A stretch of 64,000 bases of DNA from Ruminococcus sp. (GTDB taxonomy: Bacteria > Bacillota > Clostridia > Oscillospirales > Acutalibacteraceae): NCBI GenBank assembly GCA_017403985.1, contig JAFRDE010000001.1, positions 1-64,000 of the forward strand, given 5' to 3'. The position numbers were made by a program, and so were the translations under genes. The notes under the pieces are model-generated. The model saw only the letters and a program-made list of their open reading frames with translations, was not told the origin of the DNA and searched no databases. This document shows, piece by piece, positions 1-64,000 of this stretch (position 1 is its first letter; each line of letters opens with the position of its first letter).

Positions 1-30
1 AGGGTGCCTCTCTTTTGTTATACAAGCAAA

Positions 31-210
31 GTGGAGACGGACGGGATCGAAGGCGACCGTGCCCTCAAAATAAGCAAAAGCGCATTTTGAGGGTGAAAAC
101 AGTCCAGAGGACTGTTTTCAGGGAGAGCGTAGGCGCAACTCGCGACAGGAGGTGACGCTCCGAAGACGGGGCAGACAAGAACCGACTGTCTGAACTCTGT
201 CCGTCTCCAC
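31..210. repeat. 180-bp hairpin element bounded by 12-bp inverted repeats
   Basis: The ends are GTGGAGACGGAC (31-42) and its exact complement GTCCGTCTCCAC (199-210). Inside are two more perfect stems: CCCTCAAAAT (62-71) with ATTTTGAGGG (84-93), and TGAAAACAGTCC (94-105) with GGACTGTTTTCA (109-120). The minus strand at 31-55 (TTCGATCCCG followed by TCCGTCTCCAC) resembles the T-loop plus acceptor 3' end of a tRNA or tmRNA, but no T-stem or full cloverleaf can be built. No credible protein is encoded. It may be a non-autonomous repeat or the remnant of an integration site; the assignment is inference. Confidence 0.6.
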
Positions 211-219
211 CATATTATT

Positions 220-256
220 AAAATGAGGACATACCGCAAAGGTATGTCCTCATTTT
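220..256. terminator. Perfect 16-bp bidirectional terminator hairpin
   Basis: AAAATGAGGACATACC (220-235) pairs perfectly with 241-256 around the loop GCAAA, and A/T runs flank both sides, so it can work in both directions. It lies just after the hairpin element and before its partial copy; the gene it ends must lie upstream of this window. Confidence 0.75.
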
Positions 257-270
257 ATAACTGACTAAGC

Positions 271-326
271 GGAGACGGACGGGATCGAAGGCGACCGTGC
301 CCTCAAAATAAGCAAAAGCGCATTTT
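271..326. repeat. Partial second copy of the left-end repeat
   Basis: Positions 271-326 are identical over 56 bp to 33-88. Identity stops abruptly in the middle of the first internal hairpin (after GCGCATTTT), so this copy lacks the second stem and the right inverted repeat. A truncated direct copy beside a full one fits a duplicated or partly deleted repeat. Confidence 0.75.
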
Positions 327-374
327 TCAAAAGGCAAATTTACAAAAATGTAATCTCATATTTCTTTTACAGCC

Positions 375-404
375 TTGATATTCGTATAATCCTTGTGCTA
401 TAAT
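375..404 (+). promoter_or_regulatory. Sigma-A-type promoter for the pseudokinase gene
   Basis: TTGATA (375-380), an 18-bp spacer, then TATAAT (399-404) preceded by TG at 396-397 (extended -10). It sits 110 bp before the chosen start at 515, leaving a leader of about 100 nt. Confidence 0.6.
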
Positions 405-514
405 ACATTGGTAAATTGTGCAAGTATGTGTTTTGCATTTTTATTTGCTTAACAGAATTATGATTCTGAATTCAGACGGCATTTATCATGTCGTTATGTT
501 TGGGGGACTGTATT

Positions 515-2146
515 ATGCCTGTATGTATGGGTTGTTTAAATGAAATTCCCGCGTCGGATTCGGTATGTAAAGTATGCGGATTTAATAATTCCGAGAAGCA
601 GAGCGCACCGCTTTTGCCTTACGGTACCGTTTTGAATAATAAATATGTTGTAGCAAGAGATACCGATACCAACGGTGAGAGCACCCATTACCTCGGCTAT
701 GATAAAACTACCGGTAATGTGATTTCGATCCGCGAGTTCCTTCCGATGGGACTTTTCGAGCGCGGTGAGGATGAAACCAAGCTCTTTGTAGCGCCGCAGG
801 ACAGAGATAATTTTTCCAAAGCGCTCGACGACTTCGTTCATTATTATGAAACGCTCAATACGCTGACCGATAAAGCGGCGATGGTCAATATCCTCGATAT
901 GTTCACCGAGAACAATACGGCGTATGTGATCGAAGAGAACGACGACTGGATCTCCTTTACGGAGTATGTGGATCATAAGGGCGGTCATCTGGAATGGGAC
1001 GCTGCCCGTCCGCTGTTCATGCCGATCATCACCCTGATCGAGAACATCCATAAGCTCGGTATCGGTCATTATGCGATATCGCCTTCCAATTTATATGTTA
1101 CTTCCGCGGGTAAGCTCAAGCTCGGCGGTTTCTCTACCGAGAACGAGCGCAAGCGCGGTACGATGCTGAAATCTCAGCTTTACGGCGGCTGTGCCGCTCC
1201 CGAACAGTACCTTGATAATCAGACGCTCGACGTCGCTACCGATATCTACGGCTTGACCGCGACCCTGTTTTATGCGCTGACCGGTAATCTGCCGCTGAGC
1301 GCGAAAGAGCGCGAAAAGGACTCCCGTCTTCTGATCAGCAACAATACCGTCAAGCGCCTGCCGCCTCATGTTGTCGCGGCTCTCGCGAACGGTCTGCAGA
1401 TGAAGAGCGAGGCGCGTATCGCCGATTTCGACGAGCTCAGAGCGCAGCTTTCCGTCTCTTCCACCGTACAGGCGATCCAGGATGAGATCTCCCGCACTGC
1501 CAGCATGACGCCGATCCAGACCGAGAATGAAGGTACAAAGTCAAAAGTCAATCCGACGATCGTCGGTCTGGTCGCCACTTTGGTAGCGCTGTTGATTTTT
1601 GCCGCGATCGGTCTGTTCTGGCTGCCGACGAATCCGCTGATGGGTCTGTTTACAAACGGCTCTACCGTTCCCGCGACATTAGCGGCGCCGACTGAGGACT
1701 GGACCGGTCCCGTGATGGCTGATTATACCGGCAAGAAGCTCGAAGACGTCAAGGCTTCGTTCCAGGGTACCGTCAAGGTTGACGCCGATGGCGCGTACAG
1801 CGATACAGTCCCGAAGGGCTGTGTGATCTCGCAGGAGCCTCAGGCGGGCGAGCCGATCTCCGATACCGGTTCGGAAGCGATCATGTATGTATTGATCAGC
1901 AAAGGTCCCGAACTGATCGAGATCCCCGAGGTTGTGGATAAATCCTATACCGCCGCCGCGGAGGAATTGACGAATCTCGGATTTATCGTATTGCAGGAAG
2001 TTGAGTACAGCAATACCGTTGGCGAAGGCAAGGTCATCGAGCTCAACGGTCATAAGGCGGGCGATAAGGTCGAATCCGGCTCTGAGATCGTTATGAAGGT
2101 TTCTTTAGGAAAAGAAAAGACCAGCAGCTCATCATCTTCTAACTGA
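515..2146 (+). CDS. Zinc-ribbon Ser/Thr kinase-like protein (probable pseudokinase) with PASTA domains
   Basis: 543 residues. Order: N-terminal double CxxC zinc ribbon (CMGC...CKVC), a protein-kinase fold to about residue 310, one membrane helix near 350-370, then two extracellular PASTA repeats. Catalytic signatures are degraded: the VAIK lysine position reads VISIREF (R), the HRDxKxxN loop reads HYAISPSN (no D, no K), and DFG reads GGF. It therefore probably senses or scaffolds rather than phosphorylates. PASTA domains in this family bind muropeptides or peptidoglycan. The start at 515 has GGGGGA eight bases upstream; an ATG at 488 has no such site. Monocistronic, with its own promoter and terminator. 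Related zinc-ribbon kinase-like proteins with an IREF motif are common in Ruminococcaceae, from memory. Fold assignment is firm; loss of activity is inference. Confidence 0.8.
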   Translation: MPVCMGCLNEIPASDSVCKVCGFNNSEKQSAPLLPYGTVLNNKYVVARDTDTNGESTHYLGYDKTTGNVISIREFLPMGLFERGEDETKLFVAPQDRDNFSKALDDFVHYYETLNTLTDKAAMVNILDMFTENNTAYVIEENDDWISFTEYVDHKGGHLEWDAARPLFMPIITLIENIHKLGIGHYAISPSNLYVTSAGKLKLGGFSTENERKRGTMLKSQLYGGCAAPEQYLDNQTLDVATDIYGLTATLFYALTGNLPLSAKEREKDSRLLISNNTVKRLPPHVVAALANGLQMKSEARIADFDELRAQLSVSSTVQAIQDEISRTASMTPIQTENEGTKSKVNPTIVGLVATLVALLIFAAIGLFWLPTNPLMGLFTNGSTVPATLAAPTEDWTGPVMADYTGKKLEDVKASFQGTVKVDADGAYSDTVPKGCVISQEPQAGEPISDTGSEAIMYVLISKGPELIEIPEVVDKSYTAAAEELTNLGFIVLQEVEYSNTVGEGKVIELNGHKAGDKVESGSEIVMKVSLGKEKTSSSSSSN

Positions 2147-2175
2147 TTCACCGGTATCAACACACTTTATAAGCG

Positions 2176-2214
2176 AACAGGTGGGTAAACGCTACCCACC
2201 TGTTGTATTTTATC
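2176..2214 (+). terminator. Rho-independent terminator after the pseudokinase
   Basis: AACAGGTGGGTA (2176-2187) pairs perfectly with TACCCACCTGTT (2193-2204) around AACGC, followed by GTATTTTAT. It separates this gene from the convergent XRE gene. Confidence 0.85.
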
Positions 2215-2261
2215 AAATCTGATGTTGATCCGCGCGTTTACGCTGACCGCTGTTGAACAAA

Positions 2262-2930
2262 TCAGAATTTCAGCTTTTGGATACTGTTTTCCGCTTGCTG
2301 GATGACGTTGAATATCTCGCTTGCGGAATCCGGATATTCTTCCGCTAACTGTTCGGGCGATGTGTTCAGCCTGTCAAAGGATTCCAGATACCACGCGCTG
2401 TCCTTGTCGGTCATGCTGCCGATATCGGTATAGTACTTATCCATGACCGCGTACGCGTAGCCGCTGTATATCTCCTTGGGAACCTTGAACAGCTCCGTCG
2501 GATTCTCTCCGTTTGCCGAATACAGACGGCGAAATACGCGGTAAAGCATGATCATAAAGTAGTTGTTGATCGTCCTGTCCAGCCTGCGGTTTTTGGCTGT
2601 CGCGGCAAAGTCGTAGATGACGTTCATCATGCTGGCGATCAGACGGCGGTTGACGATTTGTGCCGCGCTTTGCTTTCTGGACGGCAGCTCTTCTTTGATC
2701 GATTCGCTGATATCGTATTCGCGGTCGGCTGTTCTGCCCAACAGATAATCACAGCTGACGTTATAATAGTCTGCCGCTTTGACGACGAAATCGAGGCTGC
2801 ATTCGCGGATGCCTTTCTCGTAGTGAGACAGGAGCGCCTGTGAAATGCCGAGTTCCAGCGCCGCCTGTTTCTGGCTGAGCTTTCGTTCTTTTCTTAAAAA
2901 TGTGATATTGCGGGCAAAATCCTTGTTCAT
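2262..2930 (-). CDS. XRE-family helix-turn-helix transcriptional regulator
   Basis: 222 residues. The first 65 residues form a Cro/CI-type HTH: FLRKERKLSQKQAALELGIS with recognition helix SQALLSHYEKG, followed by LDFVVKAADYYNVSCDYLLG. The remaining 150 residues are an alpha-helical region I do not recognise; it may sense a ligand or mediate dimerisation. The start is preceded by GAGGTGATACT on the minus strand. It is divergent from the histidine phosphatase across 77 AT-rich bases, so it may regulate itself and that neighbour; this is inference. The target is unknown. Confidence 0.85.
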   Translation of the reverse strand: MNKDFARNITFLRKERKLSQKQAALELGISQALLSHYEKGIRECSLDFVVKAADYYNVSCDYLLGRTADREYDISESIKEELPSRKQSAAQIVNRRLIASMMNVIYDFAATAKNRRLDRTINNYFMIMLYRVFRRLYSANGENPTELFKVPKEIYSGYAYAVMDKYYTDIGSMTDKDSAWYLESFDRLNTSPEQLAEEYPDSASEIFNVIQQAENSIQKLKF

Positions 2931-2964
2931 AGTATCACCTCGATATATTTATTAATATACAATC

Positions 2965-2993
2965 AGTATAATATATTTTCTACGTTTTGTAAA
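2965..2993 (-). promoter_or_regulatory. Promoter of the XRE regulator
   Basis: On the minus strand TTTACA (2993-2988), 17 bp, TATACT (2970-2965). The intergenic region also holds TATAAT on the plus strand (2967-2972), which could serve the divergent phosphatase gene, and an AT palindrome TATTAATA (2950-2957). Confidence 0.6.
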
Positions 2994-3007
2994 GCACGGA
3001 GGACAAT

Positions 3008-3640
3008 ATGAAATCGTATTATCTTCATTTTATCCGTCACGGAGCGATCAGCCCGACGCTTGCGGGCAGATACATCGGCGTGACCGACGTTCCGCTGTCC
3101 GATCAGGGAAAGAAGGATATCGAACGAATGGCTGCGACTATGGATTATCCATACGCAAAGGTCGTGTTCACTTCGCCTTTAAAGCGCTGTACGCAGACGG
3201 CGCGCCGTATTTATCACGATATCGAGCCGCTGGTCGTCGATCAGTTATCCGAATGTCATTTCGGTGAGTGGGAGAATAAGACTGCTGATGAGCTCAAAGG
3301 CGACGAAGCGTTTTCAAAATGGCTTTCCGGCGATATGAACGCAAAACCGCCGAGAGGGGAGAGCACCGCCGACTTTACCCGCCGTATCTGTGTGATGTTC
3401 GAGAGTATCGTCGACGGACTGATGAAGACCGGTACGACCGACGCCGCATTCATTATGCACGGCGGCGTCATGAATACACTGCTCGCGGTTTACGGACTGC
3501 CGCAGGCGAATCCTTTTGACTGGGCTTGCGACAACGGCTACGGTTATTCTCTGAGGATCACGCCGTCCTTGTGGATGCGCGATAAGGTCGCAGAGGTCTT
3601 TGACCGTATCCCCAAAACGCGTGACAGCGAGGATGAATAA
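3008..3640 (+). CDS. Histidine phosphatase family protein (phosphoglycerate mutase-like)
   Basis: 210 residues. The N-terminal FIRHGAISPTLAGRYIG carries the RHG catalytic histidine. Other family marks are PLSDQGKKDIERM, the TSPLKRCTQTARRI segment, an acidic CHFGEWE segment, and a second histidine in MHGGVMNTLL. The closest common names are alpha-ribazole phosphatase (CobC) or GpmB-like phosphatase, but no cobalamin gene is nearby, so the substrate is left open. The start follows GGAGGACAAT. It is cytoplasmic, with no signal peptide. Family call is strong; specificity is unknown. Confidence 0.85.
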   Translation: MKSYYLHFIRHGAISPTLAGRYIGVTDVPLSDQGKKDIERMAATMDYPYAKVVFTSPLKRCTQTARRIYHDIEPLVVDQLSECHFGEWENKTADELKGDEAFSKWLSGDMNAKPPRGESTADFTRRICVMFESIVDGLMKTGTTDAAFIMHGGVMNTLLAVYGLPQANPFDWACDNGYGYSLRITPSLWMRDKVAEVFDRIPKTRDSEDE

Positions 3641-3649
3641 CCTGATTTT

Positions 3650-3746
3650 GAAATATTACTGATAGAATATTTCATTTTCACTGAAATTAAGACAATAATT
3701 TATTGAATTTTGCAGGATGATGTGATAAAATGAAAGAGATTTCATT
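3650..3746 (+). promoter_or_regulatory. Promoter and dyad operators ahead of the RpiR-type regulator
   Basis: TTGAAT (3703-3708), 17 bp, TAAAAT (3726-3731) with TG two bases before the -10. Two dyads flank it: GAAATATT (3650-3657) with AATATTTC (3666-3673), and AATGAAA (3729-3735) with TTTCATT (3740-3746), the latter covering the -10 and expected start site. This arrangement suggests autoregulation by the RpiR protein. The first dyad could instead be a weak terminator of the phosphatase gene. Confidence 0.5.
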
Positions 3747-3760
3747 GGAGAGTGATTCTT

Positions 3761-4645
3761 ATGGTGAATAATCTACTTGTCCGGATCGACTTGTCCCGCA
3801 AAGATTTTTCAAAAGGTCAGCGCAAGATCGCCGACTATATCGAAGAGCATTATGATTCTGCGGCATTTATGACCGCGGCGAAATTAGGCGAGGTCGTCGG
3901 CGTGTCCGAAAGCACCGTCGTGCGTTTCGCGACCGAGATCGGCTATGACGGTTTCCCGTATCTGCAGAAGGCGATGCAGGAAATGATCCGCGATAAGCTG
4001 AATTCTGTGCAGCGCATTGAGGTGACGACCGGCAGGATCGGTGACGCCGACGTCGTAGAAAGCGTGCTGAATCAGGATATCGACAAGATCCGCCGCACCA
4101 TCGACGAGGTATCGCGCGAAGATTTCAAGAGAACGGTCAACGCGATCATCAACGCTGAGAATATCTATGTATTCGGCGTGAAATCTGCTTCATATATCGC
4201 TAACTTTTTTGCATACTATCTGGATCTGATCTTCGGCAACGTTCATATCCTGGACTCCACCTCCAAGACGACGACCTATGAGAAGCTCTTCCGCATCACG
4301 GAAAAAGACGTCATGATCGGCATCAGCTTCCCGCGCTACTCCCTGATGGCAGTCGACGCGATGAATTTCGCGCATGAGCGCGGCGCCGAGGTCGTCGCGA
4401 TCACCGACAGCATGGTAGCTCCCGTTGTTCAGGACGCCGACGAAGTATTACTGGCACGGTCCGATATCGCCTCCGTTGTCGATACGCTTGTCGCTCCGCT
4501 GAGCCTGATCAACGCGCTTTTGGTTGCGATCGTTATCGAGCGCAAGGAGGATATCAAAAAGACGTTTACGGATCTGGAGGAAGTGTGGAAGGAACAGAAC
4601 GTCTATGCTGCCGACCGATCTGATAAGGACGATAAAAATGAATGA
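3761..4645 (+). CDS. MurR/RpiR family transcriptional regulator (HTH plus SIS domain)
   Basis: 294 residues. The N-terminal HTH_6 domain (about 1-80) contains FSKGQRKIADYIEEHY and VVGVSESTVVRFATEIGYDGF. A SIS sugar-isomerase fold follows (about 110-250), with INAENIYVFGVKSASYIANF and ISFPRYSLMAVDAMNFAHERGA. Family members sense phosphosugars and control sugar or amino-sugar genes. GGAG at 3747-3750 lies 10 bases before ATG 3761; the GTG at 3752 is too close to it. Its stop overlaps the next start (ATGAATGA). The regulated sugar is unknown and no sugar-transport genes are adjacent. Confidence 0.88.
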   Translation: MVNNLLVRIDLSRKDFSKGQRKIADYIEEHYDSAAFMTAAKLGEVVGVSESTVVRFATEIGYDGFPYLQKAMQEMIRDKLNSVQRIEVTTGRIGDADVVESVLNQDIDKIRRTIDEVSREDFKRTVNAIINAENIYVFGVKSASYIANFFAYYLDLIFGNVHILDSTSKTTTYEKLFRITEKDVMIGISFPRYSLMAVDAMNFAHERGAEVVAITDSMVAPVVQDADEVLLARSDIASVVDTLVAPLSLINALLVAIVIERKEDIKKTFTDLEEVWKEQNVYAADRSDKDDKNE

Positions 4646-5873
4646 GAAAAAGGTGCTGGTCATCGGCGCGGGTCCCGCGGGAATGATGGCTGCCGGAGCA
4701 GCCGCCGAGTCTGGTGCGGACGTTGTGCTGATCGAAAAGAACGCGCGCGTCGGACGTAAGCTCGCCATCACCGGCAAGGGCCGCTGCAATATCACGAACT
4801 TTTGTGATAACGAGACCTTTATCGCTCATCTGACCGCGAATCCCCGCTTCATGTACAGCGCGATCAATCGCTTTTCCTGTTACGATACCGTCGCTTTCTT
4901 TGAAGAACGCGGCTTGAAAACCAAGGTCGAACGCGGCAATCGCGTCTTTCCCGAGTCCGATAAAGCGCTGGATGTTGTCGATGCTTTATATGACTATGTC
5001 ACCGGTCTCGGCGTAAAGATCATCCTAAAGGAAGCCAAAGGCTTGGTGATTGAAGACTGCGCTGTAAAAGGCATACGCTTTGATGATGAGATCATGTATG
5101 CCGACGCGGTGATCATCGCCTGCGGCGGGATGTCGTACAGAGCGACCGGCTCCACCGGCGACGGCTACACCTTCGCCAAAGCGGCAGGGCACACTATCAC
5201 GCCGCTGTTGCCCTCATTGGTACCGCTGAACGCTTCCGATGATGATATCGCCGCTTTACAGGGTTTGTCTTTGAAGAATATCCGCTTGACGGTGACGGAT
5301 AACGCTGCCGAAAAAGAGGTGTATTCTGAGAAGGGAGAGATGCTGTTCACACATTTCGGTATCTCGGGACCGCTGGTCTTATCCGCGAGCGCCCATATGC
5401 GGAACATGTCGCCCGATCGTTATACAGCAGTCATCGATATGAAGCCCGCTCTCGACGATGAAACGCTCGATAAGCGCCTCTTGCGCGACCTGTCGGAATT
5501 TGCGAATAAGGATCTCATCAATTCGCTTGGAAAGCTGCTGCCTAAAAAGCTGATACCGGTCGTCATTCAGCGTTCCGGAATCGATCCGCATACCAAATGC
5601 AATGTCATGACGGTTCAGCAGCGACATTTGCTGATCGAGCAGATCAAGCGGTTTACGATGCATATTCATTCGTTCCGTCCGATCAACGAGGCGATTGTCA
5701 CCCACGGCGGCGTGGACGTCAAAGACGTCGATCCGCGCACGATGCAGAGCAAGCTCGTTAAAGGTCTGTACTTTGCGGGCGAGGTGCTCGATCTCGACGC
5801 CTACACCGGCGGCTTTAATCTGCAGATCGCTTATTCCACCGGCAGACTCGCCGGAGAAAGCGCGGCTCATTAG
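4638..5873 (+). CDS. BaiN/YhiN (HI0933) family FAD-dependent oxidoreductase
   Basis: 411 residues. The N-terminal dinucleotide-binding motif is VLVIGAGPAGMMAAGAAAESG, followed by IEKNARVGRKLAITGKGRCNITN, the signature of the HI0933 flavoprotein family. The C-terminus carries THGGVDVKDVDPRTMQSK and GLYFAGEVLDLDAYTGGFNL, closing the FAD site. Substrates of this family are mostly unproven; some relatives act in bile-acid or tRNA-linked chemistry, and I do not assign one. The start at 4638 overlaps the upstream stop by 8 bases, so it is translationally coupled. It begins the overlapping run that includes plsC and ispH. Confidence 0.88.
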   Translation: MNEKKVLVIGAGPAGMMAAGAAAESGADVVLIEKNARVGRKLAITGKGRCNITNFCDNETFIAHLTANPRFMYSAINRFSCYDTVAFFEERGLKTKVERGNRVFPESDKALDVVDALYDYVTGLGVKIILKEAKGLVIEDCAVKGIRFDDEIMYADAVIIACGGMSYRATGSTGDGYTFAKAAGHTITPLLPSLVPLNASDDDIAALQGLSLKNIRLTVTDNAAEKEVYSEKGEMLFTHFGISGPLVLSASAHMRNMSPDRYTAVIDMKPALDDETLDKRLLRDLSEFANKDLINSLGKLLPKKLIPVVIQRSGIDPHTKCNVMTVQQRHLLIEQIKRFTMHIHSFRPINEAIVTHGGVDVKDVDPRTMQSKLVKGLYFAGEVLDLDAYTGGFNLQIAYSTGRLAGESAAH

Positions 5874-5880
5874 CCTCCCT

Positions 5881-5981
5881 TTCCTAAAGGAGGTGCCCGA
5901 AGGGCGTAGGGTTGCCAAGCCGTGGCAATCTCAACCTAATATAAAATCTGGTCACTGGTCACTTGCCACTGGTCACTGATA
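5881..5981. repeat. Composite intergenic repeat: hairpins plus CACTNNN 7-bp-period array
   Basis: 5949-5981 is a tandem array with a 7-bp period of the form CACTGGT CACTTGC CACTGGT CACTGAT, the same family seen at 35637, 41449, 42355 and 47897. Just before it, 5881-5935 holds small hairpins (CCTTTCCTAAAGG; GCCCGAAGGGC). The array ends 15 bases before the cmk start, with the AAGGAG site immediately after it. Confidence 0.7.
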
Positions 5982-5995
5982 TAAAGGAGAACACT

Positions 5996-6664
5996 ATGTC
6001 TATCGCTATTGCTATCGACGGCCCCGCGGGAGCCGGAAAATCCACTATCGCCCGCATGGCGGCAAAGGAACTGGGATTCATCTATGTCGACACCGGCGCG
6101 CTGTACCGCGCGATCGGTCTGGCGGCTTTCAGAAGAGGCTTGACAGCCGACGATAAGGACGCGGTCGTCGCGATGCTCCCGTCTATTAAAGTAGAGCTCG
6201 CTTTCAACGAAAAGCACGAACAGATCGTTCTGCTCGACGGGGAGGACGTCAGCGGCTTGATCCGCACGCCTGAGATATCTATGATGGCGTCCGCTGTATC
6301 CGCGATACCCGAGGTCAGAGCCTTTCTGCTCGACTTGCAGCGCGATATGGCACATACTAATAACGTGATCATGGACGGCAGGGATATCGGCACGGTCGTC
6401 TTGCCTGATGCGAAGATCAAGATCTTCCTTTCCGCGTCGCCCGAATGTCGGGCGCGTCGCCGCTATGACGAGCTGATTGAAAAGGGGATGGACGTCAATT
6501 ATGAGGATATCCTCAGTGACGTTATTGCCCGCGATTATGCCGATTCTCACCGCGATATCGCTCCGCTCAAGCCTGCCGACGACGCGATCATGGTCGATAC
6601 GTCCGGAGAGGATCTGGAGACGTCGGTCAATAAACTATTACAGATAATGAGGGATCATCTATGA
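5996..6664 (+). CDS. cmk: Cytidylate kinase
   Basis: 222 residues, normal length. Transfers phosphate from ATP to CMP/dCMP in pyrimidine salvage. The P-loop is IDGPAGAGKST at 7-17, followed by VDTGALYRAIGL; the CMP-binding part includes MDGRDIGTVVLPDAKIKIFLSASPECRARRR. The start is chosen at 5996 because AAAGGAG lies just upstream; further upstream codons fall in the repeat. The stop overlaps the plsC start as ATGA. Pairing with plsC and ispH-rpsA is conserved in Clostridia. Confidence 0.96.
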   Translation: MSIAIAIDGPAGAGKSTIARMAAKELGFIYVDTGALYRAIGLAAFRRGLTADDKDAVVAMLPSIKVELAFNEKHEQIVLLDGEDVSGLIRTPEISMMASAVSAIPEVRAFLLDLQRDMAHTNNVIMDGRDIGTVVLPDAKIKIFLSASPECRARRRYDELIEKGMDVNYEDILSDVIARDYADSHRDIAPLKPADDAIMVDTSGEDLETSVNKLLQIMRDHL

Positions 6665-7278
6665 AGCGCAATCACTTTTACTTTTTCTGGAGGGCTCTTA
6701 CCATGCCCCTCTTCAAACTGATATACCGTACGAAGTATATCGGTAAAGAAAACGTTCCCGCGGATGGTGCATATATCCTCGCGTCCAACCACTGCCATGC
6801 CACCGACCCGATCCTGATCGGCATCGGTCTGAAGCGAGAGATCCATTTCATGGCGAAGGAAGAACTGTTCAAGAATAAATTTGTCAACTGGTTTATCCGC
6901 AAGCTCGGCGCTTTCCCGGTCGACAGGGGCAAGGCTGACACCGGCTCGATCCGCCATTTTGAAGAAGTGCTGAACGAAGGCTCTCTGATCGGTATCTTTA
7001 TCGAAGGCACACGCTCTAAGGACGGCGAGTTCCTGCCGCCGAAGAACGGCTGCAGCCTGATCGCGTGGGATACCAAAGCGGCTGTCATCCCCATTTGTCA
7101 CACCAAGATCGGCAAGCGCGTATGGCTCCACTACGGCAAACCGCTCTCGATGGAGGATCTGGGCTTTGACAAGGGCGGCGCGCGCGAATTCCGCAACGCC
7201 AGCCGCATCATCATGGATCATATCAAAGCGCTGCGCGCGGAGGATCAGGCGGCTTACGAGGCAAAGAAGAATGGCTGA
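6661..7278 (+). CDS. plsC: 1-acyl-sn-glycerol-3-phosphate acyltransferase (PlsC family)
   Basis: 205 residues. The acyltransferase motif NHxxxxD appears as NHCHATDPI (43-51), and the second motif as EGTRSKDGEFLPPKNG, where the usual FPEGTRS reads IEGTRS. Makes phosphatidic acid from lysophosphatidic acid at the membrane. It overlaps cmk by 4 bases and ispH-rpsA by 8, so all three are translationally coupled. A hydrophobic N-terminus (YFFWRALTMPLFKLIY) probably sits on the membrane. Confidence 0.93.
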   Translation: MKRNHFYFFWRALTMPLFKLIYRTKYIGKENVPADGAYILASNHCHATDPILIGIGLKREIHFMAKEELFKNKFVNWFIRKLGAFPVDRGKADTGSIRHFEEVLNEGSLIGIFIEGTRSKDGEFLPPKNGCSLIAWDTKAAVIPICHTKIGKRVWLHYGKPLSMEDLGFDKGGAREFRNASRIIMDHIKALRAEDQAAYEAKKNG

Positions 7279-9418
7279 GATCATTTTGGCTGAGTCCGCT
7301 GGCTTCTGCTTCGGCGTCAAGAGGGCAGTGAATATCGCTTTTGACGTCGCTGATCAGCGTCACGGTGGCTGTACGCTCGGACCGATCATCCACAATAAGG
7401 AAATGGTCAAGGAGCTGTCCGACAGGGGAGTCGTTGCAATCGATACCCCCGAAGAGATTGGAGGACGCGAGCCCGTCATCATCCGTTCCCACGGCGTGAA
7501 GCGCTCCGTCTATGATGAACTGAATCAGCTTGGCGTCGAGTATATCGACGCGACCTGTCCCTTTGTGTCAAAGATACATCAGATCGTATCCGATATGAGC
7601 GGTCAGGGCTATATCATATTACTGGCGGGCGACAAGAACCATCCCGAGGTCCAGGGAATACTCTCCAACTGCGTAGGCAGGTACTATGTTTTCTCAAACG
7701 AAGAAGATTTAAGCGAAATTGCAAAAATAATTCCGCCTGAGAATAATAATGATATTTGTGTCGTTGCTCAAACGACTTTTAACAAAGAAATTTGGAAAAA
7801 TTGTATAATTTTTTTGAAAAAACTATATACAAATGCCAAAATCTTTGATACAATATGTAATGCTACGTCTAAGAGACAGGCAGAAGCGCATGCTTTGTCA
7901 GCGCGCTGCGACTGTATGATCGTGGTAGGCGATCGTTCCAGTTCCAATACCAACAAACTGTATACCATTTGTCAAAAGAACTGTGAGCGCACTTATCTGA
8001 TCGAGACAGCCGCCGAGCTTGATAAGAGCATGTATGCCGATGCTAAGATCATAGGCGTAACAGCCGGCGCTTCTACACCGGAAAGGAATATAAAGGAGGT
8101 ACTGGATACAATGAGTGAAAACACTACATCCAGCGTAAACGAAACTGAGAACTTTGAGGAGATGTTAGAAGAATCTCTGAAGAGTTTAAACACTAATGAA
8201 AGGGTTATGGGTACTGTCGCGAGCATCACTCCGAACGAAGTGTATGTTGAAGTAGACGGCAGAAAGCAGACTGGCTTTATCCCATTTGACGAGTTATCAT
8301 CCACTCCGATTCAGAGCGCCGATGAAGTTGTCAAGGTCGGCGATCGTGTAGAACTGCTGATTATGAAAACCAATGACGTCGAGGGTACCATCATGCTCTC
8401 CAAGCGCAGAGTCGACGCCCAGAAGGGTTACGAAGAGCTGCAGAAGGCATACGATGAGAAAGAAATCCTCACCGGCGTTGTCACCGAAGTCGTATCCGGC
8501 GGCGTGATCGTCGTCTGCAACGATATCCGCGTGTTCATCCCCGCTTCTCAGGCGGCTATGGAGCGCGACGCGAATCTGGAAGAGCTCAAGGGCCAGGAAG
8601 TCAAGTTCCGCCTGATCGAGATGTCCCAGCGCGGCAGAAGAAGAAAGATCATCGGCTCCATCAAGAGCGTTCTCCGCGACGAGTTTGCCGCGAAGCGCGC
8701 TGAGTTCTGGGAGAACTGCGAGGTCGGTAAGGTATACACCGGCGTTGTCCGCTCCCTGACCTCTTACGGTGCGTTCGTCGATCTCGGCGGCGTATCCGGC
8801 ATGATCCACATTTCCGAGCTGTCCTGGCTCCGCATTAAGCATCCCAGCGAGGTCGTCAAGGTCGGCGATACCGTTGAAGTTTATATCAAGGACATCAACA
8901 CCGAAGTCACCCCCAAGAAGATCTCCTTAGGTTACAAGAAGACTGAGGACAATCCGTGGGTTATCCTCGAGAAGGATTATCCTGTCGGCACCGTTGTCAA
9001 GGCTAAGATCGTCGGTCTGACCGCGTTCGGCGCTTTCGCCAACATCATCCCCGGCATCGACGGTCTGATCCATATCTCTCAGATCTCCAACAAGCGCATC
9101 GATAAGCCCTCCGACGTACTCTCCGTAGGCGACGAGGTCGAGGCGAAGATCACCGGCATCGATTTCGAGAAGAAGCGTGTCAGCCTGTCGATCCGCGCTC
9201 TGCTGCCCGAGGCTGAGGAAGTTCAGGAGGCTGAGGCTCCCGCTGAGGAAGAGCCTGAGATCCGTGAGCTCGAGGACGAGGTCCCCGCTGCTGAGGAAGC
9301 TCCCGCAGAAGAAGCTGCTCCCGTAGAAGAGGCACCTGTTGAGGAACCCGCTGCAGAAGAGGCTCCTGTTGAGGAAGCTGCTCCGGCTGAAGAAGCTCCC
9401 GCAGAGGAAGCTGAATAA
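7271..9418 (+). CDS. ispH: Bifunctional HMBPP reductase (IspH) / 30S ribosomal protein S1
   Basis: 715 residues. Residues 1-280 are IspH, the last MEP-pathway enzyme, converting HMBPP to IPP and DMAPP; its [4Fe-4S] ligands are Cys13 (GFCFGV), Cys96 (TCPFV) and Cys196 (CNATS). Residues about 310-640 hold four S1 RNA-binding domains (for example [16 protein letters not shown] near 485 and [16 protein letters not shown] near 572). The last 70 residues are a low-complexity Glu/Ala/Pro tail. This fusion is known in Clostridia. A perfect internal SD and ATG lie exactly at the domain junction (8111). The DNA at about 7690-7860 is much more AT-rich than the rest. The start at 7271 overlaps the plsC stop. 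Confidence 0.95.
8092..8113 (+). promoter_or_regulatory. Internal ribosome binding site at the IspH/S1 junction
   Basis: TAAAGGAGGT (8091-8100) lies 10 bases before an in-frame ATG at 8111, which encodes [10 protein letters not shown] exactly where IspH ends. It could allow a free 435-residue S1 to be made. The DNA shows a perfect SD; use in vivo is inference. Confidence 0.5.
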
Positions 9419-9430
9419 TTGATATGAACT

Positions 9431-9457
9431 GGCGTCCGTAAGGGCGCCTGTTTTTTT
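9431..9457 (+). terminator. Terminator after ispH-rpsA
   Basis: GGCGTCC (9431-9437) pairs with GGGCGCC (9442-9448, one G-U) around GTAA, then TG and seven T. It ends the run that starts with the RpiR gene. Confidence 0.85.
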
Positions 9458-9497
9458 CGCCATTTATCTATATCAGAATATAACGCTGCTGTGTATC

Positions 9498-9527
9498 TGG
9501 TATAATAATTATAATATTGTTTATAAT
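9498..9527 (+). promoter_or_regulatory. Promoter region with three TATAAT boxes before ywlG
   Basis: TATAAT occurs at 9501-9506, 9510-9515 and 9522-9527. The first has an extended -10 (TGG TATAAT). None has a good -35 at 16-18 bp, so which one is used cannot be told from sequence. Confidence 0.45.
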
Positions 9528-9582
9528 ACACATCACTGATCGCCGGTTCTTGCCGCCGGTCAATGATACAAGGGATTTGATA

Positions 9583-10137
9583 ATGATGTTTGAACAAATC
9601 ACAAAGGATACCAACGCGGTATTTTCTCAGCTCATCGAAACCGCAAAGCTGCATGAAGGCTCCGTTGTCGTCCTCGGCTGTTCTACCAGCGAGGTCGGCG
9701 GCGACAGGATCGGCACCCATTCGAGCATGGATATCGCCGCGGCGATCTATGACGGCTTCTTTGATCTGCTTAAGGAAAAGGGAATCTTCCTTGCCGCTCA
9801 ATGCTGCGAGCATTTGAATCGCGCGCTGGTCGTTGAACGCGCGCTTGCCGAAAAGTACAATATTCCGATCGTGAATGCCGTGCCTCAGCCGAAAGCAGGC
9901 GGCAGCAGCGCAACTACCGCGTACGCGCGCTTTGACGATCCCGTTCTGGTGGAGCATATCAAAGCCGACGCCGGCGTTGATATCGGCGGTACGCTGATTG
10001 GAATGCATCTGAAAGAGACTGCTGTGCCTCTGCGCCTGCCGCAGAAGAAGATCGGCGAGGCGTTCGTCGCGTCCGCGCGCACCAGAGCAAAGTTTATCGG
10101 AGGCTCCCGCGCCGTATATGATGAGAGTTTGTTATAA
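9583..10137 (+). CDS. ywlG: YwlG/TIGR01440 (UPF0340) family protein
   Basis: 184 residues. Recognised by VVLGCSTSEVGGDRIGTHSSMDIAAAIYDG near the N-terminus, AAQCCEHLNRALVVER in the middle, and GGTLIGMHLKETAVPLR near the end. The family is conserved in Firmicutes; its biochemical role is not established. AGGGA lies 7 bases before ATG 9583; a second ATG follows immediately at 9586. It is probably cotranscribed with the HD gene 12 bases downstream. Confidence 0.85.
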   Translation: MMFEQITKDTNAVFSQLIETAKLHEGSVVVLGCSTSEVGGDRIGTHSSMDIAAAIYDGFFDLLKEKGIFLAAQCCEHLNRALVVERALAEKYNIPIVNAVPQPKAGGSSATTAYARFDDPVLVEHIKADAGVDIGGTLIGMHLKETAVPLRLPQKKIGEAFVASARTRAKFIGGSRAVYDESLL

Positions 10138-10149
10138 GGAAGTGCTGTT

Positions 10150-10728
10150 ATGATGACTGCTAAAGACGAATTTATCAAGATCTATACCGAGAACATCACC
10201 CGCCGCGGTTCCGCGGAGCTGCTCGAATGGATCCAGAAGACCGATTTCTTTACCGCTCCCGCCAGCACGAAGTATCACTGTGCCTGTGAGAACGGTCTTG
10301 TCATGCACTCCGTCAGCGTGTTCAATACGCTGGTAGAGAAGCATTTCGATGAAGATACCGACAGCATGGAGAGCTTTGCAATCTGCGCGCTGCTGCACGA
10401 CTTATGCAAGGCGCAGTTCTACAAGACCTCAACCCGCAACGTCAAGAATGATGAGACCGGTCAGTGGGAAAAGGTGCCGTATTATACGATCGAGGACGGT
10501 TTCCCGTACGGTCACGGTGAAAAGAGCGTCTTTCTGATCGAGCGCTTTATGCGCCTGAAGCTGGACGAGGCGATGGCGATCCGTTGGCATATGGGCGGCT
10601 TTGACGATAACAACGGCATGTATGTCAGCAAGGCGTATGATAAATACCCCCTCGCCGTCAAGCTGCATTTAGCAGATTTAGAGAGCACATATCTGAGGGA
10701 AAAGGGAACTTCCGCAGTCCGCAGATAA
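10150..10728 (+). CDS. HD-domain protein (putative phosphohydrolase)
   Basis: 192 residues. HD-superfamily metal ligands are visible: His in GLVMHSVSVFNTL, the HD pair in ALLHDLCKAQFY, His in YGHGEKSVFLIERF, His in IRWHMGG, and an Asp in KLHLADLEST. HD proteins hydrolyse nucleotides or related phosphoesters using divalent metal. The substrate is unknown. AAGGAAG precedes the start. No membrane segment. Similar proteins occur as stand-alone cytosolic hydrolases in Clostridia. Confidence 0.75.
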   Translation: MMTAKDEFIKIYTENITRRGSAELLEWIQKTDFFTAPASTKYHCACENGLVMHSVSVFNTLVEKHFDEDTDSMESFAICALLHDLCKAQFYKTSTRNVKNDETGQWEKVPYYTIEDGFPYGHGEKSVFLIERFMRLKLDEAMAIRWHMGGFDDNNGMYVSKAYDKYPLAVKLHLADLESTYLREKGTSAVRR

Positions 10729-10752
10729 CATTTTTTAAAATGATACGTTTCC

Positions 10753-12885
<2,133 letters not shown>

Positions 12886-12901
12886 GTAAAATTGATTTAT
12901 G

Positions 12902-12936
12902 ATCCCTGTCCGAAAGGACGGGGATTTCTTTTGTTG
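12902..12936 (+). terminator. Terminator after ligA
   Basis: ATCCCTGTCC (12902-12911) pairs with GGACGGGGAT (12916-12925, one G-U) around a GAAA tetraloop, followed by TTCTTTTGTT. Confidence 0.85.
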
Positions 12937-13004
12937 GAATGAAACGGACAGGTTCTATCCGTCCTCTTGTCCACATATGTTTTATTGACAGGAAGGTGAA
13001 AGCG

Positions 13005-13928
13005 ATGGAAAAGAAAAGTCTGGATTATATCATGGATAACTTGCCCGAAAGGATGGTAAAAGCGCTGCAAAAAGCACGAGGAGCGTTTGAGGACAGGGTG
13101 ACGGAGATCGTTTTACGCACGGAGCGACCCTTGTGTATCTATGAATCGAATCGTCTGTTTTTTATTACGGAAAACGGTTATTTATCGGATTCTGTACTTA
13201 CCGGAGATATGATAACTGTCGGTGCATCCGAGATGAAGGATACCGTTCTTCGCCTGTGTGATTACTCCGTATACGCCTACCAGCATGAGATCAACAGCGG
13301 CTATATCACTATCGGCGGCGGCGTCAGGGTTGGGCTTTGCGGTCAGGCGGTCATGTCGGACGGGCGTGTTTCTAATGTGCGGAATATCTCGAGTCTGTGT
13401 TTTCGTATCGCACGTGACGTAAAAGGCTGCGCCGACAGTTTACTGTCGAAGATCGATCCGTTGAAAGGCGTACTGATATGCGGCGCTCCCGGCAGCGGCA
13501 AAACCACCATGATCCGCGATGTGGCGCGGCAGTTGTCCTATCGCTGCAGGGTGAGTGTCGCGGACGAGCGGTGCGAGCTTTCAGCCTGCAGCCGCGGTGA
13601 AATGGGCTTCGGTTTGGGATTGTGCGACATTTTCGCGGGTTATCCGAAAGGGATCGCGGCACATCAGGCGATCCGCAGTATGGCGCCTCAGGTCATCGTG
13701 TGCGACGAACTGGGCGATCAAAGCGACGTCGAAATGCTGTCGTATTCCTTAAGATGCGGCGTATCATTCATCGCTACCGTTCACGCGTCATCTATGCATG
13801 ATCTGAGAAACAGAGTGATTACCAAAGATTTGATCAATACCGGAGCCTTTCGTTATATCGTTTTTATGAACGCCGATGCGCCTGGCAGAATTGACAGGAT
13901 CTACGAAATGTGTGATTCACATGGTTAA
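13005..13928 (+). CDS. spoIIIAA: Stage III sporulation protein AA (ATPase)
   Basis: 307 residues. The Walker A motif is GAPGSGKT at 160-167, preceded by GGGVRVGLCGQAV, a SpoIIIAA family mark; Walker B-like VIVCDELGD follows. It is the cytoplasmic secretion-type ATPase of the SpoIIIA-SpoIIQ channel that links mother cell and forespore. The start at 13005 has GGAAGGTGAAAGCG upstream. First gene of a complete eight-gene operon; its stop overlaps the spoIIIAB start. In known systems this operon is transcribed by SigE, whose gene is at 29107; I could not see a convincing SigE promoter here. Confidence 0.95.
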   Translation: MEKKSLDYIMDNLPERMVKALQKARGAFEDRVTEIVLRTERPLCIYESNRLFFITENGYLSDSVLTGDMITVGASEMKDTVLRLCDYSVYAYQHEINSGYITIGGGVRVGLCGQAVMSDGRVSNVRNISSLCFRIARDVKGCADSLLSKIDPLKGVLICGAPGSGKTTMIRDVARQLSYRCRVSVADERCELSACSRGEMGFGLGLCDIFAGYPKGIAAHQAIRSMAPQVIVCDELGDQSDVEMLSYSLRCGVSFIATVHASSMHDLRNRVITKDLINTGAFRYIVFMNADAPGRIDRIYEMCDSHG

Positions 13929-14388
13929 GACGCTGTTGTGTATCATCATCGTTTTCTGCGGTGCGGTGACGGGCTTGCATTTGTCGCACAGGCTGACGAA
14001 GCGTCATGATGTGTTGACAGGATTTGAAAAGATGCTGCATCACGCGCTGATTCAGATAGAATACAACGCGGGCGATCTTTGCGAGGCGTTTTCGGATAAC
14101 TTTGCGTCGTATGTTTTCTGCCGTGACGCTCCGTTTGACCGTCAGTGGCACGACTTTGTCGACAGCGTCTCATCCACACTGACGAAAGACGATATTTCTC
14201 TGATGAATGAATTTTTGAACGGTCTCGGTACAGCTGACAGTGAAGCCCAGCGGCGGCATATACAGCTTTATATCCGGCTTTTGCAGGAGCGGATCGATTC
14301 GGCTAAAGAGGATATCCGCTCAAAGTCGAAGGCGTTCAGGATCGTTCCTCTATCTGCGGGAGCTGTTATCGCACTCTTGTTGATTTAA
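13921..14388 (+). CDS. spoIIIAB: Stage III sporulation protein AB
   Basis: 155 residues. N-terminal membrane helix (TLLCIIIVFCGAVTGLHLS), a long helical cytoplasmic-type region resembling GspF/T2SS proteins, and a C-terminal hydrophobic segment (LSAGAVIALLLI), the usual SpoIIIAB layout. ATG 13921 overlaps the spoIIIAA stop; a GTG at 13912 is a possible alternative. It is thought to anchor the SpoIIIAA ATPase. Confidence 0.9.
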   Translation: MVKTLLCIIIVFCGAVTGLHLSHRLTKRHDVLTGFEKMLHHALIQIEYNAGDLCEAFSDNFASYVFCRDAPFDRQWHDFVDSVSSTLTKDDISLMNEFLNGLGTADSEAQRRHIQLYIRLLQERIDSAKEDIRSKSKAFRIVPLSAGAVIALLLI

Positions 14389-14410
14389 GAAAAACAAAGG
14401 ATTTGAAAAC

Positions 14411-14605
14411 ATGGACGTTGATATGATATTCAAGATCGCGGCGATCGGCATCATCGTCGCGATACTCAATCAGCTGCTCGTGCGCAGCGGCAGAGAGGAA
14501 CAGGCGCTGTTGACGACGATCGCGGGTCTGGTGGTGGCGCTGATGATGATCATTTCACAGATCAGCGAGCTCTTCTCCACCGTCAAGAGCACCTTCGGGC
14601 TGTGA
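14411..14605 (+). CDS. spoIIIAC: Stage III sporulation protein AC
   Basis: 64 residues with two membrane helices (IFKIAAIGIIVAILNQLLV and LTTIAGLVVALMMIISQI), typical of this small subunit. AAAGGA lies 9 bases before the start. Its TGA overlaps the next ATG (TGATG). Confidence 0.93.
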   Translation: MDVDMIFKIAAIGIIVAILNQLLVRSGREEQALLTTIAGLVVALMMIISQISELFSTVKSTFGL

Positions 14606-14991
14606 TGAGCATCCTGACCGTATGCGGCGCGGCGATCCTTACCGCTGTGTTTGCCGTGATGCTGCGTTCGCAGAGCCCGCACAGCGCCTTGCTGCTGTCG
14701 CTGGCGTCCGGAGCTGTCATCATCCTCAGTCTGCTGAAGAATATGCCGGATATGCTGTCGGGCGTTCGGTCGGTACTTTCTGACGGCGGGATCGATACCG
14801 CTGACGTTGCTATCCTGTTCAAGGTGATCGGGATCTGTTTCGTGACAGAATTCACCTGCGACTGCGCGACCGAGGCGGGACTGTTGTCGCTGAGTACGAA
14901 TATCTCGTTTGCCGGTAAGATACTGGTCCTGCTGACCGCTCTGCCGCTCTTTGAGAATATCCTGGATATCATCACGTCGCTGAACCGTTAA
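14605..14991 (+). CDS. spoIIIAD: Stage III sporulation protein AD
   Basis: 128 residues with four hydrophobic segments; the EFTCDCATEAG motif in the middle is characteristic of SpoIIIAD. ATG 14605 overlaps the spoIIIAC stop; a GTG three bases earlier is also possible. Membrane component of the SpoIIIA channel. Confidence 0.92.
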   Translation: MSILTVCGAAILTAVFAVMLRSQSPHSALLLSLASGAVIILSLLKNMPDMLSGVRSVLSDGGIDTADVAILFKVIGICFVTEFTCDCATEAGLLSLSTNISFAGKILVLLTALPLFENILDIITSLNR

Positions 14992-14992
14992 C

Positions 14993-16114
14993 ATGAAGAA
15001 GTTTATCATTTGTATGATTGCCGCGGCAGCGGTTATGATGTGCTGTACAGTTACAGCTAAAGCCCTTGATATGGATACGTTTGATGAAGAAATCCGACAG
15101 ATCGAGGAGAGTATCTCAGGTGAAGCGTCGCAGGATTTAGAAAGCCTCGGCGCCGCTGAGATCGACGATGTGATCGCTTCCGGTATCGACGGTAAAAAAG
15201 TCTTTGAGTATATAGCTGATCTGACCGCGCATAACAGTCCAGCGCCACTCTCAGCTCTTTTGATGATGACGGCAGTTATGCTGATCGCAGGTGTGGCGGA
15301 ATCCTATAATTATTCCCTGAGATATACGGAAACCAAAGAAATCATGAGCGTGGTGATAGCGCTGTTTACCGCTTCGGTCGTTTTCGCCCCCGTGACTGGC
15401 TTGGTGAGCGACGCTGTAACGGTCATTCAGGGTGCGAGCGCGGTAATGACCGTGTATCTGCCCGTTATGGCGGGGATCATGGCGTTCTCCGGTCACGCGA
15501 TATCATCGGCGGGCTTCTATACCGCTGCCGTTACGGCGGCACAGGTGCTGTCCCGACTTGCGTCATCAGTTCTTTCACCGCTGCTGAATATGATCCTTTC
15601 GTTATCGATCTGCGCCTCGTTATCCTCACGGGTTTCACTGTCCGGTATCACGGAGGCGCTGAGCAAAGGCTTCAAATATATCATTACTTTTGCGGTGAGT
15701 ATCTTTGCCGCTATCCTCGGACTCAACGGTACGCTTTCGGCGTCTGTAGACAGCGTTGCCAACCGAGCGGCGAAATTCGGACTCAGCTCCTTTATCCCGC
15801 TGATCGGTTCCTCGATATCCGAGGCGTACGGGACCTTGCAGAACAGTCTGACGGTACTGAGATCCGGCGTCGGCGTATTCGTGATACTGGCGCTGTTCGT
15901 GACCTTTGTACCGCTGCTGATTAGAACGATCCTGTGGTCGGCGGCGTTGAGCGCTGCCAAAACGCTGAGCGAAGTTCTGAACGTATCCTCGGCAGGCTCG
16001 ATCCTTCATTCCTTGAATCAGTTCATTTCGGCTCTGAGAACGGTGTTGATCGCGGTGGCGGCGGTATTCATCATATCCTCTGCGATCATGATCAGAATAG
16101 GCGGTCAGTCATGA
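14993..16114 (+). CDS. spoIIIAE: Stage III sporulation protein AE
   Basis: 373 residues. Begins with a signal-type hydrophobic segment (FIICMIAAAAVMMCCTVTAKA), then an extracytoplasmic stretch rich in acidic residues, then at least six membrane helices to the C-terminus. Largest membrane protein of the SpoIIIA complex. The start lies one base after the spoIIIAD stop. Its stop overlaps spoIIIAF as ATGA. Confidence 0.94.
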   Translation: MKKFIICMIAAAAVMMCCTVTAKALDMDTFDEEIRQIEESISGEASQDLESLGAAEIDDVIASGIDGKKVFEYIADLTAHNSPAPLSALLMMTAVMLIAGVAESYNYSLRYTETKEIMSVVIALFTASVVFAPVTGLVSDAVTVIQGASAVMTVYLPVMAGIMAFSGHAISSAGFYTAAVTAAQVLSRLASSVLSPLLNMILSLSICASLSSRVSLSGITEALSKGFKYIITFAVSIFAAILGLNGTLSASVDSVANRAAKFGLSSFIPLIGSSISEAYGTLQNSLTVLRSGVGVFVILALFVTFVPLLIRTILWSAALSAAKTLSEVLNVSSAGSILHSLNQFISALRTVLIAVAAVFIISSAIMIRIGGQS

Positions 16115-16596
16115 GCGGTCTTCAAAGTGTTTGCGTTACCCTATGCTATACCTGCGTCGCCGTCGGTATCGTGTCGCTGATAGTGCCGCAGAAGCGTACC
16201 CGCCGGGTGATGAGCTTTGTGATAGGTCTGTTTATTATCAGTACGATCGCGGCTTCTGTTTCGGCTCAGATCAACGAGATCACTATTGACGAGTCGATAT
16301 CAACTGAGATCACTGTTCCGACATTTCATGAAGCGGATTATCAGCGCCGTATTGCACAGATGACGGCGGATAATCTGACAAAAGCGCTGAATGAACTGCT
16401 GCAAAATGAGGGGATCAACGCGCGGGATATTCAGCTGACGCTGAAAATTTCCGATGAAGGCAGAATATCTGTCGTACGTGCCGTCATATATATCAATGAA
16501 GCCGATCGAGACAGAACGGCTCAGATCGAAAGTATCATATACAGGAATATCGCAAAGGAGCCGGAAATCTATGTTACCGGGGAAACGCCTCAATGA
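16111..16596 (+). CDS. spoIIIAF: Stage III sporulation protein AF
   Basis: 161 residues. Two N-terminal membrane helices (LCYTCVAVGIVSLIVP; VMSFVIGLFIISTIAASVSA), then a soluble domain with the sequence ALNELLQNEGINARDIQLTL. Length and position agree with SpoIIIAF. The start overlaps the spoIIIAE stop, so long upstream readings of this frame are not used. Confidence 0.88.
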   Translation: MSGLQSVCVTLCYTCVAVGIVSLIVPQKRTRRVMSFVIGLFIISTIAASVSAQINEITIDESISTEITVPTFHEADYQRRIAQMTADNLTKALNELLQNEGINARDIQLTLKISDEGRISVVRAVIYINEADRDRTAQIESIIYRNIAKEPEIYVTGETPQ

Positions 16597-16987
16597 ATGG
16601 TTGAGTGATAAAAGAGTCATCAGAGCAGCTGTAATCATCGGGATCGCAGCGATCCTGATGATCGGCTTGACCAAGGTCGTCGATCTTTCCGACGGCGGAC
16701 AGGATCAGGCGAGGGAATACGCATCCCGTACTGAAGAAAGATTGCTGGAGATCGTATCACAGATCAGCGGGGTAGGGGAGGTCAAAATCTTTTTGACGAT
16801 GGATGACAGCGGAGAAAACGTGTATCAGAAAAATACCGATCAAAAGACGGTCAGTATCGAGCCGAAGGTGCGCGGCGTGGTCGTCGTCTGCGACGGCGGC
16901 GACGATCCGACGGTCAAATCGAGAGTGCTCGACGCGGTCACCAAGGCGCTGAATATCAGCTCGGATAAAGTTTGTATCACAAAGTAG
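16571..16987 (+). CDS. spoIIIAG: Stage III sporulation protein AG
   Basis: 138 residues. One membrane helix (VIRAAVIIGIAAILMIGLTKVV), then a ring-building domain: LLEIVSQISGVGEVKIFLTM and KVRGVVVVCDGGDDPTVKSRV, both conserved in SpoIIIAG. In the known system it forms the mother-cell-side ring. The start overlaps the end of spoIIIAF by 26 bases. Shorter than the B. subtilis protein. Confidence 0.92.
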   Translation: MLPGKRLNEWLSDKRVIRAAVIIGIAAILMIGLTKVVDLSDGGQDQAREYASRTEERLLEIVSQISGVGEVKIFLTMDDSGENVYQKNTDQKTVSIEPKVRGVVVVCDGGDDPTVKSRVLDAVTKALNISSDKVCITK

Positions 16988-17015
16988 CTTAAAAAGAAAA
17001 GTAATTAACATAACC

Positions 17016-17040
17016 GATCTCCGGTCGCTTGCCGGAGGTC
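17016..17040 (+). other. Hairpin inside the spoIIIA operon
   Basis: GATCTCCGG (17016-17024) pairs with CCGGAGGTC (17032-17040, one G-U). No T run follows, so it is more likely an RNA-stability or translation element between spoIIIAG and spoIIIAH than a terminator. Confidence 0.45.
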
Positions 17041-17062
17041 GCTGAAAAACAGGAGGATGATT

Positions 17063-17605
17063 ATGAAAATCAAGAAACAGCATGTGCTGGCAGGTGCGCT
17101 GGTATTGGCACTCGGGGCGGCGGTCTATCTGAACTGGCAGTTTTCGGGTACCCCGCTGATCTCGCCGACTTCCAAGGAGCTCGGTTCCGCGACCTACGTC
17201 AATAACGACGCGACCGCCACGGTGGATGAGGTGCAGACGACGTCCGGTGAGATGACGCCCGAGGCAAGGCTCGCACAGGCGCGTACCGACCGTACTCAGG
17301 CTCAGGACAGCGCTTTGGAAGCGGCGCGGAACATCCTGTCGCTCTCCGACAGCTCCGACGACGCAAAGGAGGAAGCAGTCAAAGCGGCGAATACGATCGA
17401 GCAGCGCATACTGACGCAGAGCAATATCGAGGGTATCCTGACCGCAAAAGGCTTTCCGAGCGCGATCTGCTACCTGTCGGATTCCGGCTGTTCGGTCACT
17501 GTGCTCAAAAGCGAGCTGCACGACAACTCGCCGATCATCATCAAAGAGGCGGTCATCTCACAGACGGAAGCGGAATTCAATAATATCGTCATTGTCGACG
17601 TGTGA
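17063..17605 (+). CDS. spoIIIAH: Stage III sporulation protein AH
   Basis: 180 residues. A membrane helix near the N-terminus (HVLAGALVLALGAAVYLNWQF) is followed by a variable linker and an EscJ/PrgK-like ring domain (DRTQAQDSALEAARNILSLSD ... NIEGILTAKGFPSAICYLSDSG). In spores it docks with forespore SpoIIQ. ATG 17063 is six bases after AGGAGG; the in-frame ATG at 17057 touches that site and is less likely. Last gene of the operon. Confidence 0.93.
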   Translation: MKIKKQHVLAGALVLALGAAVYLNWQFSGTPLISPTSKELGSATYVNNDATATVDEVQTTSGEMTPEARLAQARTDRTQAQDSALEAARNILSLSDSSDDAKEEAVKAANTIEQRILTQSNIEGILTAKGFPSAICYLSDSGCSVTVLKSELHDNSPIIIKEAVISQTEAEFNNIVIVDV

Positions 17606-17628
17606 TAGCATGTGTTCGCGGGATAAAG

Positions 17629-17655
17629 AAAACGGACGGGTTCACCGTCCGTTTT
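17629..17655. terminator. Convergent terminator, spoIIIAH / pullulanase
   Basis: AAAACGGACGG (17629-17639) pairs perfectly with CCGTCCGTTTT (17645-17655) around GTTCA, with A and T runs at its ends, so it can stop transcription from both sides. Confidence 0.85.
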
Positions 17656-17671
17656 GATGTTTATAGTATTC

Positions 17672-19720
17672 TTATTTCAGCATCTTGATGATGTCGTCAT
17701 TGGGTTCCTGATCGGGGTAATCTTCCTTTGTGTCGAAGGTGCTGAAATCCGTACCGTTGATCTTATCATAGCTCTGCGCATCGACGATGATCATCGCCGA
17801 TCTGGGAGATATCAGCATATCCTGCTCAAACGGATACAGCGCCTTATCTGACGCGTTGTCCGCGTCGGCGACGACATACCAGTTTTCGGGCAGATCATAC
17901 TGCGATTTGATCTGCGGCTCGCAGGGCTTATCGGAATTGTTGATGATCACACTCATCATTTTCCATTCGCCTTCGGCGTCGTTCTTCAGCGTGAGCGAAA
18001 TACTCTGACCATTATAGACGATATAGCCGTCGTTGACAGCCTTGGTAGTGCTGTCGCGCAGGGGAGAGAAAGCCTTTCTGATTTTGATCAGCCCCTGATA
18101 ATAGCTGACAAGATTCGCGTAGCGGATCGTGCGCGCCCAGTTGATGGAATTGACCGAGTCCGGTGATTGATAGGAGTTGTGATCGCCCTTCTTGGTGCGC
18201 GCGAATTCTTCGCCCGCCAGCCAGAAGGAAATGCCGAGGGAAGAGAGCACCAGCGTCGCAGACAGCTTATTCTGAGAAAGATACAGCTGATCGTTGGTAT
18301 CGTAATCATCGCACCAGTTGGATTTCAGTATCTTATCCCACAGCGTCAGGTTATCGTGCGCGGACGCGTAGGTGATGCACTGCGAGGGCTCGTTCGCCCA
18401 GTTGCCGAAGGTGACGGACGAAGCGCCCATCATACCGGCGATCACGTTGTATGCGCTGTGCGTGGAGCCTTGGATAAAGCCCTTGCTGTCGTCGTCGGAA
18501 CCGCCCTTGATGCCGTGACGCATATCGTCGTTGAACATGCCGATGCGTGTAGAGAGCTTCTTCGCGTTGGCTTTATTACAGCAGTCCTCACCGGAGATAC
18601 CGTTTTCACCGTCGTTTGCCGTCCAGGGCTCGCCGTACATCAGGATGCGGCTGTCGATTTTGTCGAGTTCCTCGCGGATCAGGTTCATCGTTTCGATATC
18701 GTGACACGCCATCAAATCGAAGCGGAAGCCGTCGATATGATATTCGCTCGCCCAGTAAGAAAGCGAATCGATCATGAACTTGCGGAACATGATCTTATCG
18801 CTGGCGGTAACGTTGCCGCAGCCGGATGAATTCAGAAAATTGCCGTTCTGCATACGGAAGTAGTAGCCGGGAACGGTTTTTTCAAACGGAGAATGCTTGG
18901 TGGAATAAACGTGGTTATACACGACGTCCATGATAATGCCGATGCCTTCTTCATGAAGCGCCTTTACCATTTCCTTGAACTCACGGATACGCACCTCGCC
19001 GTGATACGGGTCGGTGGAGTAGGAGCCCTCGGGAACGTTGTAGTTGACGGGATCATAGCCCCAGTTATATTCCACGCCGGTCGCCTCGTTGACGGAGCCG
19101 AAATCAAATACGGGATTCAGCTGGACATGAGTGACGCCGAGCTTTTTCAGATAATTGACGCAGGTAGGATAATCGGAAAAGGGGATGCAGGTGTTCTTTT
19201 CGGTAAAAGCCAAAAACTTGCCGCGATGATCCTTGCTGACGCCGGAGGTGTCGGAGGATGAGAAGTCGCGGACATGCACTTCCCAGATGATCGCGTCGTT
19301 CGGCTTATCGGGTACGACATGGCGGTCGTTTTCCCAGCCTTCGGGGTTGGTCTCCCACAGATTGACGACCTCGGAGCGCATGGAATTGACGCCGACAGCC
19401 CTGGAGTAGACGTCCTGTGTCTCGCAGGTGCCTTTTTCGGTCTTGATGACATAGGTATAATAGGTATGATTCAGATCGCCGTCGATGTAAGCCGACCACA
19501 CGCCGGTCGCTGCGTCGAACAGCATCTGTCTGATGCTCAGCACCTGTGCGCCCTGCTCATAAAAGGAGCCGGTGGAATAGAGCTTTAACAGCACCTGTTC
19601 AGCCGACGGAGCCCACACCTTGAATGTGGTGCCATCCTGGGTATAGGTATAACCTAAATCGTTGCCTTCATAAGTATTGTAGATATCGGATTTATTGCAA
19701 TAAAACGCGTTGGTACCCAT
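17672..19720 (-). CDS. pulA: Type I pullulanase (GH13, cytoplasmic)
   Basis: 682 residues. An N-terminal CBM48-type domain (TYTQDGTTFKVWAPSAEQVLLKLY) precedes a GH13 barrel with the type I pullulanase mark YNWGYDPVNYNVPEGSYSTDP (split at YNWGYDP), region I IIMDVVYNH, nucleophile Asp near 332 in DGFRFDLM, acid Glu near 363 in MYGEPW, and SAHDNLTLWDK near 455. It cleaves alpha-1,6 bonds of pullulan or branched oligosaccharides. No signal peptide, so it acts on imported maltodextrins or glycogen. The start at 19720 follows AGAGAGG; earlier in-frame codons have no site. It complements the secreted amylase at 56165. Confidence 0.94.
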   Translation of the reverse strand: MGTNAFYCNKSDIYNTYEGNDLGYTYTQDGTTFKVWAPSAEQVLLKLYSTGSFYEQGAQVLSIRQMLFDAATGVWSAYIDGDLNHTYYTYVIKTEKGTCETQDVYSRAVGVNSMRSEVVNLWETNPEGWENDRHVVPDKPNDAIIWEVHVRDFSSSDTSGVSKDHRGKFLAFTEKNTCIPFSDYPTCVNYLKKLGVTHVQLNPVFDFGSVNEATGVEYNWGYDPVNYNVPEGSYSTDPYHGEVRIREFKEMVKALHEEGIGIIMDVVYNHVYSTKHSPFEKTVPGYYFRMQNGNFLNSSGCGNVTASDKIMFRKFMIDSLSYWASEYHIDGFRFDLMACHDIETMNLIREELDKIDSRILMYGEPWTANDGENGISGEDCCNKANAKKLSTRIGMFNDDMRHGIKGGSDDDSKGFIQGSTHSAYNVIAGMMGASSVTFGNWANEPSQCITYASAHDNLTLWDKILKSNWCDDYDTNDQLYLSQNKLSATLVLSSLGISFWLAGEEFARTKKGDHNSYQSPDSVNSINWARTIRYANLVSYYQGLIKIRKAFSPLRDSTTKAVNDGYIVYNGQSISLTLKNDAEGEWKMMSVIINNSDKPCEPQIKSQYDLPENWYVVADADNASDKALYPFEQDMLISPRSAMIIVDAQSYDKINGTDFSTFDTKEDYPDQEPNDDIIKMLK

Positions 19721-19764
19721 TGCAAAGCCTCTCTTTCTACGGATTAATATTTTCTGTCCACGAT

Positions 19765-19793
19765 ATTTTATCATTATTCGATTTCATTTTCAA
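19765..19793 (-). promoter_or_regulatory. Promoter of the pullulanase gene
   Basis: On the minus strand TTGAAA (19793-19788), 17 bp, TAAAAT (19770-19765), with TG before the -10. It is 45 bp from the chosen start. Confidence 0.6.
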
Positions 19794-19944
19794 CAATTAT
19801 TGATTGGCTGTAATCTTTTTGCCGCAAATTCCGTTCTTATTAATAAAATATTGTTAAAAAATTAGTAAATCTGTCAATAGTCGAATAGTTATTTTTTGCC
19901 CTGTTTGTTATATTTTATGATTGTACGATCGTTGTGTTCCGTTA

Positions 19945-19973
19945 TTTACAAATTTTGACCGATATGTTATAAT
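19945..19973 (+). promoter_or_regulatory. Promoter of the nusB operon
   Basis: TTTACA (19945-19950), 17 bp, TATAAT (19968-19973) with TG before the -10. It drives nusB and the three overlapping or adjacent genes after it. The 150 bases between this and the pullulanase promoter are AT-rich, and I see nothing else in them. Confidence 0.65.
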
Positions 19974-20007
19974 AAAAACGCAACAAAAAGGAAAGCGAGG
20001 GACGTCT

Positions 20008-20445
20008 ATGTGTGACGAGAACACAGCGCGTTCTGAAAACAGGAACAATATCTCACGGTATAAAAAGCGTGAACAGGCTTTTTTTCTGTGTTTTGAAGCC
20101 TTATTTACCGATGCGGACATCGACGAGATCGCCGATAACGCGGGTGACGCGAGGGATGAATTTCTCAGCGATCATGCGATTGATTGCGCGAAAGGCGTCG
20201 TTGATCATAAGGATGTCATCGACGAGAAAATCTCTGCTAACCTTAAGCAAGGTTGGAAGATCAGCCGCATATCAAAGGTTTCACTCGCATTGATGCGCGT
20301 GGCGGTCTACGAGATGCTGTACATGGATGATATCCCTGTCTCAGTATCCATCAACGAGGCGGTTGAGCTCTCCAAAAAATACACGAGCGAGGAAGATACC
20401 GCCTTTATCAACGGCGTTTTAGGCGCTGTAGCGAAGTCGTTATGA
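20008..20445 (+). CDS. nusB: Transcription antitermination factor NusB
   Basis: 145 residues. All-helical NusB fold: KKREQAFFLCFEALF at the start and RISKVSLALMRVAVYEMLYMDDIPVSVSINEAVELSKKY near the end, followed by FINGVLGAV. It binds boxA RNA with NusE/S10 in rRNA antitermination. ATG 20008 has GCGAGGGACG upstream. Its stop overlaps the next start as ATGA. Confidence 0.95.
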   Translation: MCDENTARSENRNNISRYKKREQAFFLCFEALFTDADIDEIADNAGDARDEFLSDHAIDCAKGVVDHKDVIDEKISANLKQGWKISRISKVSLALMRVAVYEMLYMDDIPVSVSINEAVELSKKYTSEEDTAFINGVLGAVAKSL

Positions 20446-21374
20446 GTGTTTATCTCGGGATAGATACCAGCAACTATACTACTTCCGTCTGTCTGTATGA
20501 CTCCGACAGCGGTGAAGCGGTATCAAAGCGAAAGCTCCTTCCCGTCAAAGACGGCGAATGCGGATTGCGCCAGAGCGACGCGGTATTTCATCATGTGCAG
20601 CAATTGCCGGCGATGTTTGAAGAAGCCTTTGACGGGTTTTCGGATGAGATCAGGGCGATCGGCGTGTCCGATAAGCCCCGCTCTGTCGAGGGCTCCTATA
20701 TGCCGTGCTTTACTGTCGGAACGACTGCGGCGAATATCCTCGCGTCTGTATTGAAAGTGCCCGTATATCGCTTTTCGCATCAGCAGGGTCATATCGCCGC
20801 GGCGCTGTACAGCGTCGATCGCTTTGACCTGCTCAATAAAAAACATATCGCTTTCCATGTCAGCGGCGGCACGACCGAAGCCCTGTTGGTCAACGGATCG
20901 GACGGTTTTATCACAACGGAACTGATCGCAAAGACGCTTGACCTCAACGCCGGCCAGCTGATCGATCGCGTCGGCGTGATGCTGGGGCTTCATTTCCCGT
21001 GCGGAAAAGAACTGGAACAGCTCGCTATGCAGTGTGATGAACCGATCAAGGTGAAAGCGACGCTGAAAGGCATGGACTGCTGTCTCAGCGGCGGTCAGAA
21101 TATCGCCGAAAAGCTGTTGAAGGAGGGCAAAAGCCCCTCTTATATCGCGCGCTATACGATGGAATTCATCAGCGCCGCGATCTCAGGCATGAGCGACCGT
21201 ATCCGTGAGGCGTACGGCGATCTGCCGTTCGTTTACGCGGGCGGTGTGATGTCTGATTTGATCATTCGGGACAAGCTCAGATCACAGTATGAATGTGTAT
21301 TTGCGCTGCCTGAGTTTTCCTGCGATAACGCGGCGGGTATTGCGGTACTCGCGTATATGAAGGATTGTTATTAA
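20442..21374 (+). CDS. TsaD/Kae1-like protein (paralogue of the tRNA t6A enzyme)
   Basis: 310 residues. ASKHA-fold protein with YLGIDTSNYTTS at the start, metal-ligand pair His113/His117 in SHQQGHIAAAL, HVSGGTTEAL, and a final VYAGGVMSDLIIR. True TsaD is about 340 residues and has different flanking motifs (KDPR-type), so this looks like the shorter clostridial paralogue rather than TsaD itself. Whether it takes part in t6A synthesis is unknown. Sits between nusB and xseA, overlapping both, so it is translationally coupled. Confidence 0.8.
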   Translation: MSVYLGIDTSNYTTSVCLYDSDSGEAVSKRKLLPVKDGECGLRQSDAVFHHVQQLPAMFEEAFDGFSDEIRAIGVSDKPRSVEGSYMPCFTVGTTAANILASVLKVPVYRFSHQQGHIAAALYSVDRFDLLNKKHIAFHVSGGTTEALLVNGSDGFITTELIAKTLDLNAGQLIDRVGVMLGLHFPCGKELEQLAMQCDEPIKVKATLKGMDCCLSGGQNIAEKLLKEGKSPSYIARYTMEFISAAISGMSDRIREAYGDLPFVYAGGVMSDLIIRDKLRSQYECVFALPEFSCDNAAGIAVLAYMKDCY

Positions 21375-22567
21375 TGATCACACCGAAGGTTTTTACCGTA
21401 TCACAGCTCAATTCCCGTATCGCAAACCTGATCTCGTCCGATCAGGAACTGAAGATGATATTCATCGAGGGAGAGCTGTCAAATGTGAATATCAACGCCA
21501 AAAGCGGTCACCTGTACTTTTCACTGAAGGATAAGGACAGTGTGATCCGTGCCGTCATGTTCTCATGGAGCGTTCGTAATCTGAAGTTCCGACCGGCAGC
21601 GGGGATGAAGGTCATCATGCGCGCGCAGGTGACGGTCTATGAGCCGGGCGGTCAGTATCAGCTGCGTGTCGAGGATATGCAGCCCGACGGCGTAGGCGTG
21701 CGCGCGCTGCAGCTGGAAGAGCTGAAACAAAAGCTGGATAAAGAAGGGTTGTTTGACCCTGCGCATAAGAAGCCGATCCCCGCATTCCCGAAGACTGTCG
21801 GAATCATTACTTCGCCTACCGGCGCCGCGCTTCGCGATATCATGGATATCATCGGAAGGCGTTATCCTTGTGTAGACCTGGTGCTTGCGCCTGTGTTGGT
21901 ACAGGGTGAAGAAGCGCCCGCACAGCTGATACGCGCGGTGGATCTTTTCTCTGAGCATAAAGCCGCCGACGTGATCATCATCGGCAGAGGCGGCGGTTCG
22001 GCGGAGGATCTGTGGGCGTTCAACGACGAAGGACTCGCACGAGCAATCTATCGCTGCGAGATCCCCGTTATTTCCGCCGTAGGACATGAAACGGATACCA
22101 CCATATGCGATTTCGTCAGCGATCTGCGCGCGCCGACTCCGTCCGCCGCGGCTGAGCTGGCGGTACCGAACCGGGTCGATCTGCTTGAAAATGTTCAAAA
22201 CTTGCTTCGCCAGTCGATCTATACCGTCAATAAACAGATCGATATCAGACAGCAGGACGCCGAGAAACTGAGCGAACTGGTGTCGGCTTATTCTCCGCTG
22301 GAATCAGTGATCAGAGATCGAGAACTGGTCGATTCTTTCGCTGTCAGAGCGTCCAACGCCGCGAATCACGGTATGGATTCCGTATCCGCCCGTTCGAAAG
22401 AGCTGTTCACCAAGGTTGAGGCTCTGAATCCCATCGCCGTTCTGAACCGCGGCTTTGCCTATATCACACAAGACGATAATAACGTCAGTTCCGTTCATGA
22501 CGTCAAAAGCGGAGACATTATCGACGTCAGACTGAAGGACGGCAGTTTTTCCGCAAAAGTCGAATAA
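21374..22567 (+). CDS. xseA: Exodeoxyribonuclease VII large subunit
   Basis: 397 residues. N-terminal OB domain (FTVSQLNSRIANLI ... FIEGELSNVNINAKSGHLYFSLKD), then the catalytic domain (GIITSPTGAALRDIM, IIIGRGGGSAEDLWAFNDE, SAVGHETDTTICDFVSDLRAPTPSAAAEL) and a coiled-coil tail. Degrades single-stranded DNA in repair. ATG 21374 overlaps the previous stop (TAATG), with GAAGGA upstream. The small subunit gene xseB, commonly next, is absent here: only 43 bases separate this gene from dnaE. Confidence 0.95.
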   Translation: MITPKVFTVSQLNSRIANLISSDQELKMIFIEGELSNVNINAKSGHLYFSLKDKDSVIRAVMFSWSVRNLKFRPAAGMKVIMRAQVTVYEPGGQYQLRVEDMQPDGVGVRALQLEELKQKLDKEGLFDPAHKKPIPAFPKTVGIITSPTGAALRDIMDIIGRRYPCVDLVLAPVLVQGEEAPAQLIRAVDLFSEHKAADVIIIGRGGGSAEDLWAFNDEGLARAIYRCEIPVISAVGHETDTTICDFVSDLRAPTPSAAAELAVPNRVDLLENVQNLLRQSIYTVNKQIDIRQQDAEKLSELVSAYSPLESVIRDRELVDSFAVRASNAANHGMDSVSARSKELFTKVEALNPIAVLNRGFAYITQDDNNVSSVHDVKSGDIIDVRLKDGSFSAKVE

Positions 22568-22610
22568 ATCTGATATATTTTGATTAAGCATTGAATAAGT
22601 GAAGAGGAAT

Positions 22611-25600
22611 ATGAAGAATATGAAACCGTTTACACACCTGCATGTACACACCGAATACAGCTTATTGGACGGCGCGTGCCGCATCTCCCGCCTTGTCAAA
22701 CGGGCGAAGGAGCTCGGACAAAACGCGCTCGCGATAACGGATCACGGGGTCATGTACGGTGTGATTGATTTTTATAAAGAATGTCAGAAGCAGGGAATCA
22801 AACCGATCATCGGCTGTGAGGTCTATGTCGCGCCCCGTTCCCGCTTTGACAGGACAGTTGAACACGACCGCAATTATTATCATCTGATCCTGTTATGTGA
22901 AAACGAGACCGGGTATCATAATCTGATGAAAATGGTGTCTCTCGGCTTTACCGAGGGCTTTTACAGCAAGCCGCGTATCGACCGCGAGCTGATCGAAAAG
23001 CATCATGAGGGTTTGATCTGCCTGTCGGCGTGCATGTCGGGAGAAGTGTCGAAAAAGCTCCTTGCAGACGAACCCGACGCCGCTCTGGAAGCCGCGCGGT
23101 ATTATCAGCATATTTTCGGCAGGGATAATTATTTTATCGAGCTGCAGAATCATGGGATCGAAGAACAGCAGAAGCTGAATATTGACCTGTTCCGTATCGC
23201 GAAGCAGATCGGAGCGGGATTGGTCGTGACCAACGACTGCCACTATGTCAACAAAGAGGACGCTGAGCTGCACGATATCCTGCTGTGTCTCCAGACCGGC
23301 AGTAAGATCAATGATAAAAAAATGGGCTTTGAGACGGAGGAATTCTATCTCAAAAGCGAGGAAGAGATGCACGCGATGTTCAGCAGCGTCGATGAGGCGT
23401 TTGAAAATACCGCCGCGATCGCCGAACGCTGTCATGTAGAATTTGAATTCGGCAAACGCAAGCTCCCTGATTTTAAAACGCCGAATAACGAGGATCACTA
23501 CGAATACTTCCGCCGGCACTGTTACGACGGCTTATACCGTCGTTACGGAAATGATCCCGACACGTTGCTGATCGAACGCCTCGAGTACGAGATGTCCGTC
23601 ATCAAAAAGATGGGCTTTGTCGATTACTTTTTGATCGTCAACGATTTCGTACAGTACGCGAAGAGCAGAGATATCCCCGTAGGACCCGGCAGAGGCTCCG
23701 GCGCGGGTTCTCTTTGCGCTTATTGTATCGGTATCACCAGTATCGATCCGATCAAATATGATCTCCTGTTCGAGCGCTTTCTGAATCCCGAGCGTGTCAG
23801 CATGCCGGATTTTGATATCGACTTTTGCAAGGAGCGCCGCGGCGAGGTCATCGACTACGTCATCCGCAAGTACGGCGCCGACCATGTGGCTCAGATCGTT
23901 GCTTTCGGTACCATGCAGGCGCGCGGCGCGGTCAGAGACGTCGGCAGAGTGCTGGATATTCCGTATGCGACCGTGGATAAGATCGCGAAAATGATCCCTA
24001 ACAGCATCGATATGACGATCGACAGGGCGATGACCATGTCCGCTGAGCTCAGACAGTGTTATCAGCAGGATGAAACGGTGAAGCAGATCATCAACGTCGC
24101 GAAAGCGCTGGAAGGCGTTCCGCGCAATATCACCATGCATGCCGCCGGAGTCGTTATCACCGACCGGCCGGTCAGTGATTATGTTCCTCTGGCGACTTCT
24201 TCCGACGTTGTCCTGACGCAGTTCACCATGACGGCGCTTGAAGAGCTCGGACTGCTGAAGATGGATTTCCTCGGCTTGCGCAATCTGACTGTCATCCGTG
24301 ATGCGGAAACGATGATCCGCAGACGTGAGCCTGATTTCAGTATCGATAACATCGATTACGACGATAAAGCGGTATACGATATGTTCTCTGCCGGCTATAC
24401 GGACGGCGTATTTCAGTTTGAGAGCGGCGGTATGAAGAATGTGCTTGTTCAGCTCAAGCCCGAACGCTTCGAGGACCTGATCGCTGTTATTTCTCTGTAT
24501 CGTCCGGGCCCGATGGAATCGATCCCGACTTATATCCGCAACCGCCACCATCCGGAGCAGATCACCTATAAGCATCCGCTCTTAGAGCCGATACTCATCG
24601 TGACCAACGGCTGTATCGTCTATCAGGAGCAGGTCATGCAGATCTTCCGCTCGCTCGCCGGTTATTCGCTCGGCAGAGCGGATATCGTGCGCCGCGCCAT
24701 GAGCAAGAAAAAACACAACGTCATGGAACGCGAAAAGCAGATTTTTATCCACGGTCTTGTGAATGAGAAAGGCGAGGTCGAGGTGGAAGGCTGCCTCAGG
24801 CGCGGTATCGACGAGCGCACGGCGCTGTCGATCTTTGCCGAGATGGAGAGCTTTGCCTCCTACGCCTTCAACAAAAGCCACGCCGCCTCCTACGCCGTCG
24901 TATCCTATCAGACAGCCTATCTGAAATGCCGCTATAAGCGTGAGTACATGGCGGCGCTGCTGTCTTCCGTGATCGATAATCAGAACAAGACCGCCGTCTA
25001 TATCGGCGAGTGCCATCGCCTGAGTATCGCCGTGCTGCCGCCGAGCGTCAATGAAAGCGACAGTAAGTACACGGTTTCGTCCGGCAATATCCGATTCGGC
25101 TTATCCGCTGTTAAGAATCTCGGACTGTCGTTTATCGCGGCGATCATCAATGAACGCCGATTAAAGCCTTATGAATCATATTATGATTTTTGCAGACGGC
25201 TCAACGGTAAGGGGCTGAATGCCCGTTCTCTCGAAAGCCTGATCAAATGCGGCGCGCTCGATAATCTCGGCCATAACCGACGCGAGATGCTGGCGGTATC
25301 CAAGACGATCCTTGACGATCTGGAATATGAACGGCGTATGGGCGGCACGGATCAGATCTCGCTCTTTGATTTAGGCGGAAGCAATACCGCCTCTGAGATC
25401 GCGATCCCCGATCTGGAGGAATTTCCGCTGATCGAGCTGCTCAATATGGAAAAGGAAGTCGCGGGCATGTATCTCAGCGGTCATCCGCTCGACGAGTATG
25501 CTTCATTCGCCGGGAAAATCCGCGCAGACAGAATCAGCGACATACTGGATCCCGACAACGATCGGTATTCCGACCGCTGTAAAGTGAAGCTGATCGCGTC

Positions 25601-26147
25601 GGTCAACAAGAACAAGACGCAGATCACGAAGAACAACAAGATGATGGCTTTTACCGAGGTGGAGGACCGTTTCGGCGTTTGTGAGGTCATTGTTTTCCCG
25701 AATGTGCTGGAAGAATCGCGTGACGCGCTGTATCCCGGCGCTATTGTTGAGATCAACGGTACTCTGAGCATGAAGGAAGAGGAGGAGCCGCGTGTATTAG
25801 CGGATAAGATCACCGCGCTGCCACCCGCGTCTCAGCTGAAGGATTATTCACCCGAAAGGGGAAAACCGGATGTGCGACCGACCGGAGTAAAACAGCCGGC
25901 GGATCGCGATCGAAAGCCGCTTCAAGGTCAAACATTATATCTTCGCGTACCGTCACTTGACAGCATACAGTATCGCAAAGCGAAGAACATCCTTGAGATA
26001 TTCGGCGGTAATACGCGCGTTATCTTCTATCTGAGTGAAACGAAAGAGAAGCTGCTCGCTCCGCGCAGTCTGTGGACGGCTGTGAATCCCACGATGATGG
26101 GGGAACTGAGCTTTCAGCTGGGCGAGGAAAACGTCGTCTTGAAATAA
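22611..26147 (+). CDS. dnaE: DNA polymerase III alpha subunit DnaE
   Basis: 1178 residues. PHP domain at the N-terminus (HLHVHTEYSLLDGACR), C-family polymerase core with PGRGSGAGSLCAY and the catalytic PDFDIDFCKERR, tandem helix-hairpin-helix region, and C-terminal OB domain. Works with PolC, whose gene is at 50476; in Firmicutes DnaE extends RNA primers before handing over to PolC. The start could be 22599 (GTG), 22611 or 22620; AAGAGG at 22602-22607 supports 22611 or 22620. Confidence 0.95.
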   Translation: MKNMKPFTHLHVHTEYSLLDGACRISRLVKRAKELGQNALAITDHGVMYGVIDFYKECQKQGIKPIIGCEVYVAPRSRFDRTVEHDRNYYHLILLCENETGYHNLMKMVSLGFTEGFYSKPRIDRELIEKHHEGLICLSACMSGEVSKKLLADEPDAALEAARYYQHIFGRDNYFIELQNHGIEEQQKLNIDLFRIAKQIGAGLVVTNDCHYVNKEDAELHDILLCLQTGSKINDKKMGFETEEFYLKSEEEMHAMFSSVDEAFENTAAIAERCHVEFEFGKRKLPDFKTPNNEDHYEYFRRHCYDGLYRRYGNDPDTLLIERLEYEMSVIKKMGFVDYFLIVNDFVQYAKSRDIPVGPGRGSGAGSLCAYCIGITSIDPIKYDLLFERFLNPERVSMPDFDIDFCKERRGEVIDYVIRKYGADHVAQIVAFGTMQARGAVRDVGRVLDIPYATVDKIAKMIPNSIDMTIDRAMTMSAELRQCYQQDETVKQIINVAKALEGVPRNITMHAAGVVITDRPVSDYVPLATSSDVVLTQFTMTALEELGLLKMDFLGLRNLTVIRDAETMIRRREPDFSIDNIDYDDKAVYDMFSAGYTDGVFQFESGGMKNVLVQLKPERFEDLIAVISLYRPGPMESIPTYIRNRHHPEQITYKHPLLEPILIVTNGCIVYQEQVMQIFRSLAGYSLGRADIVRRAMSKKKHNVMEREKQIFIHGLVNEKGEVEVEGCLRRGIDERTALSIFAEMESFASYAFNKSHAASYAVVSYQTAYLKCRYKREYMAALLSSVIDNQNKTAVYIGECHRLSIAVLPPSVNESDSKYTVSSGNIRFGLSAVKNLGLSFIAAIINERRLKPYESYYDFCRRLNGKGLNARSLESLIKCGALDNLGHNRREMLAVSKTILDDLEYERRMGGTDQISLFDLGGSNTASEIAIPDLEEFPLIELLNMEKEVAGMYLSGHPLDEYASFAGKIRADRISDILDPDNDRYSDRCKVKLIASVNKNKTQITKNNKMMAFTEVEDRFGVCEVIVFPNVLEESRDALYPGAIVEINGTLSMKEEEEPRVLADKITALPPASQLKDYSPERGKPDVRPTGVKQPADRDRKPLQGQTLYLRVPSLDSIQYRKAKNILEIFGGNTRVIFYLSETKEKLLAPRSLWTAVNPTMMGELSFQLGEENVVLK

Positions 26148-26152
26148 TAACA

Positions 26153-26190
26153 GGGAAGGATCGTCCGGTTTGGCTGATCCTTCCCGATTT
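26153..26190 (+). terminator. Terminator after dnaE
   Basis: GGGAAGGATC (26153-26162) pairs perfectly with GATCCTTCCC (26176-26185), followed by GATTTTCTTT. Confidence 0.8.
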
Positions 26191-26215
26191 TCTTTGATGA
26201 ATTTTGTATAAATAC

Positions 26216-26245
26216 TTGATTCTGCCATATATTTTGTATTATAAT
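26216..26245 (+). promoter_or_regulatory. Promoter of pfkA
   Basis: TTGATT (26216-26221), 18 bp, TATAAT (26240-26245). The leader is about 35 nt and ends in GAGGAGG. Confidence 0.6.
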
Positions 26246-26284
26246 ATATTCGTATAAATTTTTATTCTTTGAGGAGGCATTATT

Positions 26285-27250
26285 ATGGCGAAATCATTAG
26301 CAGTATTAACCAGCGGCGGCGACGCGCCGGGCATGAACGCGGCGGTCAGAGCGGTCGTTCGAGCCGGCATCAACAGCGGCTTTCAGGTTTACGGTGTCTT
26401 TAAAGGCTATAACGGATTGTTGAATCACGACGTCAAGGAGATGGGACTTCGCTCCGTTTCCGATATCCTCAGCCGCGGAGGTACTATTCTGTATACAGCC
26501 CGCAGCAAGAAGTTCGTGCAGGTGGAATATCAGAAGCAGGCGGCTGATTACTGCCGTTCGCTCGGTATCGAGGGTCTGGTCGTCATCGGCGGCGACGGTT
26601 CCTTCCGCGGCGCGAGAGCGCTTACCAATCAGGGAATTCCCTGTGTTGCGATTCCCGGCACCATCGACAACGATATCGCGTGCACCGACTACACGATCGG
26701 TTTTGATACCGCGATGAATACCGCCGTCGAGATGATCGATAAGATCCGCGACACCGCACAGAGCCACGATCGCTGCTCTGTCGTTGAGGTCATGGGCCGT
26801 CACTGCGGCGATATCGCTCTGGAGACCGGTATCGCGGTCGGCGCGACCTCCATCATCGTTCCCGAGGTGGAATATGATCTGGAGCGCGATGTGATCACCC
26901 GCATTTATGAGCAGAAGGATACCGGCAAGAAGCACTTTATCGTTATCGTAGCGGAAGGCGTCGGCGGCTCTCAGGAGATCTCTCATTACATCCAGCACCG
27001 CACCGGAATCGAGACGCGCGCGACCATCCTCGGTCACGTTCAGCGCGGCGGTTCCCCGACCCTGCGCGATCGCGTCATGGCTACCAAGATGGGCGTCGCG
27101 GCGGTCGATCTGCTCGCTAAGGGTATCGGCAACCGTGTTATTGCTTCTCACGCCGGCAAGATCGTCGACTACGATATCACCGAGGCGCTGGATATGCCTC
27201 GTCAGTTCAACAAGGATCTTTATGATATCGCGATGAAGGTTTCGATCTGA
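26285..27250 (+). CDS. pfkA: 6-phosphofructokinase
   Basis: 321 residues, standard length for the ATP-dependent bacterial enzyme. Motifs: LTSGGDAPGMNAAVRAVVR, GGDGSFRGA (ATP/Mg), PGTIDNDIACTD with the catalytic Asp, GFDTA, and EVMGRHCGDIA. Commits fructose-6-phosphate to glycolysis. GAGGAGG precedes the start. It is followed after 20 bases by the MORN-repeat gene. Confidence 0.97.
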   Translation: MAKSLAVLTSGGDAPGMNAAVRAVVRAGINSGFQVYGVFKGYNGLLNHDVKEMGLRSVSDILSRGGTILYTARSKKFVQVEYQKQAADYCRSLGIEGLVVIGGDGSFRGARALTNQGIPCVAIPGTIDNDIACTDYTIGFDTAMNTAVEMIDKIRDTAQSHDRCSVVEVMGRHCGDIALETGIAVGATSIIVPEVEYDLERDVITRIYEQKDTGKKHFIVIVAEGVGGSQEISHYIQHRTGIETRATILGHVQRGGSPTLRDRVMATKMGVAAVDLLAKGIGNRVIASHAGKIVDYDITEALDMPRQFNKDLYDIAMKVSI

Positions 27251-27270
27251 TCGCTTTATTTCGATAAGAT

Positions 27271-28614
27271 ATGGGTATTCAATTTTTTTATAATTTTTGT
27301 ATCAGGGAGATCGACGATACCGATTTAGCGAGCGATATCCTGTCCGCTGTCCGAAAGAGCTATTTCGCTTCATCCGAAAAGATCCGCGATAAGATCACTT
27401 ATGACAGCGAAGGCGTCTCGATGCTGTATGATTACTGTATCGAGAAGGATAAGCCCCTGCGCTGGACGGTGAAGAATCCTCAGGGCGGATTGGTTCAGGA
27501 GGTCATCCCTGCCGACGGCGGCAGATATTATCTGTACTTTTATCGCGGCGATAAGCTCTTTAAAAGATTGCTGTTCAGTAAATACCATACGCTGTTAAAG
27601 GCTGAGTATATGGATGACAGCGGCGCTGTGGGGCGTTCTCTGGAGCCCAGAAAGGTGCAGGGCGGCTTGTGTCTGCTGTATACGGATACGAGGCTTCCCG
27701 AGCCGGTCGTCCTTTCCGAGATGCCGGGCGTCAGCGACGAACGTATCGTCCGAATGCTGAACGATGAATTCACGGATTATACGGCGATCGCGTCTACTGA
27801 CGCGGGTATCGTATGGTATCTGACCGATGAGCAGACGGCGCATTTCAAGGAGTATGTTGAAAAAGCCGCTTTTGCTTTGGAGAACGAACAGGAGGAGAGC
27901 TTTATCGGCGACGACGCGCCTCTGTTCGAAAAGATCAACGCGAAGGATTTCAACATGAAGCGCAATCTTTCCGCTTCTCTCGATATTTCTCAGGCTAAGA
28001 GCTTCGGCAGTACGGTGAATCAGGAACCCGTCGAACAAGAAACGCCCGAAGAAGAAACAGTCGAAGAAGAAACGACCGTTTCGGTCAATGATGCGGTAAC
28101 AGCTGCTGCAGAGACTGAAGAGGAACAGCCTGTCGAAAACACCGGCTTGAAGCCGGATAAAGAGATCATGGCGGACGGCGCTGTGTACACTTATTACGGC
28201 GAGCTCGATGACAACGGCAATCGCTCCGGCTACGGCAGGACGCTGACCGATCAGGGACGCACCGCTTACGAGGGTATGTACCGCAACGATAAGCGATCCG
28301 GAAAAGGCGCGTATTTCTATAAGGACGGTACCCTGTGCTACAGTGGCGATTGGTCCGAGAATGTGCGTCACGGCGTAGGCGTCGGCGTGAGCGCGCGCGA
28401 CGGCTCGATACACATCGGACGCTGGGTGAATAATAAGCCCGAGGGCAACGGCGTTCGCATGTCTGCCGAGGGAGAGATCAAATTCGTCTGCAAGGAGCTC
28501 AGCGAAGGCGGTACCGTGCTGATGAATTATCTCGATGACGACACCGTTCTGATCTCAAAATACGACAAAAACGGCACAAAACTGTCCGAAAAGAAGATCT
28601 CTTTGACTGAATAA
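27271..28614 (+). CDS. MORN-repeat protein of unknown function
   Basis: 447 residues. The first 230 residues form a soluble domain I do not recognise. Then comes an acidic Glu/Thr/Val linker (about 250-300). The C-terminus carries four MORN-type units: YYGELDDNGNRSGYGR, YEGMYRNDKRSGKGAYFY, YSGDWSENVRHGVGVGVS, HIGRWVNNKPEGNGVR. No signal peptide or membrane helix, so probably cytoplasmic. There is no clear SD before ATG 27271, which suggests coupling to pfkA. MORN repeats usually bind lipids or proteins; here the role is unknown. Confidence 0.75.
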   Translation: MGIQFFYNFCIREIDDTDLASDILSAVRKSYFASSEKIRDKITYDSEGVSMLYDYCIEKDKPLRWTVKNPQGGLVQEVIPADGGRYYLYFYRGDKLFKRLLFSKYHTLLKAEYMDDSGAVGRSLEPRKVQGGLCLLYTDTRLPEPVVLSEMPGVSDERIVRMLNDEFTDYTAIASTDAGIVWYLTDEQTAHFKEYVEKAAFALENEQEESFIGDDAPLFEKINAKDFNMKRNLSASLDISQAKSFGSTVNQEPVEQETPEEETVEEETTVSVNDAVTAAAETEEEQPVENTGLKPDKEIMADGAVYTYYGELDDNGNRSGYGRTLTDQGRTAYEGMYRNDKRSGKGAYFYKDGTLCYSGDWSENVRHGVGVGVSARDGSIHIGRWVNNKPEGNGVRMSAEGEIKFVCKELSEGGTVLMNYLDDDTVLISKYDKNGTKLSEKKISLTE

Positions 28615-28622
28615 CATGATGA

Positions 28623-28655
28623 AAGCGCGGAGTGGAAACATTCCGCGCTTATTTG
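28623..28655 (+). terminator. Terminator after the MORN gene
   Basis: AAGCGCGGA (28623-28631) pairs with TCCGCGCTT (28642-28650), followed by ATTTGATG. The T run is short, so strength is uncertain. Confidence 0.6.
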
Positions 28656-28732
28656 ATGTATATTCTCTTGAATGGTGTCTCATACTATTGATATCGTGTA
28701 AAACGGTAAATGTACCATAAGGAGAAATATGT

Positions 28733-29038
28733 ATGAAAAGAATTTTTGTATTCATGTGTGCCGCGCTCTGTTTAACTATGAGCTTATGCGGCTGTATGAA
28801 CACCTCAGCCGGCAGGGTAGAGGAGAAGCCGACGGAGAACCGCAGCGCTGTTATCGATAACAACAAGAAAGCAAAGCCGACCGACAGCGTGACGAGTATG
28901 ATGGAAACGGTCGGCGATATCGTCGCGACCGAATGGGAAGATATGGTCAAAGACGGTGAGGTCGAAGACGGCGACGGTAATGTCGGCGATCTGGAAAATC
29001 ACGACGGCGACGGAAACGCGGCGCCCGAAGATGAATAA
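28733..29038 (+). CDS. Small acidic lipoprotein, function unknown
   Basis: 101 residues. A signal peptide with a lipobox (FMCAALCLTMSLCGC) gives lipid attachment at the last Cys of LCGC. The rest is hydrophilic, ending in an Asp/Glu/Gly-rich tail (GEVEDGDGNVGDLENHDGDG). No recognised domain. AAGGAGAAATATGT precedes the start. Converges with sigE. It may be a clostridial envelope protein; I cannot say more. Confidence 0.7.
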   Translation: MKRIFVFMCAALCLTMSLCGCMNTSAGRVEEKPTENRSAVIDNNKKAKPTDSVTSMMETVGDIVATEWEDMVKDGEVEDGDGNVGDLENHDGDGNAAPEDE

Positions 29039-29057
29039 GCAGGAAATCTTCCTGCTT
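29037..29057 (+). terminator. Hairpin after the lipoprotein gene
   Basis: AAGCAGGA (29037-29044) pairs with TCCTGCTT (29050-29057) around AATCT. Its left arm begins inside the stop codon of the lipoprotein gene. Confidence 0.6.
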
Positions 29058-29067
29058 ACTTAGAAAA

Positions 29068-29100
29068 AGGACAGTTCGGTGAGATCATCCGAGCTGTCCT
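29068..29100. terminator. Convergent terminator, lipoprotein / sigE
   Basis: AGGACAGTTCGG (29068-29079) pairs with CCGAGCTGTCCT (29089-29100, one G-U), with AAAAA on the left, which is the T run for minus-strand transcripts coming from sigE. Confidence 0.75.
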
Positions 29101-29106
29101 ATATTA

Positions 29107-29808
29107 TTATATCACTTTTTCCAGATCTGTTTTGAGCTTTCCGATAATGCGCTTTTCCAGCCGTGATATATAGGATTGCGATATGCCGAGCAGATCGGCG
29201 ACTTCCTTCTGCGTATGCTCTTTGCTGCCGTTCAGCCCGAACCTCAGCTCCATGATCATCGCTTCGCGTGTATTCAGTCTGCCAACGGCTTCCAACAGCT
29301 GATGGATCTCTACCTCCTGCTCGATATCGGCGCTGACGGTATCGTTATCTGACCCGAGTATATCGCTCAAGAGCAGTTCGTTGCCGTCCCAGTCGGTCGA
29401 CAGCGGTTCTTCGATAGATATCTCGTACTTATTCTGCGACGTTTTGCGCAGAAACATCAGGATCTCATTTTCGATACATCTTGACGCGTAGGTCGCCAGC
29501 TTGATATTGCGGTCCGGGGAAAAGGTGTTGACCGCCTTGATCAGTCCGATGGTGCCGATGGAGATCAGGTCTTCGATATTGACGTTGCTGTTCTCGAATT
29601 TTTTGGCGATATACACCACCAGCCGCAGGTTGTGGACGATCAGCGGTTCGCGCGCTTTTTCATCACCGTCTCTGATCTGCTGCATGATGACTGACTCTTC
29701 TTCTTTTGATAAAGGCGGGGGAAGAGCGGCAGAAGAATTGATGTAAAATACGCTGTTGGACAGAAAAATGAACCGTATTTTGAAAAGGATATTTCTGATG
29801 AATTGCAT
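29107..29808 (-). CDS. sigE: Sporulation sigma factor SigE (pro-sigma-E)
   Basis: 233 residues. An N-terminal hydrophobic pro-sequence ([18 protein letters not shown]) precedes sigma-70 region 2 ([37 protein letters not shown] in 20-residue blocks) and region 4.2 HTH ([20 protein letters not shown]). The mother-cell sigma factor, activated by cleavage of the pro-sequence by SpoIIGA, encoded just upstream. ATG 29808 has CAGGTGA six bases before it; an in-frame GTG at 29817 has no such site. In known systems it drives spoIIIA. Confidence 0.96.
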
Positions 29809-29813
29809 ATGTA

Positions 29814-30596
29814 TCACCTGATGATGTCAGAATTGATGATCGCCTGATAATTCGGATTACCGATATCACCCGAGGCGATGTAGATATCTTTTTCGATCGT
29901 TCGTTGATCGATGATCACGGAATCGGCTTTCACACCGTTCAGGATGGAGCTTCCGCCGAGCGAGGAATAGGGGATAACGCGAAAGGGCTGATTTATATCT
30001 ATAGCAAAGACGGAAGAATCAGCTATGATCACGGGAGCGGATGAAAAAGGCTCGCGCAGATGACATCCCGTGTCGATCTTTCCGACACAGGAATAAGTGT
30101 TTTGTCTTATCGTGAACTGAAGCGTCACGACAGTACTTTTAATTCTCTCTGAGAATAATTTGTTAACGATCAGTAAGACGACATAAATCACCGCAGTCAA
30201 CAGTACGAGCCGCAGCGGATCGTTTTGCAGATAGACGACGTCGTTGACGATGATCATATCCGGCGGCTTGAATATCTGATAAAACAGAATGAAGAACCCG
30301 CAGTAGCCGACGGAAGTCAGAACGCTGCATAATACCGCCTTGATGTATTCCGCTTTGGAATGAAAGCCGAAAGCGATCATGGTGATCAGCGCCGACGAAA
30401 GGATTCGCAGAAGGAATAAAAAGAATCGACTGTTTGCATCGAAAAATATCAGCAGAGAAAACAACGATCCGGTAAATGCGCCCAAAAGGATCCGATACAG
30501 CCGGATGTTTCTTTTCAACAGCCGTTCCGCCGTCATCAGTATCGCATAGTTGATGATCGTGTTGACAAACAGAAGGATATCTACATATACAGTCAT
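29814..30596 (-). CDS. spoIIGA: Sigma-E processing peptidase SpoIIGA
   Basis: 260 residues. Five membrane helices in the first 155 residues, then a cytoplasmic aspartic-protease domain with the catalytic motif [20 protein letters not shown]. It cleaves pro-SigE at the septum. GGAGGGAAAGC precedes the start. The two genes, spoIIGA then sigE, are the conserved spoIIG operon, transcribed on the minus strand. Confidence 0.94.
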
Positions 30597-30619
30597 GCTT
30601 TCCCTCCGTTTCCTGCTTT

Positions 30620-30652
30620 ATTATCTCACAATCATCCTGCGATACATGTCAA
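30620..30652 (-). promoter_or_regulatory. Candidate spoIIG promoter with long spacer
   Basis: On the minus strand TTGACA (30652-30647), 21 bp, GATAAT (30625-30620). An over-long spacer is a known property of the B. subtilis spoIIG promoter, which needs Spo0A. I do not see a clear Spo0A box, so this is tentative. Confidence 0.4.
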
Positions 30653-30794
30653 AGAGGATGTATTATTTATTGTAAGATAGCGTAAATTTCTACAGATGAT
30701 AAGAGTAATATGTTAAAATAATTCTTCTTTAGAATTAATATGTCATATTTTTTGATCAAGTTCAGTTTTTTGTAATGATTACGTCAAAAAACGA

Positions 30795-30823
30795 TTGACT
30801 TCATGAGCGAATACGGTTATTAT
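30795..30823 (+). promoter_or_regulatory. Promoter of the V-type ATPase operon
   Basis: TTGACT (30795-30800), 17 bp, TATTAT (30818-30823). It lies 44 bases before the first gene. The 140 AT-rich bases before it, back to the spoIIG promoter, show nothing else. Confidence 0.6.
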
Positions 30824-30866
30824 AAAGGGGAATGTAAATCATTACAATGCACAATATGGTGGTGAT

Positions 30867-31181
30867 ATGATGGCATTATCCACAATAGATAGGGTCAGAG
30901 AAGCCGAGATGAAAGCGAACGATCGTCAGGATAAGGCTCAGGCGCAAGCGGAGCAGATCGTGGCTGACGCAAAGCAGAAAGCGGCTGATCTGATCGAGAA
31001 TGCCAAGCAGCAGGCAGCCGATTTCGATAAGCGAGCCGCCGTTGAGGCACAGACCCGCGCGAATGATATCGTCGAAAAGCGCAGAGCTCAGGCGAAGGAA
31101 GAAGCCGCGGCTTTATCCGAAAAGACACTGAAGCTCAAGCAAAAGGTCATCGATAAGCTGATCATGGAAACCTTGGTATAA
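30867..31181 (+). CDS. V-type ATPase peripheral stalk subunit (G/H-like)
   Basis: 104 residues, almost entirely one charged coiled coil rich in Ala, Gln, Lys and Glu (AQAEQIVADAKQKAADLIEN). Such proteins form the outer stalk with subunit E. ATG at 30867 or 30870, with GGTGG just upstream. First gene of the nine-gene operon. Confidence 0.8.
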   Translation: MMALSTIDRVREAEMKANDRQDKAQAQAEQIVADAKQKAADLIENAKQQAADFDKRAAVEAQTRANDIVEKRRAQAKEEAAALSEKTLKLKQKVIDKLIMETLV

Positions 31182-31223
31182 TAATATATACTATTTATAA
31201 AATATGCAGTAAGGAGGAGCATC

Positions 31224-33748
<2,525 letters not shown>

Positions 33749-33769
33749 TTTTAAATTCGGAGAATTATT

Positions 33770-34351
33770 ATGTCCGGTATTGATAAAATCATACAAGAAA
33801 TTGAATCAAATACAGAACAGGCTTGCAGCGCCGTGATCGAGCGCGCGCAAAAAAAAGCGGAAAAGATCCTGAACGACGCCCGGAATGAAGCCGATCGTAT
33901 CGTTTCCGACGGAAAAGAGAAGACTGCACTTCATGTTGCCGATATCAAAAAGCGCGGCGACTCTGCTGCCGATCTGGAAGAAAAGCGCGTGATGCTCACG
34001 ACGAAACAGCAGATCATTTCTCAGATGCTGCAAAACGGTCTGGAATCCGCAAAGAATCTTCCCAAGGACGAATACTTTGCGCTGATCCTCGATATGGTCG
34101 CCAAGTATTCTCTTTCTGAAGAGGGTGTGATCTACTTCGGTGAAAAGGACAGCCACCGACTGCCCGTCGGCTTTATCCATGAGTTGAGCAAGGCGGCTAA
34201 GGGCGGTATCGTTCTGTCAAGTGAATTCGCGCCGATCGACTCCGGGTTTATCCTGATGTACGGCGGCATCGAACAGAACTGCTCCTTTGACGCGATCTTC
34301 GCGAGCGAAGCCGAGAATCTCAGCGACAGAGCCGGACGGCTGTTATTCTGA
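33770..34351 (+). CDS. ntpE: V-type ATPase subunit E
   Basis: 193 residues. The N-terminal coiled coil (AQKKAEKILNDARNEADRIV) pairs with the G/H-like subunit; the C-terminal globular domain contacts subunit B. Stator stalk. GGAG lies upstream of ATG 33770. Confidence 0.9.
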   Translation: MSGIDKIIQEIESNTEQACSAVIERAQKKAEKILNDARNEADRIVSDGKEKTALHVADIKKRGDSAADLEEKRVMLTTKQQIISQMLQNGLESAKNLPKDEYFALILDMVAKYSLSEEGVIYFGEKDSHRLPVGFIHELSKAAKGGIVLSSEFAPIDSGFILMYGGIEQNCSFDAIFASEAENLSDRAGRLLF

Positions 34352-34365
34352 TAAGGAGGTAGCTT

Positions 34366-35331
34366 ATGCAGCAGGATTACACTTATGCTGTAGCCCGAAT
34401 CAGATTCAGAGAAACCAAGCTGTTGTCCGACGCTGATCTCGGCTCGCTGATGGCTTCCAAGGACGTTGATTCCTGTATCCGTCTTTTGCGCGACAAAGGC
34501 TGGGGCGATAACAGCGACTGTTCACCGGAGGAGCTTTTGTCGCTTGAAGAGAAAAAGCTCTGGGAGCTCGTCGCCGAAATGGTCGACGATATGTCGGAGC
34601 TGAGCTTCTTGCTGGCGCCCAACGATTTCCATAATCTCAAGGTTGCGGTCAAGTGCATTACGCGCGACGTCGAGCCTTATGACATGTTTATCACGAATGC
34701 GATCGCTGATCCCGAAAAGATATATCAGGCTGTCAAGAATCGCGAATATGACGAGCTGCCCGCGTTTTTACAGGAGCCCGCCAAAGAAGCGATGACGACT
34801 TTGCTGCAGACTTCCGACGGCCAGCTTTGCGATATCATCATCGATAAGGCTTGCATGGAATACGAATACAAGCTCGGCAAAGAGAGTGACAACGATATTA
34901 TCCGCCTATACTGCGAGCTTTTTGTCGCTTGTGCGGATATCAAGATCGCGATCCGCTGTGCCAAAACGAATAAAGGTTCCGACTTTATCCGCAGAGCGCT
35001 GGCTGAATGTGACTCTTTGGATATCGATAGACTGTGCGAGACTGCCTGTGAAGGACGCGACGCCGTCCTGGCATACCTCGGTACGACCGAATACCGTTCC
35101 GCGGTTGATGCGATCAGCGTTTCCATGTCCTCTTTTGAGAAGTGGTGCGACGATTATCTGACCTCCGTCATGAAGCCGCAGAAGTGGGAGCCGTTCGGGA
35201 TCGGTCCGGTTGTGGCATATATTATTGCGCGGCAGAATGAGATCAAAGCGGTGAGGATGATCCTGTCCGCAAAGCTCAACGATCTGCCTGATGAAACGAT
35301 CAAAGAAAGACTGAGGGATATGTATGTCTGA
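34366..35331 (+). CDS. ntpC: V-type ATPase subunit C
   Basis: 321 residues. All-helical V-type C/AtpC family: YAVARIRFRETKLLSDADL at the start and GPVVAYIIARQNEIKAVRMILSAKLN near the end. It connects the rotor shaft to the K ring. AAGGAGGTAGC precedes the start. Its end overlaps the subunit F start by 8 bases. Confidence 0.93.
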   Translation: MQQDYTYAVARIRFRETKLLSDADLGSLMASKDVDSCIRLLRDKGWGDNSDCSPEELLSLEEKKLWELVAEMVDDMSELSFLLAPNDFHNLKVAVKCITRDVEPYDMFITNAIADPEKIYQAVKNREYDELPAFLQEPAKEAMTTLLQTSDGQLCDIIIDKACMEYEYKLGKESDNDIIRLYCELFVACADIKIAIRCAKTNKGSDFIRRALAECDSLDIDRLCETACEGRDAVLAYLGTTEYRSAVDAISVSMSSFEKWCDDYLTSVMKPQKWEPFGIGPVVAYIIARQNEIKAVRMILSAKLNDLPDETIKERLRDMYV

Positions 35332-35644
35332 GAGAATAGCCGTATTCGGCGATAAGGAAAGCATTTACGGATTCGCGGCTCTCGGTCTTGATACTTATTA
35401 TTTCAATCCCGATGAGGATTATGTTTCCGTATTCAGAAAGCTGTGTCAGAGCGGAAATTACGGTATCATCTATGTTACCGAAGCGGCGGCTGTCTTTCTG
35501 GATAAAGAGATCGCGAAATATCGCAGCGAGCCTTCTCCCGCAATCATCCTGATACCCGGCGTATCGGGCAACACGGGCGAGGGGCTGTCGGCTGTCAGAC
35601 TGTCTGTCGAAAAAGCTGTCGGCAGCGACATATTCAGTGATTAG
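35324..35644 (+). CDS. ntpF: V-type ATPase subunit F
   Basis: 106 residues. Small Rossmann-like subunit: IAVFGDKESIYGFAALGLDTY, YGIIYVTEAAAVFL, and PAIILIPGVSGNTGEGL. Part of the central shaft. Its last codons (AGT GAT TAG) are already part of the 7-bp-period repeat that fills the gap to ntpA, so the stop may have come from the repeat. Confidence 0.92.
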   Translation: MSERIAVFGDKESIYGFAALGLDTYYFNPDEDYVSVFRKLCQSGNYGIIYVTEAAAVFLDKEIAKYRSEPSPAIILIPGVSGNTGEGLSAVRLSVEKAVGSDIFSD

Positions 35645-35745
35645 TGGTCAGTGACCAGTGATTAGTTATTATAATTATTTGATGTTGTTATGTGCGTGAG
35701 CAGTTTTCTACTTGCCACTGGTCACTTGTCACTGGCAACTAATAA
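35637..35745. repeat. 7-bp-period repeat with opposing arms, ntpF-ntpA gap
   Basis: The left arm (35637-35667) has GTGACCAGTGATTAG-type units; the right arm (35709-35743) has the complement (CACTGGT CACTTGT CACTGGC). The two arms can fold on each other across about 40 AT-rich bases. It lies inside the operon, just before the ntpA ribosome binding site. Confidence 0.7.
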
Positions 35746-35760
35746 AAGGAATGATACATT

Positions 35761-37530
35761 ATGAGTACAGGTGTAATTAAGAAGGTAGCCGGTCCGCTGG
35801 TTATCGCCGAAGGTATGCGCGACTGCAATATGTTCGACGTTGTACACGTTTCCAATATGAACCTGATCGGCGAGGTCATTGAAATGCACGGCGACCGCGC
35901 GTCTATCCAGGTTTATGAGGAGACTTCGGGCTTAGGACCCGGCGAGCCTGTCGTTTCCACCGGCAACCAGCTTTCCGTAGAGCTCGGACCCGGTTTGATC
36001 GAGAGTATTTACGACGGCATCCAGCGTCCTCTGGACGATATCATGAAGGTCAGCGGCAACAACCTTACCCGCGGTATCTCTGTACCCGCCTTGAAGCGCG
36101 ATAAGGTATGGAAGTTTGATGCGACCGCCAAAATCGGCGATAAGGTTGTGGGCGGCGACGTCATCGGTACCGTACAGGAGACCGAGATCGTCCTGCATAA
36201 GATCATGGTACCCGCGAAGATCAGCGGCGTGATCAAAGAGATCAGCAGCGGCGAATATAAAGTAACCGATACCGTCGCGATCGTTGAAGACGAAAAAGGG
36301 GAGAGGCATGAGCTCAGCCTCATGCAGAAGTGGCCTGTCCGTATCGGCAGACCGTATAAGCAGAAGCTGTCTCCCGATATGCCTTTGATCACCGGTCAGC
36401 GCGTTATCGATACGCTGTTCCCGATCGCCAAGGGCGGCGTCGCATCCGTTCCCGGTCCTTTCGGTTCCGGCAAGACCGTCGTACAGCACCAGCTCGCGAA
36501 ATGGGCTGAGGCGGATATCGTCGTCTACATCGGCTGCGGCGAGCGCGGCAACGAGATGACGGACGTACTCAACGAGTTCCCCGAACTGCTCGACCCCAAG
36601 ACAGGTCACAGCCTGATGGAGCGTACCGTTTTGATCGCCAACACCTCCGATATGCCCGTTGCGGCGCGTGAGGCATCTATCTATACCGGTATTACCATCG
36701 CCGAATATTTCCGTGATATGGGCTATTCCGTCGCATTGATGGCTGACTCCACCTCCCGCTGGGCTGAGGCGCTGCGCGAGATGTCCGGTCGTCTGGAGGA
36801 AATGCCCGGTGAAGAAGGTTATCCCGCCTACCTCGGTTCCCGACTCGCTCAGTTCTATGAGAGAGCCGGACGCGTCATCACGCTTGGTGCCGAGGATCAG
36901 GAAGGCTCCCTGTCCGTAATCGGCGCGGTATCGCCTCCCGGCGGCGATATCTCCGAGCCCGTTTCTCAGGCGACCCTGCGTATCGTCAAGGTCTTCTGGG
37001 GTCTCGACGCGGGTCTTGCTTATAAGCGTCATTTCCCGGCTGTCAACTGGCTGACTTCTTATTCGCTGTATGTGGATACGATGGCGAACTGGTATAAAGA
37101 GAACGTTGCCGCTGACTGGATGGATCTGCGCGCGAGAGTCATGGCGCTCTTACAGGAAGAGAGCGAATTAGAAGAGATCGTCAAGCTCGTCGGTATGGAC
37201 GCGCTGTCCGATATCGACCGCATCAAGCTCGAGGCGGCTCGCTCCATCCGCGAGGACTTCCTGCACCAGAACGCTTTCCATGAGATCGATACTTACTCTA
37301 CGCTCAACAAGCAGTATCATATGATGCAGCTCGTTATGGCGTATTATGATAAGAGCGCCGCTGCGCTGAAGAAGGGCGCTCAGCTGAACGCGCTGATCGA
37401 TATGCCGATCAGAGAGCGTATCGGACGTTTCAAGTATGTGAAGGAAAATGAGATCGACGAGAATTATCAGGACATCCTGCATGCTCTGGACGTCGAGATC
37501 GATAACATCATCAAGAGAGGAGATGAATGA
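35761..37530 (+). CDS. ntpA: V-type ATPase catalytic subunit A
   Basis: 589 residues. Walker A GPFGSGKT at 232-239, the long non-homologous insert typical of A subunits (residues about 110-190), [13 protein letters not shown], and [11 protein letters not shown]. Catalytic ATP site of the complex. AAAGGAATGATACATT precedes the start; the repeat lies just upstream. Confidence 0.97.
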
Positions 37531-37531
37531 T

Positions 37532-38905
37532 ATGCCGAAGGAATACAGGACGATCCAGGAGGTAGCGGGTCCTCTGATGCTGGTCAAAGGCGTCAGCGGC
37601 GTCAGCTATAACGACCTCGGTGAGATCGAGCTTGCTTCCGGTGAAGTCAGACGCTGTAAGGTCCTTGAGATCAACGGCGACGACGCGCTGGTACAGCTTT
37701 TCGATTCAGCGGCAGGTATCAATCTCTCCAATTCTAAGGTAAGATTTTTAGGTAAATCCATGGAGCTCGGCGTATCCACGGATATGCTGTCCCGCGTATT
37801 CGACGGAATGGGCAAGCCGATCGACGGCGGGCCCGATATCCTGCCGGTCAAAAGAGCGGACATCAACGGTCTGCCGATGAATCCCTATGCCAGAAACTAT
37901 CCGCAGGAGTTCATCCAGACGGGCGTTTCCGCGATCGACGGTCTGAATACGCTGGTAAGAGGTCAGAAACTGCCGATCTTCTCCGCTTCCGGTCTGCCGC
38001 ACGCTCAGTTGGCGGCGCAGATCGCGCGTCAGGCGAAGGTGCGCGGTACCGATGAACAGTTCGCGGTCGTCTTTGCCGCGATGGGTATCACCTTTGAAGA
38101 ATCCAACTACTTTATCGAGAGTTTTAAAGAGACCGGCGCGATCGACCGTACCGTCATGTTCGTCAATCTGGCGAACGACCCCGCGATCGAGCGTATCTCC
38201 ACGCCCCGTATGGCGCTGACTGCCGCCGAATACCTTGCTTTTGAAGCAGATATGCATGTACTGGTCATCATGACCGACATCACCAACTATGCCGACGCGC
38301 TGCGCGAGGTAAGCGCTGCCCGTAAAGAAGTACCCGGACGCCGCGGCTATCCCGGCTACATGTATACGGATCTGGCTACCCTTTATGAGAGAGCTGGTCG
38401 ACAGAAAGGGAAGAAGGGCTCTATCACCCTGATCCCGATCCTCACTATGCCCGAGGACGATAAAACCCATCCGATCCCCGACCTGACCGGTTACATCACC
38501 GAGGGTCAGATCATTCTGTCCCGCGAGCTCTATCGCAAGAATGTCGCGCCGCCGATCGATGTTCTGCCGTCCCTGTCCCGACTGAAGGACAAGGGTATCG
38601 GCGAGGGCAAGACCCGTTCCGACCACAGCAACACCATGAACCAGCTGTTCTCCGCGTACGCGCGCGGCAAAGACGCGAAAGAGCTGATGGTCATTCTCGG
38701 CGAAAGCGCCCTGACCGACATCGATAAGCTGTACGCGAAATTCGCCGACCGCTTTGAGAACGAGTATGTCTCGCAGGGCTATGATAAGAACCGCTCGATC
38801 GAAGAGACGCTCGACCTCGGCTGGGAGCTGCTGCGCATCCTCCCGCGTTCCGAGCTGAAACGTATCGACGATAAGTATCTCGATCTATATTACGAGAAGA
38901 AATAA
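37532..38905 (+). CDS. ntpB: V-type ATPase regulatory subunit B
   Basis: 457 residues. No P-loop GKT; the equivalent region reads [19 protein letters not shown]. Other marks: [46 protein letters not shown]. Non-catalytic nucleotide site. ATG 37532 has AGAGAGGAG upstream and begins one base after the ntpA stop. Confidence 0.97.
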
Positions 38906-38914
38906 GAATAATTC

Positions 38915-39013
38915 GGGTTAACGGTTAACGGTTAACGGTTAACGGTTTATTTATCAATCGGGTGCGGGTGTCCCGCCATTCACCGTTCACCATTCACCAT
39001 TCACCGTTCACCA
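38915..39013. repeat. 7-bp-period repeat with opposing arms, ntpB-ntpD gap
   Basis: The left arm is about 4.5 units of GGTTAAC (38918-38946); the right arm is about five units of CCRTTCA (38976-39013). GGTTAAC and the complement GGTGAAC pair imperfectly. Same design as the CACTNNN family but a different heptamer. Confidence 0.75.
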
Positions 39014-39028
39014 AAATAAGGTGATTCC

Positions 39029-39676
39029 ATGGCTGTCAAACAGGTCAATCCGACCCGTATGGAGCTGACAAGGCTCAAGAAAAAACTGAATACAGCTACC
39101 CGCGGACATAAGCTGCTCAAGGATAAGCGCGACGAACTGATGCGCCGATTCCTGGAGATGGTGCGAGAGAACCGTGCGCTTCGCATGAAAGTGGAAGAGA
39201 AACTCAAAGAGGCTAATGCAGATTTTGTACTGGCAAAATCCTCGATGAGCGATGAAACGCTGAAAGCGGCGCTGATTGCTCCGAAGCAGGAGGTATATGT
39301 CAACACTTCCTATCGCAACGTCATGAGCGTCGATATCCCTGTCTTTGAGACGGAGACCCGTACGCCCGATCCCAACGATATCTATTCCTACGGCTTTGCG
39401 TTCACTTCCGCCGATCTGGACGACGCGGTCAAGTCGCTTGCCGACGTACTGCCGGATCTGATCCGTCTTGCCGAGATAGAGAAGAGCTGTCAGCTGATGG
39501 CGGACGAGATCGAAAAGACCCGCCGCCGCGTCAACGCGCTCGAGCACGTCATGATCCCCGAGACGCAGGAGCAGATCCGCTATATCACCCGCAAGCTCGA
39601 TGAAAACGAGCGCTCGACCCAGACCCGCCTGATGAAGGTAAAGGATATGATGCTTCAGCAGGCGCACGGCTATTGA
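39029..39676 (+). CDS. ntpD: V-type ATPase subunit D
   Basis: 215 residues. Long antiparallel coiled coil: NPTRMELTRLKKKLNTATRG at the N-terminus, LLKDKRDELMRRFL, and RRRVNALEHVMIPETQEQIR near the C-terminus. Central rotor shaft. AAGGTGATTCC precedes the start. Last gene of the operon. Confidence 0.95.
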   Translation: MAVKQVNPTRMELTRLKKKLNTATRGHKLLKDKRDELMRRFLEMVRENRALRMKVEEKLKEANADFVLAKSSMSDETLKAALIAPKQEVYVNTSYRNVMSVDIPVFETETRTPDPNDIYSYGFAFTSADLDDAVKSLADVLPDLIRLAEIEKSCQLMADEIEKTRRRVNALEHVMIPETQEQIRYITRKLDENERSTQTRLMKVKDMMLQQAHGY

Positions 39677-39771
39677 CGCGCAGCGTCTTTTGTCCGCCTG
39701 TTCCAAAGCATTATTAATTTCTTTCCTGCATCGACGGCGTGCGGAAACATGGTTATGTTTTATTGTTGATT

Positions 39772-39808
39772 CCCTGATTGATACACCATATCAGTCGGGG
39801 GATTTTTT
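39772..39808 (+). terminator. Terminator of the V-type ATPase operon
   Basis: CCCTGATTGATA (39772-39783) pairs with TATCAGTCGGGG (39789-39800, two G-U) around CACCA, followed by GA and seven T. Confidence 0.85.
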
Positions 39809-39872
39809 TGTCTGTGTGACGTCCTGTTCATAATGTATTTACAGCATGTTCAAAAAATCCACGTAACTATAT

Positions 39873-39900
39873 TCATAAATTCCTGTTATGATTCATAACA
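39873..39900 (+). promoter_or_regulatory. Possible SigE-type promoter before the YlmC/YmxH gene
   Basis: TCATAAA (39873-39879), 14 bp, CATAACA (39894-39900). The known SigE pattern is TCATATT, 13-14 bp, CATACAAT; the match is partial. Confidence 0.35.
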
Positions 39901-39918
39901 TAGTCCTGAGGTGATTGT

Positions 39919-40248
39919 GTGCCGTGCCGATTACAGGAACTCAGAAAGAAAGAAGTCATCAACGCCTGCAACGGCTGCAGGATCGGGTATGTGGACGATC
40001 TGGAGATCGATACCAAGTGCGCCCGCGTCGTAGCGCTGATCGTTTACGGACGTCCCCGGTTATTCGGGCTGTTTGGCAAATGTGACGATTTCTATATTTT
40101 GTGGGAAAAGATACGTTTGATAGGCGAAGATGCGATTTTAGTCGAGAATTCTGTGCAAAAAATGCCAAGAAAAGCAAAAAAGCGTCATAATTTTGTAACA
40201 TTTTGTCACCAATTATTTTTGTGTCTTAAGGCAAATTGCACAGTCTAA
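39919..40248 (+). CDS. YlmC/YmxH family protein (PRC-barrel)
   Basis: 109 residues. The N-terminal 75 residues form a PRC-barrel-like domain: LQELRKKEVINACNGCRIGYVDDLEID, VVALIVYGRPRLFGLFGKCDDFYILWEKI. The family is called sporulation-associated in Firmicutes; its role is not settled. The C-terminal 30 residues are a basic and Cys-rich extension I do not recognise. GTG start at 39919 with GAGGTGA upstream. Confidence 0.8.
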   Translation: MPCRLQELRKKEVINACNGCRIGYVDDLEIDTKCARVVALIVYGRPRLFGLFGKCDDFYILWEKIRLIGEDAILVENSVQKMPRKAKKRHNFVTFCHQLFLCLKANCTV

Positions 40249-40282
40249 TATTGTGGAATATGTACAGTTTTTACATAATAAA

Positions 40283-40377
40283 ATTCTAATTCGGAATTAA
40301 AAGCCGATTATGATTCTAAATTAGAATTAAAATCAAAAAATTACAAACTTGCAATTCTTGTTATTTTGTGGTTAAAT
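40283..40377 (+). promoter_or_regulatory. Paired operator-like boxes and promoter of the wall hydrolase
   Basis: ATTCTAAT...GAATTAAAA starts at 40283 and ATTCTAAATTAGAATTAAAA starts at 40313, 30 bp apart; the second contains the perfect dyad ATTCTAA / TTAGAAT (40313-40327). A possible promoter follows: TTGCAA (40349-40354), 17 bp, TTAAAT (40372-40377). Confidence 0.45.
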
Positions 40378-40464
40378 AGGACACGAAATGAAGGACGACC
40401 TACGGGAAGTCTATCCGTTTCATATCGGATCACCGATACAATACTTATTAAAGGAGGCAGAATT

Positions 40465-41310
40465 TTGAGTAAGACAACACCCCATTTATTTCGCAGAATA
40501 GTGTTGATCGGTCTTTGCGTAACCATCTTAATGACCGCTTATACTCTGATTCTCGCGCCGGGCGTAGGTGCTGCAGCAAGTGATGCCACTAAAACAGAAA
40601 TCAAAAATGATAACGATAATATAGTATCGACTGAAGATGACCTTCTCACACAGAGAGCCATCGTAATCGATGAAGCGAAGAAAGAAGCGCAGGAAGTAGT
40701 AACCGAACAGCTTGCCATTCAGGAAGCTAAGGCGGCTACCGAGGCGCCCACAGAAGCTGCAGCCGCAGCGACAACAGCCGCAGCGACAACTGCATCGGAA
40801 ACTTCCGAGTCTGTTAGCTCCACCGATTATTCAGACGACAGCAGCTACGCATCCGACGATGAGGACTACAGCGATAGCAACACTATCTCTGCATCCGGAT
40901 CCGGTGACTATTTGTTAGACATCGACAACCCCGACTATGACTATGTAGGTTACAGCGTATCTCTCAACGATGAGGACAGAGATATGACAGAGCGCATCCT
41001 CATGGGCGAGGCAGGCGGCGAAGGCTATATCGGTATGGCTCTTGTTGCTCAGTGTATCAGAGATACCTATGTTAATGGCAACTACAGCAGTATCGCTCAG
41101 CTTTTGAAGCAGAACGGCTATTATGGCTCTACTTCTATGTCAGGTTCTTCCACCGCGAAAGAAGTTGTTAACTACATCTTTGATCAGGGCGGTTCCGCTG
41201 TACAGCACAACATCCGCATCTTCTATGCGACCAACATGTGCTCCAGCTCTTGGCATGAGGCTCAGGACTTCGTTGTCCAGTACAACTATGTCAGATTCTT
41301 CAATTATTGA
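40465..41310 (+). CDS. Secreted SleB/CwlJ-type cell wall hydrolase
   Basis: 281 residues from a TTG start that has AGGAGG seven bases upstream; in-frame ATG codons further upstream have no site. Signal peptide (VLIGLCVTILMTAYTLILA, then GVGAAAS). A Thr/Ser/Ala/Asp-rich linker (about 85-155) precedes a C-terminal Hydrolase_2 domain with ERILMGEAGGEGYIGMALVA, its Glu likely catalytic, ending YNYVRFFNY. Members cleave peptidoglycan, some in spore cortex during germination. The linker suggests a vegetative or surface form. Confidence 0.8.
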   Translation: MSKTTPHLFRRIVLIGLCVTILMTAYTLILAPGVGAAASDATKTEIKNDNDNIVSTEDDLLTQRAIVIDEAKKEAQEVVTEQLAIQEAKAATEAPTEAAAAATTAAATTASETSESVSSTDYSDDSSYASDDEDYSDSNTISASGSGDYLLDIDNPDYDYVGYSVSLNDEDRDMTERILMGEAGGEGYIGMALVAQCIRDTYVNGNYSSIAQLLKQNGYYGSTSMSGSSTAKEVVNYIFDQGGSAVQHNIRIFYATNMCSSSWHEAQDFVVQYNYVRFFNY

Positions 41311-41340
41311 TAAATCGGCATAAAACATTCAAAAATCACG

Positions 41341-41389
41341 AAGAAATCAAGTATTTTTCTTAGATTAATGCTTGATTTCTTTTTTTATT
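41341..41389 (+). terminator. Terminator after the wall hydrolase
   Basis: AAGAAATCAAGTATT (41341-41355) pairs with AATGCTTGATTTCTT (41367-41381, one G-U), followed by a T run. The right arm contains the -35 of the next promoter. Confidence 0.85.
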
Positions 41390-41400
41390 TGTGTTAAAAT
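41372..41400 (+). promoter_or_regulatory. Promoter of the rpsB operon
   Basis: TTGATT (41372-41377), 17 bp, TAAAAT (41395-41400). The -35 lies in the terminator stem of the preceding gene. Confidence 0.5.
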
Positions 41401-41414
41401 ATTTAGGCATTACG

Positions 41415-41445
41415 CACGCCGACGGTTTGACAGTCGGGTGTTTTA
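41415..41445 (+). promoter_or_regulatory. Leader hairpin before rpsB
   Basis: CAC(G)CCGAC (41415-41423, one bulged G) pairs with GTCGGGTG (41433-41440), followed by TTTTA. It falls at the start of the rpsB transcript and may be an attenuator or an S2-binding leader; this is inference. Confidence 0.35.
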
Positions 41446-41448
41446 GTA

Positions 41449-41549
41449 TAGTGATTAGTTGCCAGTGATTAGTGACCAGTTGTCGGCGGGCTCTGCCCGC
41501 ACCCGATTTATAATGAACTTGTCACTTGCCACTTGTCACTTACCACTAA
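41449..41549. repeat. 7-bp-period repeat with opposing arms in the rpsB leader
   Basis: Left arm 41449-41481 (AGTGATTAGTTGCCAGTGAT type), a central hairpin GCGGG (41487-41491) with CCCGC (41497-41501), right arm 41520-41549 (GTCACTTGCCACTTGTCACT type). It is part of the rpsB 5' leader. Confidence 0.7.
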
Positions 41550-41606
41550 AACTGTCCTGTCAAAATACAAGGCCGCGGCGGAGGTTTTTAACCTAAGGAG
41601 GAAAAT

Positions 41607-42347
41607 ATGGCAGTAGTTTCTATGAAACAGCTTCTGGAGGCAGGCGTACACTTCGGCCACCAGACGAGAAGATGGAACCCCAAGATGGCTCCCTACATCT
41701 TCACCGAGCGCAACGGTATCTATATCATCGATCTGCAGAAGACCGTCGTTAAGCTCGAAGAAGCGTACAACTTTATCCGTGAGATCTCCATGGAAGGCAA
41801 GAGCGTGCTGTTTGTCGGCACCAAGAAGCAGGCTATGGAATCCGTCAAGGACGAGGCTACCCGCGCCGGCGCTTACTATGTAAATGCAAGATGGCTGGGC
41901 GGCATGCTCACTAACTTCACCACCATCCGCAGAAGAATCGCTCGCTTGAAGCAGCTTCGCACCATGGAAGAGGACGGCACGTTTGATCTGCTGCCCAAGA
42001 AGGAAGTTATCAAGCTGAACCTCGAGATCGAAAAGCTCGAGAAGTTCCTCGGCGGTATCAAGGACATGACCGAGATGCCCGGCGCTCTGTTCATTGTTGA
42101 CCCGAGAAAAGAGAAGATCGCCGTAGCTGAGGCGAAGAAGCTCGGTATCCCGATCGTTGCGATCGTTGATACCAACTGCGATCCCGACGACGTCGACTAT
42201 GTCATCCCCGGCAACGACGACGCGATCCGTGCCGTTAAGCTGATCTCCGGCGCAATGGCTAACGCGATCATCGAGGGTAAGGAAGGCCAGATGGGCGCTG
42301 CCGCTGTAGAGCCTGAGGCTGAAGCCGACGACATCGTAGAAGAGTAA
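41607..42347 (+). CDS. rpsB: 30S ribosomal protein S2
   Basis: 246 residues, normal length. Marks: [80 protein letters not shown] short acidic tail ends the protein. AAGGAGGAAAAT precedes the start. First gene of the conserved rpsB-tsf-pyrH-frr block. Confidence 0.98.
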
Positions 42348-42354
42348 TTATTTA

Positions 42355-42462
42355 GTGACCAGTGGCAAGTGGCCAGTGGTCAGTTGATGAAAGTCATTAG
42401 TAGTGATGACAACATATTATAGTAATATCTGGTCACTGGTCACTGATCACTGACCACTATAA
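42355..42462. repeat. 7-bp-period repeat with opposing arms, rpsB-tsf gap
   Basis: Left arm 42355-42387 (AGTGACCAGTGGCAAGTGGC type), right arm 42431-42461 (CTGGTCACTGGTCACTGATC type). The arms are near complements. The tsf ribosome binding site follows at once. Confidence 0.75.
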
Positions 42463-42479
42463 CGAAAGGAATGGTATAT

Positions 42480-43403
42480 ATGGCATTTACAGCTCAGGAT
42501 GTAAAGGCTCTTCGTGAGAAGACCGGCTGCGGTATGATGGACTGCAAAAAGGCTCTTACCGAAGCGAACGGCGATATGGAAGCCGCTATTGACGTATTAA
42601 GAAAGCAGGGTCTGGCGAAGCAGGCGAAGAAGGCTGACCGCATCGCTGCGGAAGGCATCGCTCTCGCTATCACCAACGACGATAACACCGCCGGCGTAGT
42701 GATCGAGGTCAACGCTGAGACCGACTTCGTTGCGAAGAACGCTGATTTCCAGGCGTTTGTCAACACCTGCGCTCAGACCGTTATGGCTGAGAATCCCGCT
42801 GATGTAGAAGCGCTGCTGGCCTGCAAGGCTGTCGGTTCCGACATGACCGTTGCCGAGCTGCTTCAGGAAAAGGTTCTGACCATCGGTGAGAACATTCAGA
42901 TCCGCCGCTTTGAGAAGATCGACGGCGTTTGCGTCGCTTACGTTCACGCAGGCGGCAAGATCGGCGTTCTGGTCAACTTTGAAACCGATATCGACAGCTC
43001 TAACCCCGAGTTCGTCGCTTACGGCAAGGACATCGCGATGCAGATCGCGGCTCTGAACACGCCTTTCCTCAACGAGGCTGAGGTTCCCGCTGAGGTCATC
43101 GAGCATGAGAAGAGCATCATGGTCGAGCAGATGAAGAACGATCCCAAGATGGCGAATAAGCCTGAGCAGGTTCTGCAGAACATCGTCAAGGGCAAGATGG
43201 GCAAGTACTTCAAGGAGAACTGCCTCGTCGATCAGGAGTTCGTCAAGGACAGCTCCATGACTGTCGGCAAGTACACCGAAGCTACCGCCAAGAAGCTCGG
43301 CGGCTCTATCGTCATCAAGAAGTTTATTCGCTTTGAGAAGGGCGAGGGCATCGAGAAGCGTCAGGACGACTTCGCTGCAGAAGTTGCCAGCATGGTGCAG
43401 TAA
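42480..43403 (+). CDS. tsf: Elongation factor Ts
   Basis: 307 residues. N-terminal UBA-like domain (VKALREKTGCGMMDCKKALTEANGDMEAAIDVLRKQG in parts), then the core with VEVNAETDFVAKN, the motif that recharges EF-Tu. GAAAGGA lies nine bases before ATG 42480; the ATG at 42471 is too close to it. Confidence 0.97.
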   Translation: MAFTAQDVKALREKTGCGMMDCKKALTEANGDMEAAIDVLRKQGLAKQAKKADRIAAEGIALAITNDDNTAGVVIEVNAETDFVAKNADFQAFVNTCAQTVMAENPADVEALLACKAVGSDMTVAELLQEKVLTIGENIQIRRFEKIDGVCVAYVHAGGKIGVLVNFETDIDSSNPEFVAYGKDIAMQIAALNTPFLNEAEVPAEVIEHEKSIMVEQMKNDPKMANKPEQVLQNIVKGKMGKYFKENCLVDQEFVKDSSMTVGKYTEATAKKLGGSIVIKKFIRFEKGEGIEKRQDDFAAEVASMVQ

Positions 43404-43428
43404 TCATATTCAACCGAATCAACTTTTC

Positions 43429-43464
43429 AAAGAGCTGTCGCAGCAATGCGGCGGCTCTTTTTTG
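43429..43464 (+). terminator. Terminator after tsf
   Basis: AAAGAGCTGTCGC (43429-43441) pairs with GCGGCGGCTCTTT (43448-43460, two G-U), followed by more T. Confidence 0.8.
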
Positions 43465-43546
43465 TGTTCAATTCTTTGTTTACGTGAAGTCAGAAATATT
43501 TATCGTTTGATTAGTGAATTTTTAATGAACATTTACCATGTTTTAC

Positions 43547-43575
43547 TTTACAAAAAAGGCAATTTGTAGTACAAT
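43547..43575 (+). promoter_or_regulatory. Promoter of pyrH
   Basis: TTTACA (43547-43552), 17 bp, TACAAT (43570-43575). Together with the tsf terminator it makes pyrH the start of a second transcription unit. Confidence 0.6.
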
Positions 43576-43611
43576 ATATACAATTATGAAATTATTATGG
43601 GAGTGATATGT

Positions 43612-44325
43612 GTGAAACCCAAATATAAACGCGTTTTATTGAAATTATCCGGTGAATCTTTAGCCGGTGTATCGAAGCACGGCATCGATTTCGAGACCGT
43701 CACCTCTTACTGTGAGCCGATCAAAAAGCTCGTTGAAGATGGTGTTCAGGTCGGTATCGTCGTCGGCGGAGGCAACTTCTGGAGAGGACGCTCCAGCGGT
43801 AAGATGGACCGCACCAGAGCCGACCATATGGGCATGCTCGCCACCGCGATCAACGCGTTGGGCGTAGCCGACGCCTTGGAGTCGATCGGCGTTGACGTCA
43901 GAGTTCAGACCGCTATCTCGATGCGTCAGGTCGCCGAGCCCTACATCCGCAATCGCGCGATCCGTCATCTGGAAAAGGGGAGGGTCGTCATCTTCGGATG
44001 CGGCACCGGTAACCCGTTCTTCTCAACCGATACGGCGGCCGCTTTGAGAGCCGCTGAGATCGAAGCGGAGATTATCCTGAAGGCGACGCTGGTCGACGGC
44101 GTTTATGACAAGGATCCCAACCTCTACAAAGACGCGGTTCGATATGACTGCCTTTCGTTCCAGGAAGTCCTTGAAAAGGATCTGAAGGTCATGGATTCGA
44201 CTGCTGCCGCGATCTGCAGGGAAAACAGCATCGATCTGATGGTGTTCAGCATCCTCGATCCCTCAAACATCTATGAATCTGTTTGCGATACCAATATCGG
44301 CACCCTCGTGACGAATCGCAAATGA
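43612..44325 (+). CDS. pyrH: UMP kinase
   Basis: 237 residues. Amino-acid-kinase fold: [62 protein letters not shown]. Makes UDP from UMP. GGGAGTGA lies six bases before GTG 43612; ATG 43597 has no site before it. Confidence 0.97.
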
Positions 44326-44370
44326 TATATTGCCGGTTGTAATTTTTATTCACATAACAAGGAGGACAAC

Positions 44371-44925
44371 ATGAAAGAAGTATTAAAGAAAAACGATGAG
44401 CGCATGCAGCGCCGCATTGACCATCTGACAGACGAGTTTAAATCCATCAGAGCCGGCAGAGCCAATCCCGCCGTCTTGGATAAGATCACGGTTGATTATT
44501 ACGGCGTACCTACTCCCATTAATCAGCTTTCTTCCATCCAGGTGACCGAAGCGAGAACACTGGTGATCCAGCCTTATGACGCGTCCTCGCTCAAGTCGAT
44601 CGAAAAAGCGATCCAGATGTCCGACGTCGGTATCAATCCGCAGAATGACGGTAAGGTTCTCCGTCTGATCTTCCCGCCTCTCACCGAGGATAAGCGTAAG
44701 GAGATCGCGAAGGATATCGCCCGTATCGCAGAGGATAGCAAGGTCCAGATCCGCAACGTGCGCCGTGATACCATTGAAAAGCTCAAAAAGATGAAGAAGA
44801 GCGGCGAGCTCACCGAGGACGATCTTGAAGAAGGCGAGAAGAAGGTCCAGAAGTCGACCGATAAGTTTATCAAGCAGATCGACGAGCTGACCGAAAAGAA
44901 GAAAAAAGAGATCATGGAGATCTGA
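44371..44925 (+). CDS. frr: Ribosome recycling factor
   Basis: 184 residues, exact family length. RAGRANPAVLDKITVDYYGVPTPINQLSSI near the N-terminus and the helical C-terminal hairpin (EEGEKKVQKSTDKFIKQIDE). Splits post-termination ribosomes with EF-G. AAGGAGGACAAC precedes the start. Confidence 0.98.
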   Translation: MKEVLKKNDERMQRRIDHLTDEFKSIRAGRANPAVLDKITVDYYGVPTPINQLSSIQVTEARTLVIQPYDASSLKSIEKAIQMSDVGINPQNDGKVLRLIFPPLTEDKRKEIAKDIARIAEDSKVQIRNVRRDTIEKLKKMKKSGELTEDDLEEGEKKVQKSTDKFIKQIDELTEKKKKEIMEI

Positions 44926-45016
44926 CGCACGCGTCTTGAATTTACCTTTTACAACGCCGGTGTAATGAAGATTCATCACGGCGTGTCAATGATACCGTTG
45001 TATTAGGAGTAACACT

Positions 45017-45763
45017 ATGGCTCTTTTCAAAAAGAAACAAGTTCAGGAGCTTTCCATAGAAGATATTCAGCTTCCCGAACATATCGGCATCATCATGGAC
45101 GGCAACGGCAGATGGGCGAAGAAGCGCGGACTGCCTCGCTCGGCGGGACACACCGCGGGCGCGCAAACCTTCCGTAAGATCGCCCGTTACTGCAGCGATA
45201 TCGGCATCAAATATCTGACCGTATATGCGTTCTCGACCGAGAACTGGCGCCGTCCGAGCGACGAGGTTGACGCCTTGATGCGATTGTTCAAAGATTATCT
45301 GCAGGAAGCGATCCGCGATTTCAAGGATGACAGCATCGTGCTGAAATTCATCGGAGACCGTTCCGCGTTCTCGCCGGAGCTGCTCAGCCTGATGAATGAG
45401 AACGAGGAGGAATCCTGTGATCGCGACGGCATGGTGCTGAATATCGCCATGAATTACGGCGGCAGAGCGGAGCTCGTGACTGCGATCCGTGAGATGGCGA
45501 ACGAGGTAAAGGACGGCTCTTTGAGTCCGGAAGATATTTCCGAGGAGCTTGTTTCACAGCATTTATATACTAAGGGTCAGCCCGACCCCGACTTGATCAT
45601 CCGCCCCAGCGGTGAGAACCGAACCTCGAATTTCCTGCTGTGGCAAAGCGCGTACGCCGAGTACGTGATCATGGATGTACTTTGGCCTGATTTTACTAAA
45701 GAAGATCTGAATCAGGCTTTGATAGAATTCGCGAAGCGCAACAGGCGCTTCGGCGGAGTATGA
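45017..45763 (+). CDS. uppS: Undecaprenyl diphosphate synthase (isoprenyl transferase)
   Basis: 248 residues. HIGIIMDGNGRWAKKRGLPR with the catalytic Asp, YAFSTENWRRP, PDPDLIIRPSGENRTSNFLLWQ, and YVIMDVLWPDF. Builds the C55 carrier for peptidoglycan from FPP and IPP supplied by ispH, dxr and ispG in this window. TTAGGAGTAAC precedes the start. Confidence 0.97.
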   Translation: MALFKKKQVQELSIEDIQLPEHIGIIMDGNGRWAKKRGLPRSAGHTAGAQTFRKIARYCSDIGIKYLTVYAFSTENWRRPSDEVDALMRLFKDYLQEAIRDFKDDSIVLKFIGDRSAFSPELLSLMNENEEESCDRDGMVLNIAMNYGGRAELVTAIREMANEVKDGSLSPEDISEELVSQHLYTKGQPDPDLIIRPSGENRTSNFLLWQSAYAEYVIMDVLWPDFTKEDLNQALIEFAKRNRRFGGV

Positions 45764-45765
45764 TT

Positions 45766-45862
45766 ATTGAGTGATCGATACCGTGTGATCGGTGATAAGA
45801 ATCGGCTGCGGACAGTTCCCGCCGATAATCTAAACGCCGATCACGGTAACGGATCACTGATT
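45766..45862. repeat. Imperfect inverted-arm repeat, uppS-cdsA gap
   Basis: Left arm AGTGATCGATACCGTGTGAT (from 45769) is an imperfect complement of GATCACGGTAACGGATCACT (from 45838). Units near GTGATCG recur at about 7 bp, so it may be a decayed member of the 7-bp-period family. Confidence 0.45.
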
Positions 45863-45876
45863 TGAGGAGGATGGAG

Positions 45877-46695
45877 ATGAAAACGCGATTAATCACCTCT
45901 GGAGTTGCTATTGTTGTTGCGGTCGCGCTGATTATTTTAAGTTCATTTTTCAGTATTGTCGCAACGATAGCGCTTTCGCTGGTCAGCGTTATATTATGCG
46001 GTGAGTATTTGTCGGCAAAGAAATTGAATAAGGATTTAAAGCTGTTTATACCGTCACTGGCATTTGCTTTGCTGATCCCGATGCTTTCCGGCATTAAGTA
46101 TGTATGTTATATTCCGCTGTTTATCTTTGTGTTCGGAACGTGCGTATTGTCTGTTGTTTTCCACCGTTCCGTCAAAACGGAGGATATGATGTTCTCGCTG
46201 GTCGGCGTCACTTTGATTTCGGTTTCCATGTCAGCGCTGAACGTACTGGTCGTTACCGACCCGACTCATGCGGCTTTCTGGCTCGTGTTCTGTCTTGGCG
46301 TTCCGTGGATCGCCGATTCTGCCGCTTATTTTGCCGGCAGTTATCTCGGCAAGCACAAGCTCTGTCCCGAGATCAGCCCCAATAAAACGATAGAGGGCGC
46401 CATCGGCGGTATCCTGGGCGGTACCCTGTCCGCGCTGCTGATCGGCGGTATCTTCAACCTGATCTACGGCGAGGTCACCGTTTACTACGGCGTGCTGGTA
46501 CTGATCGGATTTTTGAATTCCATCATTTCCATCTTCGGCGATCTGACCTTCTCGGTCATCAAGAGAAGCTGCAAGATCAAGGATTTCGGCTCTATCATGC
46601 CCGGTCACGGCGGCTTACTCGATCGCTTTGACTCCGTCATCTTCTGTATTCCCGTTGTCTTTATCTTTTCACAGTTCTTCTATCTGTGCGTATAA
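45877..46695 (+). CDS. cdsA: Phosphatidate cytidylyltransferase
   Basis: 272 residues with about eight membrane helices. C-terminal signature: SIFGDLTFSVIKRSCKIKDFG, GSIMPGHGGLLDRFDSVIF, the CDS family pattern. Makes CDP-diacylglycerol from the phosphatidic acid produced by PlsC. ATG 45877 is six bases after GAGGAGG; 45871 touches it. Confidence 0.95.
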   Translation: MKTRLITSGVAIVVAVALIILSSFFSIVATIALSLVSVILCGEYLSAKKLNKDLKLFIPSLAFALLIPMLSGIKYVCYIPLFIFVFGTCVLSVVFHRSVKTEDMMFSLVGVTLISVSMSALNVLVVTDPTHAAFWLVFCLGVPWIADSAAYFAGSYLGKHKLCPEISPNKTIEGAIGGILGGTLSALLIGGIFNLIYGEVTVYYGVLVLIGFLNSIISIFGDLTFSVIKRSCKIKDFGSIMPGHGGLLDRFDSVIFCIPVVFIFSQFFYLCV

Positions 46696-46714
46696 TCGGA
46701 TCATATAATCTACT

Positions 46715-47857
46715 ATGGTACATAATCTATCTATATTAGGCTCTACGGGTTCGATCGGAACGCAGACGCTCGACGTCGCCCGTAATCTGGATCTGAAAAT
46801 TTCTGCGCTTTCTGCTTACAGCAGTATCGAACTCCTGGAAGATCAGATCCGTGAATTCCGTCCTGCTTTGGCGGTCGTTTACGATGAAAAGAAAGCGGCT
46901 GATCTGAAAGTCAGGATCGCCGACACCGATACCAAAGTGCTCAGCGGTATGGACGGACTCTTCGAGATCTGCCACGACAGCTCCGAGCTTTTGGTCAATT
47001 CGGTCGTCGGCATGGTCGGATTGGCTCCGACGATGGAGGCAATCAAGGCGAAGAAAAATATCGCCTTCGCCAATAAAGAGACGCTGGTCGCCGGCGGAGA
47101 GCTGGTGATGAACGCCGTACGGGAAAACGGCGTGAAGCTGCTTCCCGTCGACAGCGAACACAGCGCGATCTTCCAATGCCTGCAGGCGGCGCCGTCTGAT
47201 AAAAAGCTCAAAAAGATCCTGCTCACCGCGTCCGGCGGACCTTTCTTCGGCAAAACCGCCGATGAATTAAAGGATGTTACCGTTGAACAGGCGCTGAATC
47301 ACCCTAACTGGGACATGGGCGCAAAAATAACCATCGATTCTGCTACGATGATGAACAAGGGACTCGAGATCATCGAGGCGGCATGGCTGTTCGATACCGA
47401 TCCCGACGATATCGAAGTGGTCGTTCACCGCGAGAGCATCATCCATTCGATGGTAGAATTCACCGACAACTCGATCCTGGCACAGCTCGGTATGCCGGAT
47501 ATGCGCATCCCGATCCAGTACGCGATCACGTATCCCAACCGCGTACCGTCGCCGGTACCTGAGATCGACTGGAAGACGCTGTCGAAGATGACCTTTTACA
47601 GCGCCGACGACACTACCTTCAAATGTCTCGCCGCCTGTAAGTGCGCGATGAAGAAGGGCGGGCTGTATCCCGCTGTCGCCAACGGGGCGAACGAGGTTGC
47701 CAACAAGCTGTTCAGAGAGAAGAAGATATCTTTCCTCGATATCGGCGATCTGGTTTCCGCCGCCGTGGATCAATTGACGGTGGAACCCGCAAAAACTCTG
47801 GACGACGTTTTCGCCGCCGATCAGCTGGCGCGCGACTTCGTCATCAATAACATATAA
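46715..47857 (+). CDS. dxr: 1-deoxy-D-xylulose-5-phosphate reductoisomerase
   Basis: 380 residues. NADPH-binding LSILGSTGSIGTQTLDV, substrate/metal region ANKETLVAGGELV, LLPVDSEHSAIFQCL, TASGGPFFG, and MNKGLEIIEAAWLF. Second step of the MEP pathway. The SD is weak (CGGA 15 bases upstream), which suggests coupling with cdsA. Confidence 0.97.
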   Translation: MVHNLSILGSTGSIGTQTLDVARNLDLKISALSAYSSIELLEDQIREFRPALAVVYDEKKAADLKVRIADTDTKVLSGMDGLFEICHDSSELLVNSVVGMVGLAPTMEAIKAKKNIAFANKETLVAGGELVMNAVRENGVKLLPVDSEHSAIFQCLQAAPSDKKLKKILLTASGGPFFGKTADELKDVTVEQALNHPNWDMGAKITIDSATMMNKGLEIIEAAWLFDTDPDDIEVVVHRESIIHSMVEFTDNSILAQLGMPDMRIPIQYAITYPNRVPSPVPEIDWKTLSKMTFYSADDTTFKCLAACKCAMKKGGLYPAVANGANEVANKLFREKKISFLDIGDLVSAAVDQLTVEPAKTLDDVFAADQLARDFVINNI

Positions 47858-47896
47858 AGCCTTTCCTCAGAGGGTAAGACTTTATTAATACTATTA

Positions 47897-47931
47897 ACTG
47901 GACACTGGTCACTTGCCACTGTCCACTGTAT
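47897..47931. repeat. 7-bp-period array before rseP
   Basis: GACACTGGTCACTTGCCACT and following CACTGTA: about four units of CACTNNN. Unlike other sites, only one arm is present. It directly precedes the rseP ribosome binding site. Confidence 0.65.
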
Positions 47932-47954
47932 TTGGAGATGATTTTATCACCGTT

Positions 47955-49304
47955 TTGACAACAATAGCGCTGATTATTATTGCGGTGGCGCTGTTTGAAC
48001 TGATTATTTTTATTCATGAGGGCGGACATTTCATCGCCGCGAAAAAAAGCGGCGTACAGGTAAACGAATTTGCCTTGGGTATGGGTCCCAAGATTTTCAG
48101 CTTTACCAAAGGGGAAACCACTTATTCCTTGCGTTTGTTCCCGATCGGCGGCTTCTGTGCCATGGAAGGCGAGGATGAAGAGAGCGATAACCCGCGTTCC
48201 TTCAACAACGCCAAGATCTGGAAGCGCATGATCATCATCGTTGCCGGCGCGTTCATGAATATCATGCTGGGATTGGTGCTGATGCTGATTACCCTGCTCC
48301 CGCAGGAGAATTTCGCGTCTACGACCGTTTCTCAGTTTTCGGTCAGTTCCTTTTCTGCGGTTTCCGGCTTACAGCCCGGTGATAAGATCGTCAAGATCAA
48401 CGATTATGATGTCAACACGTCGACCGATTTTTCCTTTGCGCTGTTCACGCTGCCCGTCAGTACAGTTGACGGAAGCGAGCTGTCCATCTATAAAGAGGAC
48501 TGTTCGTTCGATCTGTACGCCCGCGCGACGGAATTAGTGGATAAAAACACGACCGACGAGCAGAATACGGCTCTCGTCAAATCGATCCAGACCGCTCAGG
48601 CGAAATTGGCGAAAGCGGAATCCAAGCAAGAGGCATACGCCATCTTTTCGGATTATTATAATATATTAGCCGACGACGTCGGTAAGCCGCATGCGGATAC
48701 GATCCCCAAGATCGAGGAAAAAGAAACGCGCCAGCGTTACCGCACCGACATGACGGTCGAGCGCGACGGCGATAAGGTCGAGCTGAAGGACGTTGATCTG
48801 CTGACGCTCAAAAAGAGCGCCGAGGACGATACGCCTCAGCTGCAGATCGACTTCTATATCGAGCCGATCGAAAAGACCTTCGGTACCGTCATCGAGCAGA
48901 CTTTCGCTTCTACCGTATCGGTCGTCCGCATGGTATGGGGCAGTCTGATCGGCTTGTTAAAGGGACAGTTCAGTCTGAACGATATGTCCGGACCCGTCGG
49001 CATCGCTTCGGCGATCACCGAGGTTGCGGGCGAATCGCTGAGGACATCCGGCTTCGGCAGCGCTGTCAGTTCGATCGTCTATATCATGATGGTCATCACC
49101 ATCAACTTAGGCGTCGTCAATATGCTGCCCTTCCCGGCGCTCGACGGCGGTCGTTTTCTGATGCTGCTGATCGAATGGATCTTCCGCAAGCCGGTACCGC
49201 GCAAGGTGGAATCCGTCATCAACGCGGTCGGTCTGGTATTGCTCTTGGGATTATCCGCTGTCATAGCGGTCAAAGACGTATGGAAACTCATCAGCGGAGG
49301 TTAA
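47955..49304 (+). CDS. rseP: RIP zinc metalloprotease RseP/RasP
   Basis: 449 residues from TTG 47955. Site-2 protease: the first membrane helix contains HEGGHF (zinc and catalytic Glu), a PDZ domain lies in the middle (SGLQPGDKIVKINDYDVN), and near the end come VNMLPFPALDGGRF (third zinc ligand Asp) and a last helix. Cleaves anti-sigma factors and signal-peptide remnants in the membrane. The start is unclear: GGAG at 47934-47937 lies well placed for an ATC at 47946 and far for TTG 47955; a TTG at 47913 lies inside the repeat. About 120 residues between PDZ parts (SKQEAYAIFSDYYN region) are an unusual insert. Confidence 0.9.
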   Translation: MTTIALIIIAVALFELIIFIHEGGHFIAAKKSGVQVNEFALGMGPKIFSFTKGETTYSLRLFPIGGFCAMEGEDEESDNPRSFNNAKIWKRMIIIVAGAFMNIMLGLVLMLITLLPQENFASTTVSQFSVSSFSAVSGLQPGDKIVKINDYDVNTSTDFSFALFTLPVSTVDGSELSIYKEDCSFDLYARATELVDKNTTDEQNTALVKSIQTAQAKLAKAESKQEAYAIFSDYYNILADDVGKPHADTIPKIEEKETRQRYRTDMTVERDGDKVELKDVDLLTLKKSAEDDTPQLQIDFYIEPIEKTFGTVIEQTFASTVSVVRMVWGSLIGLLKGQFSLNDMSGPVGIASAITEVAGESLRTSGFGSAVSSIVYIMMVITINLGVVNMLPFPALDGGRFLMLLIEWIFRKPVPRKVESVINAVGLVLLLGLSAVIAVKDVWKLISGG

Positions 49305-49305
49305 C

Positions 49306-50349
49306 ATGGCAAGCAAAAAATTTGTTACCGCATTGAATACAAAAATCGGCGGCGGCGCCAAGGTGAGCGTGCAGTCCATGCTCAACAAGCCCGCCTCGGA
49401 TATAGAGGGTTCGGTTATTCAGGCAAAAGAACTGGAAGCCGCGGGCTGTGAAATCATCCGCGCCGCTGTTCCGGATATGGATGCTGTCAAGTTGATCGCC
49501 GCTTTAAAGGAAGCCGTGTCCGTACCTATCGTAGCCGATATCCATTTCAATTATAAGCTGGCGCTCGAGTCGATCGCCGCCGGCGTGGATAAGATCCGCA
49601 TCAACCCCGGCAACATCGGCGACGACAGCCGCGTCAAGGCGGTCGCCGACGCCTGCAGGGCGAAGAATATCCCGATCCGTATCGGCGTCAATTCCGGCTC
49701 TTTGGAAAAGCATATCCTCGCGAAATACGGTCATCCGACCGCCGAGGCATTGTGCGACAGCGCGCTGTATCACGCGTCATTGCTTGAAAAGTTCGACTTT
49801 ACCGATATCGTATTGTCGATGAAATCCTCCGACGTTCAGACCATGGTACAGGCGTACCGCTTAGCCGCACAGCGGTGTGACTATCCGCTGCATCTCGGCG
49901 TTACCGAAGCGGGTACCCGCCGTATGGGCATCATCAAATCCGCCGTCGGCATCGGCGCGCTGCTGGTAGACGGTATCGGCGATACCATCCGCGTATCTCT
50001 GACAGATAACCCCGTCGAAGAGGTCTATGCCGCCAAGGATATCCTGAAATCACTCGGAATGGGGGATAAGGGCGTCAAATTCGTGTCCTGTCCTACCTGC
50101 GGCCGCACCAAGATCGACCTGATCGCTCTGGCAAATGAAGCGGAACAGCGTCTGAGAAACTGCAATAAGGATATCACCGTAGCCGTGATGGGCTGTGTTG
50201 TCAACGGTCCCGGCGAATCGAGAGAAGCCGACATCGGTATTGCAGGCGGTGATAAAGAGGGCTTGATCTTCAAAAAAGGCGAGATCATCGCAAAGGTCCA
50301 CGAAGATCAATTGATTGACAGATTAATGGAAGAAATAGAGAAAATATAG
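49306..50349 (+). CDS. ispG: (E)-4-hydroxy-3-methylbut-2-enyl-diphosphate synthase
   Basis: 347 residues. GGAKVSVQSMLNKP at the start, VADIHFNYKLAL, KIRINPGNIGDDSRV, and the C-terminal iron-sulfur part CPTCGRTKIDL with VMGCVVNGPGESREADIG. Sixth MEP-pathway step, ahead of IspH. GCGGAGGTTAAC precedes the start, which is one base after the rseP stop. Confidence 0.97.
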   Translation: MASKKFVTALNTKIGGGAKVSVQSMLNKPASDIEGSVIQAKELEAAGCEIIRAAVPDMDAVKLIAALKEAVSVPIVADIHFNYKLALESIAAGVDKIRINPGNIGDDSRVKAVADACRAKNIPIRIGVNSGSLEKHILAKYGHPTAEALCDSALYHASLLEKFDFTDIVLSMKSSDVQTMVQAYRLAAQRCDYPLHLGVTEAGTRRMGIIKSAVGIGALLVDGIGDTIRVSLTDNPVEEVYAAKDILKSLGMGDKGVKFVSCPTCGRTKIDLIALANEAEQRLRNCNKDITVAVMGCVVNGPGESREADIGIAGGDKEGLIFKKGEIIAKVHEDQLIDRLMEEIEKI

Positions 50350-50365
50350 TTTCTCTATATTTAAT

Positions 50366-50440
50366 TGTAGGGGAGGGGCTTGCTCCTCCCGTATCGCCAA
50401 AGGCGATATCGCGAAGCGAAGGTCGCAGCAGCTGCGCAAG
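50366..50440. repeat. Multi-hairpin repeat between ispG and polC
   Basis: GGGAGGGG (50371-50378) pairs with CTCCTCCC (50383-50390, one G-U); TATCGCC (50392-50398) pairs perfectly with GGCGATA (50402-50408); smaller stems follow (TCGCGAAGCGA, GCAGCAGCTGC). It begins GTAGGGGAGG, like the 10753 repeat, so it is probably related. Confidence 0.6.
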
Positions 50441-50475
50441 AAAACTATTATGATTTTATAATGAAAGGTGTTTGA

Positions 50476-53400
50476 ATGATAAAATTCGGAGACATATTTT
50501 CATCGTACGGCGTTACATTTGACGATTCGATCGCTGACGCCTCGGTGAAGAATATTCGTATCAACAGAGAAAGACGAATACTTAATATCGATATACACTC
50601 TGATTCCTTATTATCCCGCGCGGTCATATTTGAAGCGCAGGATAAAATCAAAAATGCCGAAATAGGCATTGATAAAGCGGTCATCCATCCTCATTTTCCG
50701 TCCGATACTTTTGACGTCGGATACTTTGACGAGTTGGTAGCCGCCTTGAAAGCAGAAACCCCCAGCCTCAACGGAACGCTGAACGACGCCGTTCTCGAGA
50801 GACATGGAAACAACAGATTGACCGTCGTGCTGGCTCACGGAGGCGCGGCGCTGCTGGAAGCAAAAGAATTTGATATCCTGCTCAGAGATATCATCTTCCG
50901 TGAGTTTGAATTGTTATTTGAAATAGAATATTCCGGCGTTACCGAAATGAGCATCGATGATCAGCAGTTCACCGACAGCATTGATAACGCACAGAAAAAG
51001 ATAGAAAGAAAAAAGCTCGATGAACTGACTCAGCTCTTTTCCGGTGAAGAGCGTTCACAAACCGAGGGTGAGATCCGGAAAGATATCAAAGAGGTTGAGG
51101 TCCGCAAAGGGGAGTACCTGTATCCGAAGATCATCCCCTCGACCGTCAAGCCCTTATACGGCAGAGTCACCAAGGGCAAGATGATGTCGATCGAGAAGAT
51201 CGCCTATGATACCGGCAGAGCGACCGTCTGGGGAGACGTCTTCGGCATGGACGTCAAGACGACGCGCTCCGGCGATAAAAACATCATCAATTACGATATT
51301 ACCGACTACACCGGTTCCGTGACCGTCAAGATCTTTGATTCCATCCAGAACTGCAAGGTGCTCGAGGGGATCAAAAAGGGCTCGACCATCATCGTGTCAG
51401 GCGACGTTGAATTCGATAAATTCGCCGGCGATACCGTGATCAATGCCCGTTCCGTTTCTACCGTCAAAAAGGTATCTGTCGTCGATAACGCGCCGAAAAA
51501 GCGCGTAGAGCTCCATCTGCATACCAACATGAGTCAGATGGACGCGATCACCGAGGCGGGCAAGCTGGTCAGCCGCGCCGCCGACTTCGGTCATACCGCG
51601 ATCGCGATCACCGACCACGGCGTAGCGCAGGCGTTCCCCGATGCAATGAACGCCGCTGAAGATATGGAGCGCAACGGCAAAGAGATCAAGGTCATCTACG
51701 GCACCGAGGCATACTTTATCGACGACCTCTGTACGCCCGTCGACGGCGATAAAAACGAATCGCTCGACGGTACTTTTGTTTGCTTTGACTTAGAAACCAC
51801 CGGCTTATACGCCACCAATGATAAGATCACCGAGATCGGCGCCGTCAAGATCAGGGACGGCAATATCATCGATACCTTCTCCACCTTTGCCGATCCCGAG
51901 CGTCCCATCCCCGCGAAGGTCGTCCAGCTGACCGGCATCACCGACAACATGGTCAAGGGCGCTCCTTCACAAAAGGACGCGGTAAAAGCGTTTCTTGATT
52001 TCTGCGGCGACGCGGTACTGGTCGCGCACAACGCTCCCTTTGATACGGGATTCATTCGCAAAGCGTGTCAGGATTTCGGCATGGAGTATCACTATACCAC
52101 TGTTGACACCGTCGCCATCGCGCGCAAGATCCTGCCCGATATCAACAATGTCAAGCTCGATACGCTGGCAAAGCATTATCACTTAGGCAAGTTCAATCAT
52201 CACCGAGCGGTCGACGACGCCGAGATGCTGACCAACATCTTCCTGAGCATGATACGCGAGCTGAAAAAGAAGCATAACGTCCATGATCTGAACGACATGA
52301 GAGAGAAGATCGTCGGCGGCGATTTCAAAAAGCTGCCGACCTATCATCAGATCATTTTGGTCAAAAATCAAGTCGGCTTAAAAAACCTGTATAAGCTGAT
52401 ATCTTATTCTCATTTAAACTATTTCCACCGCCGTCCCCGCATCCCGAAAACAGAGCTGATGCAGCACCGCGAGGGACTGATCATCGGTTCGGCATGCGAG
52501 GCGGGCGAGCTTTACCGCGCTCTCCTGCATAACGCAAGCGAGGAAGAGATCGAGCGCATCGCATCCTTCTATGATTATCTCGAGATACAGCCTTCCGGCA
52601 ACAATCGATTCCTGCTTCGCGACGGCGCTTTCCGCGATGAAGAGCATCTGCAGAGCATGAACCGCAGGATACTCGAGATCGGCGATAAGCTTCATAAGCC
52701 TGTCGTCGCTACCTGCGACGTGCATTTCATGGATCCTCACGACGCGGATTACCGCATGATCCTGCTGGCGGCTCAGGGCTTTGAGGACGCCGAAGATCAG
52801 GCGCCGCTCTACTTCCGCACGACTGCCGAAATGCTCGAAGAATTCGCGTATTTAGGCGACAGGGCAGAGGAGGTCGTTATCGACAACACCAACCTGATCG
52901 CCGACATGTGCGAATATGTACGCCCGATCCCCAAGGGCAATTTCCCGCCCTTTATCGAAGGAGCAGAGGAACAGCTGACTTCCATCACATGGCAGCGCGC
53001 CAAGGATAAATACGGCGATCCGCTGCCCGAGATCGTTAAGGCGAGACTCGATAAAGAACTCAATTCCATCACAAAATACGGCTTCTCCGTACTGTATATG
53101 ACAGCACAGAAGCTGGTCGCCGACAGCGAGGCGCACGGCTATCTGGTCGGCTCGAGAGGTTCCGTCGGATCGTCCTTTGTCGCGACGATGTCCGGTATCT
53201 CCGAGGTCAATCCGCTGTGTCCGCATTATCTGTGCCCGAAGTGCAAGAAGAGCATCTTCTTTGAAAACGGCGAATACGGCTCCGGCTTCGATATGCCGCC
53301 CAAGGACTGTCCCGACTGCGGCACGCCGATGGATCGCGACGGTCACGAGATCCCCTTCGAGACCTTCCTCGGTTTCAAGGGCGATAAGGTCCCCGATATT

Positions 53401-54822
53401 GACCTGAACTTCTCCGGCGAACAGCAGAGCGCGTCTCATCGTTACACGGAAGAGCTTTTCGGACGTGAAAACGTCTTTAAAGCGGGCACGATCTCGACCG
53501 TAGCCGATAAAACTGCCTACGGATATGTCAAAAAGTTCTGTGAAGAGCATAACAGGACTATGCGCAATGCGGAAATATCCCGCTTAGCGGCTGGCTGTAC
53601 CGGCGTCAAGCGCACGACCGGTCAGCATCCCGGCGGCATGGTCGTCGTACCGCGCGGCAACGAAGTCTATGACTTCTGTCCCGTTCAGCATCCTGCCGAC
53701 AAGAGCGATTCCGATAATATCACCACCCACTTCGATTTCCATTCTATCCACGATACCATCACCAAGCTCGACGAGCTCGGACACGATGTTCCCACGATCT
53801 ATCATTATCTGGAGGATTACACCGGTATCCCGGTCATGAACGTTTCCATGAGCGATCCCGACGTGATGTCGCTGTTCACTTCGCCGGCGGCTTTGGGCGT
53901 GACTCCCGAGGATATCGAATCCGAGACCGGCACCTTTGCTCTGCCGGAACTGGGCACGAGCTTTGTGCGCCAGATGCTGGTGGAAGCGAAGCCGAAAACC
54001 TTCTCCGACCTGCTGCAGATCTCCGGTCTGTCGCACGGCACGGACGTATGGATCGGCAACGCCGCAGACCTGATCAAGGACGGCACCTGCGATATCTCCG
54101 AGGTCATCGGTACGCGCGACTCGATCATGACCTACCTGATGCATAAGGGACTGGATCCCTCTATGGCGTTCAAGATCATGGAGATCGTGCGTAAGGGTAA
54201 GGCGACCAAGATGCTCACCGACGAGCACCTCAACGCCATGAAGGAGCATAACGTGCCCCAGTGGTATATCGATTCCTGCATGAAGATCAAATACATGTTC
54301 CCGAAGGCTCACGCGGCGGCGTATATGATCTCCGCGCTTCGCCTCGGCTGGTATAAGGTACATAAACCGCTTGAGTTCTACGCGGCGTATTTCACAGTAC
54401 GCAACGACAACTTTGACGGCGCTACGCTGTTAAAGGGACGTGACGCCGTACGCAGCAAGATCAAAAGCATCGAGGAAAAGGGCTTTAACGCGTCCGCTAA
54501 GGAAAAGGCTGAGGTGCCGATGCTGCAGATCATGAACGAGATGCTTGCCCGCGGTATCGAGGTACTGCCTGTCGATATCTATAAGAGCGAGGCGAAAAAG
54601 TTCGTGATCGAGGGCAATCGGATCCGCCTGCCTTTCTGCTCGCTCAGCGGCGTAGGGGAGAGCGCGGCGCTTTCTTTGGCAGAAGCTGCCAAAAAAGGCG
54701 AATACCTGTGCATCGACGATGTCATCACCCGAGCCAAGGTGACCAAAGCGGTCGTTGAGACACTGAAAGAGTGCGGCGCTTTCGGCGATTTGCCCGAAAC
54801 AGCCCAGATGAGTTTGTTCTGA
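50476..54822 (+). CDS. polC: DNA polymerase III PolC-type alpha subunit
   Basis: 1448 residues, normal PolC size. Order: N-terminal domain; OB domain; PHP domain (VELHLHTNMSQMDAITEAGK) interrupted by a DEDD 3'-5' exonuclease (VCFDLETTGLY, Asp438/Glu440; VAHNAPFDTGFIRKAC); polymerase core with GSRGSVGSS and PDIDLNFSGE (Asp974/Asp976); zinc ribbon CPKCKKS...CPDCG; helix-hairpin-helix end. Main replicative polymerase. AAAGGTG precedes the start. Its place after ispG is conserved in Firmicutes. Confidence 0.98.
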   Translation: MIKFGDIFSSYGVTFDDSIADASVKNIRINRERRILNIDIHSDSLLSRAVIFEAQDKIKNAEIGIDKAVIHPHFPSDTFDVGYFDELVAALKAETPSLNGTLNDAVLERHGNNRLTVVLAHGGAALLEAKEFDILLRDIIFREFELLFEIEYSGVTEMSIDDQQFTDSIDNAQKKIERKKLDELTQLFSGEERSQTEGEIRKDIKEVEVRKGEYLYPKIIPSTVKPLYGRVTKGKMMSIEKIAYDTGRATVWGDVFGMDVKTTRSGDKNIINYDITDYTGSVTVKIFDSIQNCKVLEGIKKGSTIIVSGDVEFDKFAGDTVINARSVSTVKKVSVVDNAPKKRVELHLHTNMSQMDAITEAGKLVSRAADFGHTAIAITDHGVAQAFPDAMNAAEDMERNGKEIKVIYGTEAYFIDDLCTPVDGDKNESLDGTFVCFDLETTGLYATNDKITEIGAVKIRDGNIIDTFSTFADPERPIPAKVVQLTGITDNMVKGAPSQKDAVKAFLDFCGDAVLVAHNAPFDTGFIRKACQDFGMEYHYTTVDTVAIARKILPDINNVKLDTLAKHYHLGKFNHHRAVDDAEMLTNIFLSMIRELKKKHNVHDLNDMREKIVGGDFKKLPTYHQIILVKNQVGLKNLYKLISYSHLNYFHRRPRIPKTELMQHREGLIIGSACEAGELYRALLHNASEEEIERIASFYDYLEIQPSGNNRFLLRDGAFRDEEHLQSMNRRILEIGDKLHKPVVATCDVHFMDPHDADYRMILLAAQGFEDAEDQAPLYFRTTAEMLEEFAYLGDRAEEVVIDNTNLIADMCEYVRPIPKGNFPPFIEGAEEQLTSITWQRAKDKYGDPLPEIVKARLDKELNSITKYGFSVLYMTAQKLVADSEAHGYLVGSRGSVGSSFVATMSGISEVNPLCPHYLCPKCKKSIFFENGEYGSGFDMPPKDCPDCGTPMDRDGHEIPFETFLGFKGDKVPDIDLNFSGEQQSASHRYTEELFGRENVFKAGTISTVADKTAYGYVKKFCEEHNRTMRNAEISRLAAGCTGVKRTTGQHPGGMVVVPRGNEVYDFCPVQHPADKSDSDNITTHFDFHSIHDTITKLDELGHDVPTIYHYLEDYTGIPVMNVSMSDPDVMSLFTSPAALGVTPEDIESETGTFALPELGTSFVRQMLVEAKPKTFSDLLQISGLSHGTDVWIGNAADLIKDGTCDISEVIGTRDSIMTYLMHKGLDPSMAFKIMEIVRKGKATKMLTDEHLNAMKEHNVPQWYIDSCMKIKYMFPKAHAAAYMISALRLGWYKVHKPLEFYAAYFTVRNDNFDGATLLKGRDAVRSKIKSIEEKGFNASAKEKAEVPMLQIMNEMLARGIEVLPVDIYKSEAKKFVIEGNRIRLPFCSLSGVGESAALSLAEAAKKGEYLCIDDVITRAKVTKAVVETLKECGAFGDLPETAQMSLF

Positions 54823-54864
54823 TTGTTATAAACGGAAAAGAATGTTTTATTTTGAGGTGATATA

Positions 54865-56136
54865 TTGAAAAATCTTAAAATAAAGAATATAATGTTAGTG
54901 ATCCTATTCACGACATTATTGATATTCTTTTTCATCCATATTAACGACGTCCTCAAAATACTGGATTATATTTTCAAGGTCCTCGCGCCGATCCTTTACG
55001 GTCTGGTGATCGCCTACCTGCTGAACTATCCCTATAAGTTGTTTTACAATCATGCCTTCAAAAAAATGGGGACAAAACATAAATGGTTAAAAAAATTAAA
55101 AAAACCCTTGTCCTTATTGCTGGCATATATTATAATATTTGGTGTAGTAATCTTTTTGGTCAGCACGCTGATCCCCGAGCTGTCATCCAGTATCACGACG
55201 CTGGTCGATAACATACCGATGTATGAGCAGGCTGTCAAGGACGCTTCTGATTCGATAGCGGCTTTTATCAACAAAACGACAGGGTATAATCTGTATGAAT
55301 TCGCGACCTACAGCAACATCGTCGGTCTGATCACCGGCAACGATACGACCGAGTTCATCAAAAACATCTTTACCAATTATGTCCCCTCGGCATTCTCTAC
55401 CGTACTCGGTATCGGAACCGGCTTGTACAACTGGATCATCGGTATCATCATTTCGATCTACCTGCTGGCAGGGAAAGATAGGCTGATCCGTCAGTTCAAG
55501 ATCGCGACCGTCGCTTATCTGCCGGAAAAGATATATAAACGCTTATTCAAGATCGGCGACGTATTCAACAATAAATGCGGTAAATTCATCGTCGGCAAGA
55601 TCATCGATTCGTTCATCATCGGTTTGATGTGCTTCATCGGACTTTCGATCTTCCGCTTCCACTATCCGCTTCTGATCAGCGTCATCATCGGGCTGTTCAA
55701 CATGATCCCGTTCTTCGGACCGATCATCGGCGCGATCCCGACGACCTTCCTGCTGTTGATCATCAATCCGTGGGAGGCGCTCGGCTTTATCGTATTCATC
55801 ATCGTGCTCCAGCAGTTCGACGGCAACATACTGGGTCCCAAGATCCTCGGCGAAACGGTCGGCATCAGCGGATTCTGGATCATGTTCTCCGTCATCGTCG
55901 GCGGCGGACTGTTCGGCGTACCGGGTATGCTGCTGGGTGTACCGATATTTGCGGCGATATATACCCTTGTGGAAGAAGGAGCCGAACGCCGCTTGAAGAA
56001 AAAGGAAATTTCAGCGAATGATATCGCTCCCGAAGTCGAAGATGATTATCCTAAACCTAAGAAAACGGTGAACATCAAGGATAATCCGATATTCGAGAAG
56101 GCATCTGAGCTGATAAATAAAGGCAAAAACAAATAA
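54865..56136 (+). CDS. AI-2E/PerM family membrane transporter
   Basis: 423 residues. About eight membrane helices around the family core: GKIIDSFIIGLMCFIGLSIF, IGLFNMIPFFGPIIGAIPTTFLL in parts, IVLQQFDGNILGPKILGETVGI. Exporter or permease-like family; substrates vary and are unknown here. The TTG start follows GAGGTGA. No terminator is seen between polC and this gene. Confidence 0.88.
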   Translation: MKNLKIKNIMLVILFTTLLIFFFIHINDVLKILDYIFKVLAPILYGLVIAYLLNYPYKLFYNHAFKKMGTKHKWLKKLKKPLSLLLAYIIIFGVVIFLVSTLIPELSSSITTLVDNIPMYEQAVKDASDSIAAFINKTTGYNLYEFATYSNIVGLITGNDTTEFIKNIFTNYVPSAFSTVLGIGTGLYNWIIGIIISIYLLAGKDRLIRQFKIATVAYLPEKIYKRLFKIGDVFNNKCGKFIVGKIIDSFIIGLMCFIGLSIFRFHYPLLISVIIGLFNMIPFFGPIIGAIPTTFLLLIINPWEALGFIVFIIVLQQFDGNILGPKILGETVGISGFWIMFSVIVGGGLFGVPGMLLGVPIFAAIYTLVEEGAERRLKKKEISANDIAPEVEDDYPKPKKTVNIKDNPIFEKASELINKGKNK

Positions 56137-56164
56137 CAATTTGTTTAATTAGGAGGTTTTAAAA

Positions 56165-59110
56165 ATGCAAATGAAAAAAGTAGTAAGCATGATCATGGCG
56201 CTTGTGATGCTGCTGACAGTTGCGATCATCCCCACGGCTTTCTCCGCTGCGGATAAGGATGCTGCCGCGACTTCCGTCAACACCATGACCGACTATGCTC
56301 TTGCTCCCAACATCCAGAGCGGTAATATCCTGCACGCGTTTAACTGGCGCATGCGCGATCTCGTGAAGTATGCTCCCGACATCGCCGCCGCCGGCTACAC
56401 TTCCGTACAGATCTCTCCCGTTCAGTACACCAAGGCTACGACCAACGACGGCTCGTACGCGACTGACTGGTGGTCCTTCTATCAGCCCAGAGATATGTCT
56501 ATCGGCAACGCTCTTGGCACCGCTGAAGAAGTTCAAGCCGCTACCACCGAGCTGCACAAGTACGGCATCAAAGTCATCGCCGACGTCGTTACCAACCATG
56601 TTCAGAACTGCGAAAAGAAAGTTGATACAGCTGAAGTAAATGCGACTCTGAGAGGGTACACCCGCAACAGCAATCTGCTGACTCATAACCTTAACGCAGA
56701 TGACAGCGACCGCAGACATCAGGTACAGGGCGACCTCGATAACCAGCTTCCCGATATTAACACCGGCAACACTTCGTATCAACAGTATCTGATCAACAAC
56801 CTGCTCAACCCGCTGGCTGACAGAGGCGTAGACGGCTTCCGTTTTGACGCTGCGAAGCACATCGAGACTCCTAACGACGGCTCCTATGCTTCTCAGTTCT
56901 GGCCGAACGTCACCAGCGCGATCAAGACGAAGAACTCCAACGCCTACATCTACGGCGAGATTCTCGACAGCGCAGGTAAGTTCAGCATCACCGACTATAC
57001 TCAGTATATCAACGTTACAGACTATGCGTACGGCAACACCGTCCGCAACGCACTGGGCAACAAGAACGCTTCCAACCTCGTTAACTACGGTTACACCGGT
57101 TCTCAAAAGAGCCAGAACGTCCTGTGGGTAGAGTCTCACGATAACTTCTGTTCCGGCGCTTCCACCGGTCTGACCAAGCAGCAGCAGATCCTCGGCTGGG
57201 CGGCGATCGGCGCTCGTAAAGACGCTCCCGCTCTGTTCTATGTCCGTCCGAAGCACGAGCAGATCGATTCCGCCGGCTTCATTAAATACGACGATCTCAT
57301 GGGCGCTCCCGGCTCTGCCGAGACATGGAAAGACCCGACCGTCGTTGCAGTCAACCACTTCAAGAACGCTTTCGCAGGTCAGAGTGAGAACGTTACCGCA
57401 AACGGCTCCAAGCTGTTCGTACAGCGCGGCACCGCCGGTATGGTCATCGTTGATCTGAACGGCTCTGCGGGTTCTGTCAGCCAGACCTGCTCTATGGCGA
57501 ACGGTACCTATAAGGATCAGGTTTCCGGCAACAGCTTCACCGTTTCCGGCGGCAAGATCTCCGGTAACATCGGTTCCACCGGCGTTGCGGTCATCTACAA
57601 CACCACTGCTGAGAACACCGCTCCCGAGATCAAGCTGTCCCTCAACGGCACCGAGCTGACTCCCGAGGTCCTCAGCCGTTACACCGACGCTACCGCTACC
57701 GTAAAGGTCGATCTCAAGAACGCGACTTCCGCTCAGATCAAGGTTTCCAACCTCGACGCGAAGACCGTTAACGGTACCACTTCCTTCACTCTCAAGAGCT
57801 CCATTCCTTACGGCAAGAGCATTGACGTAAAGATCACCGCTACCAATGGTTCAAAGACCGTTGAGCGTACCTATAACATCAAGAAGAAGAATCCGAACGA
57901 GACCAAGAAGGTTTACTTCGACAACACTGTCATGAAATGGCCTTATGAGTCCACCACCGGCTCCGGTACCGTCGGTATCTTCGTATTATGTAAGACAGGA
58001 ATTTCTCCGTCTACAAAGATCGGCTCCTATGACTCCAACAAGCTGACTCCTGTTTCAGGTCAGTCCGGTCTGTATTCCTACACCGTACCTACCAACACCA
58101 AGTACGTTAAGTTCAATGAAGGCTTCATCGGTTCTCAGTATACCGACAAGAGCCATATGGACTCTTACGGACGCTGCCATCTGTTCCACACCTTCTCCGA
58201 GTGCGGCGGCTACTGCGGACGTACCATGCCCGAGACCGTTGTTAATTTCGGTACCGCTAATAGCGCTTCCAACCGTGAGAACGGCGGTTATGAGCTCGTC
58301 GGCGCTATGATCCTGCGCGACCTCCGCTTCGAGGACTACGGCGAGTATCCTGTTGCGACGCTGACCAACGCCGATACTTCTCTCACTGAGGGCGGCACTG
58401 ATCCTACAACTCCTCCCACCGATCCGCCCACAGAGCCTCCTGTAGGCAGACCGATCCTGCGCGGCGACGCCGATCAGGACACCTTCGTTTCCATTCTCGA
58501 CGCGACCATGATGCAGCGTCATATCGCTAATATCAAGGCCCTGTCTGAGGACGGCGCTCTTGCGGCTGATATCGACAGCAAAAATAAGGTCGAGACCATC
58601 GACGTCACTCTGCTCCAGCGCTACTTAGCGGGTATCGGCAATCCGTATCATGTCAATGAGATCTTCTATGTAGACGGCGACGCTCCCAACCCCACAACAC
58701 CTCAGCCCACTACTCCTCAACCCACCACTCCGCAGCCTACTGATCCTCCCGCTCCCACTGATCCTCCCACACCGACCGACGCTCCCATTCCCACCACAAG
58801 CGAGCAGATCAGCTTCCTGCTGACCGATAACTTCAATTGGGGCACCGCGTATGTATACGCATGGGATGCGAACGGCACCGCACTGTGCGGCGAGTGGCCC
58901 GGCGCTTCTCAGGCTGAGACCATCACCAACGGCTACGGCGAGACCCAGTTCCGCTGCTATGTACCCGAAGGCGCAGTCGGCGTTATCCTGAATAACGGCA
59001 GCGGCGCTCAGACAGAGGACATCACCGACTTCGGTACCTATGAAGGCTACTGGATGGACGGTACCAAGAATAATCTCGGTCATTACAAGGTCACCGGCTG
59101 GAATTCCTAA
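56165..59110 (+). CDS. Secreted GH13 alpha-amylase with dockerin and CBM26-like module
   Basis: 981 residues. Signal peptide 1-28. GH13 catalytic barrel: DVVTNH (140-145), nucleophile Asp228 in FRFDAAKH, acid Glu265 in YGEILD, Asp326 in ESHDNF; domain C to about 480. Then an Ig-like stretch (485-575), an unrecognised module with several Cys (580-740), a Pro/Thr linker, and a type I dockerin (767-825) with two calcium loops, DADQDTFVSILD and DIDSKNKVETID. A second Pro/Thr linker leads to a C-terminal CBM26-like starch-binding module (881-981, VILNNGSGAQTEDI). Dockerins plug enzymes into cohesin scaffolds, as in R. bromii amylosomes. AGGAGG lies eight bases upstream; only 28 bases separate it from the transporter gene. 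Confidence 0.94.
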   Translation: MQMKKVVSMIMALVMLLTVAIIPTAFSAADKDAAATSVNTMTDYALAPNIQSGNILHAFNWRMRDLVKYAPDIAAAGYTSVQISPVQYTKATTNDGSYATDWWSFYQPRDMSIGNALGTAEEVQAATTELHKYGIKVIADVVTNHVQNCEKKVDTAEVNATLRGYTRNSNLLTHNLNADDSDRRHQVQGDLDNQLPDINTGNTSYQQYLINNLLNPLADRGVDGFRFDAAKHIETPNDGSYASQFWPNVTSAIKTKNSNAYIYGEILDSAGKFSITDYTQYINVTDYAYGNTVRNALGNKNASNLVNYGYTGSQKSQNVLWVESHDNFCSGASTGLTKQQQILGWAAIGARKDAPALFYVRPKHEQIDSAGFIKYDDLMGAPGSAETWKDPTVVAVNHFKNAFAGQSENVTANGSKLFVQRGTAGMVIVDLNGSAGSVSQTCSMANGTYKDQVSGNSFTVSGGKISGNIGSTGVAVIYNTTAENTAPEIKLSLNGTELTPEVLSRYTDATATVKVDLKNATSAQIKVSNLDAKTVNGTTSFTLKSSIPYGKSIDVKITATNGSKTVERTYNIKKKNPNETKKVYFDNTVMKWPYESTTGSGTVGIFVLCKTGISPSTKIGSYDSNKLTPVSGQSGLYSYTVPTNTKYVKFNEGFIGSQYTDKSHMDSYGRCHLFHTFSECGGYCGRTMPETVVNFGTANSASNRENGGYELVGAMILRDLRFEDYGEYPVATLTNADTSLTEGGTDPTTPPTDPPTEPPVGRPILRGDADQDTFVSILDATMMQRHIANIKALSEDGALAADIDSKNKVETIDVTLLQRYLAGIGNPYHVNEIFYVDGDAPNPTTPQPTTPQPTTPQPTDPPAPTDPPTPTDAPIPTTSEQISFLLTDNFNWGTAYVYAWDANGTALCGEWPGASQAETITNGYGETQFRCYVPEGAVGVILNNGSGAQTEDITDFGTYEGYWMDGTKNNLGHYKVTGWNS

Positions 59111-59141
59111 GCCACATTTCAAATGAATCAACACACAGCAA

Positions 59142-59170
59142 AGGGGACAGACTTCGGTCTGTCCCCTCAG
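59142..59170 (+). terminator. Terminator after the amylase
   Basis: AGGGGACAGAC (59142-59152) pairs perfectly with GTCTGTCCCCT (59157-59167) around a TTCG tetraloop, followed by CAGTTTATA. Confidence 0.8.
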
Positions 59171-59249
59171 TTTATATAGTGAACGGTTAATCGTACTATT
59201 ATGTGCAGTGAAATGACTTTGCAGGAGATGATGCTTGCAACACCCGGAA

Positions 59250-59332
59250 ATGACGGGCGTTTCAATTATCGAAAGCCGAGACAGTGAAGAAACGTTTCTG
59301 TCATGCGGGACGTCGACAAGCGCCGTCCCCTA
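59250..59332. repeat. Dispersed hairpin repeat before mtaB
   Basis: The segment from AATGACGGGCGTTTC to GCGCCGTCCCCTAC matches 10779-10860 before ligA in order and wording with scattered changes (shared: AATGACGGGCGTTT, GAAACGTT, CATGCGG, CCGTCCC). The left hairpin of the ligA copy is missing. Together with AT-rich DNA it fills the 294-base gap. Confidence 0.6.
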
Positions 59333-59345
59333 CAATTCTTACTTA

Positions 59346-59374
59346 TTGACTTTTATCAAACGAATCATTATACT
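59346..59374 (+). promoter_or_regulatory. Promoter of mtaB
   Basis: TTGACT (59346-59351), 17 bp, TATACT (59369-59374). It leaves a leader of about 24 nt. Confidence 0.7.
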
Positions 59375-59404
59375 GTATTAAGATTTATGAACGTGGTGAT
59401 TCAT

Positions 59405-60751
59405 GTGAAATACTATATTGTAACATTAGGCTGCAAGGTCAATCAGTATGAGTCAGAAGTAATGGCTGAGCTGCTGGATAACGCCGGCTATATCAAAGCC
59501 GAAAGCTATACGGACAGCGATATCTGTATCGTCAATTCCTGTACGGTCACGGCGACCGCAGACGCGAAAAACCGCAAGGTGATCCACCGTATCCGCCGTG
59601 AGAACCCGGACTGCATCATCATCCTGTGCGGCTGTATGCCTCAGGCGGTATCGGATGACACGAGAGCCTTTGAGGGCTGTGATATCGTGATGGGGAATAC
59701 TGCCAGACGGGATATCATACCGCTTTTAGATGAATATTTGCTGACCCGTCAGCCGATCATTCGCATCGATACGCACGAGAAAAACGAGTCCTTTGAGCCG
59801 ATGTGCATTTCCGCTTTCAACGAGCGTACCCGCGCCTGTATCAAGATCGAAGACGGCTGCAACCGCTTCTGCACCTACTGCATTATCCCGTACGCGCGCG
59901 GCAGAGTGCGCTCTAAGCCGCTCGACGTCATTCGTCAGGAAGCGGCAGAACTGGCGCAAAACGGCTTCAAAGAGGTCGTATTAGTCGGCATCAACCTTTC
60001 CGCTTACGGTCAGGATGAGGATTTAAATGTCTATGACGCGGTCAAAGCGGTTTGCGAGTTCGACGGGATCGAGCGCGTCCGTCTCGGTTCGATCGAGCCG
60101 GAACGTATGACGGAGGAGATCCTGACCGCATTGTCAAAAGAAGAAAAGTTCTGTCCGCATTTCCACCTGTCCTTACAGGCGGGCTGTGACAGCACGCTCA
60201 AGCGCATGCACCGCCATTACGATACCGCCGAATATGCGCGGATCGTCGCAGATATCCGCCGATTGTTCGATAATCCCTCGATCACCACCGACGTCATGGT
60301 CGGCTTTGTCGGCGAGACTGACGAGGATTTTGAAGCTTCCGTCAGCTTCTGCGACCGTATCGGATTCGCGAAAACGCATGTGTTCCCGTATTCGCGCCGC
60401 AAGGGTACCGCCGCCGACCGCATGGACGGACATGTTCCCGAACGGGTAAAACATCAGCGCGCCGATATCATGATCGCGCATACATTAGAACAGCAGCGCC
60501 GCTTCATGCAAAGTCAGGTCGGTCTGACCGAAACGGTATTGTTTGAAACGCGCGCGAAGGATGGTTACACGGAAGGCTATACGAGGAACTATACCAAGGT
60601 CCGCGTGAAGGATGACCGGCTCATTTCCGGAGAGATTGTTGACGTTCACATCACAGAGGCGTTTGATGATTACTGCGTCGGAGAGTGTAAAAAGGCTCCC
60701 TTTGGTAAAGGGAGCTGTCGACCGATGTCGACTGAGGAATTGCATAAATGA
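59405..60751 (+). CDS. mtaB: tRNA (N6-threonylcarbamoyladenosine 37-C2)-methylthiotransferase MtaB
   Basis: 448 residues. N-terminal MTTase domain (YYIVTLGCKVNQYESEVM, VNSCTVTATADAKNRK, CGCMPQ) with three cluster cysteines, radical-SAM core with CNRFCTYCIIPYARG, and a TRAM domain. Converts t6A37 to ms2t6A37 in tRNA. GTG 59405 is preceded by GTGGTGA; ATG 59387 has no site. The last 19 residues (KAPFGKGSCRPMSTEELHK) are encoded by a two-hairpin repeat and are not part of the TRAM domain. Confidence 0.94.
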   Translation: MKYYIVTLGCKVNQYESEVMAELLDNAGYIKAESYTDSDICIVNSCTVTATADAKNRKVIHRIRRENPDCIIILCGCMPQAVSDDTRAFEGCDIVMGNTARRDIIPLLDEYLLTRQPIIRIDTHEKNESFEPMCISAFNERTRACIKIEDGCNRFCTYCIIPYARGRVRSKPLDVIRQEAAELAQNGFKEVVLVGINLSAYGQDEDLNVYDAVKAVCEFDGIERVRLGSIEPERMTEEILTALSKEEKFCPHFHLSLQAGCDSTLKRMHRHYDTAEYARIVADIRRLFDNPSITTDVMVGFVGETDEDFEASVSFCDRIGFAKTHVFPYSRRKGTAADRMDGHVPERVKHQRADIMIAHTLEQQRRFMQSQVGLTETVLFETRAKDGYTEGYTRNYTKVRVKDDRLISGEIVDVHITEAFDDYCVGECKKAPFGKGSCRPMSTEELHK

Positions 60752-60772
60752 TTGAGCGTTAGCGAGAAACCA
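60691..60772. repeat. Two-hairpin repeat, copy A, at the mtaB 3' end
   Basis: Stem 1: GCTCCCTTT (60695-60703) with AAAGGGAGC (60707-60715). Stem 2: GTCGAC (60717-60722) with GTCGAC (60727-60732). Then TGAGGAATTG and AGCG..AGCGAGA. Copy B at 63127 has the same layout with paired base changes. It supplies the mtaB stop codon. No T run follows. Confidence 0.8.
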
Positions 60773-60796
60773 ATATAATTCGGTTATCGCTTAGCC

Positions 60797-61999
60797 TTAA
60801 ACGGAAGTATTTAAATACCTCACCACATTCTCCACCTCTTCCGCGTTATCTTCATTATGGAAGCTGTCATAGCTGTACAGCATGAAGCCGTCCGCGTCGG
60901 ATTCCCGCGTGATCCCTATTTCCGTTTTGAGTATCTCGTCGTTATCCAGCCACGTGCCGCTGTCTGCGTCGGTACCGGCTTTGTAGGCAGGGATTCCGAC
61001 ATACAGCGATAACCCCTCATGCTTCTCCATATCCAGCCAGTCCCGCAGTCCGTCCTCAAAGGTCAGCGCGGGATTGTCGAGCGAAAAGTAGATCTGCGGA
61101 CAGATGTAGTCGATATAGCCACCTTCACTGCACCATTTTTCCACGTCGGCATACAGCCCTTCGTTATTGCCGAGGTTCCCCTGCGGGGAGATACCGAACA
61201 TGACATTATCTTTTGTCTGATGAACTGCCCTGTACACCGACTGTACCATTCTGGTGACATTGTCCCTGCGGAATTCTTCAAGCGGCAGGGGAGAGTCGGT
61301 GCTTTCGCAATAGGCTTCATAATCCTCCGCGTCAAAGTCGCCGCAGTCAGGCGGGTAGAAATAGTCGTCGAACTGCACCGCGTCAACGTCATATTTTTCG
61401 ATGATCTCCCTGACGCCGTCCGTGATCAGTTTGATCGCCTTTTCGTCAGCCGGATTCAGATACAGACTGCCGTTGACCTCGACGGTCATATCGGCGTTCT
61501 TTACCGCCGGATTATCCCCGCTCAGTTCTGAGGGCGTATCCCCGGTGCTGATACGATAGGGATTGATCCACGCGTGCACAGCGATTGCATGCTCATGCGC
61601 GGCTTGTACGATATATTTGAGCGGATCGAAGCCCGGGTCTTCACCCTGCGTACCGGTGAGGATATGCGACCACGGATAGTAACGGGAGGGATATATCGCG
61701 TCGCTGAACGGACGCACCTGAACGACCATCGTATTCAGATTTGCGCCTTCCATATCGTCGATGATACCGTCGATTTTGGCTTTGAACGCGGCTTCCTTGT
61801 CCGACTCATTCTCTACGTCAAGCGTCATGTAGGTCACCCACACGCCGCGTATCTCTTCAGGCGGCTTTACAGCCGTGATCATATCATTGACGGCGGCTGT
61901 TTTTTCGGCTGACGGTTTCTCTCTGTCCGATACATATAATATGGACGCTCCCAGTAATACCAGCGAAAGAATATACGGTATTATTCTTTTATAGAACAT
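60797..61999 (-). CDS. GHL10/DUF187 family glycoside hydrolase-like protein, membrane-anchored
   Basis: 400 residues. N-terminal membrane anchor (IIPYILSLVLLGASILYVS), no lipobox Cys. The barrel contains EIRGVWVTYMTLDVE, NTMVVQVRPFSDAIYPSRYY, IAVHAWINPYRIS, VDAVQFDDYFYPP and YIDYICPQIYFS, the DUF187/GHL10 pattern; the Asp of QFDDYFYP is a likely catalytic residue. Probably acts on peptidoglycan or a surface polysaccharide; substrate unproven. It converges with mtaB, and diverges from the DUF1294 gene across only 20 bases. Confidence 0.88.
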   Translation of the reverse strand: MFYKRIIPYILSLVLLGASILYVSDREKPSAEKTAAVNDMITAVKPPEEIRGVWVTYMTLDVENESDKEAAFKAKIDGIIDDMEGANLNTMVVQVRPFSDAIYPSRYYPWSHILTGTQGEDPGFDPLKYIVQAAHEHAIAVHAWINPYRISTGDTPSELSGDNPAVKNADMTVEVNGSLYLNPADEKAIKLITDGVREIIEKYDVDAVQFDDYFYPPDCGDFDAEDYEAYCESTDSPLPLEEFRRDNVTRMVQSVYRAVHQTKDNVMFGISPQGNLGNNEGLYADVEKWCSEGGYIDYICPQIYFSLDNPALTFEDGLRDWLDMEKHEGLSLYVGIPAYKAGTDADSGTWLDNDEILKTEIGITRESDADGFMLYSYDSFHNEDNAEEVENVVRYLNTSV

Positions 62000-62019
62000 T
62001 AAATCACTCCGAGGTTGTT

Positions 62020-62298
62020 TTGAAATTTCTGTACATTTATCTCATTATCATCAATCTGATCGCGGTCATCGTTACCGTGCATGATAAAAGAGCCGCCGTC
62101 CGCGGAAGCTGGCGCGTCAAGGAACGGACGCTGTTGCTGATCGCGGCGCTCGGCGGTTCTCCCGCGATGCTTCTGACGATGCTTTTGATCCGTCATAAGA
62201 CGCGTAAAGCAAAGTTCATGGTCGGTATCCCGCTGATCATCGTCTTACAGCTTGTCATCGTTTTTCTGGTGCTGCATTATGGCCTTGGGATATTATGA
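62020..62298 (+). CDS. DUF1294 family small membrane protein
   Basis: 92 residues, three membrane helices. The family marks are DKRAAVRGSWRVKERTLLL, ALGGSPAM and RHKTRKAKF. Function unknown. TTG start at 62020 with GAGG five bases upstream. It overlaps the next gene by 20 bases. Confidence 0.82.
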   Translation: MKFLYIYLIIINLIAVIVTVHDKRAAVRGSWRVKERTLLLIAALGGSPAMLLTMLLIRHKTRKAKFMVGIPLIIVLQLVIVFLVLHYGLGIL

Positions 62299-63166
62299 GT
62301 TTACGGTAGGTTCCGCTGACGACGGGATCACAGTCAAAAGCTTTCTCAGGAGAAAATGCGGCTTATCCGCGCGCTCGATGACAGTGATCAAGTACAGCGG
62401 CGGCAGTATCACCCGCGGCGATCAAGAACTGCGTGCGAACGATATCCTGCATAGCAATGATCTGATCAATGTTTTTTTACCGCGTGAAACGTGCGATATC
62501 ACGCCTGTTGAAGGCAGCCTTGATATCCTGTTTGAAGACGATTATCTCCTGATCGTCAATAAACCCGCCGCCATACCGGTGCATCCTACGAAGGTTCATC
62601 AGCTCGACACGCTCGCCAACATTGTAAGCTTTTATCAGAGCGAGAGGGGAGAGGCATACACATTCCGCGCACTGAACCGTCTGGATAAGGATACATCCGG
62701 ATTCGTGCTGATGGCAAAAGACAGGATCGCTTATTCATTGATTTTGCCGACGGTGCAAAAGACATACATCGCCGTTTGCGAGGGAGATATTACGAGCGGC
62801 GGTACAATTAATGAACCGATCGCTTTAGCAAAGGACAGCAAGATCAAACGCTGTGTCAGCGCTGACGGCGACAGAGCCGTAACGCATTATGAGCCGATCG
62901 CACACGGCAACGGTCATACGATGTGCCGTGTGCAGCTTGAGACCGGCAGGACGCACCAGATAAGGTGCCACATGAGCTATATCGGTCATCCGCTCGCGGG
63001 CGACGATCTGTACGGCGGAAGTCTGCAGTATATCAGACGGCAGGCGCTGCACTGTCAGGCAGTATCTTTCATTCATCCCGTTTCGGGCGAAAAGATCGAG
63101 CTGAATACCGATATACCGGAAGAATTAAGGCTCCTTTTGGGAAAAGGAGCTGTCACCGAATGGTGA
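62279..63166 (+). CDS. RluA-family pseudouridine synthase
   Basis: 295 residues. N-terminal S4-like RNA-binding region (SFLRRKCGLSARSMTVIKY), then the RluA catalytic domain with ALNRLDKDTSGFVLMAK holding the catalytic Asp (Asn replaces the usual His of HRLD), ETGRTHQIRCHM, and GHPLAGDDLYGG. Modifies rRNA or tRNA uridines; the exact site is unknown. ATG 62279 lies in the end of the DUF1294 gene. The last 12 or so residues (LLLGKGAVTEW) are encoded by repeat copy B. Confidence 0.93.
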   Translation: MALGYYEFTVGSADDGITVKSFLRRKCGLSARSMTVIKYSGGSITRGDQELRANDILHSNDLINVFLPRETCDITPVEGSLDILFEDDYLLIVNKPAAIPVHPTKVHQLDTLANIVSFYQSERGEAYTFRALNRLDKDTSGFVLMAKDRIAYSLILPTVQKTYIAVCEGDITSGGTINEPIALAKDSKIKRCVSADGDRAVTHYEPIAHGNGHTMCRVQLETGRTHQIRCHMSYIGHPLAGDDLYGGSLQYIRRQALHCQAVSFIHPVSGEKIELNTDIPEELRLLLGKGAVTEW

Positions 63167-63207
63167 CTGAGGAATTGTATTGATTGAACGAGCGTCAGCG
63201 AGATACC
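63127..63207. repeat. Two-hairpin repeat, copy B, at the pseudouridine synthase 3' end
   Basis: Stem 1: GCTCCTTTT (63130-63138) with AAAAGGAGC (63142-63150). Stem 2: GTCACC (63152-63157) with GGTGAC (63162-63167). Then TGAGGAATTG and GCGTCAGCGAGA. Compared with copy A both stems stay perfect although their bases differ. It supplies the stop codon. Confidence 0.8.
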
Positions 63208-63229
63208 ATTCACTCACTTGATGATATGA

Positions 63230-63631
63230 CTATTTAATGCGTACCTTTTCCTTCTTATTGACTCCCGCGATACCTCCGATCACACCGCACAGCAGCAGTA
63301 CAGCGCTTCTGATCAGCGTTAACAGACCGATATGATTATCAGGGAGCGCAAAACCGACGCATAGTAAGATCATCAGCGTCAACACTCCGACTGCCGCGCC
63401 GATGATCAATCCCTTGCATTTGGAAACGCGGCACGCGATATACGCGCCGATCAGCACGCCGACGCCTTCGATCCCGATCATGACATAGTCGATGATGCCG
63501 TAGGGGAGCCCGGACGTCATTTTCAGCATCAAACAGAATAAACATGTCAGCAGTAACATGATGACGCCGGATGACAAAATTCCGATCAATATCGCTTTCG
63601 GCAGCTTTTTATTTTCCTGTGTAACGGACAT
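63230..63631 (-). CDS. TIGR04086 family membrane protein
   Basis: 133 residues, four membrane helices (AILIGILSSGVIMLLLTCLF; IIDYVMIGIEGVGVLIGAYI; GLIIGAAVGVLTLMILLCVG; AVLLLCGVIGGIAGV). The family is common in Firmicutes beside yajC; function unknown. ATG 63631 has AGGGGTGA seven bases upstream on the minus strand; the ATG at 63652 does not. Confidence 0.8.
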   Translation of the reverse strand: MSVTQENKKLPKAILIGILSSGVIMLLLTCLFCLMLKMTSGLPYGIIDYVMIGIEGVGVLIGAYIACRVSKCKGLIIGAAVGVLTLMILLCVGFALPDNHIGLLTLIRSAVLLLCGVIGGIAGVNKKEKVRIK

Positions 63632-63639
63632 AAAAAAAT

Positions 63640-63666
63640 CACCCCTGTACACTCTATGCAGGGGTG
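63640..63666 (-). promoter_or_regulatory. Hairpin covering the SD of the TIGR04086 gene
   Basis: CACCCCTG (63640-63647) pairs perfectly with CAGGGGTG (63659-63666). On the minus strand the second arm of the pair contains the ribosome binding site AGGGGTGA, so folding could limit translation or end the yajC transcript. Confidence 0.45.
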
Positions 63667-63681
63667 ATGATTGTTATTCTA

Positions 63682-64000
63682 TTATTCGTTATTCTTGCGG
63701 GCTTCCTTTTCTTCCTTGGCAGCCTGCTTAGCGGCTTTTTTCGCAGCGAGCTTATCCATGAACGACTCGTTGCCGGTCGCGGGAGTATCCTTGACGGTAT
63801 CCACGCTGGAGATAGCCCATTTCTTGAATTTCATCTTAGTGCGGTCGGGACCGGTCTCGATGACAAAAGCATCCTCGTCCTCTTTTACCGCGATGATTCT
63901 GCCCTGAATACCGCCGATGGTAGTAATGTCGTCACCGATCGCGATATTGTTGCGCATCTCCTGTTCACGTTTCTTTTTCTTTGAATTGGGACGGATAAGC
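63682..64000 (-). CDS. yajC: Preprotein translocase subunit YajC (5' end beyond the window)
   Basis: At least 105 codons; the reading frame stays open past ATG 63957 to the window edge, giving LIRPNSKKKKREQE before MRNNIAIGDDITTIGG, so the membrane helix lies outside. The visible part is the soluble YajC domain (GGIQGRIIAVKEDEDAFVIET), followed by an Ala/Lys-rich tail. Accessory part of the Sec-SecDF translocase. Followed by the TIGR04086 gene on the same strand. Confidence 0.92.
   Translation of the reverse strand, partial: LIRPNSKKKKREQEMRNNIAIGDDITTIGGIQGRIIAVKEDEDAFVIETGPDRTKMKFKKWAISSVDTVKDTPATGNESFMDKLAAKKAAKQAAKEEKEARKNNE

Follow-up and report, generated by a model that had tools for sequence, protein, structure and literature searches.

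Several spacers in the 64-kb stretch of Ruminococcus sp. DNA analysed here (the window) contain tandem repeats with a period of seven bases, often as two opposing arms, which raises the question of what kind of element these repeats belong to and why it is found between genes. That the sites are genuine period-7 arrays, as stated in the initial annotation, was borne out by reading the sites one by one, by TRF rows and by a lag-7 scan. Period-7 TRF rows were obtained at 5948, 35634/35636/35710, 38916/38976, 41517, 42354 and 42429, together with a 14-bp-period row at 41450 alongside the row at 41517; site 47897 was detected by the lag-7 scan only, with a score of 11. At a score of at least 12, the lag-7 scan of the window gave six segments compared to none in 20 second-order Markov copies; lags 14 and 15 gave three segments each, and lags 4-6 and 8-13 gave none. 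The period-15 TRF rows of the window fall inside gene calls. Two arms are present at 35636, 38916, 41450 and 42354, whereas by the formula scan the sites at 5948 and 47897 show a single arm each (Table 1). As RNA, the four two-armed sites are predicted to fold with z values of -3.5 to -5.0. A hairpin fold was also found at 45766 (z -5.1), which had been described as a decayed site, but no lag-7 array. At the gathering score, Rfam gave no match in the window, and in six further loci of the same genome the matches were limited to RNase P, cobalamin and glmS and did not include an arm or a core. The names cmk, ntpA, ntpD, rpsB, uppS, cdsA and rseP are presumptive and follow in part the initial annotation; tsf is the only named gene that was used as a search query.

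Table 1. Heptamer arms, hairpin cores and a possible decayed element in the window (strand refers to the G-rich strand of arms).
Feature	Position	Strand	Remark
Single heptamer arm, CACTNNN in + sense	5948..5978	-	17 nt before called cmk start
Left arm, AGTGRYN dialect	35636..35671	+	stop TAG of upstream gene (35642-35644) inside arm
Right arm	35703..35747	-	ends directly before ntpA RBS; formula extent
Left arm, GGTTAAC dialect	38916..38947	+	10 nt past upstream stop codon
Hairpin core B, GGCGGGACACCCGCACCCGA on - strand	38958..38977	-	inner side of right arm before ntpD
Right arm, GGTGAAC/GGTGAAT dialect	38971..39012	-	16 nt before ntpD start; formula extent (lag-7: 38976-39012)
Left arm, rpsB leader	41450..41487	+	follows hairpin of attenuator-like look (by eye)
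Hairpin core B, rpsB leader	41485..41505	+	exact match to genus-wide core pattern
Right arm, rpsB leader	41510..41547	-	
Left arm after rpsB	42354..42391	+	6 nt past rpsB stop
Right arm before tsf	42421..42458	-	directly ahead of tsf RBS
Possible decayed element, uppS-cdsA gap	45766..45868	none	hairpin fold with core-like centre (by eye), lag-7 array absent
Single arm upstream of rseP	47890..47927	-	

The heptamers of this genome are dialects of one degenerate unit, RRTKRNN. The two that had been regarded as unrelated, GGTTAAC/CCRTTCA and CACTNNN, both fit this formula when read on the G-rich strand. A wider count showed that the window is not a special case: across a 464-kb sample of the same genome we found one architecture with several heptamers and a strong position bias, comprising 74 arrays compared to 0-4 in controls, 72 of them outside gene calls. 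The sample consists of stretches of four long contigs known beforehand to contain CACT arrays, so that the array density may be biased upwards. A length of 31-33 nt, equivalent to four units plus RRT, was observed for 40 of the 74 arrays. Among 84 arrays from relatives, which fit a formula derived from this genome less well (50 at a value of at least 0.95), the commonest lengths were 31 nt (13 arrays) and 32 nt (16 arrays). A preference for about four tandem 7-nt units was therefore seen in both sets, and a few long arrays exist, e.g. one of 122 nt in locus L061.

The polarity of the arrays follows the gene edges. In 67 of 72 arrays the G-rich strand is directed away from the closest gene edge, towards the spacer, whatever the gene direction (p 6e-15), and the same inward polarity was found for 65 of 76 arrays in 80 loci of relatives. 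The arrays had been thought to lie only in gaps within operons or in leaders; although 60 of the 72 are in co-directional gaps, 11 are in convergent gaps and one is in a divergent gap, and divergent gaps are less avoided in relatives (7/76). The outer edges coincide with stop codons or lie immediately 5' of ribosome binding sites, and sometimes they follow terminators. Edge distances were determined for the 63 of 72 arms that point away from a gene at most 60 nt distant, the other nine being omitted. On the stop side, 31 of 37 arms begin between -9 and +6 nt from the stop; on the start side, 17 of 26 lie 13-22 nt before the called start, distances which are approximate since gene starts came from a simple caller of our own that is sometimes late (cdsA, tsf, rseP). 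TAG accounts for 11 of 18 stops within arms compared to 48 of 393 genes overall. A distance of more than 25 nt to the gene edge was found for 23 formula arrays; eight of them have a T-run within 3 nt of their outer edge, compared to 4% of intergenic positions; one of the 23 lies behind the RNase P RNA gene and one behind a cobalamin riboswitch. All four two-armed convergent gaps have only -8 to -3 nt outside the arms by formula extents (-5 to -1 by lag-7 edges), and none of 30 array-free convergent gaps measures 25 nt or less. Of 19 two-armed co-directional gaps, six retain 66-675 nt outside the arms.

The two arms of a gap share a dialect but not the letters at K, an argument against the maintenance of a stem. 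The arms are inverted but only partly complementary, which corrects the description as near complements; K letters match in 49 of 96 cases compared to 51.7 expected from same-dialect swaps (the count includes the pair C15:99564, with the same outcome without it), and in 22 of 48 in the AGG dialect. The proposal that arm pairing is the property being maintained was thus not supported. Pairing via a register shift or reversed order was searched for and not found, and best-shift arm similarity is slightly below that of swaps (p 0.018, uncorrected). The distance between arms, previously put at 30-50 nt, is 28-44 nt in the window (TRF/lag-7 edges) but ranges from 0 to 244 nt in the larger sample (formula extents).

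On their inner side the arms often have a hairpin core with a covarying stem. In the sample, all 20 strict copies of core B have an array on the outer side, of which 19 were recognised by score and one by eye, and the core is preceded by the arm end and often by GAATGG or TTTCGG (by eye). Compensatory types at the stem (n=34) include CG 20, AT 8 and TA 2 at pair 1 and GC 23, AT 6 and TA 3 at pair 4; since pairing was required at four of five places, pair percentages lean to pairing and the evidence lies in the compensatory types. A looser anchor gives 110 hairpins, of which 34 are accompanied by an array according to the score, compared to 0 of 50 in the backward-read control. When all five stem pairs are required, the figures are 23 of 38 and 0 of 5; the other 15 comprise two decayed arrays (in the window and L045), a few core-like copies and unrelated hairpins. 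A further genus of the family has core-less arms (L146), and core B is absent from several array-rich genomes, which indicates that cores are not universal ends.

Comparison with relatives revealed that arrays are patchy between species. They are absent from some orthologous gaps, and among the gaps listed the orthologous positions are empty or carry other dialects. No match to the formula pattern was found in 17 of 60 genomes of the genus; the backward-read control of this count gives 0 or 1 in these 17 genomes, while in array-rich genomes it also matches arrays and is not a clean background. Loci L043 and L047, with 88% identity across 20 kb, have the same unit order in the left arm. In the one ortholog pair measured, conservation is higher in the arms than in the interior (1/61 compared to 13/108 plus a 10-nt indel, p 0.019).

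We consider that the arms are the ends of short non-autonomous DNA inserts which occupy whole spacers between genes, a reading to which we assign a probability of about one half. It draws on the sharp length mode, the inward polarity independent of gene direction, the common arm dialect, the covarying core stem, the species patchiness, the arm-free orthologous gaps and the outer edges flush with functional sequence. At each end of an insert there would be an arm about 31 nt long, made of four heptamers and three further nucleotides of RRTKRNN, with the G-rich strand directed into the spacer; in this genus a hairpin core would lie inside many arms, and some inserts seem to bring their own terminator. 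A recombinase may take the heptamers as terminal repeats and insert the cassette, and the flanking spacer would be lost at or after insertion, leaving only a stop codon, terminator or ribosome binding site outside the arms. Arms that extend over a stop codon would be tolerated, since TGA, TAG or TAA is frequent on the G-rich strand of the unit and, as 7 = 1 mod 3, successive units close additional frames. For the host the consequences are probably small, consisting in new stop codons, spacer length and sometimes a terminator. Apart from arm pairing, the earlier idea of a spreading or maintenance process acting on architecture and not on sequence is the best reading. Several points stand against inserts: no autonomous partner or mover enzyme came to light, with Y1_Tnp not found in the own genome and RVT_1 not found in many array-rich genomes; target-site duplications were not detected; 33 of 56 array-bearing gaps have a single recognised arm; cores are not universal; six of the 19 two-armed co-directional gaps retain sequence outside the arms; divergent gaps are less avoided in relatives; and the unlike K letters of the two arms are not predicted by a simple terminal-repeat copy.

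Candidate enzymes were searched for in 60 genomes of the genus; the genomes are MAGs that differ in completeness, so that little weight attaches to any single absence. The presence of a Y1 transposase (RAYT) does not track arrays, and it was rejected as mover: PF01797 has a match at E 0.001 in 31 of the 60 genomes but none in the own genome (G000), is lacking in array-rich G004, G005, G042, G052, G057, G059, G065, G069 and G073, and is present in array-rich G012, G023 and G050 as well as array-free G009, G010, G011, G016, G043, G044, G046, G062 and G071. Reverse transcriptase (RVT_1) was rejected likewise; it was found in 21 genomes, including three matches in the own genome, but not in array-rich G004, G005, G042, G052, G058, G059, G065 and G069. 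Ku was found in none of the 60 genomes. Target-site duplications were not detected (d 4-9, p 0.07-0.67), with array edges uncertain by a few nucleotides.

A function at the RNA level is possible but unlikely. Paired within the transcript, the arms would make a hairpin located after the stop codon and ahead of the ribosome binding site, serving translational coupling, mRNA stability or attenuation, and the significant RNA folds of the window elements (z -3.5 to -5.1), the predominance of co-directional gaps and the better conservation of arms in the one measured ortholog pair agree with this. However, K letters do not covary, polarity follows gap edges and not transcription, and 33 of 56 array-bearing gaps have only one recognised arm. 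Moreover, in some two-armed convergent gaps a terminator-like hairpin lies between the arms (by eye), so that one transcript would not hold both. It is also unlikely that, where the spacer is broken or gapped, a polymerase adds about four heptamers of a single dialect to both 3' ends and the lengthened ends are then joined with filler DNA. Such end addition, telomere-like in that both 3' ends carry the G-rich strand, would account for the inward polarity at gene edges, a common dialect without letter copying at K, the length quantum, core-less arms and the missing target duplication; repeated events would also drive the edges to the limits of functional sequence. Nevertheless, we know of no such end-extending enzyme here, Ku and, in many array-rich genomes, RVT_1 were not found, and core B is joined to an arm in all 20 strict copies, as would be expected of an inserted module more than of filler.

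Slippage-driven simple heptamer repeats, similar to STRR and kept in spacers by selection, have a low probability. The few long arrays would fit slippage, and polymerase contact length has been proposed as the cause of heptamer over-representation in some bacteria (PMC4692102). Yet slippage does not predict the sharp length mode, strict polarity, common dialect of opposite arms or linked cores, and it is at odds with the unchanged unit order in one ortholog pair and with the 17 genomes lacking a pattern match. Least credible are G-quadruplexes, as proposed for Xanthomonas and Nostoc; the printed Xanthomonas case has a four-unit preference and like geometry, but four GGG tracts occur in none of 80 arrays (best 31 nt each) and any GGG in nine, which excludes G3 quadruplexes here.

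Heptamer repeats are known elsewhere. STRR of filamentous cyanobacteria are short tandem heptamers dispersed in spacers, for which we know of no paired inward arms or cores. REP sequences have a conserved 5' tetranucleotide such as GTAG, a feature not found in core B. Compared to MITEs, the arms are inverted and share a dialect but not exact sequence, and target-site duplications are lacking. REPINs are small extragenic hairpin modules, occurring as singlets and inverted doublets and tied to RAYT (Y1) transposases (Bertels and Rainey 2011, PMC3116915). The modules of our genome likewise occur as singlets and inverted doublets, the latter of unlike cores by eye; however, RAYT was not found in this genome, and the abstract of that paper does not describe heptamer arms. 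Also comparable are the intergenic heptamers GGGAATC of Xanthomonas and GGGGA(C/T)T of Nostoc, which have a four-unit preference, the G-rich strand near the 5' neighbouring ORF in any orientation, stop codon overlap and under-represented divergent gaps, with 70 and 75 convergent pairs in two Xanthomonas genomes and few in Nostoc, the Xanthomonas geometry being explained by G-quadruplexes (Rehm et al. 2015, PMC4692102). Calothrix heptanucleotides are cited there as well. Our arrays share the heptamer, the four units, the inward G-rich strand, the overlap with stops, the scarcity in divergent gaps and the convergent pairs. They differ in having several dialects in one genome, where one GGG-bearing family was studied per organism, in lacking G3 quadruplex potential, and in their arm-linked hairpin cores, which the sections consulted of that study do not mention. 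The Xanthomonas repeats also correct the view that counterparts are only cyanobacterial, while a clostridial description was indeed not found in the open-access literature, a search that scarcely covered subscription journals.

Heptamer spacer repeats have so far been reported piecemeal and explained case by case by quadruplexes, translational regulation or slippage. In our genome several dialects follow one length, one polarity and one placement rule, which removes G3 quadruplexes as a common cause and points to a DNA-level process marking functional edges. Such a process, if found, would explain a class of intergenic DNA as well as the rewriting of operon spacers between related gut bacteria, and in practice the arms could mark where functional sequence ends. 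With little confidence, one may extend this to several phyla: a single unrecognised process would write four-unit heptamer ends, in a locus-specific dialect with one ambiguous letter, onto gene-bearing DNA, at the 3' ends exposed by breaks in spacers, similar to telomere healing, and the repeats of Xanthomonas, Nostoc, Beggiatoaceae and Ruminococcus would be its traces. The TAACTGA repeats of Beggiatoaceae, Cyanobacteria and Bacteroidetes are located just upstream of starts, some over stops, mostly in 2-4 copies with one inverted case in 170 sets, and were read as a post-transcriptional binding site (MacGregor 2015, PMC4679880). Only one heptamer is involved there, but rotation of its reverse complement gives AGTTATC, a match to RRTKRNN, so that its G-rich strand also points away from the gene. 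Altogether, three of five published heptamers fit the formula, with a chance of 20% each (p 0.057), which is suggestive only.

The heptamer repeats that the initial annotation had placed between genes of the window, every one of which was inspected in the sequence, recur widely elsewhere in the genome. In the window, a scan for self-match at fixed lags (score at least 12) returned six segments at lag 7, three at lag 14 and three at lag 15, none at lags 4–6 and 8–13, and none at lag 7 in 20 Markov copies; the period-15 TRF rows lie within gene calls. The genome to which the window belongs comprises 2.68 Mb in 63 contigs. By tsf, the sole gene used as a query for gene identity, its nearest named relative is the MAG "uncultured Ruminococcus" RUG14402 (96% protein identity); other gene names follow the initial annotation or are putative. 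Together with 400 kb taken as 20 stretches from four long contigs (464 kb in total; coding share of each contig 82–88% by our own gene calls), the window contained 74 arrays at a score of at least 10, compared with 0–4 in five third-order Markov copies, a density that may be biased upwards because CACT arrays had been found on these four contigs beforehand. Of these arrays, 72 lie outside gene calls and 40 measure 31 nt (21 arrays), 32 nt (10) or 33 nt (9). Across 81 sources (the window and 80 loci of relatives, 1.26 Mb), at score 12 period 7 returned 77 and period 14 returned 40, and periods 5, 6, 8, 9, 10, 12 and 15 returned 3, 14, 0, 12, 3, 13 and 9, respectively.

Read in one frame, the G-rich strand of the arrays repeats the unit RRTKRNN, which occurs in dialects such as AGTKAGG, AATKAGG, GGTKAAY, AGTGRYN, AATGAAT and others. 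A scan with this formula alone found 80 arrays, 78 of them intergenic, in the same own-genome data from which the formula had been derived, and 1, 0 and 0 in Markov copies. Of 84 arrays in relatives, 50 reach a fit of at least 0.95, and the mean fit was 0.914 versus 0.663 on the opposite strand.

In 67/72 arrays of our sample, at stop and start edges alike, the G-rich strand points away from the nearest gene edge and into the gap, as it does in 65/76 arrays of relatives. Of the 72 arms, 63 lie no more than 60 nt away from the gene from which they point; among these, stop-side arms begin −9 to +6 nt from the stop codon in 31/37 cases and start-side arms lie 13–22 nt upstream of the called start in 17/26. 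In two-armed gaps of the formula scan the arms face each other, with an additional left arm in one gap; pairs were defined as facing, and back-to-back arms were absent from all gaps among those listed. Two-armed convergent gaps leave −8 to −3 nt outside the arms (formula extents, 4/4), that is, no remainder, and none of 30 array-free convergent gaps is 25 nt or shorter. Two-armed co-directional gaps leave at most 27 nt in 13/19 cases and 66–675 nt in six. For 23 formula arrays the distance to a gene edge exceeds 25 nt; in 8 of them a run of at least four T stands no further than 3 nt from the outer edge (background, 4% of intergenic positions), and one of these eight comes after the RNase P RNA gene and another after a cobalamin riboswitch. 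Of the 72 arrays, 60 occupy co-directional gaps, 11 convergent gaps and one a divergent gap (gaps available: 270, 37 and 36). Relatives have 59, 10 and 7 of 76, so that divergent gaps are less strongly avoided in them.

The arm contains the native stop codon in 18 genes, and this stop is TAG in 11, compared with 48/393 genes overall (Fisher 5e-7). In 37/74 arrays the G-rich strand has stops in all three frames, and in 72/74 in at least two, so that an arm overrunning a native stop usually provides a new one.

Hairpin cores lie at the inner side of the arms, core A (AAACGCTGACGCGTTTTGGATTTGTA), B or C being assignable by rough pattern in 36/80 arrays. Core B reads GGCGGGC-NNN-GCCCGC-ACCCGATT on the G-rich strand, and all 20 strict copies in our sample have an array immediately 5′ (19 by score, the last by eye). 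Among 34 array-bearing copies, anchored on the flank with at least 4/5 stem pairs, two pairs show compensatory types; genome-wide, GCGGGC/GCCCGC, GTGGGC/GCCCAC and GAGGGC/GCCCTC versions were listed, along with some unpaired ones. Cores A and C were assigned by eye. In 14 of 19 listed pairs both cores could be assigned, likewise by eye, with A or C at one end and B at the other; another species (L065) seemingly has A-like cores at both ends, and arms without a core occur in another genus of the family (L146). A terminator-like hairpin in the interior of some elements is alike between loci by eye and thus seems to be part of the insert.

Formula matches occur in 43 of 60 genus genomes and are absent from 17. 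Core B, present in 20, is missing from all 17 array-free genomes and from the array-rich G005, G008, G042, G054 and G069. A search of 295 genomes of the order found the AGTKAGG dialect in 8, which represent six genera; one genome, from another genus, has 46 overlapping matches, and the arms in L147 and L149 again lie over or after stop codons (by eye). Among the 27 relatives' loci listed for rpsB-tsf, the spacer is short and arm-free in L039, L040, L049, L052 and L054–L059, carries arms in L046, L051 and L053, of dialects differing among these and the window, and holds other hairpins in others. In ntpB-ntpD and ntpF-ntpA, multiple dialects and multiple unrelated hairpins alternate between species. 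Two relatives, L043 and L047 (88% identity over 20 kb), share one ntpF-ntpA element; at this one locus the arms differ at 1 of 61 positions, the interior at 13 of 108 plus a 10-nt indel, and the upstream coding sequence at 7 of 59.

We give a probability of about 0.5 to the reading that the elements are non-autonomous inserts with heptamer termini. Ends of inserted DNA fit the sharp length, the inward polarity, the covarying cores linked to the arms and the varying presence of elements from species to species, and arm polarity tracks gap edges, not transcription. Both edges are flush in convergent gaps, which indicates that the old spacer is gone; insertion must therefore be coupled to, or precede, loss of dispensable sequence. 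DNA with heptamer ends would insert into a spacer, dispensable parts of which would be lost during insertion or afterwards.

Comparison of the arms (23–24 pairs) bears on the alternatives. Identity is 0.765 within an element versus 0.636 when arms are swapped between elements (0/5000 swaps), and the AGT/AAT sub-dialect is common to both arms (p 0.002). Within dialects, agreement between the arms at K (G or T) is at the chance level (49/96, expected 51.7; AGG dialect 22/48, expected 24.6), so the arms are at K neither mutual copies nor held complementary, and the anticipated covariation of arms did not appear there. The elements nevertheless are predicted to fold (z −3.5 to −5.1), and a maintained RNA stem appears less likely. 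End addition, the main alternative, explains shared dialects without shared letters better than insertion does, although no enzyme for it is known. Slippage is a less likely source of the arrays, as are quadruplexes, which Rehm et al. (PMC4692102) proposed for heptamer repeats of Xanthomonas and Nostoc.

The repeats described in that paper share with the Ruminococcus arrays a preference for four units and nearness to the 5′ neighbouring ORF whatever its orientation; they overlap stop codons and are under-represented between divergent ORFs, with 70 convergent pairs in one Xanthomonas genome, 75 in another and few in Nostoc. TAACTGA repeats, described by MacGregor (PMC4679880), end just upstream of start codons, some overlapping stops. 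In the parts of the heptamer-repeat literature covered, no report of multiple dialects per genome or arm-linked cores was found, nor any clostridial report in open-access literature, most subscription journals being outside its scope. Three of five published heptamers match RRTKRNN (p 0.057).

Coordinates of individual features (L, sampled loci; C15, own-genome contig)
Source	Position	Feature	Remark
Window	5873-5945	different spacer repeat (CTCCCTTT..AAAGGAGGTGCCCGAAGGGCG..GGCAATCTCAA)	upstream of cmk arm; similar repeat in ntpF/ntpA gap of L038
Window	9284-9413	imperfect tandem repeats, 15-63 nt	3′ end of 7271-9418 gene call
Window	41485	core B copy	array assigned by eye
Window	50350-50475	hairpin GTAGGGGAGGGGCTTGCTCCTCCCG, gap after ispG	similar in rpsB-tsf gap of L041, L045, L047, L048, L050; perhaps another spacer-filling hairpin family
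C15	124005	element with interior terminator-like hairpin	
C15	138709	element with interior terminator-like hairpin	
L061	833-954	AAGTCCA array, 122 nt	well above 31-nt norm
L065	6643-6883	gap with multiple arms, unlike cores	apparently nested elements
L117	2780-3055	gap with multiple arms, unlike cores	apparently nested elements
L126	4049-4623	two-armed element with core B	directly after terminator-like T-run of RNase P RNA gene
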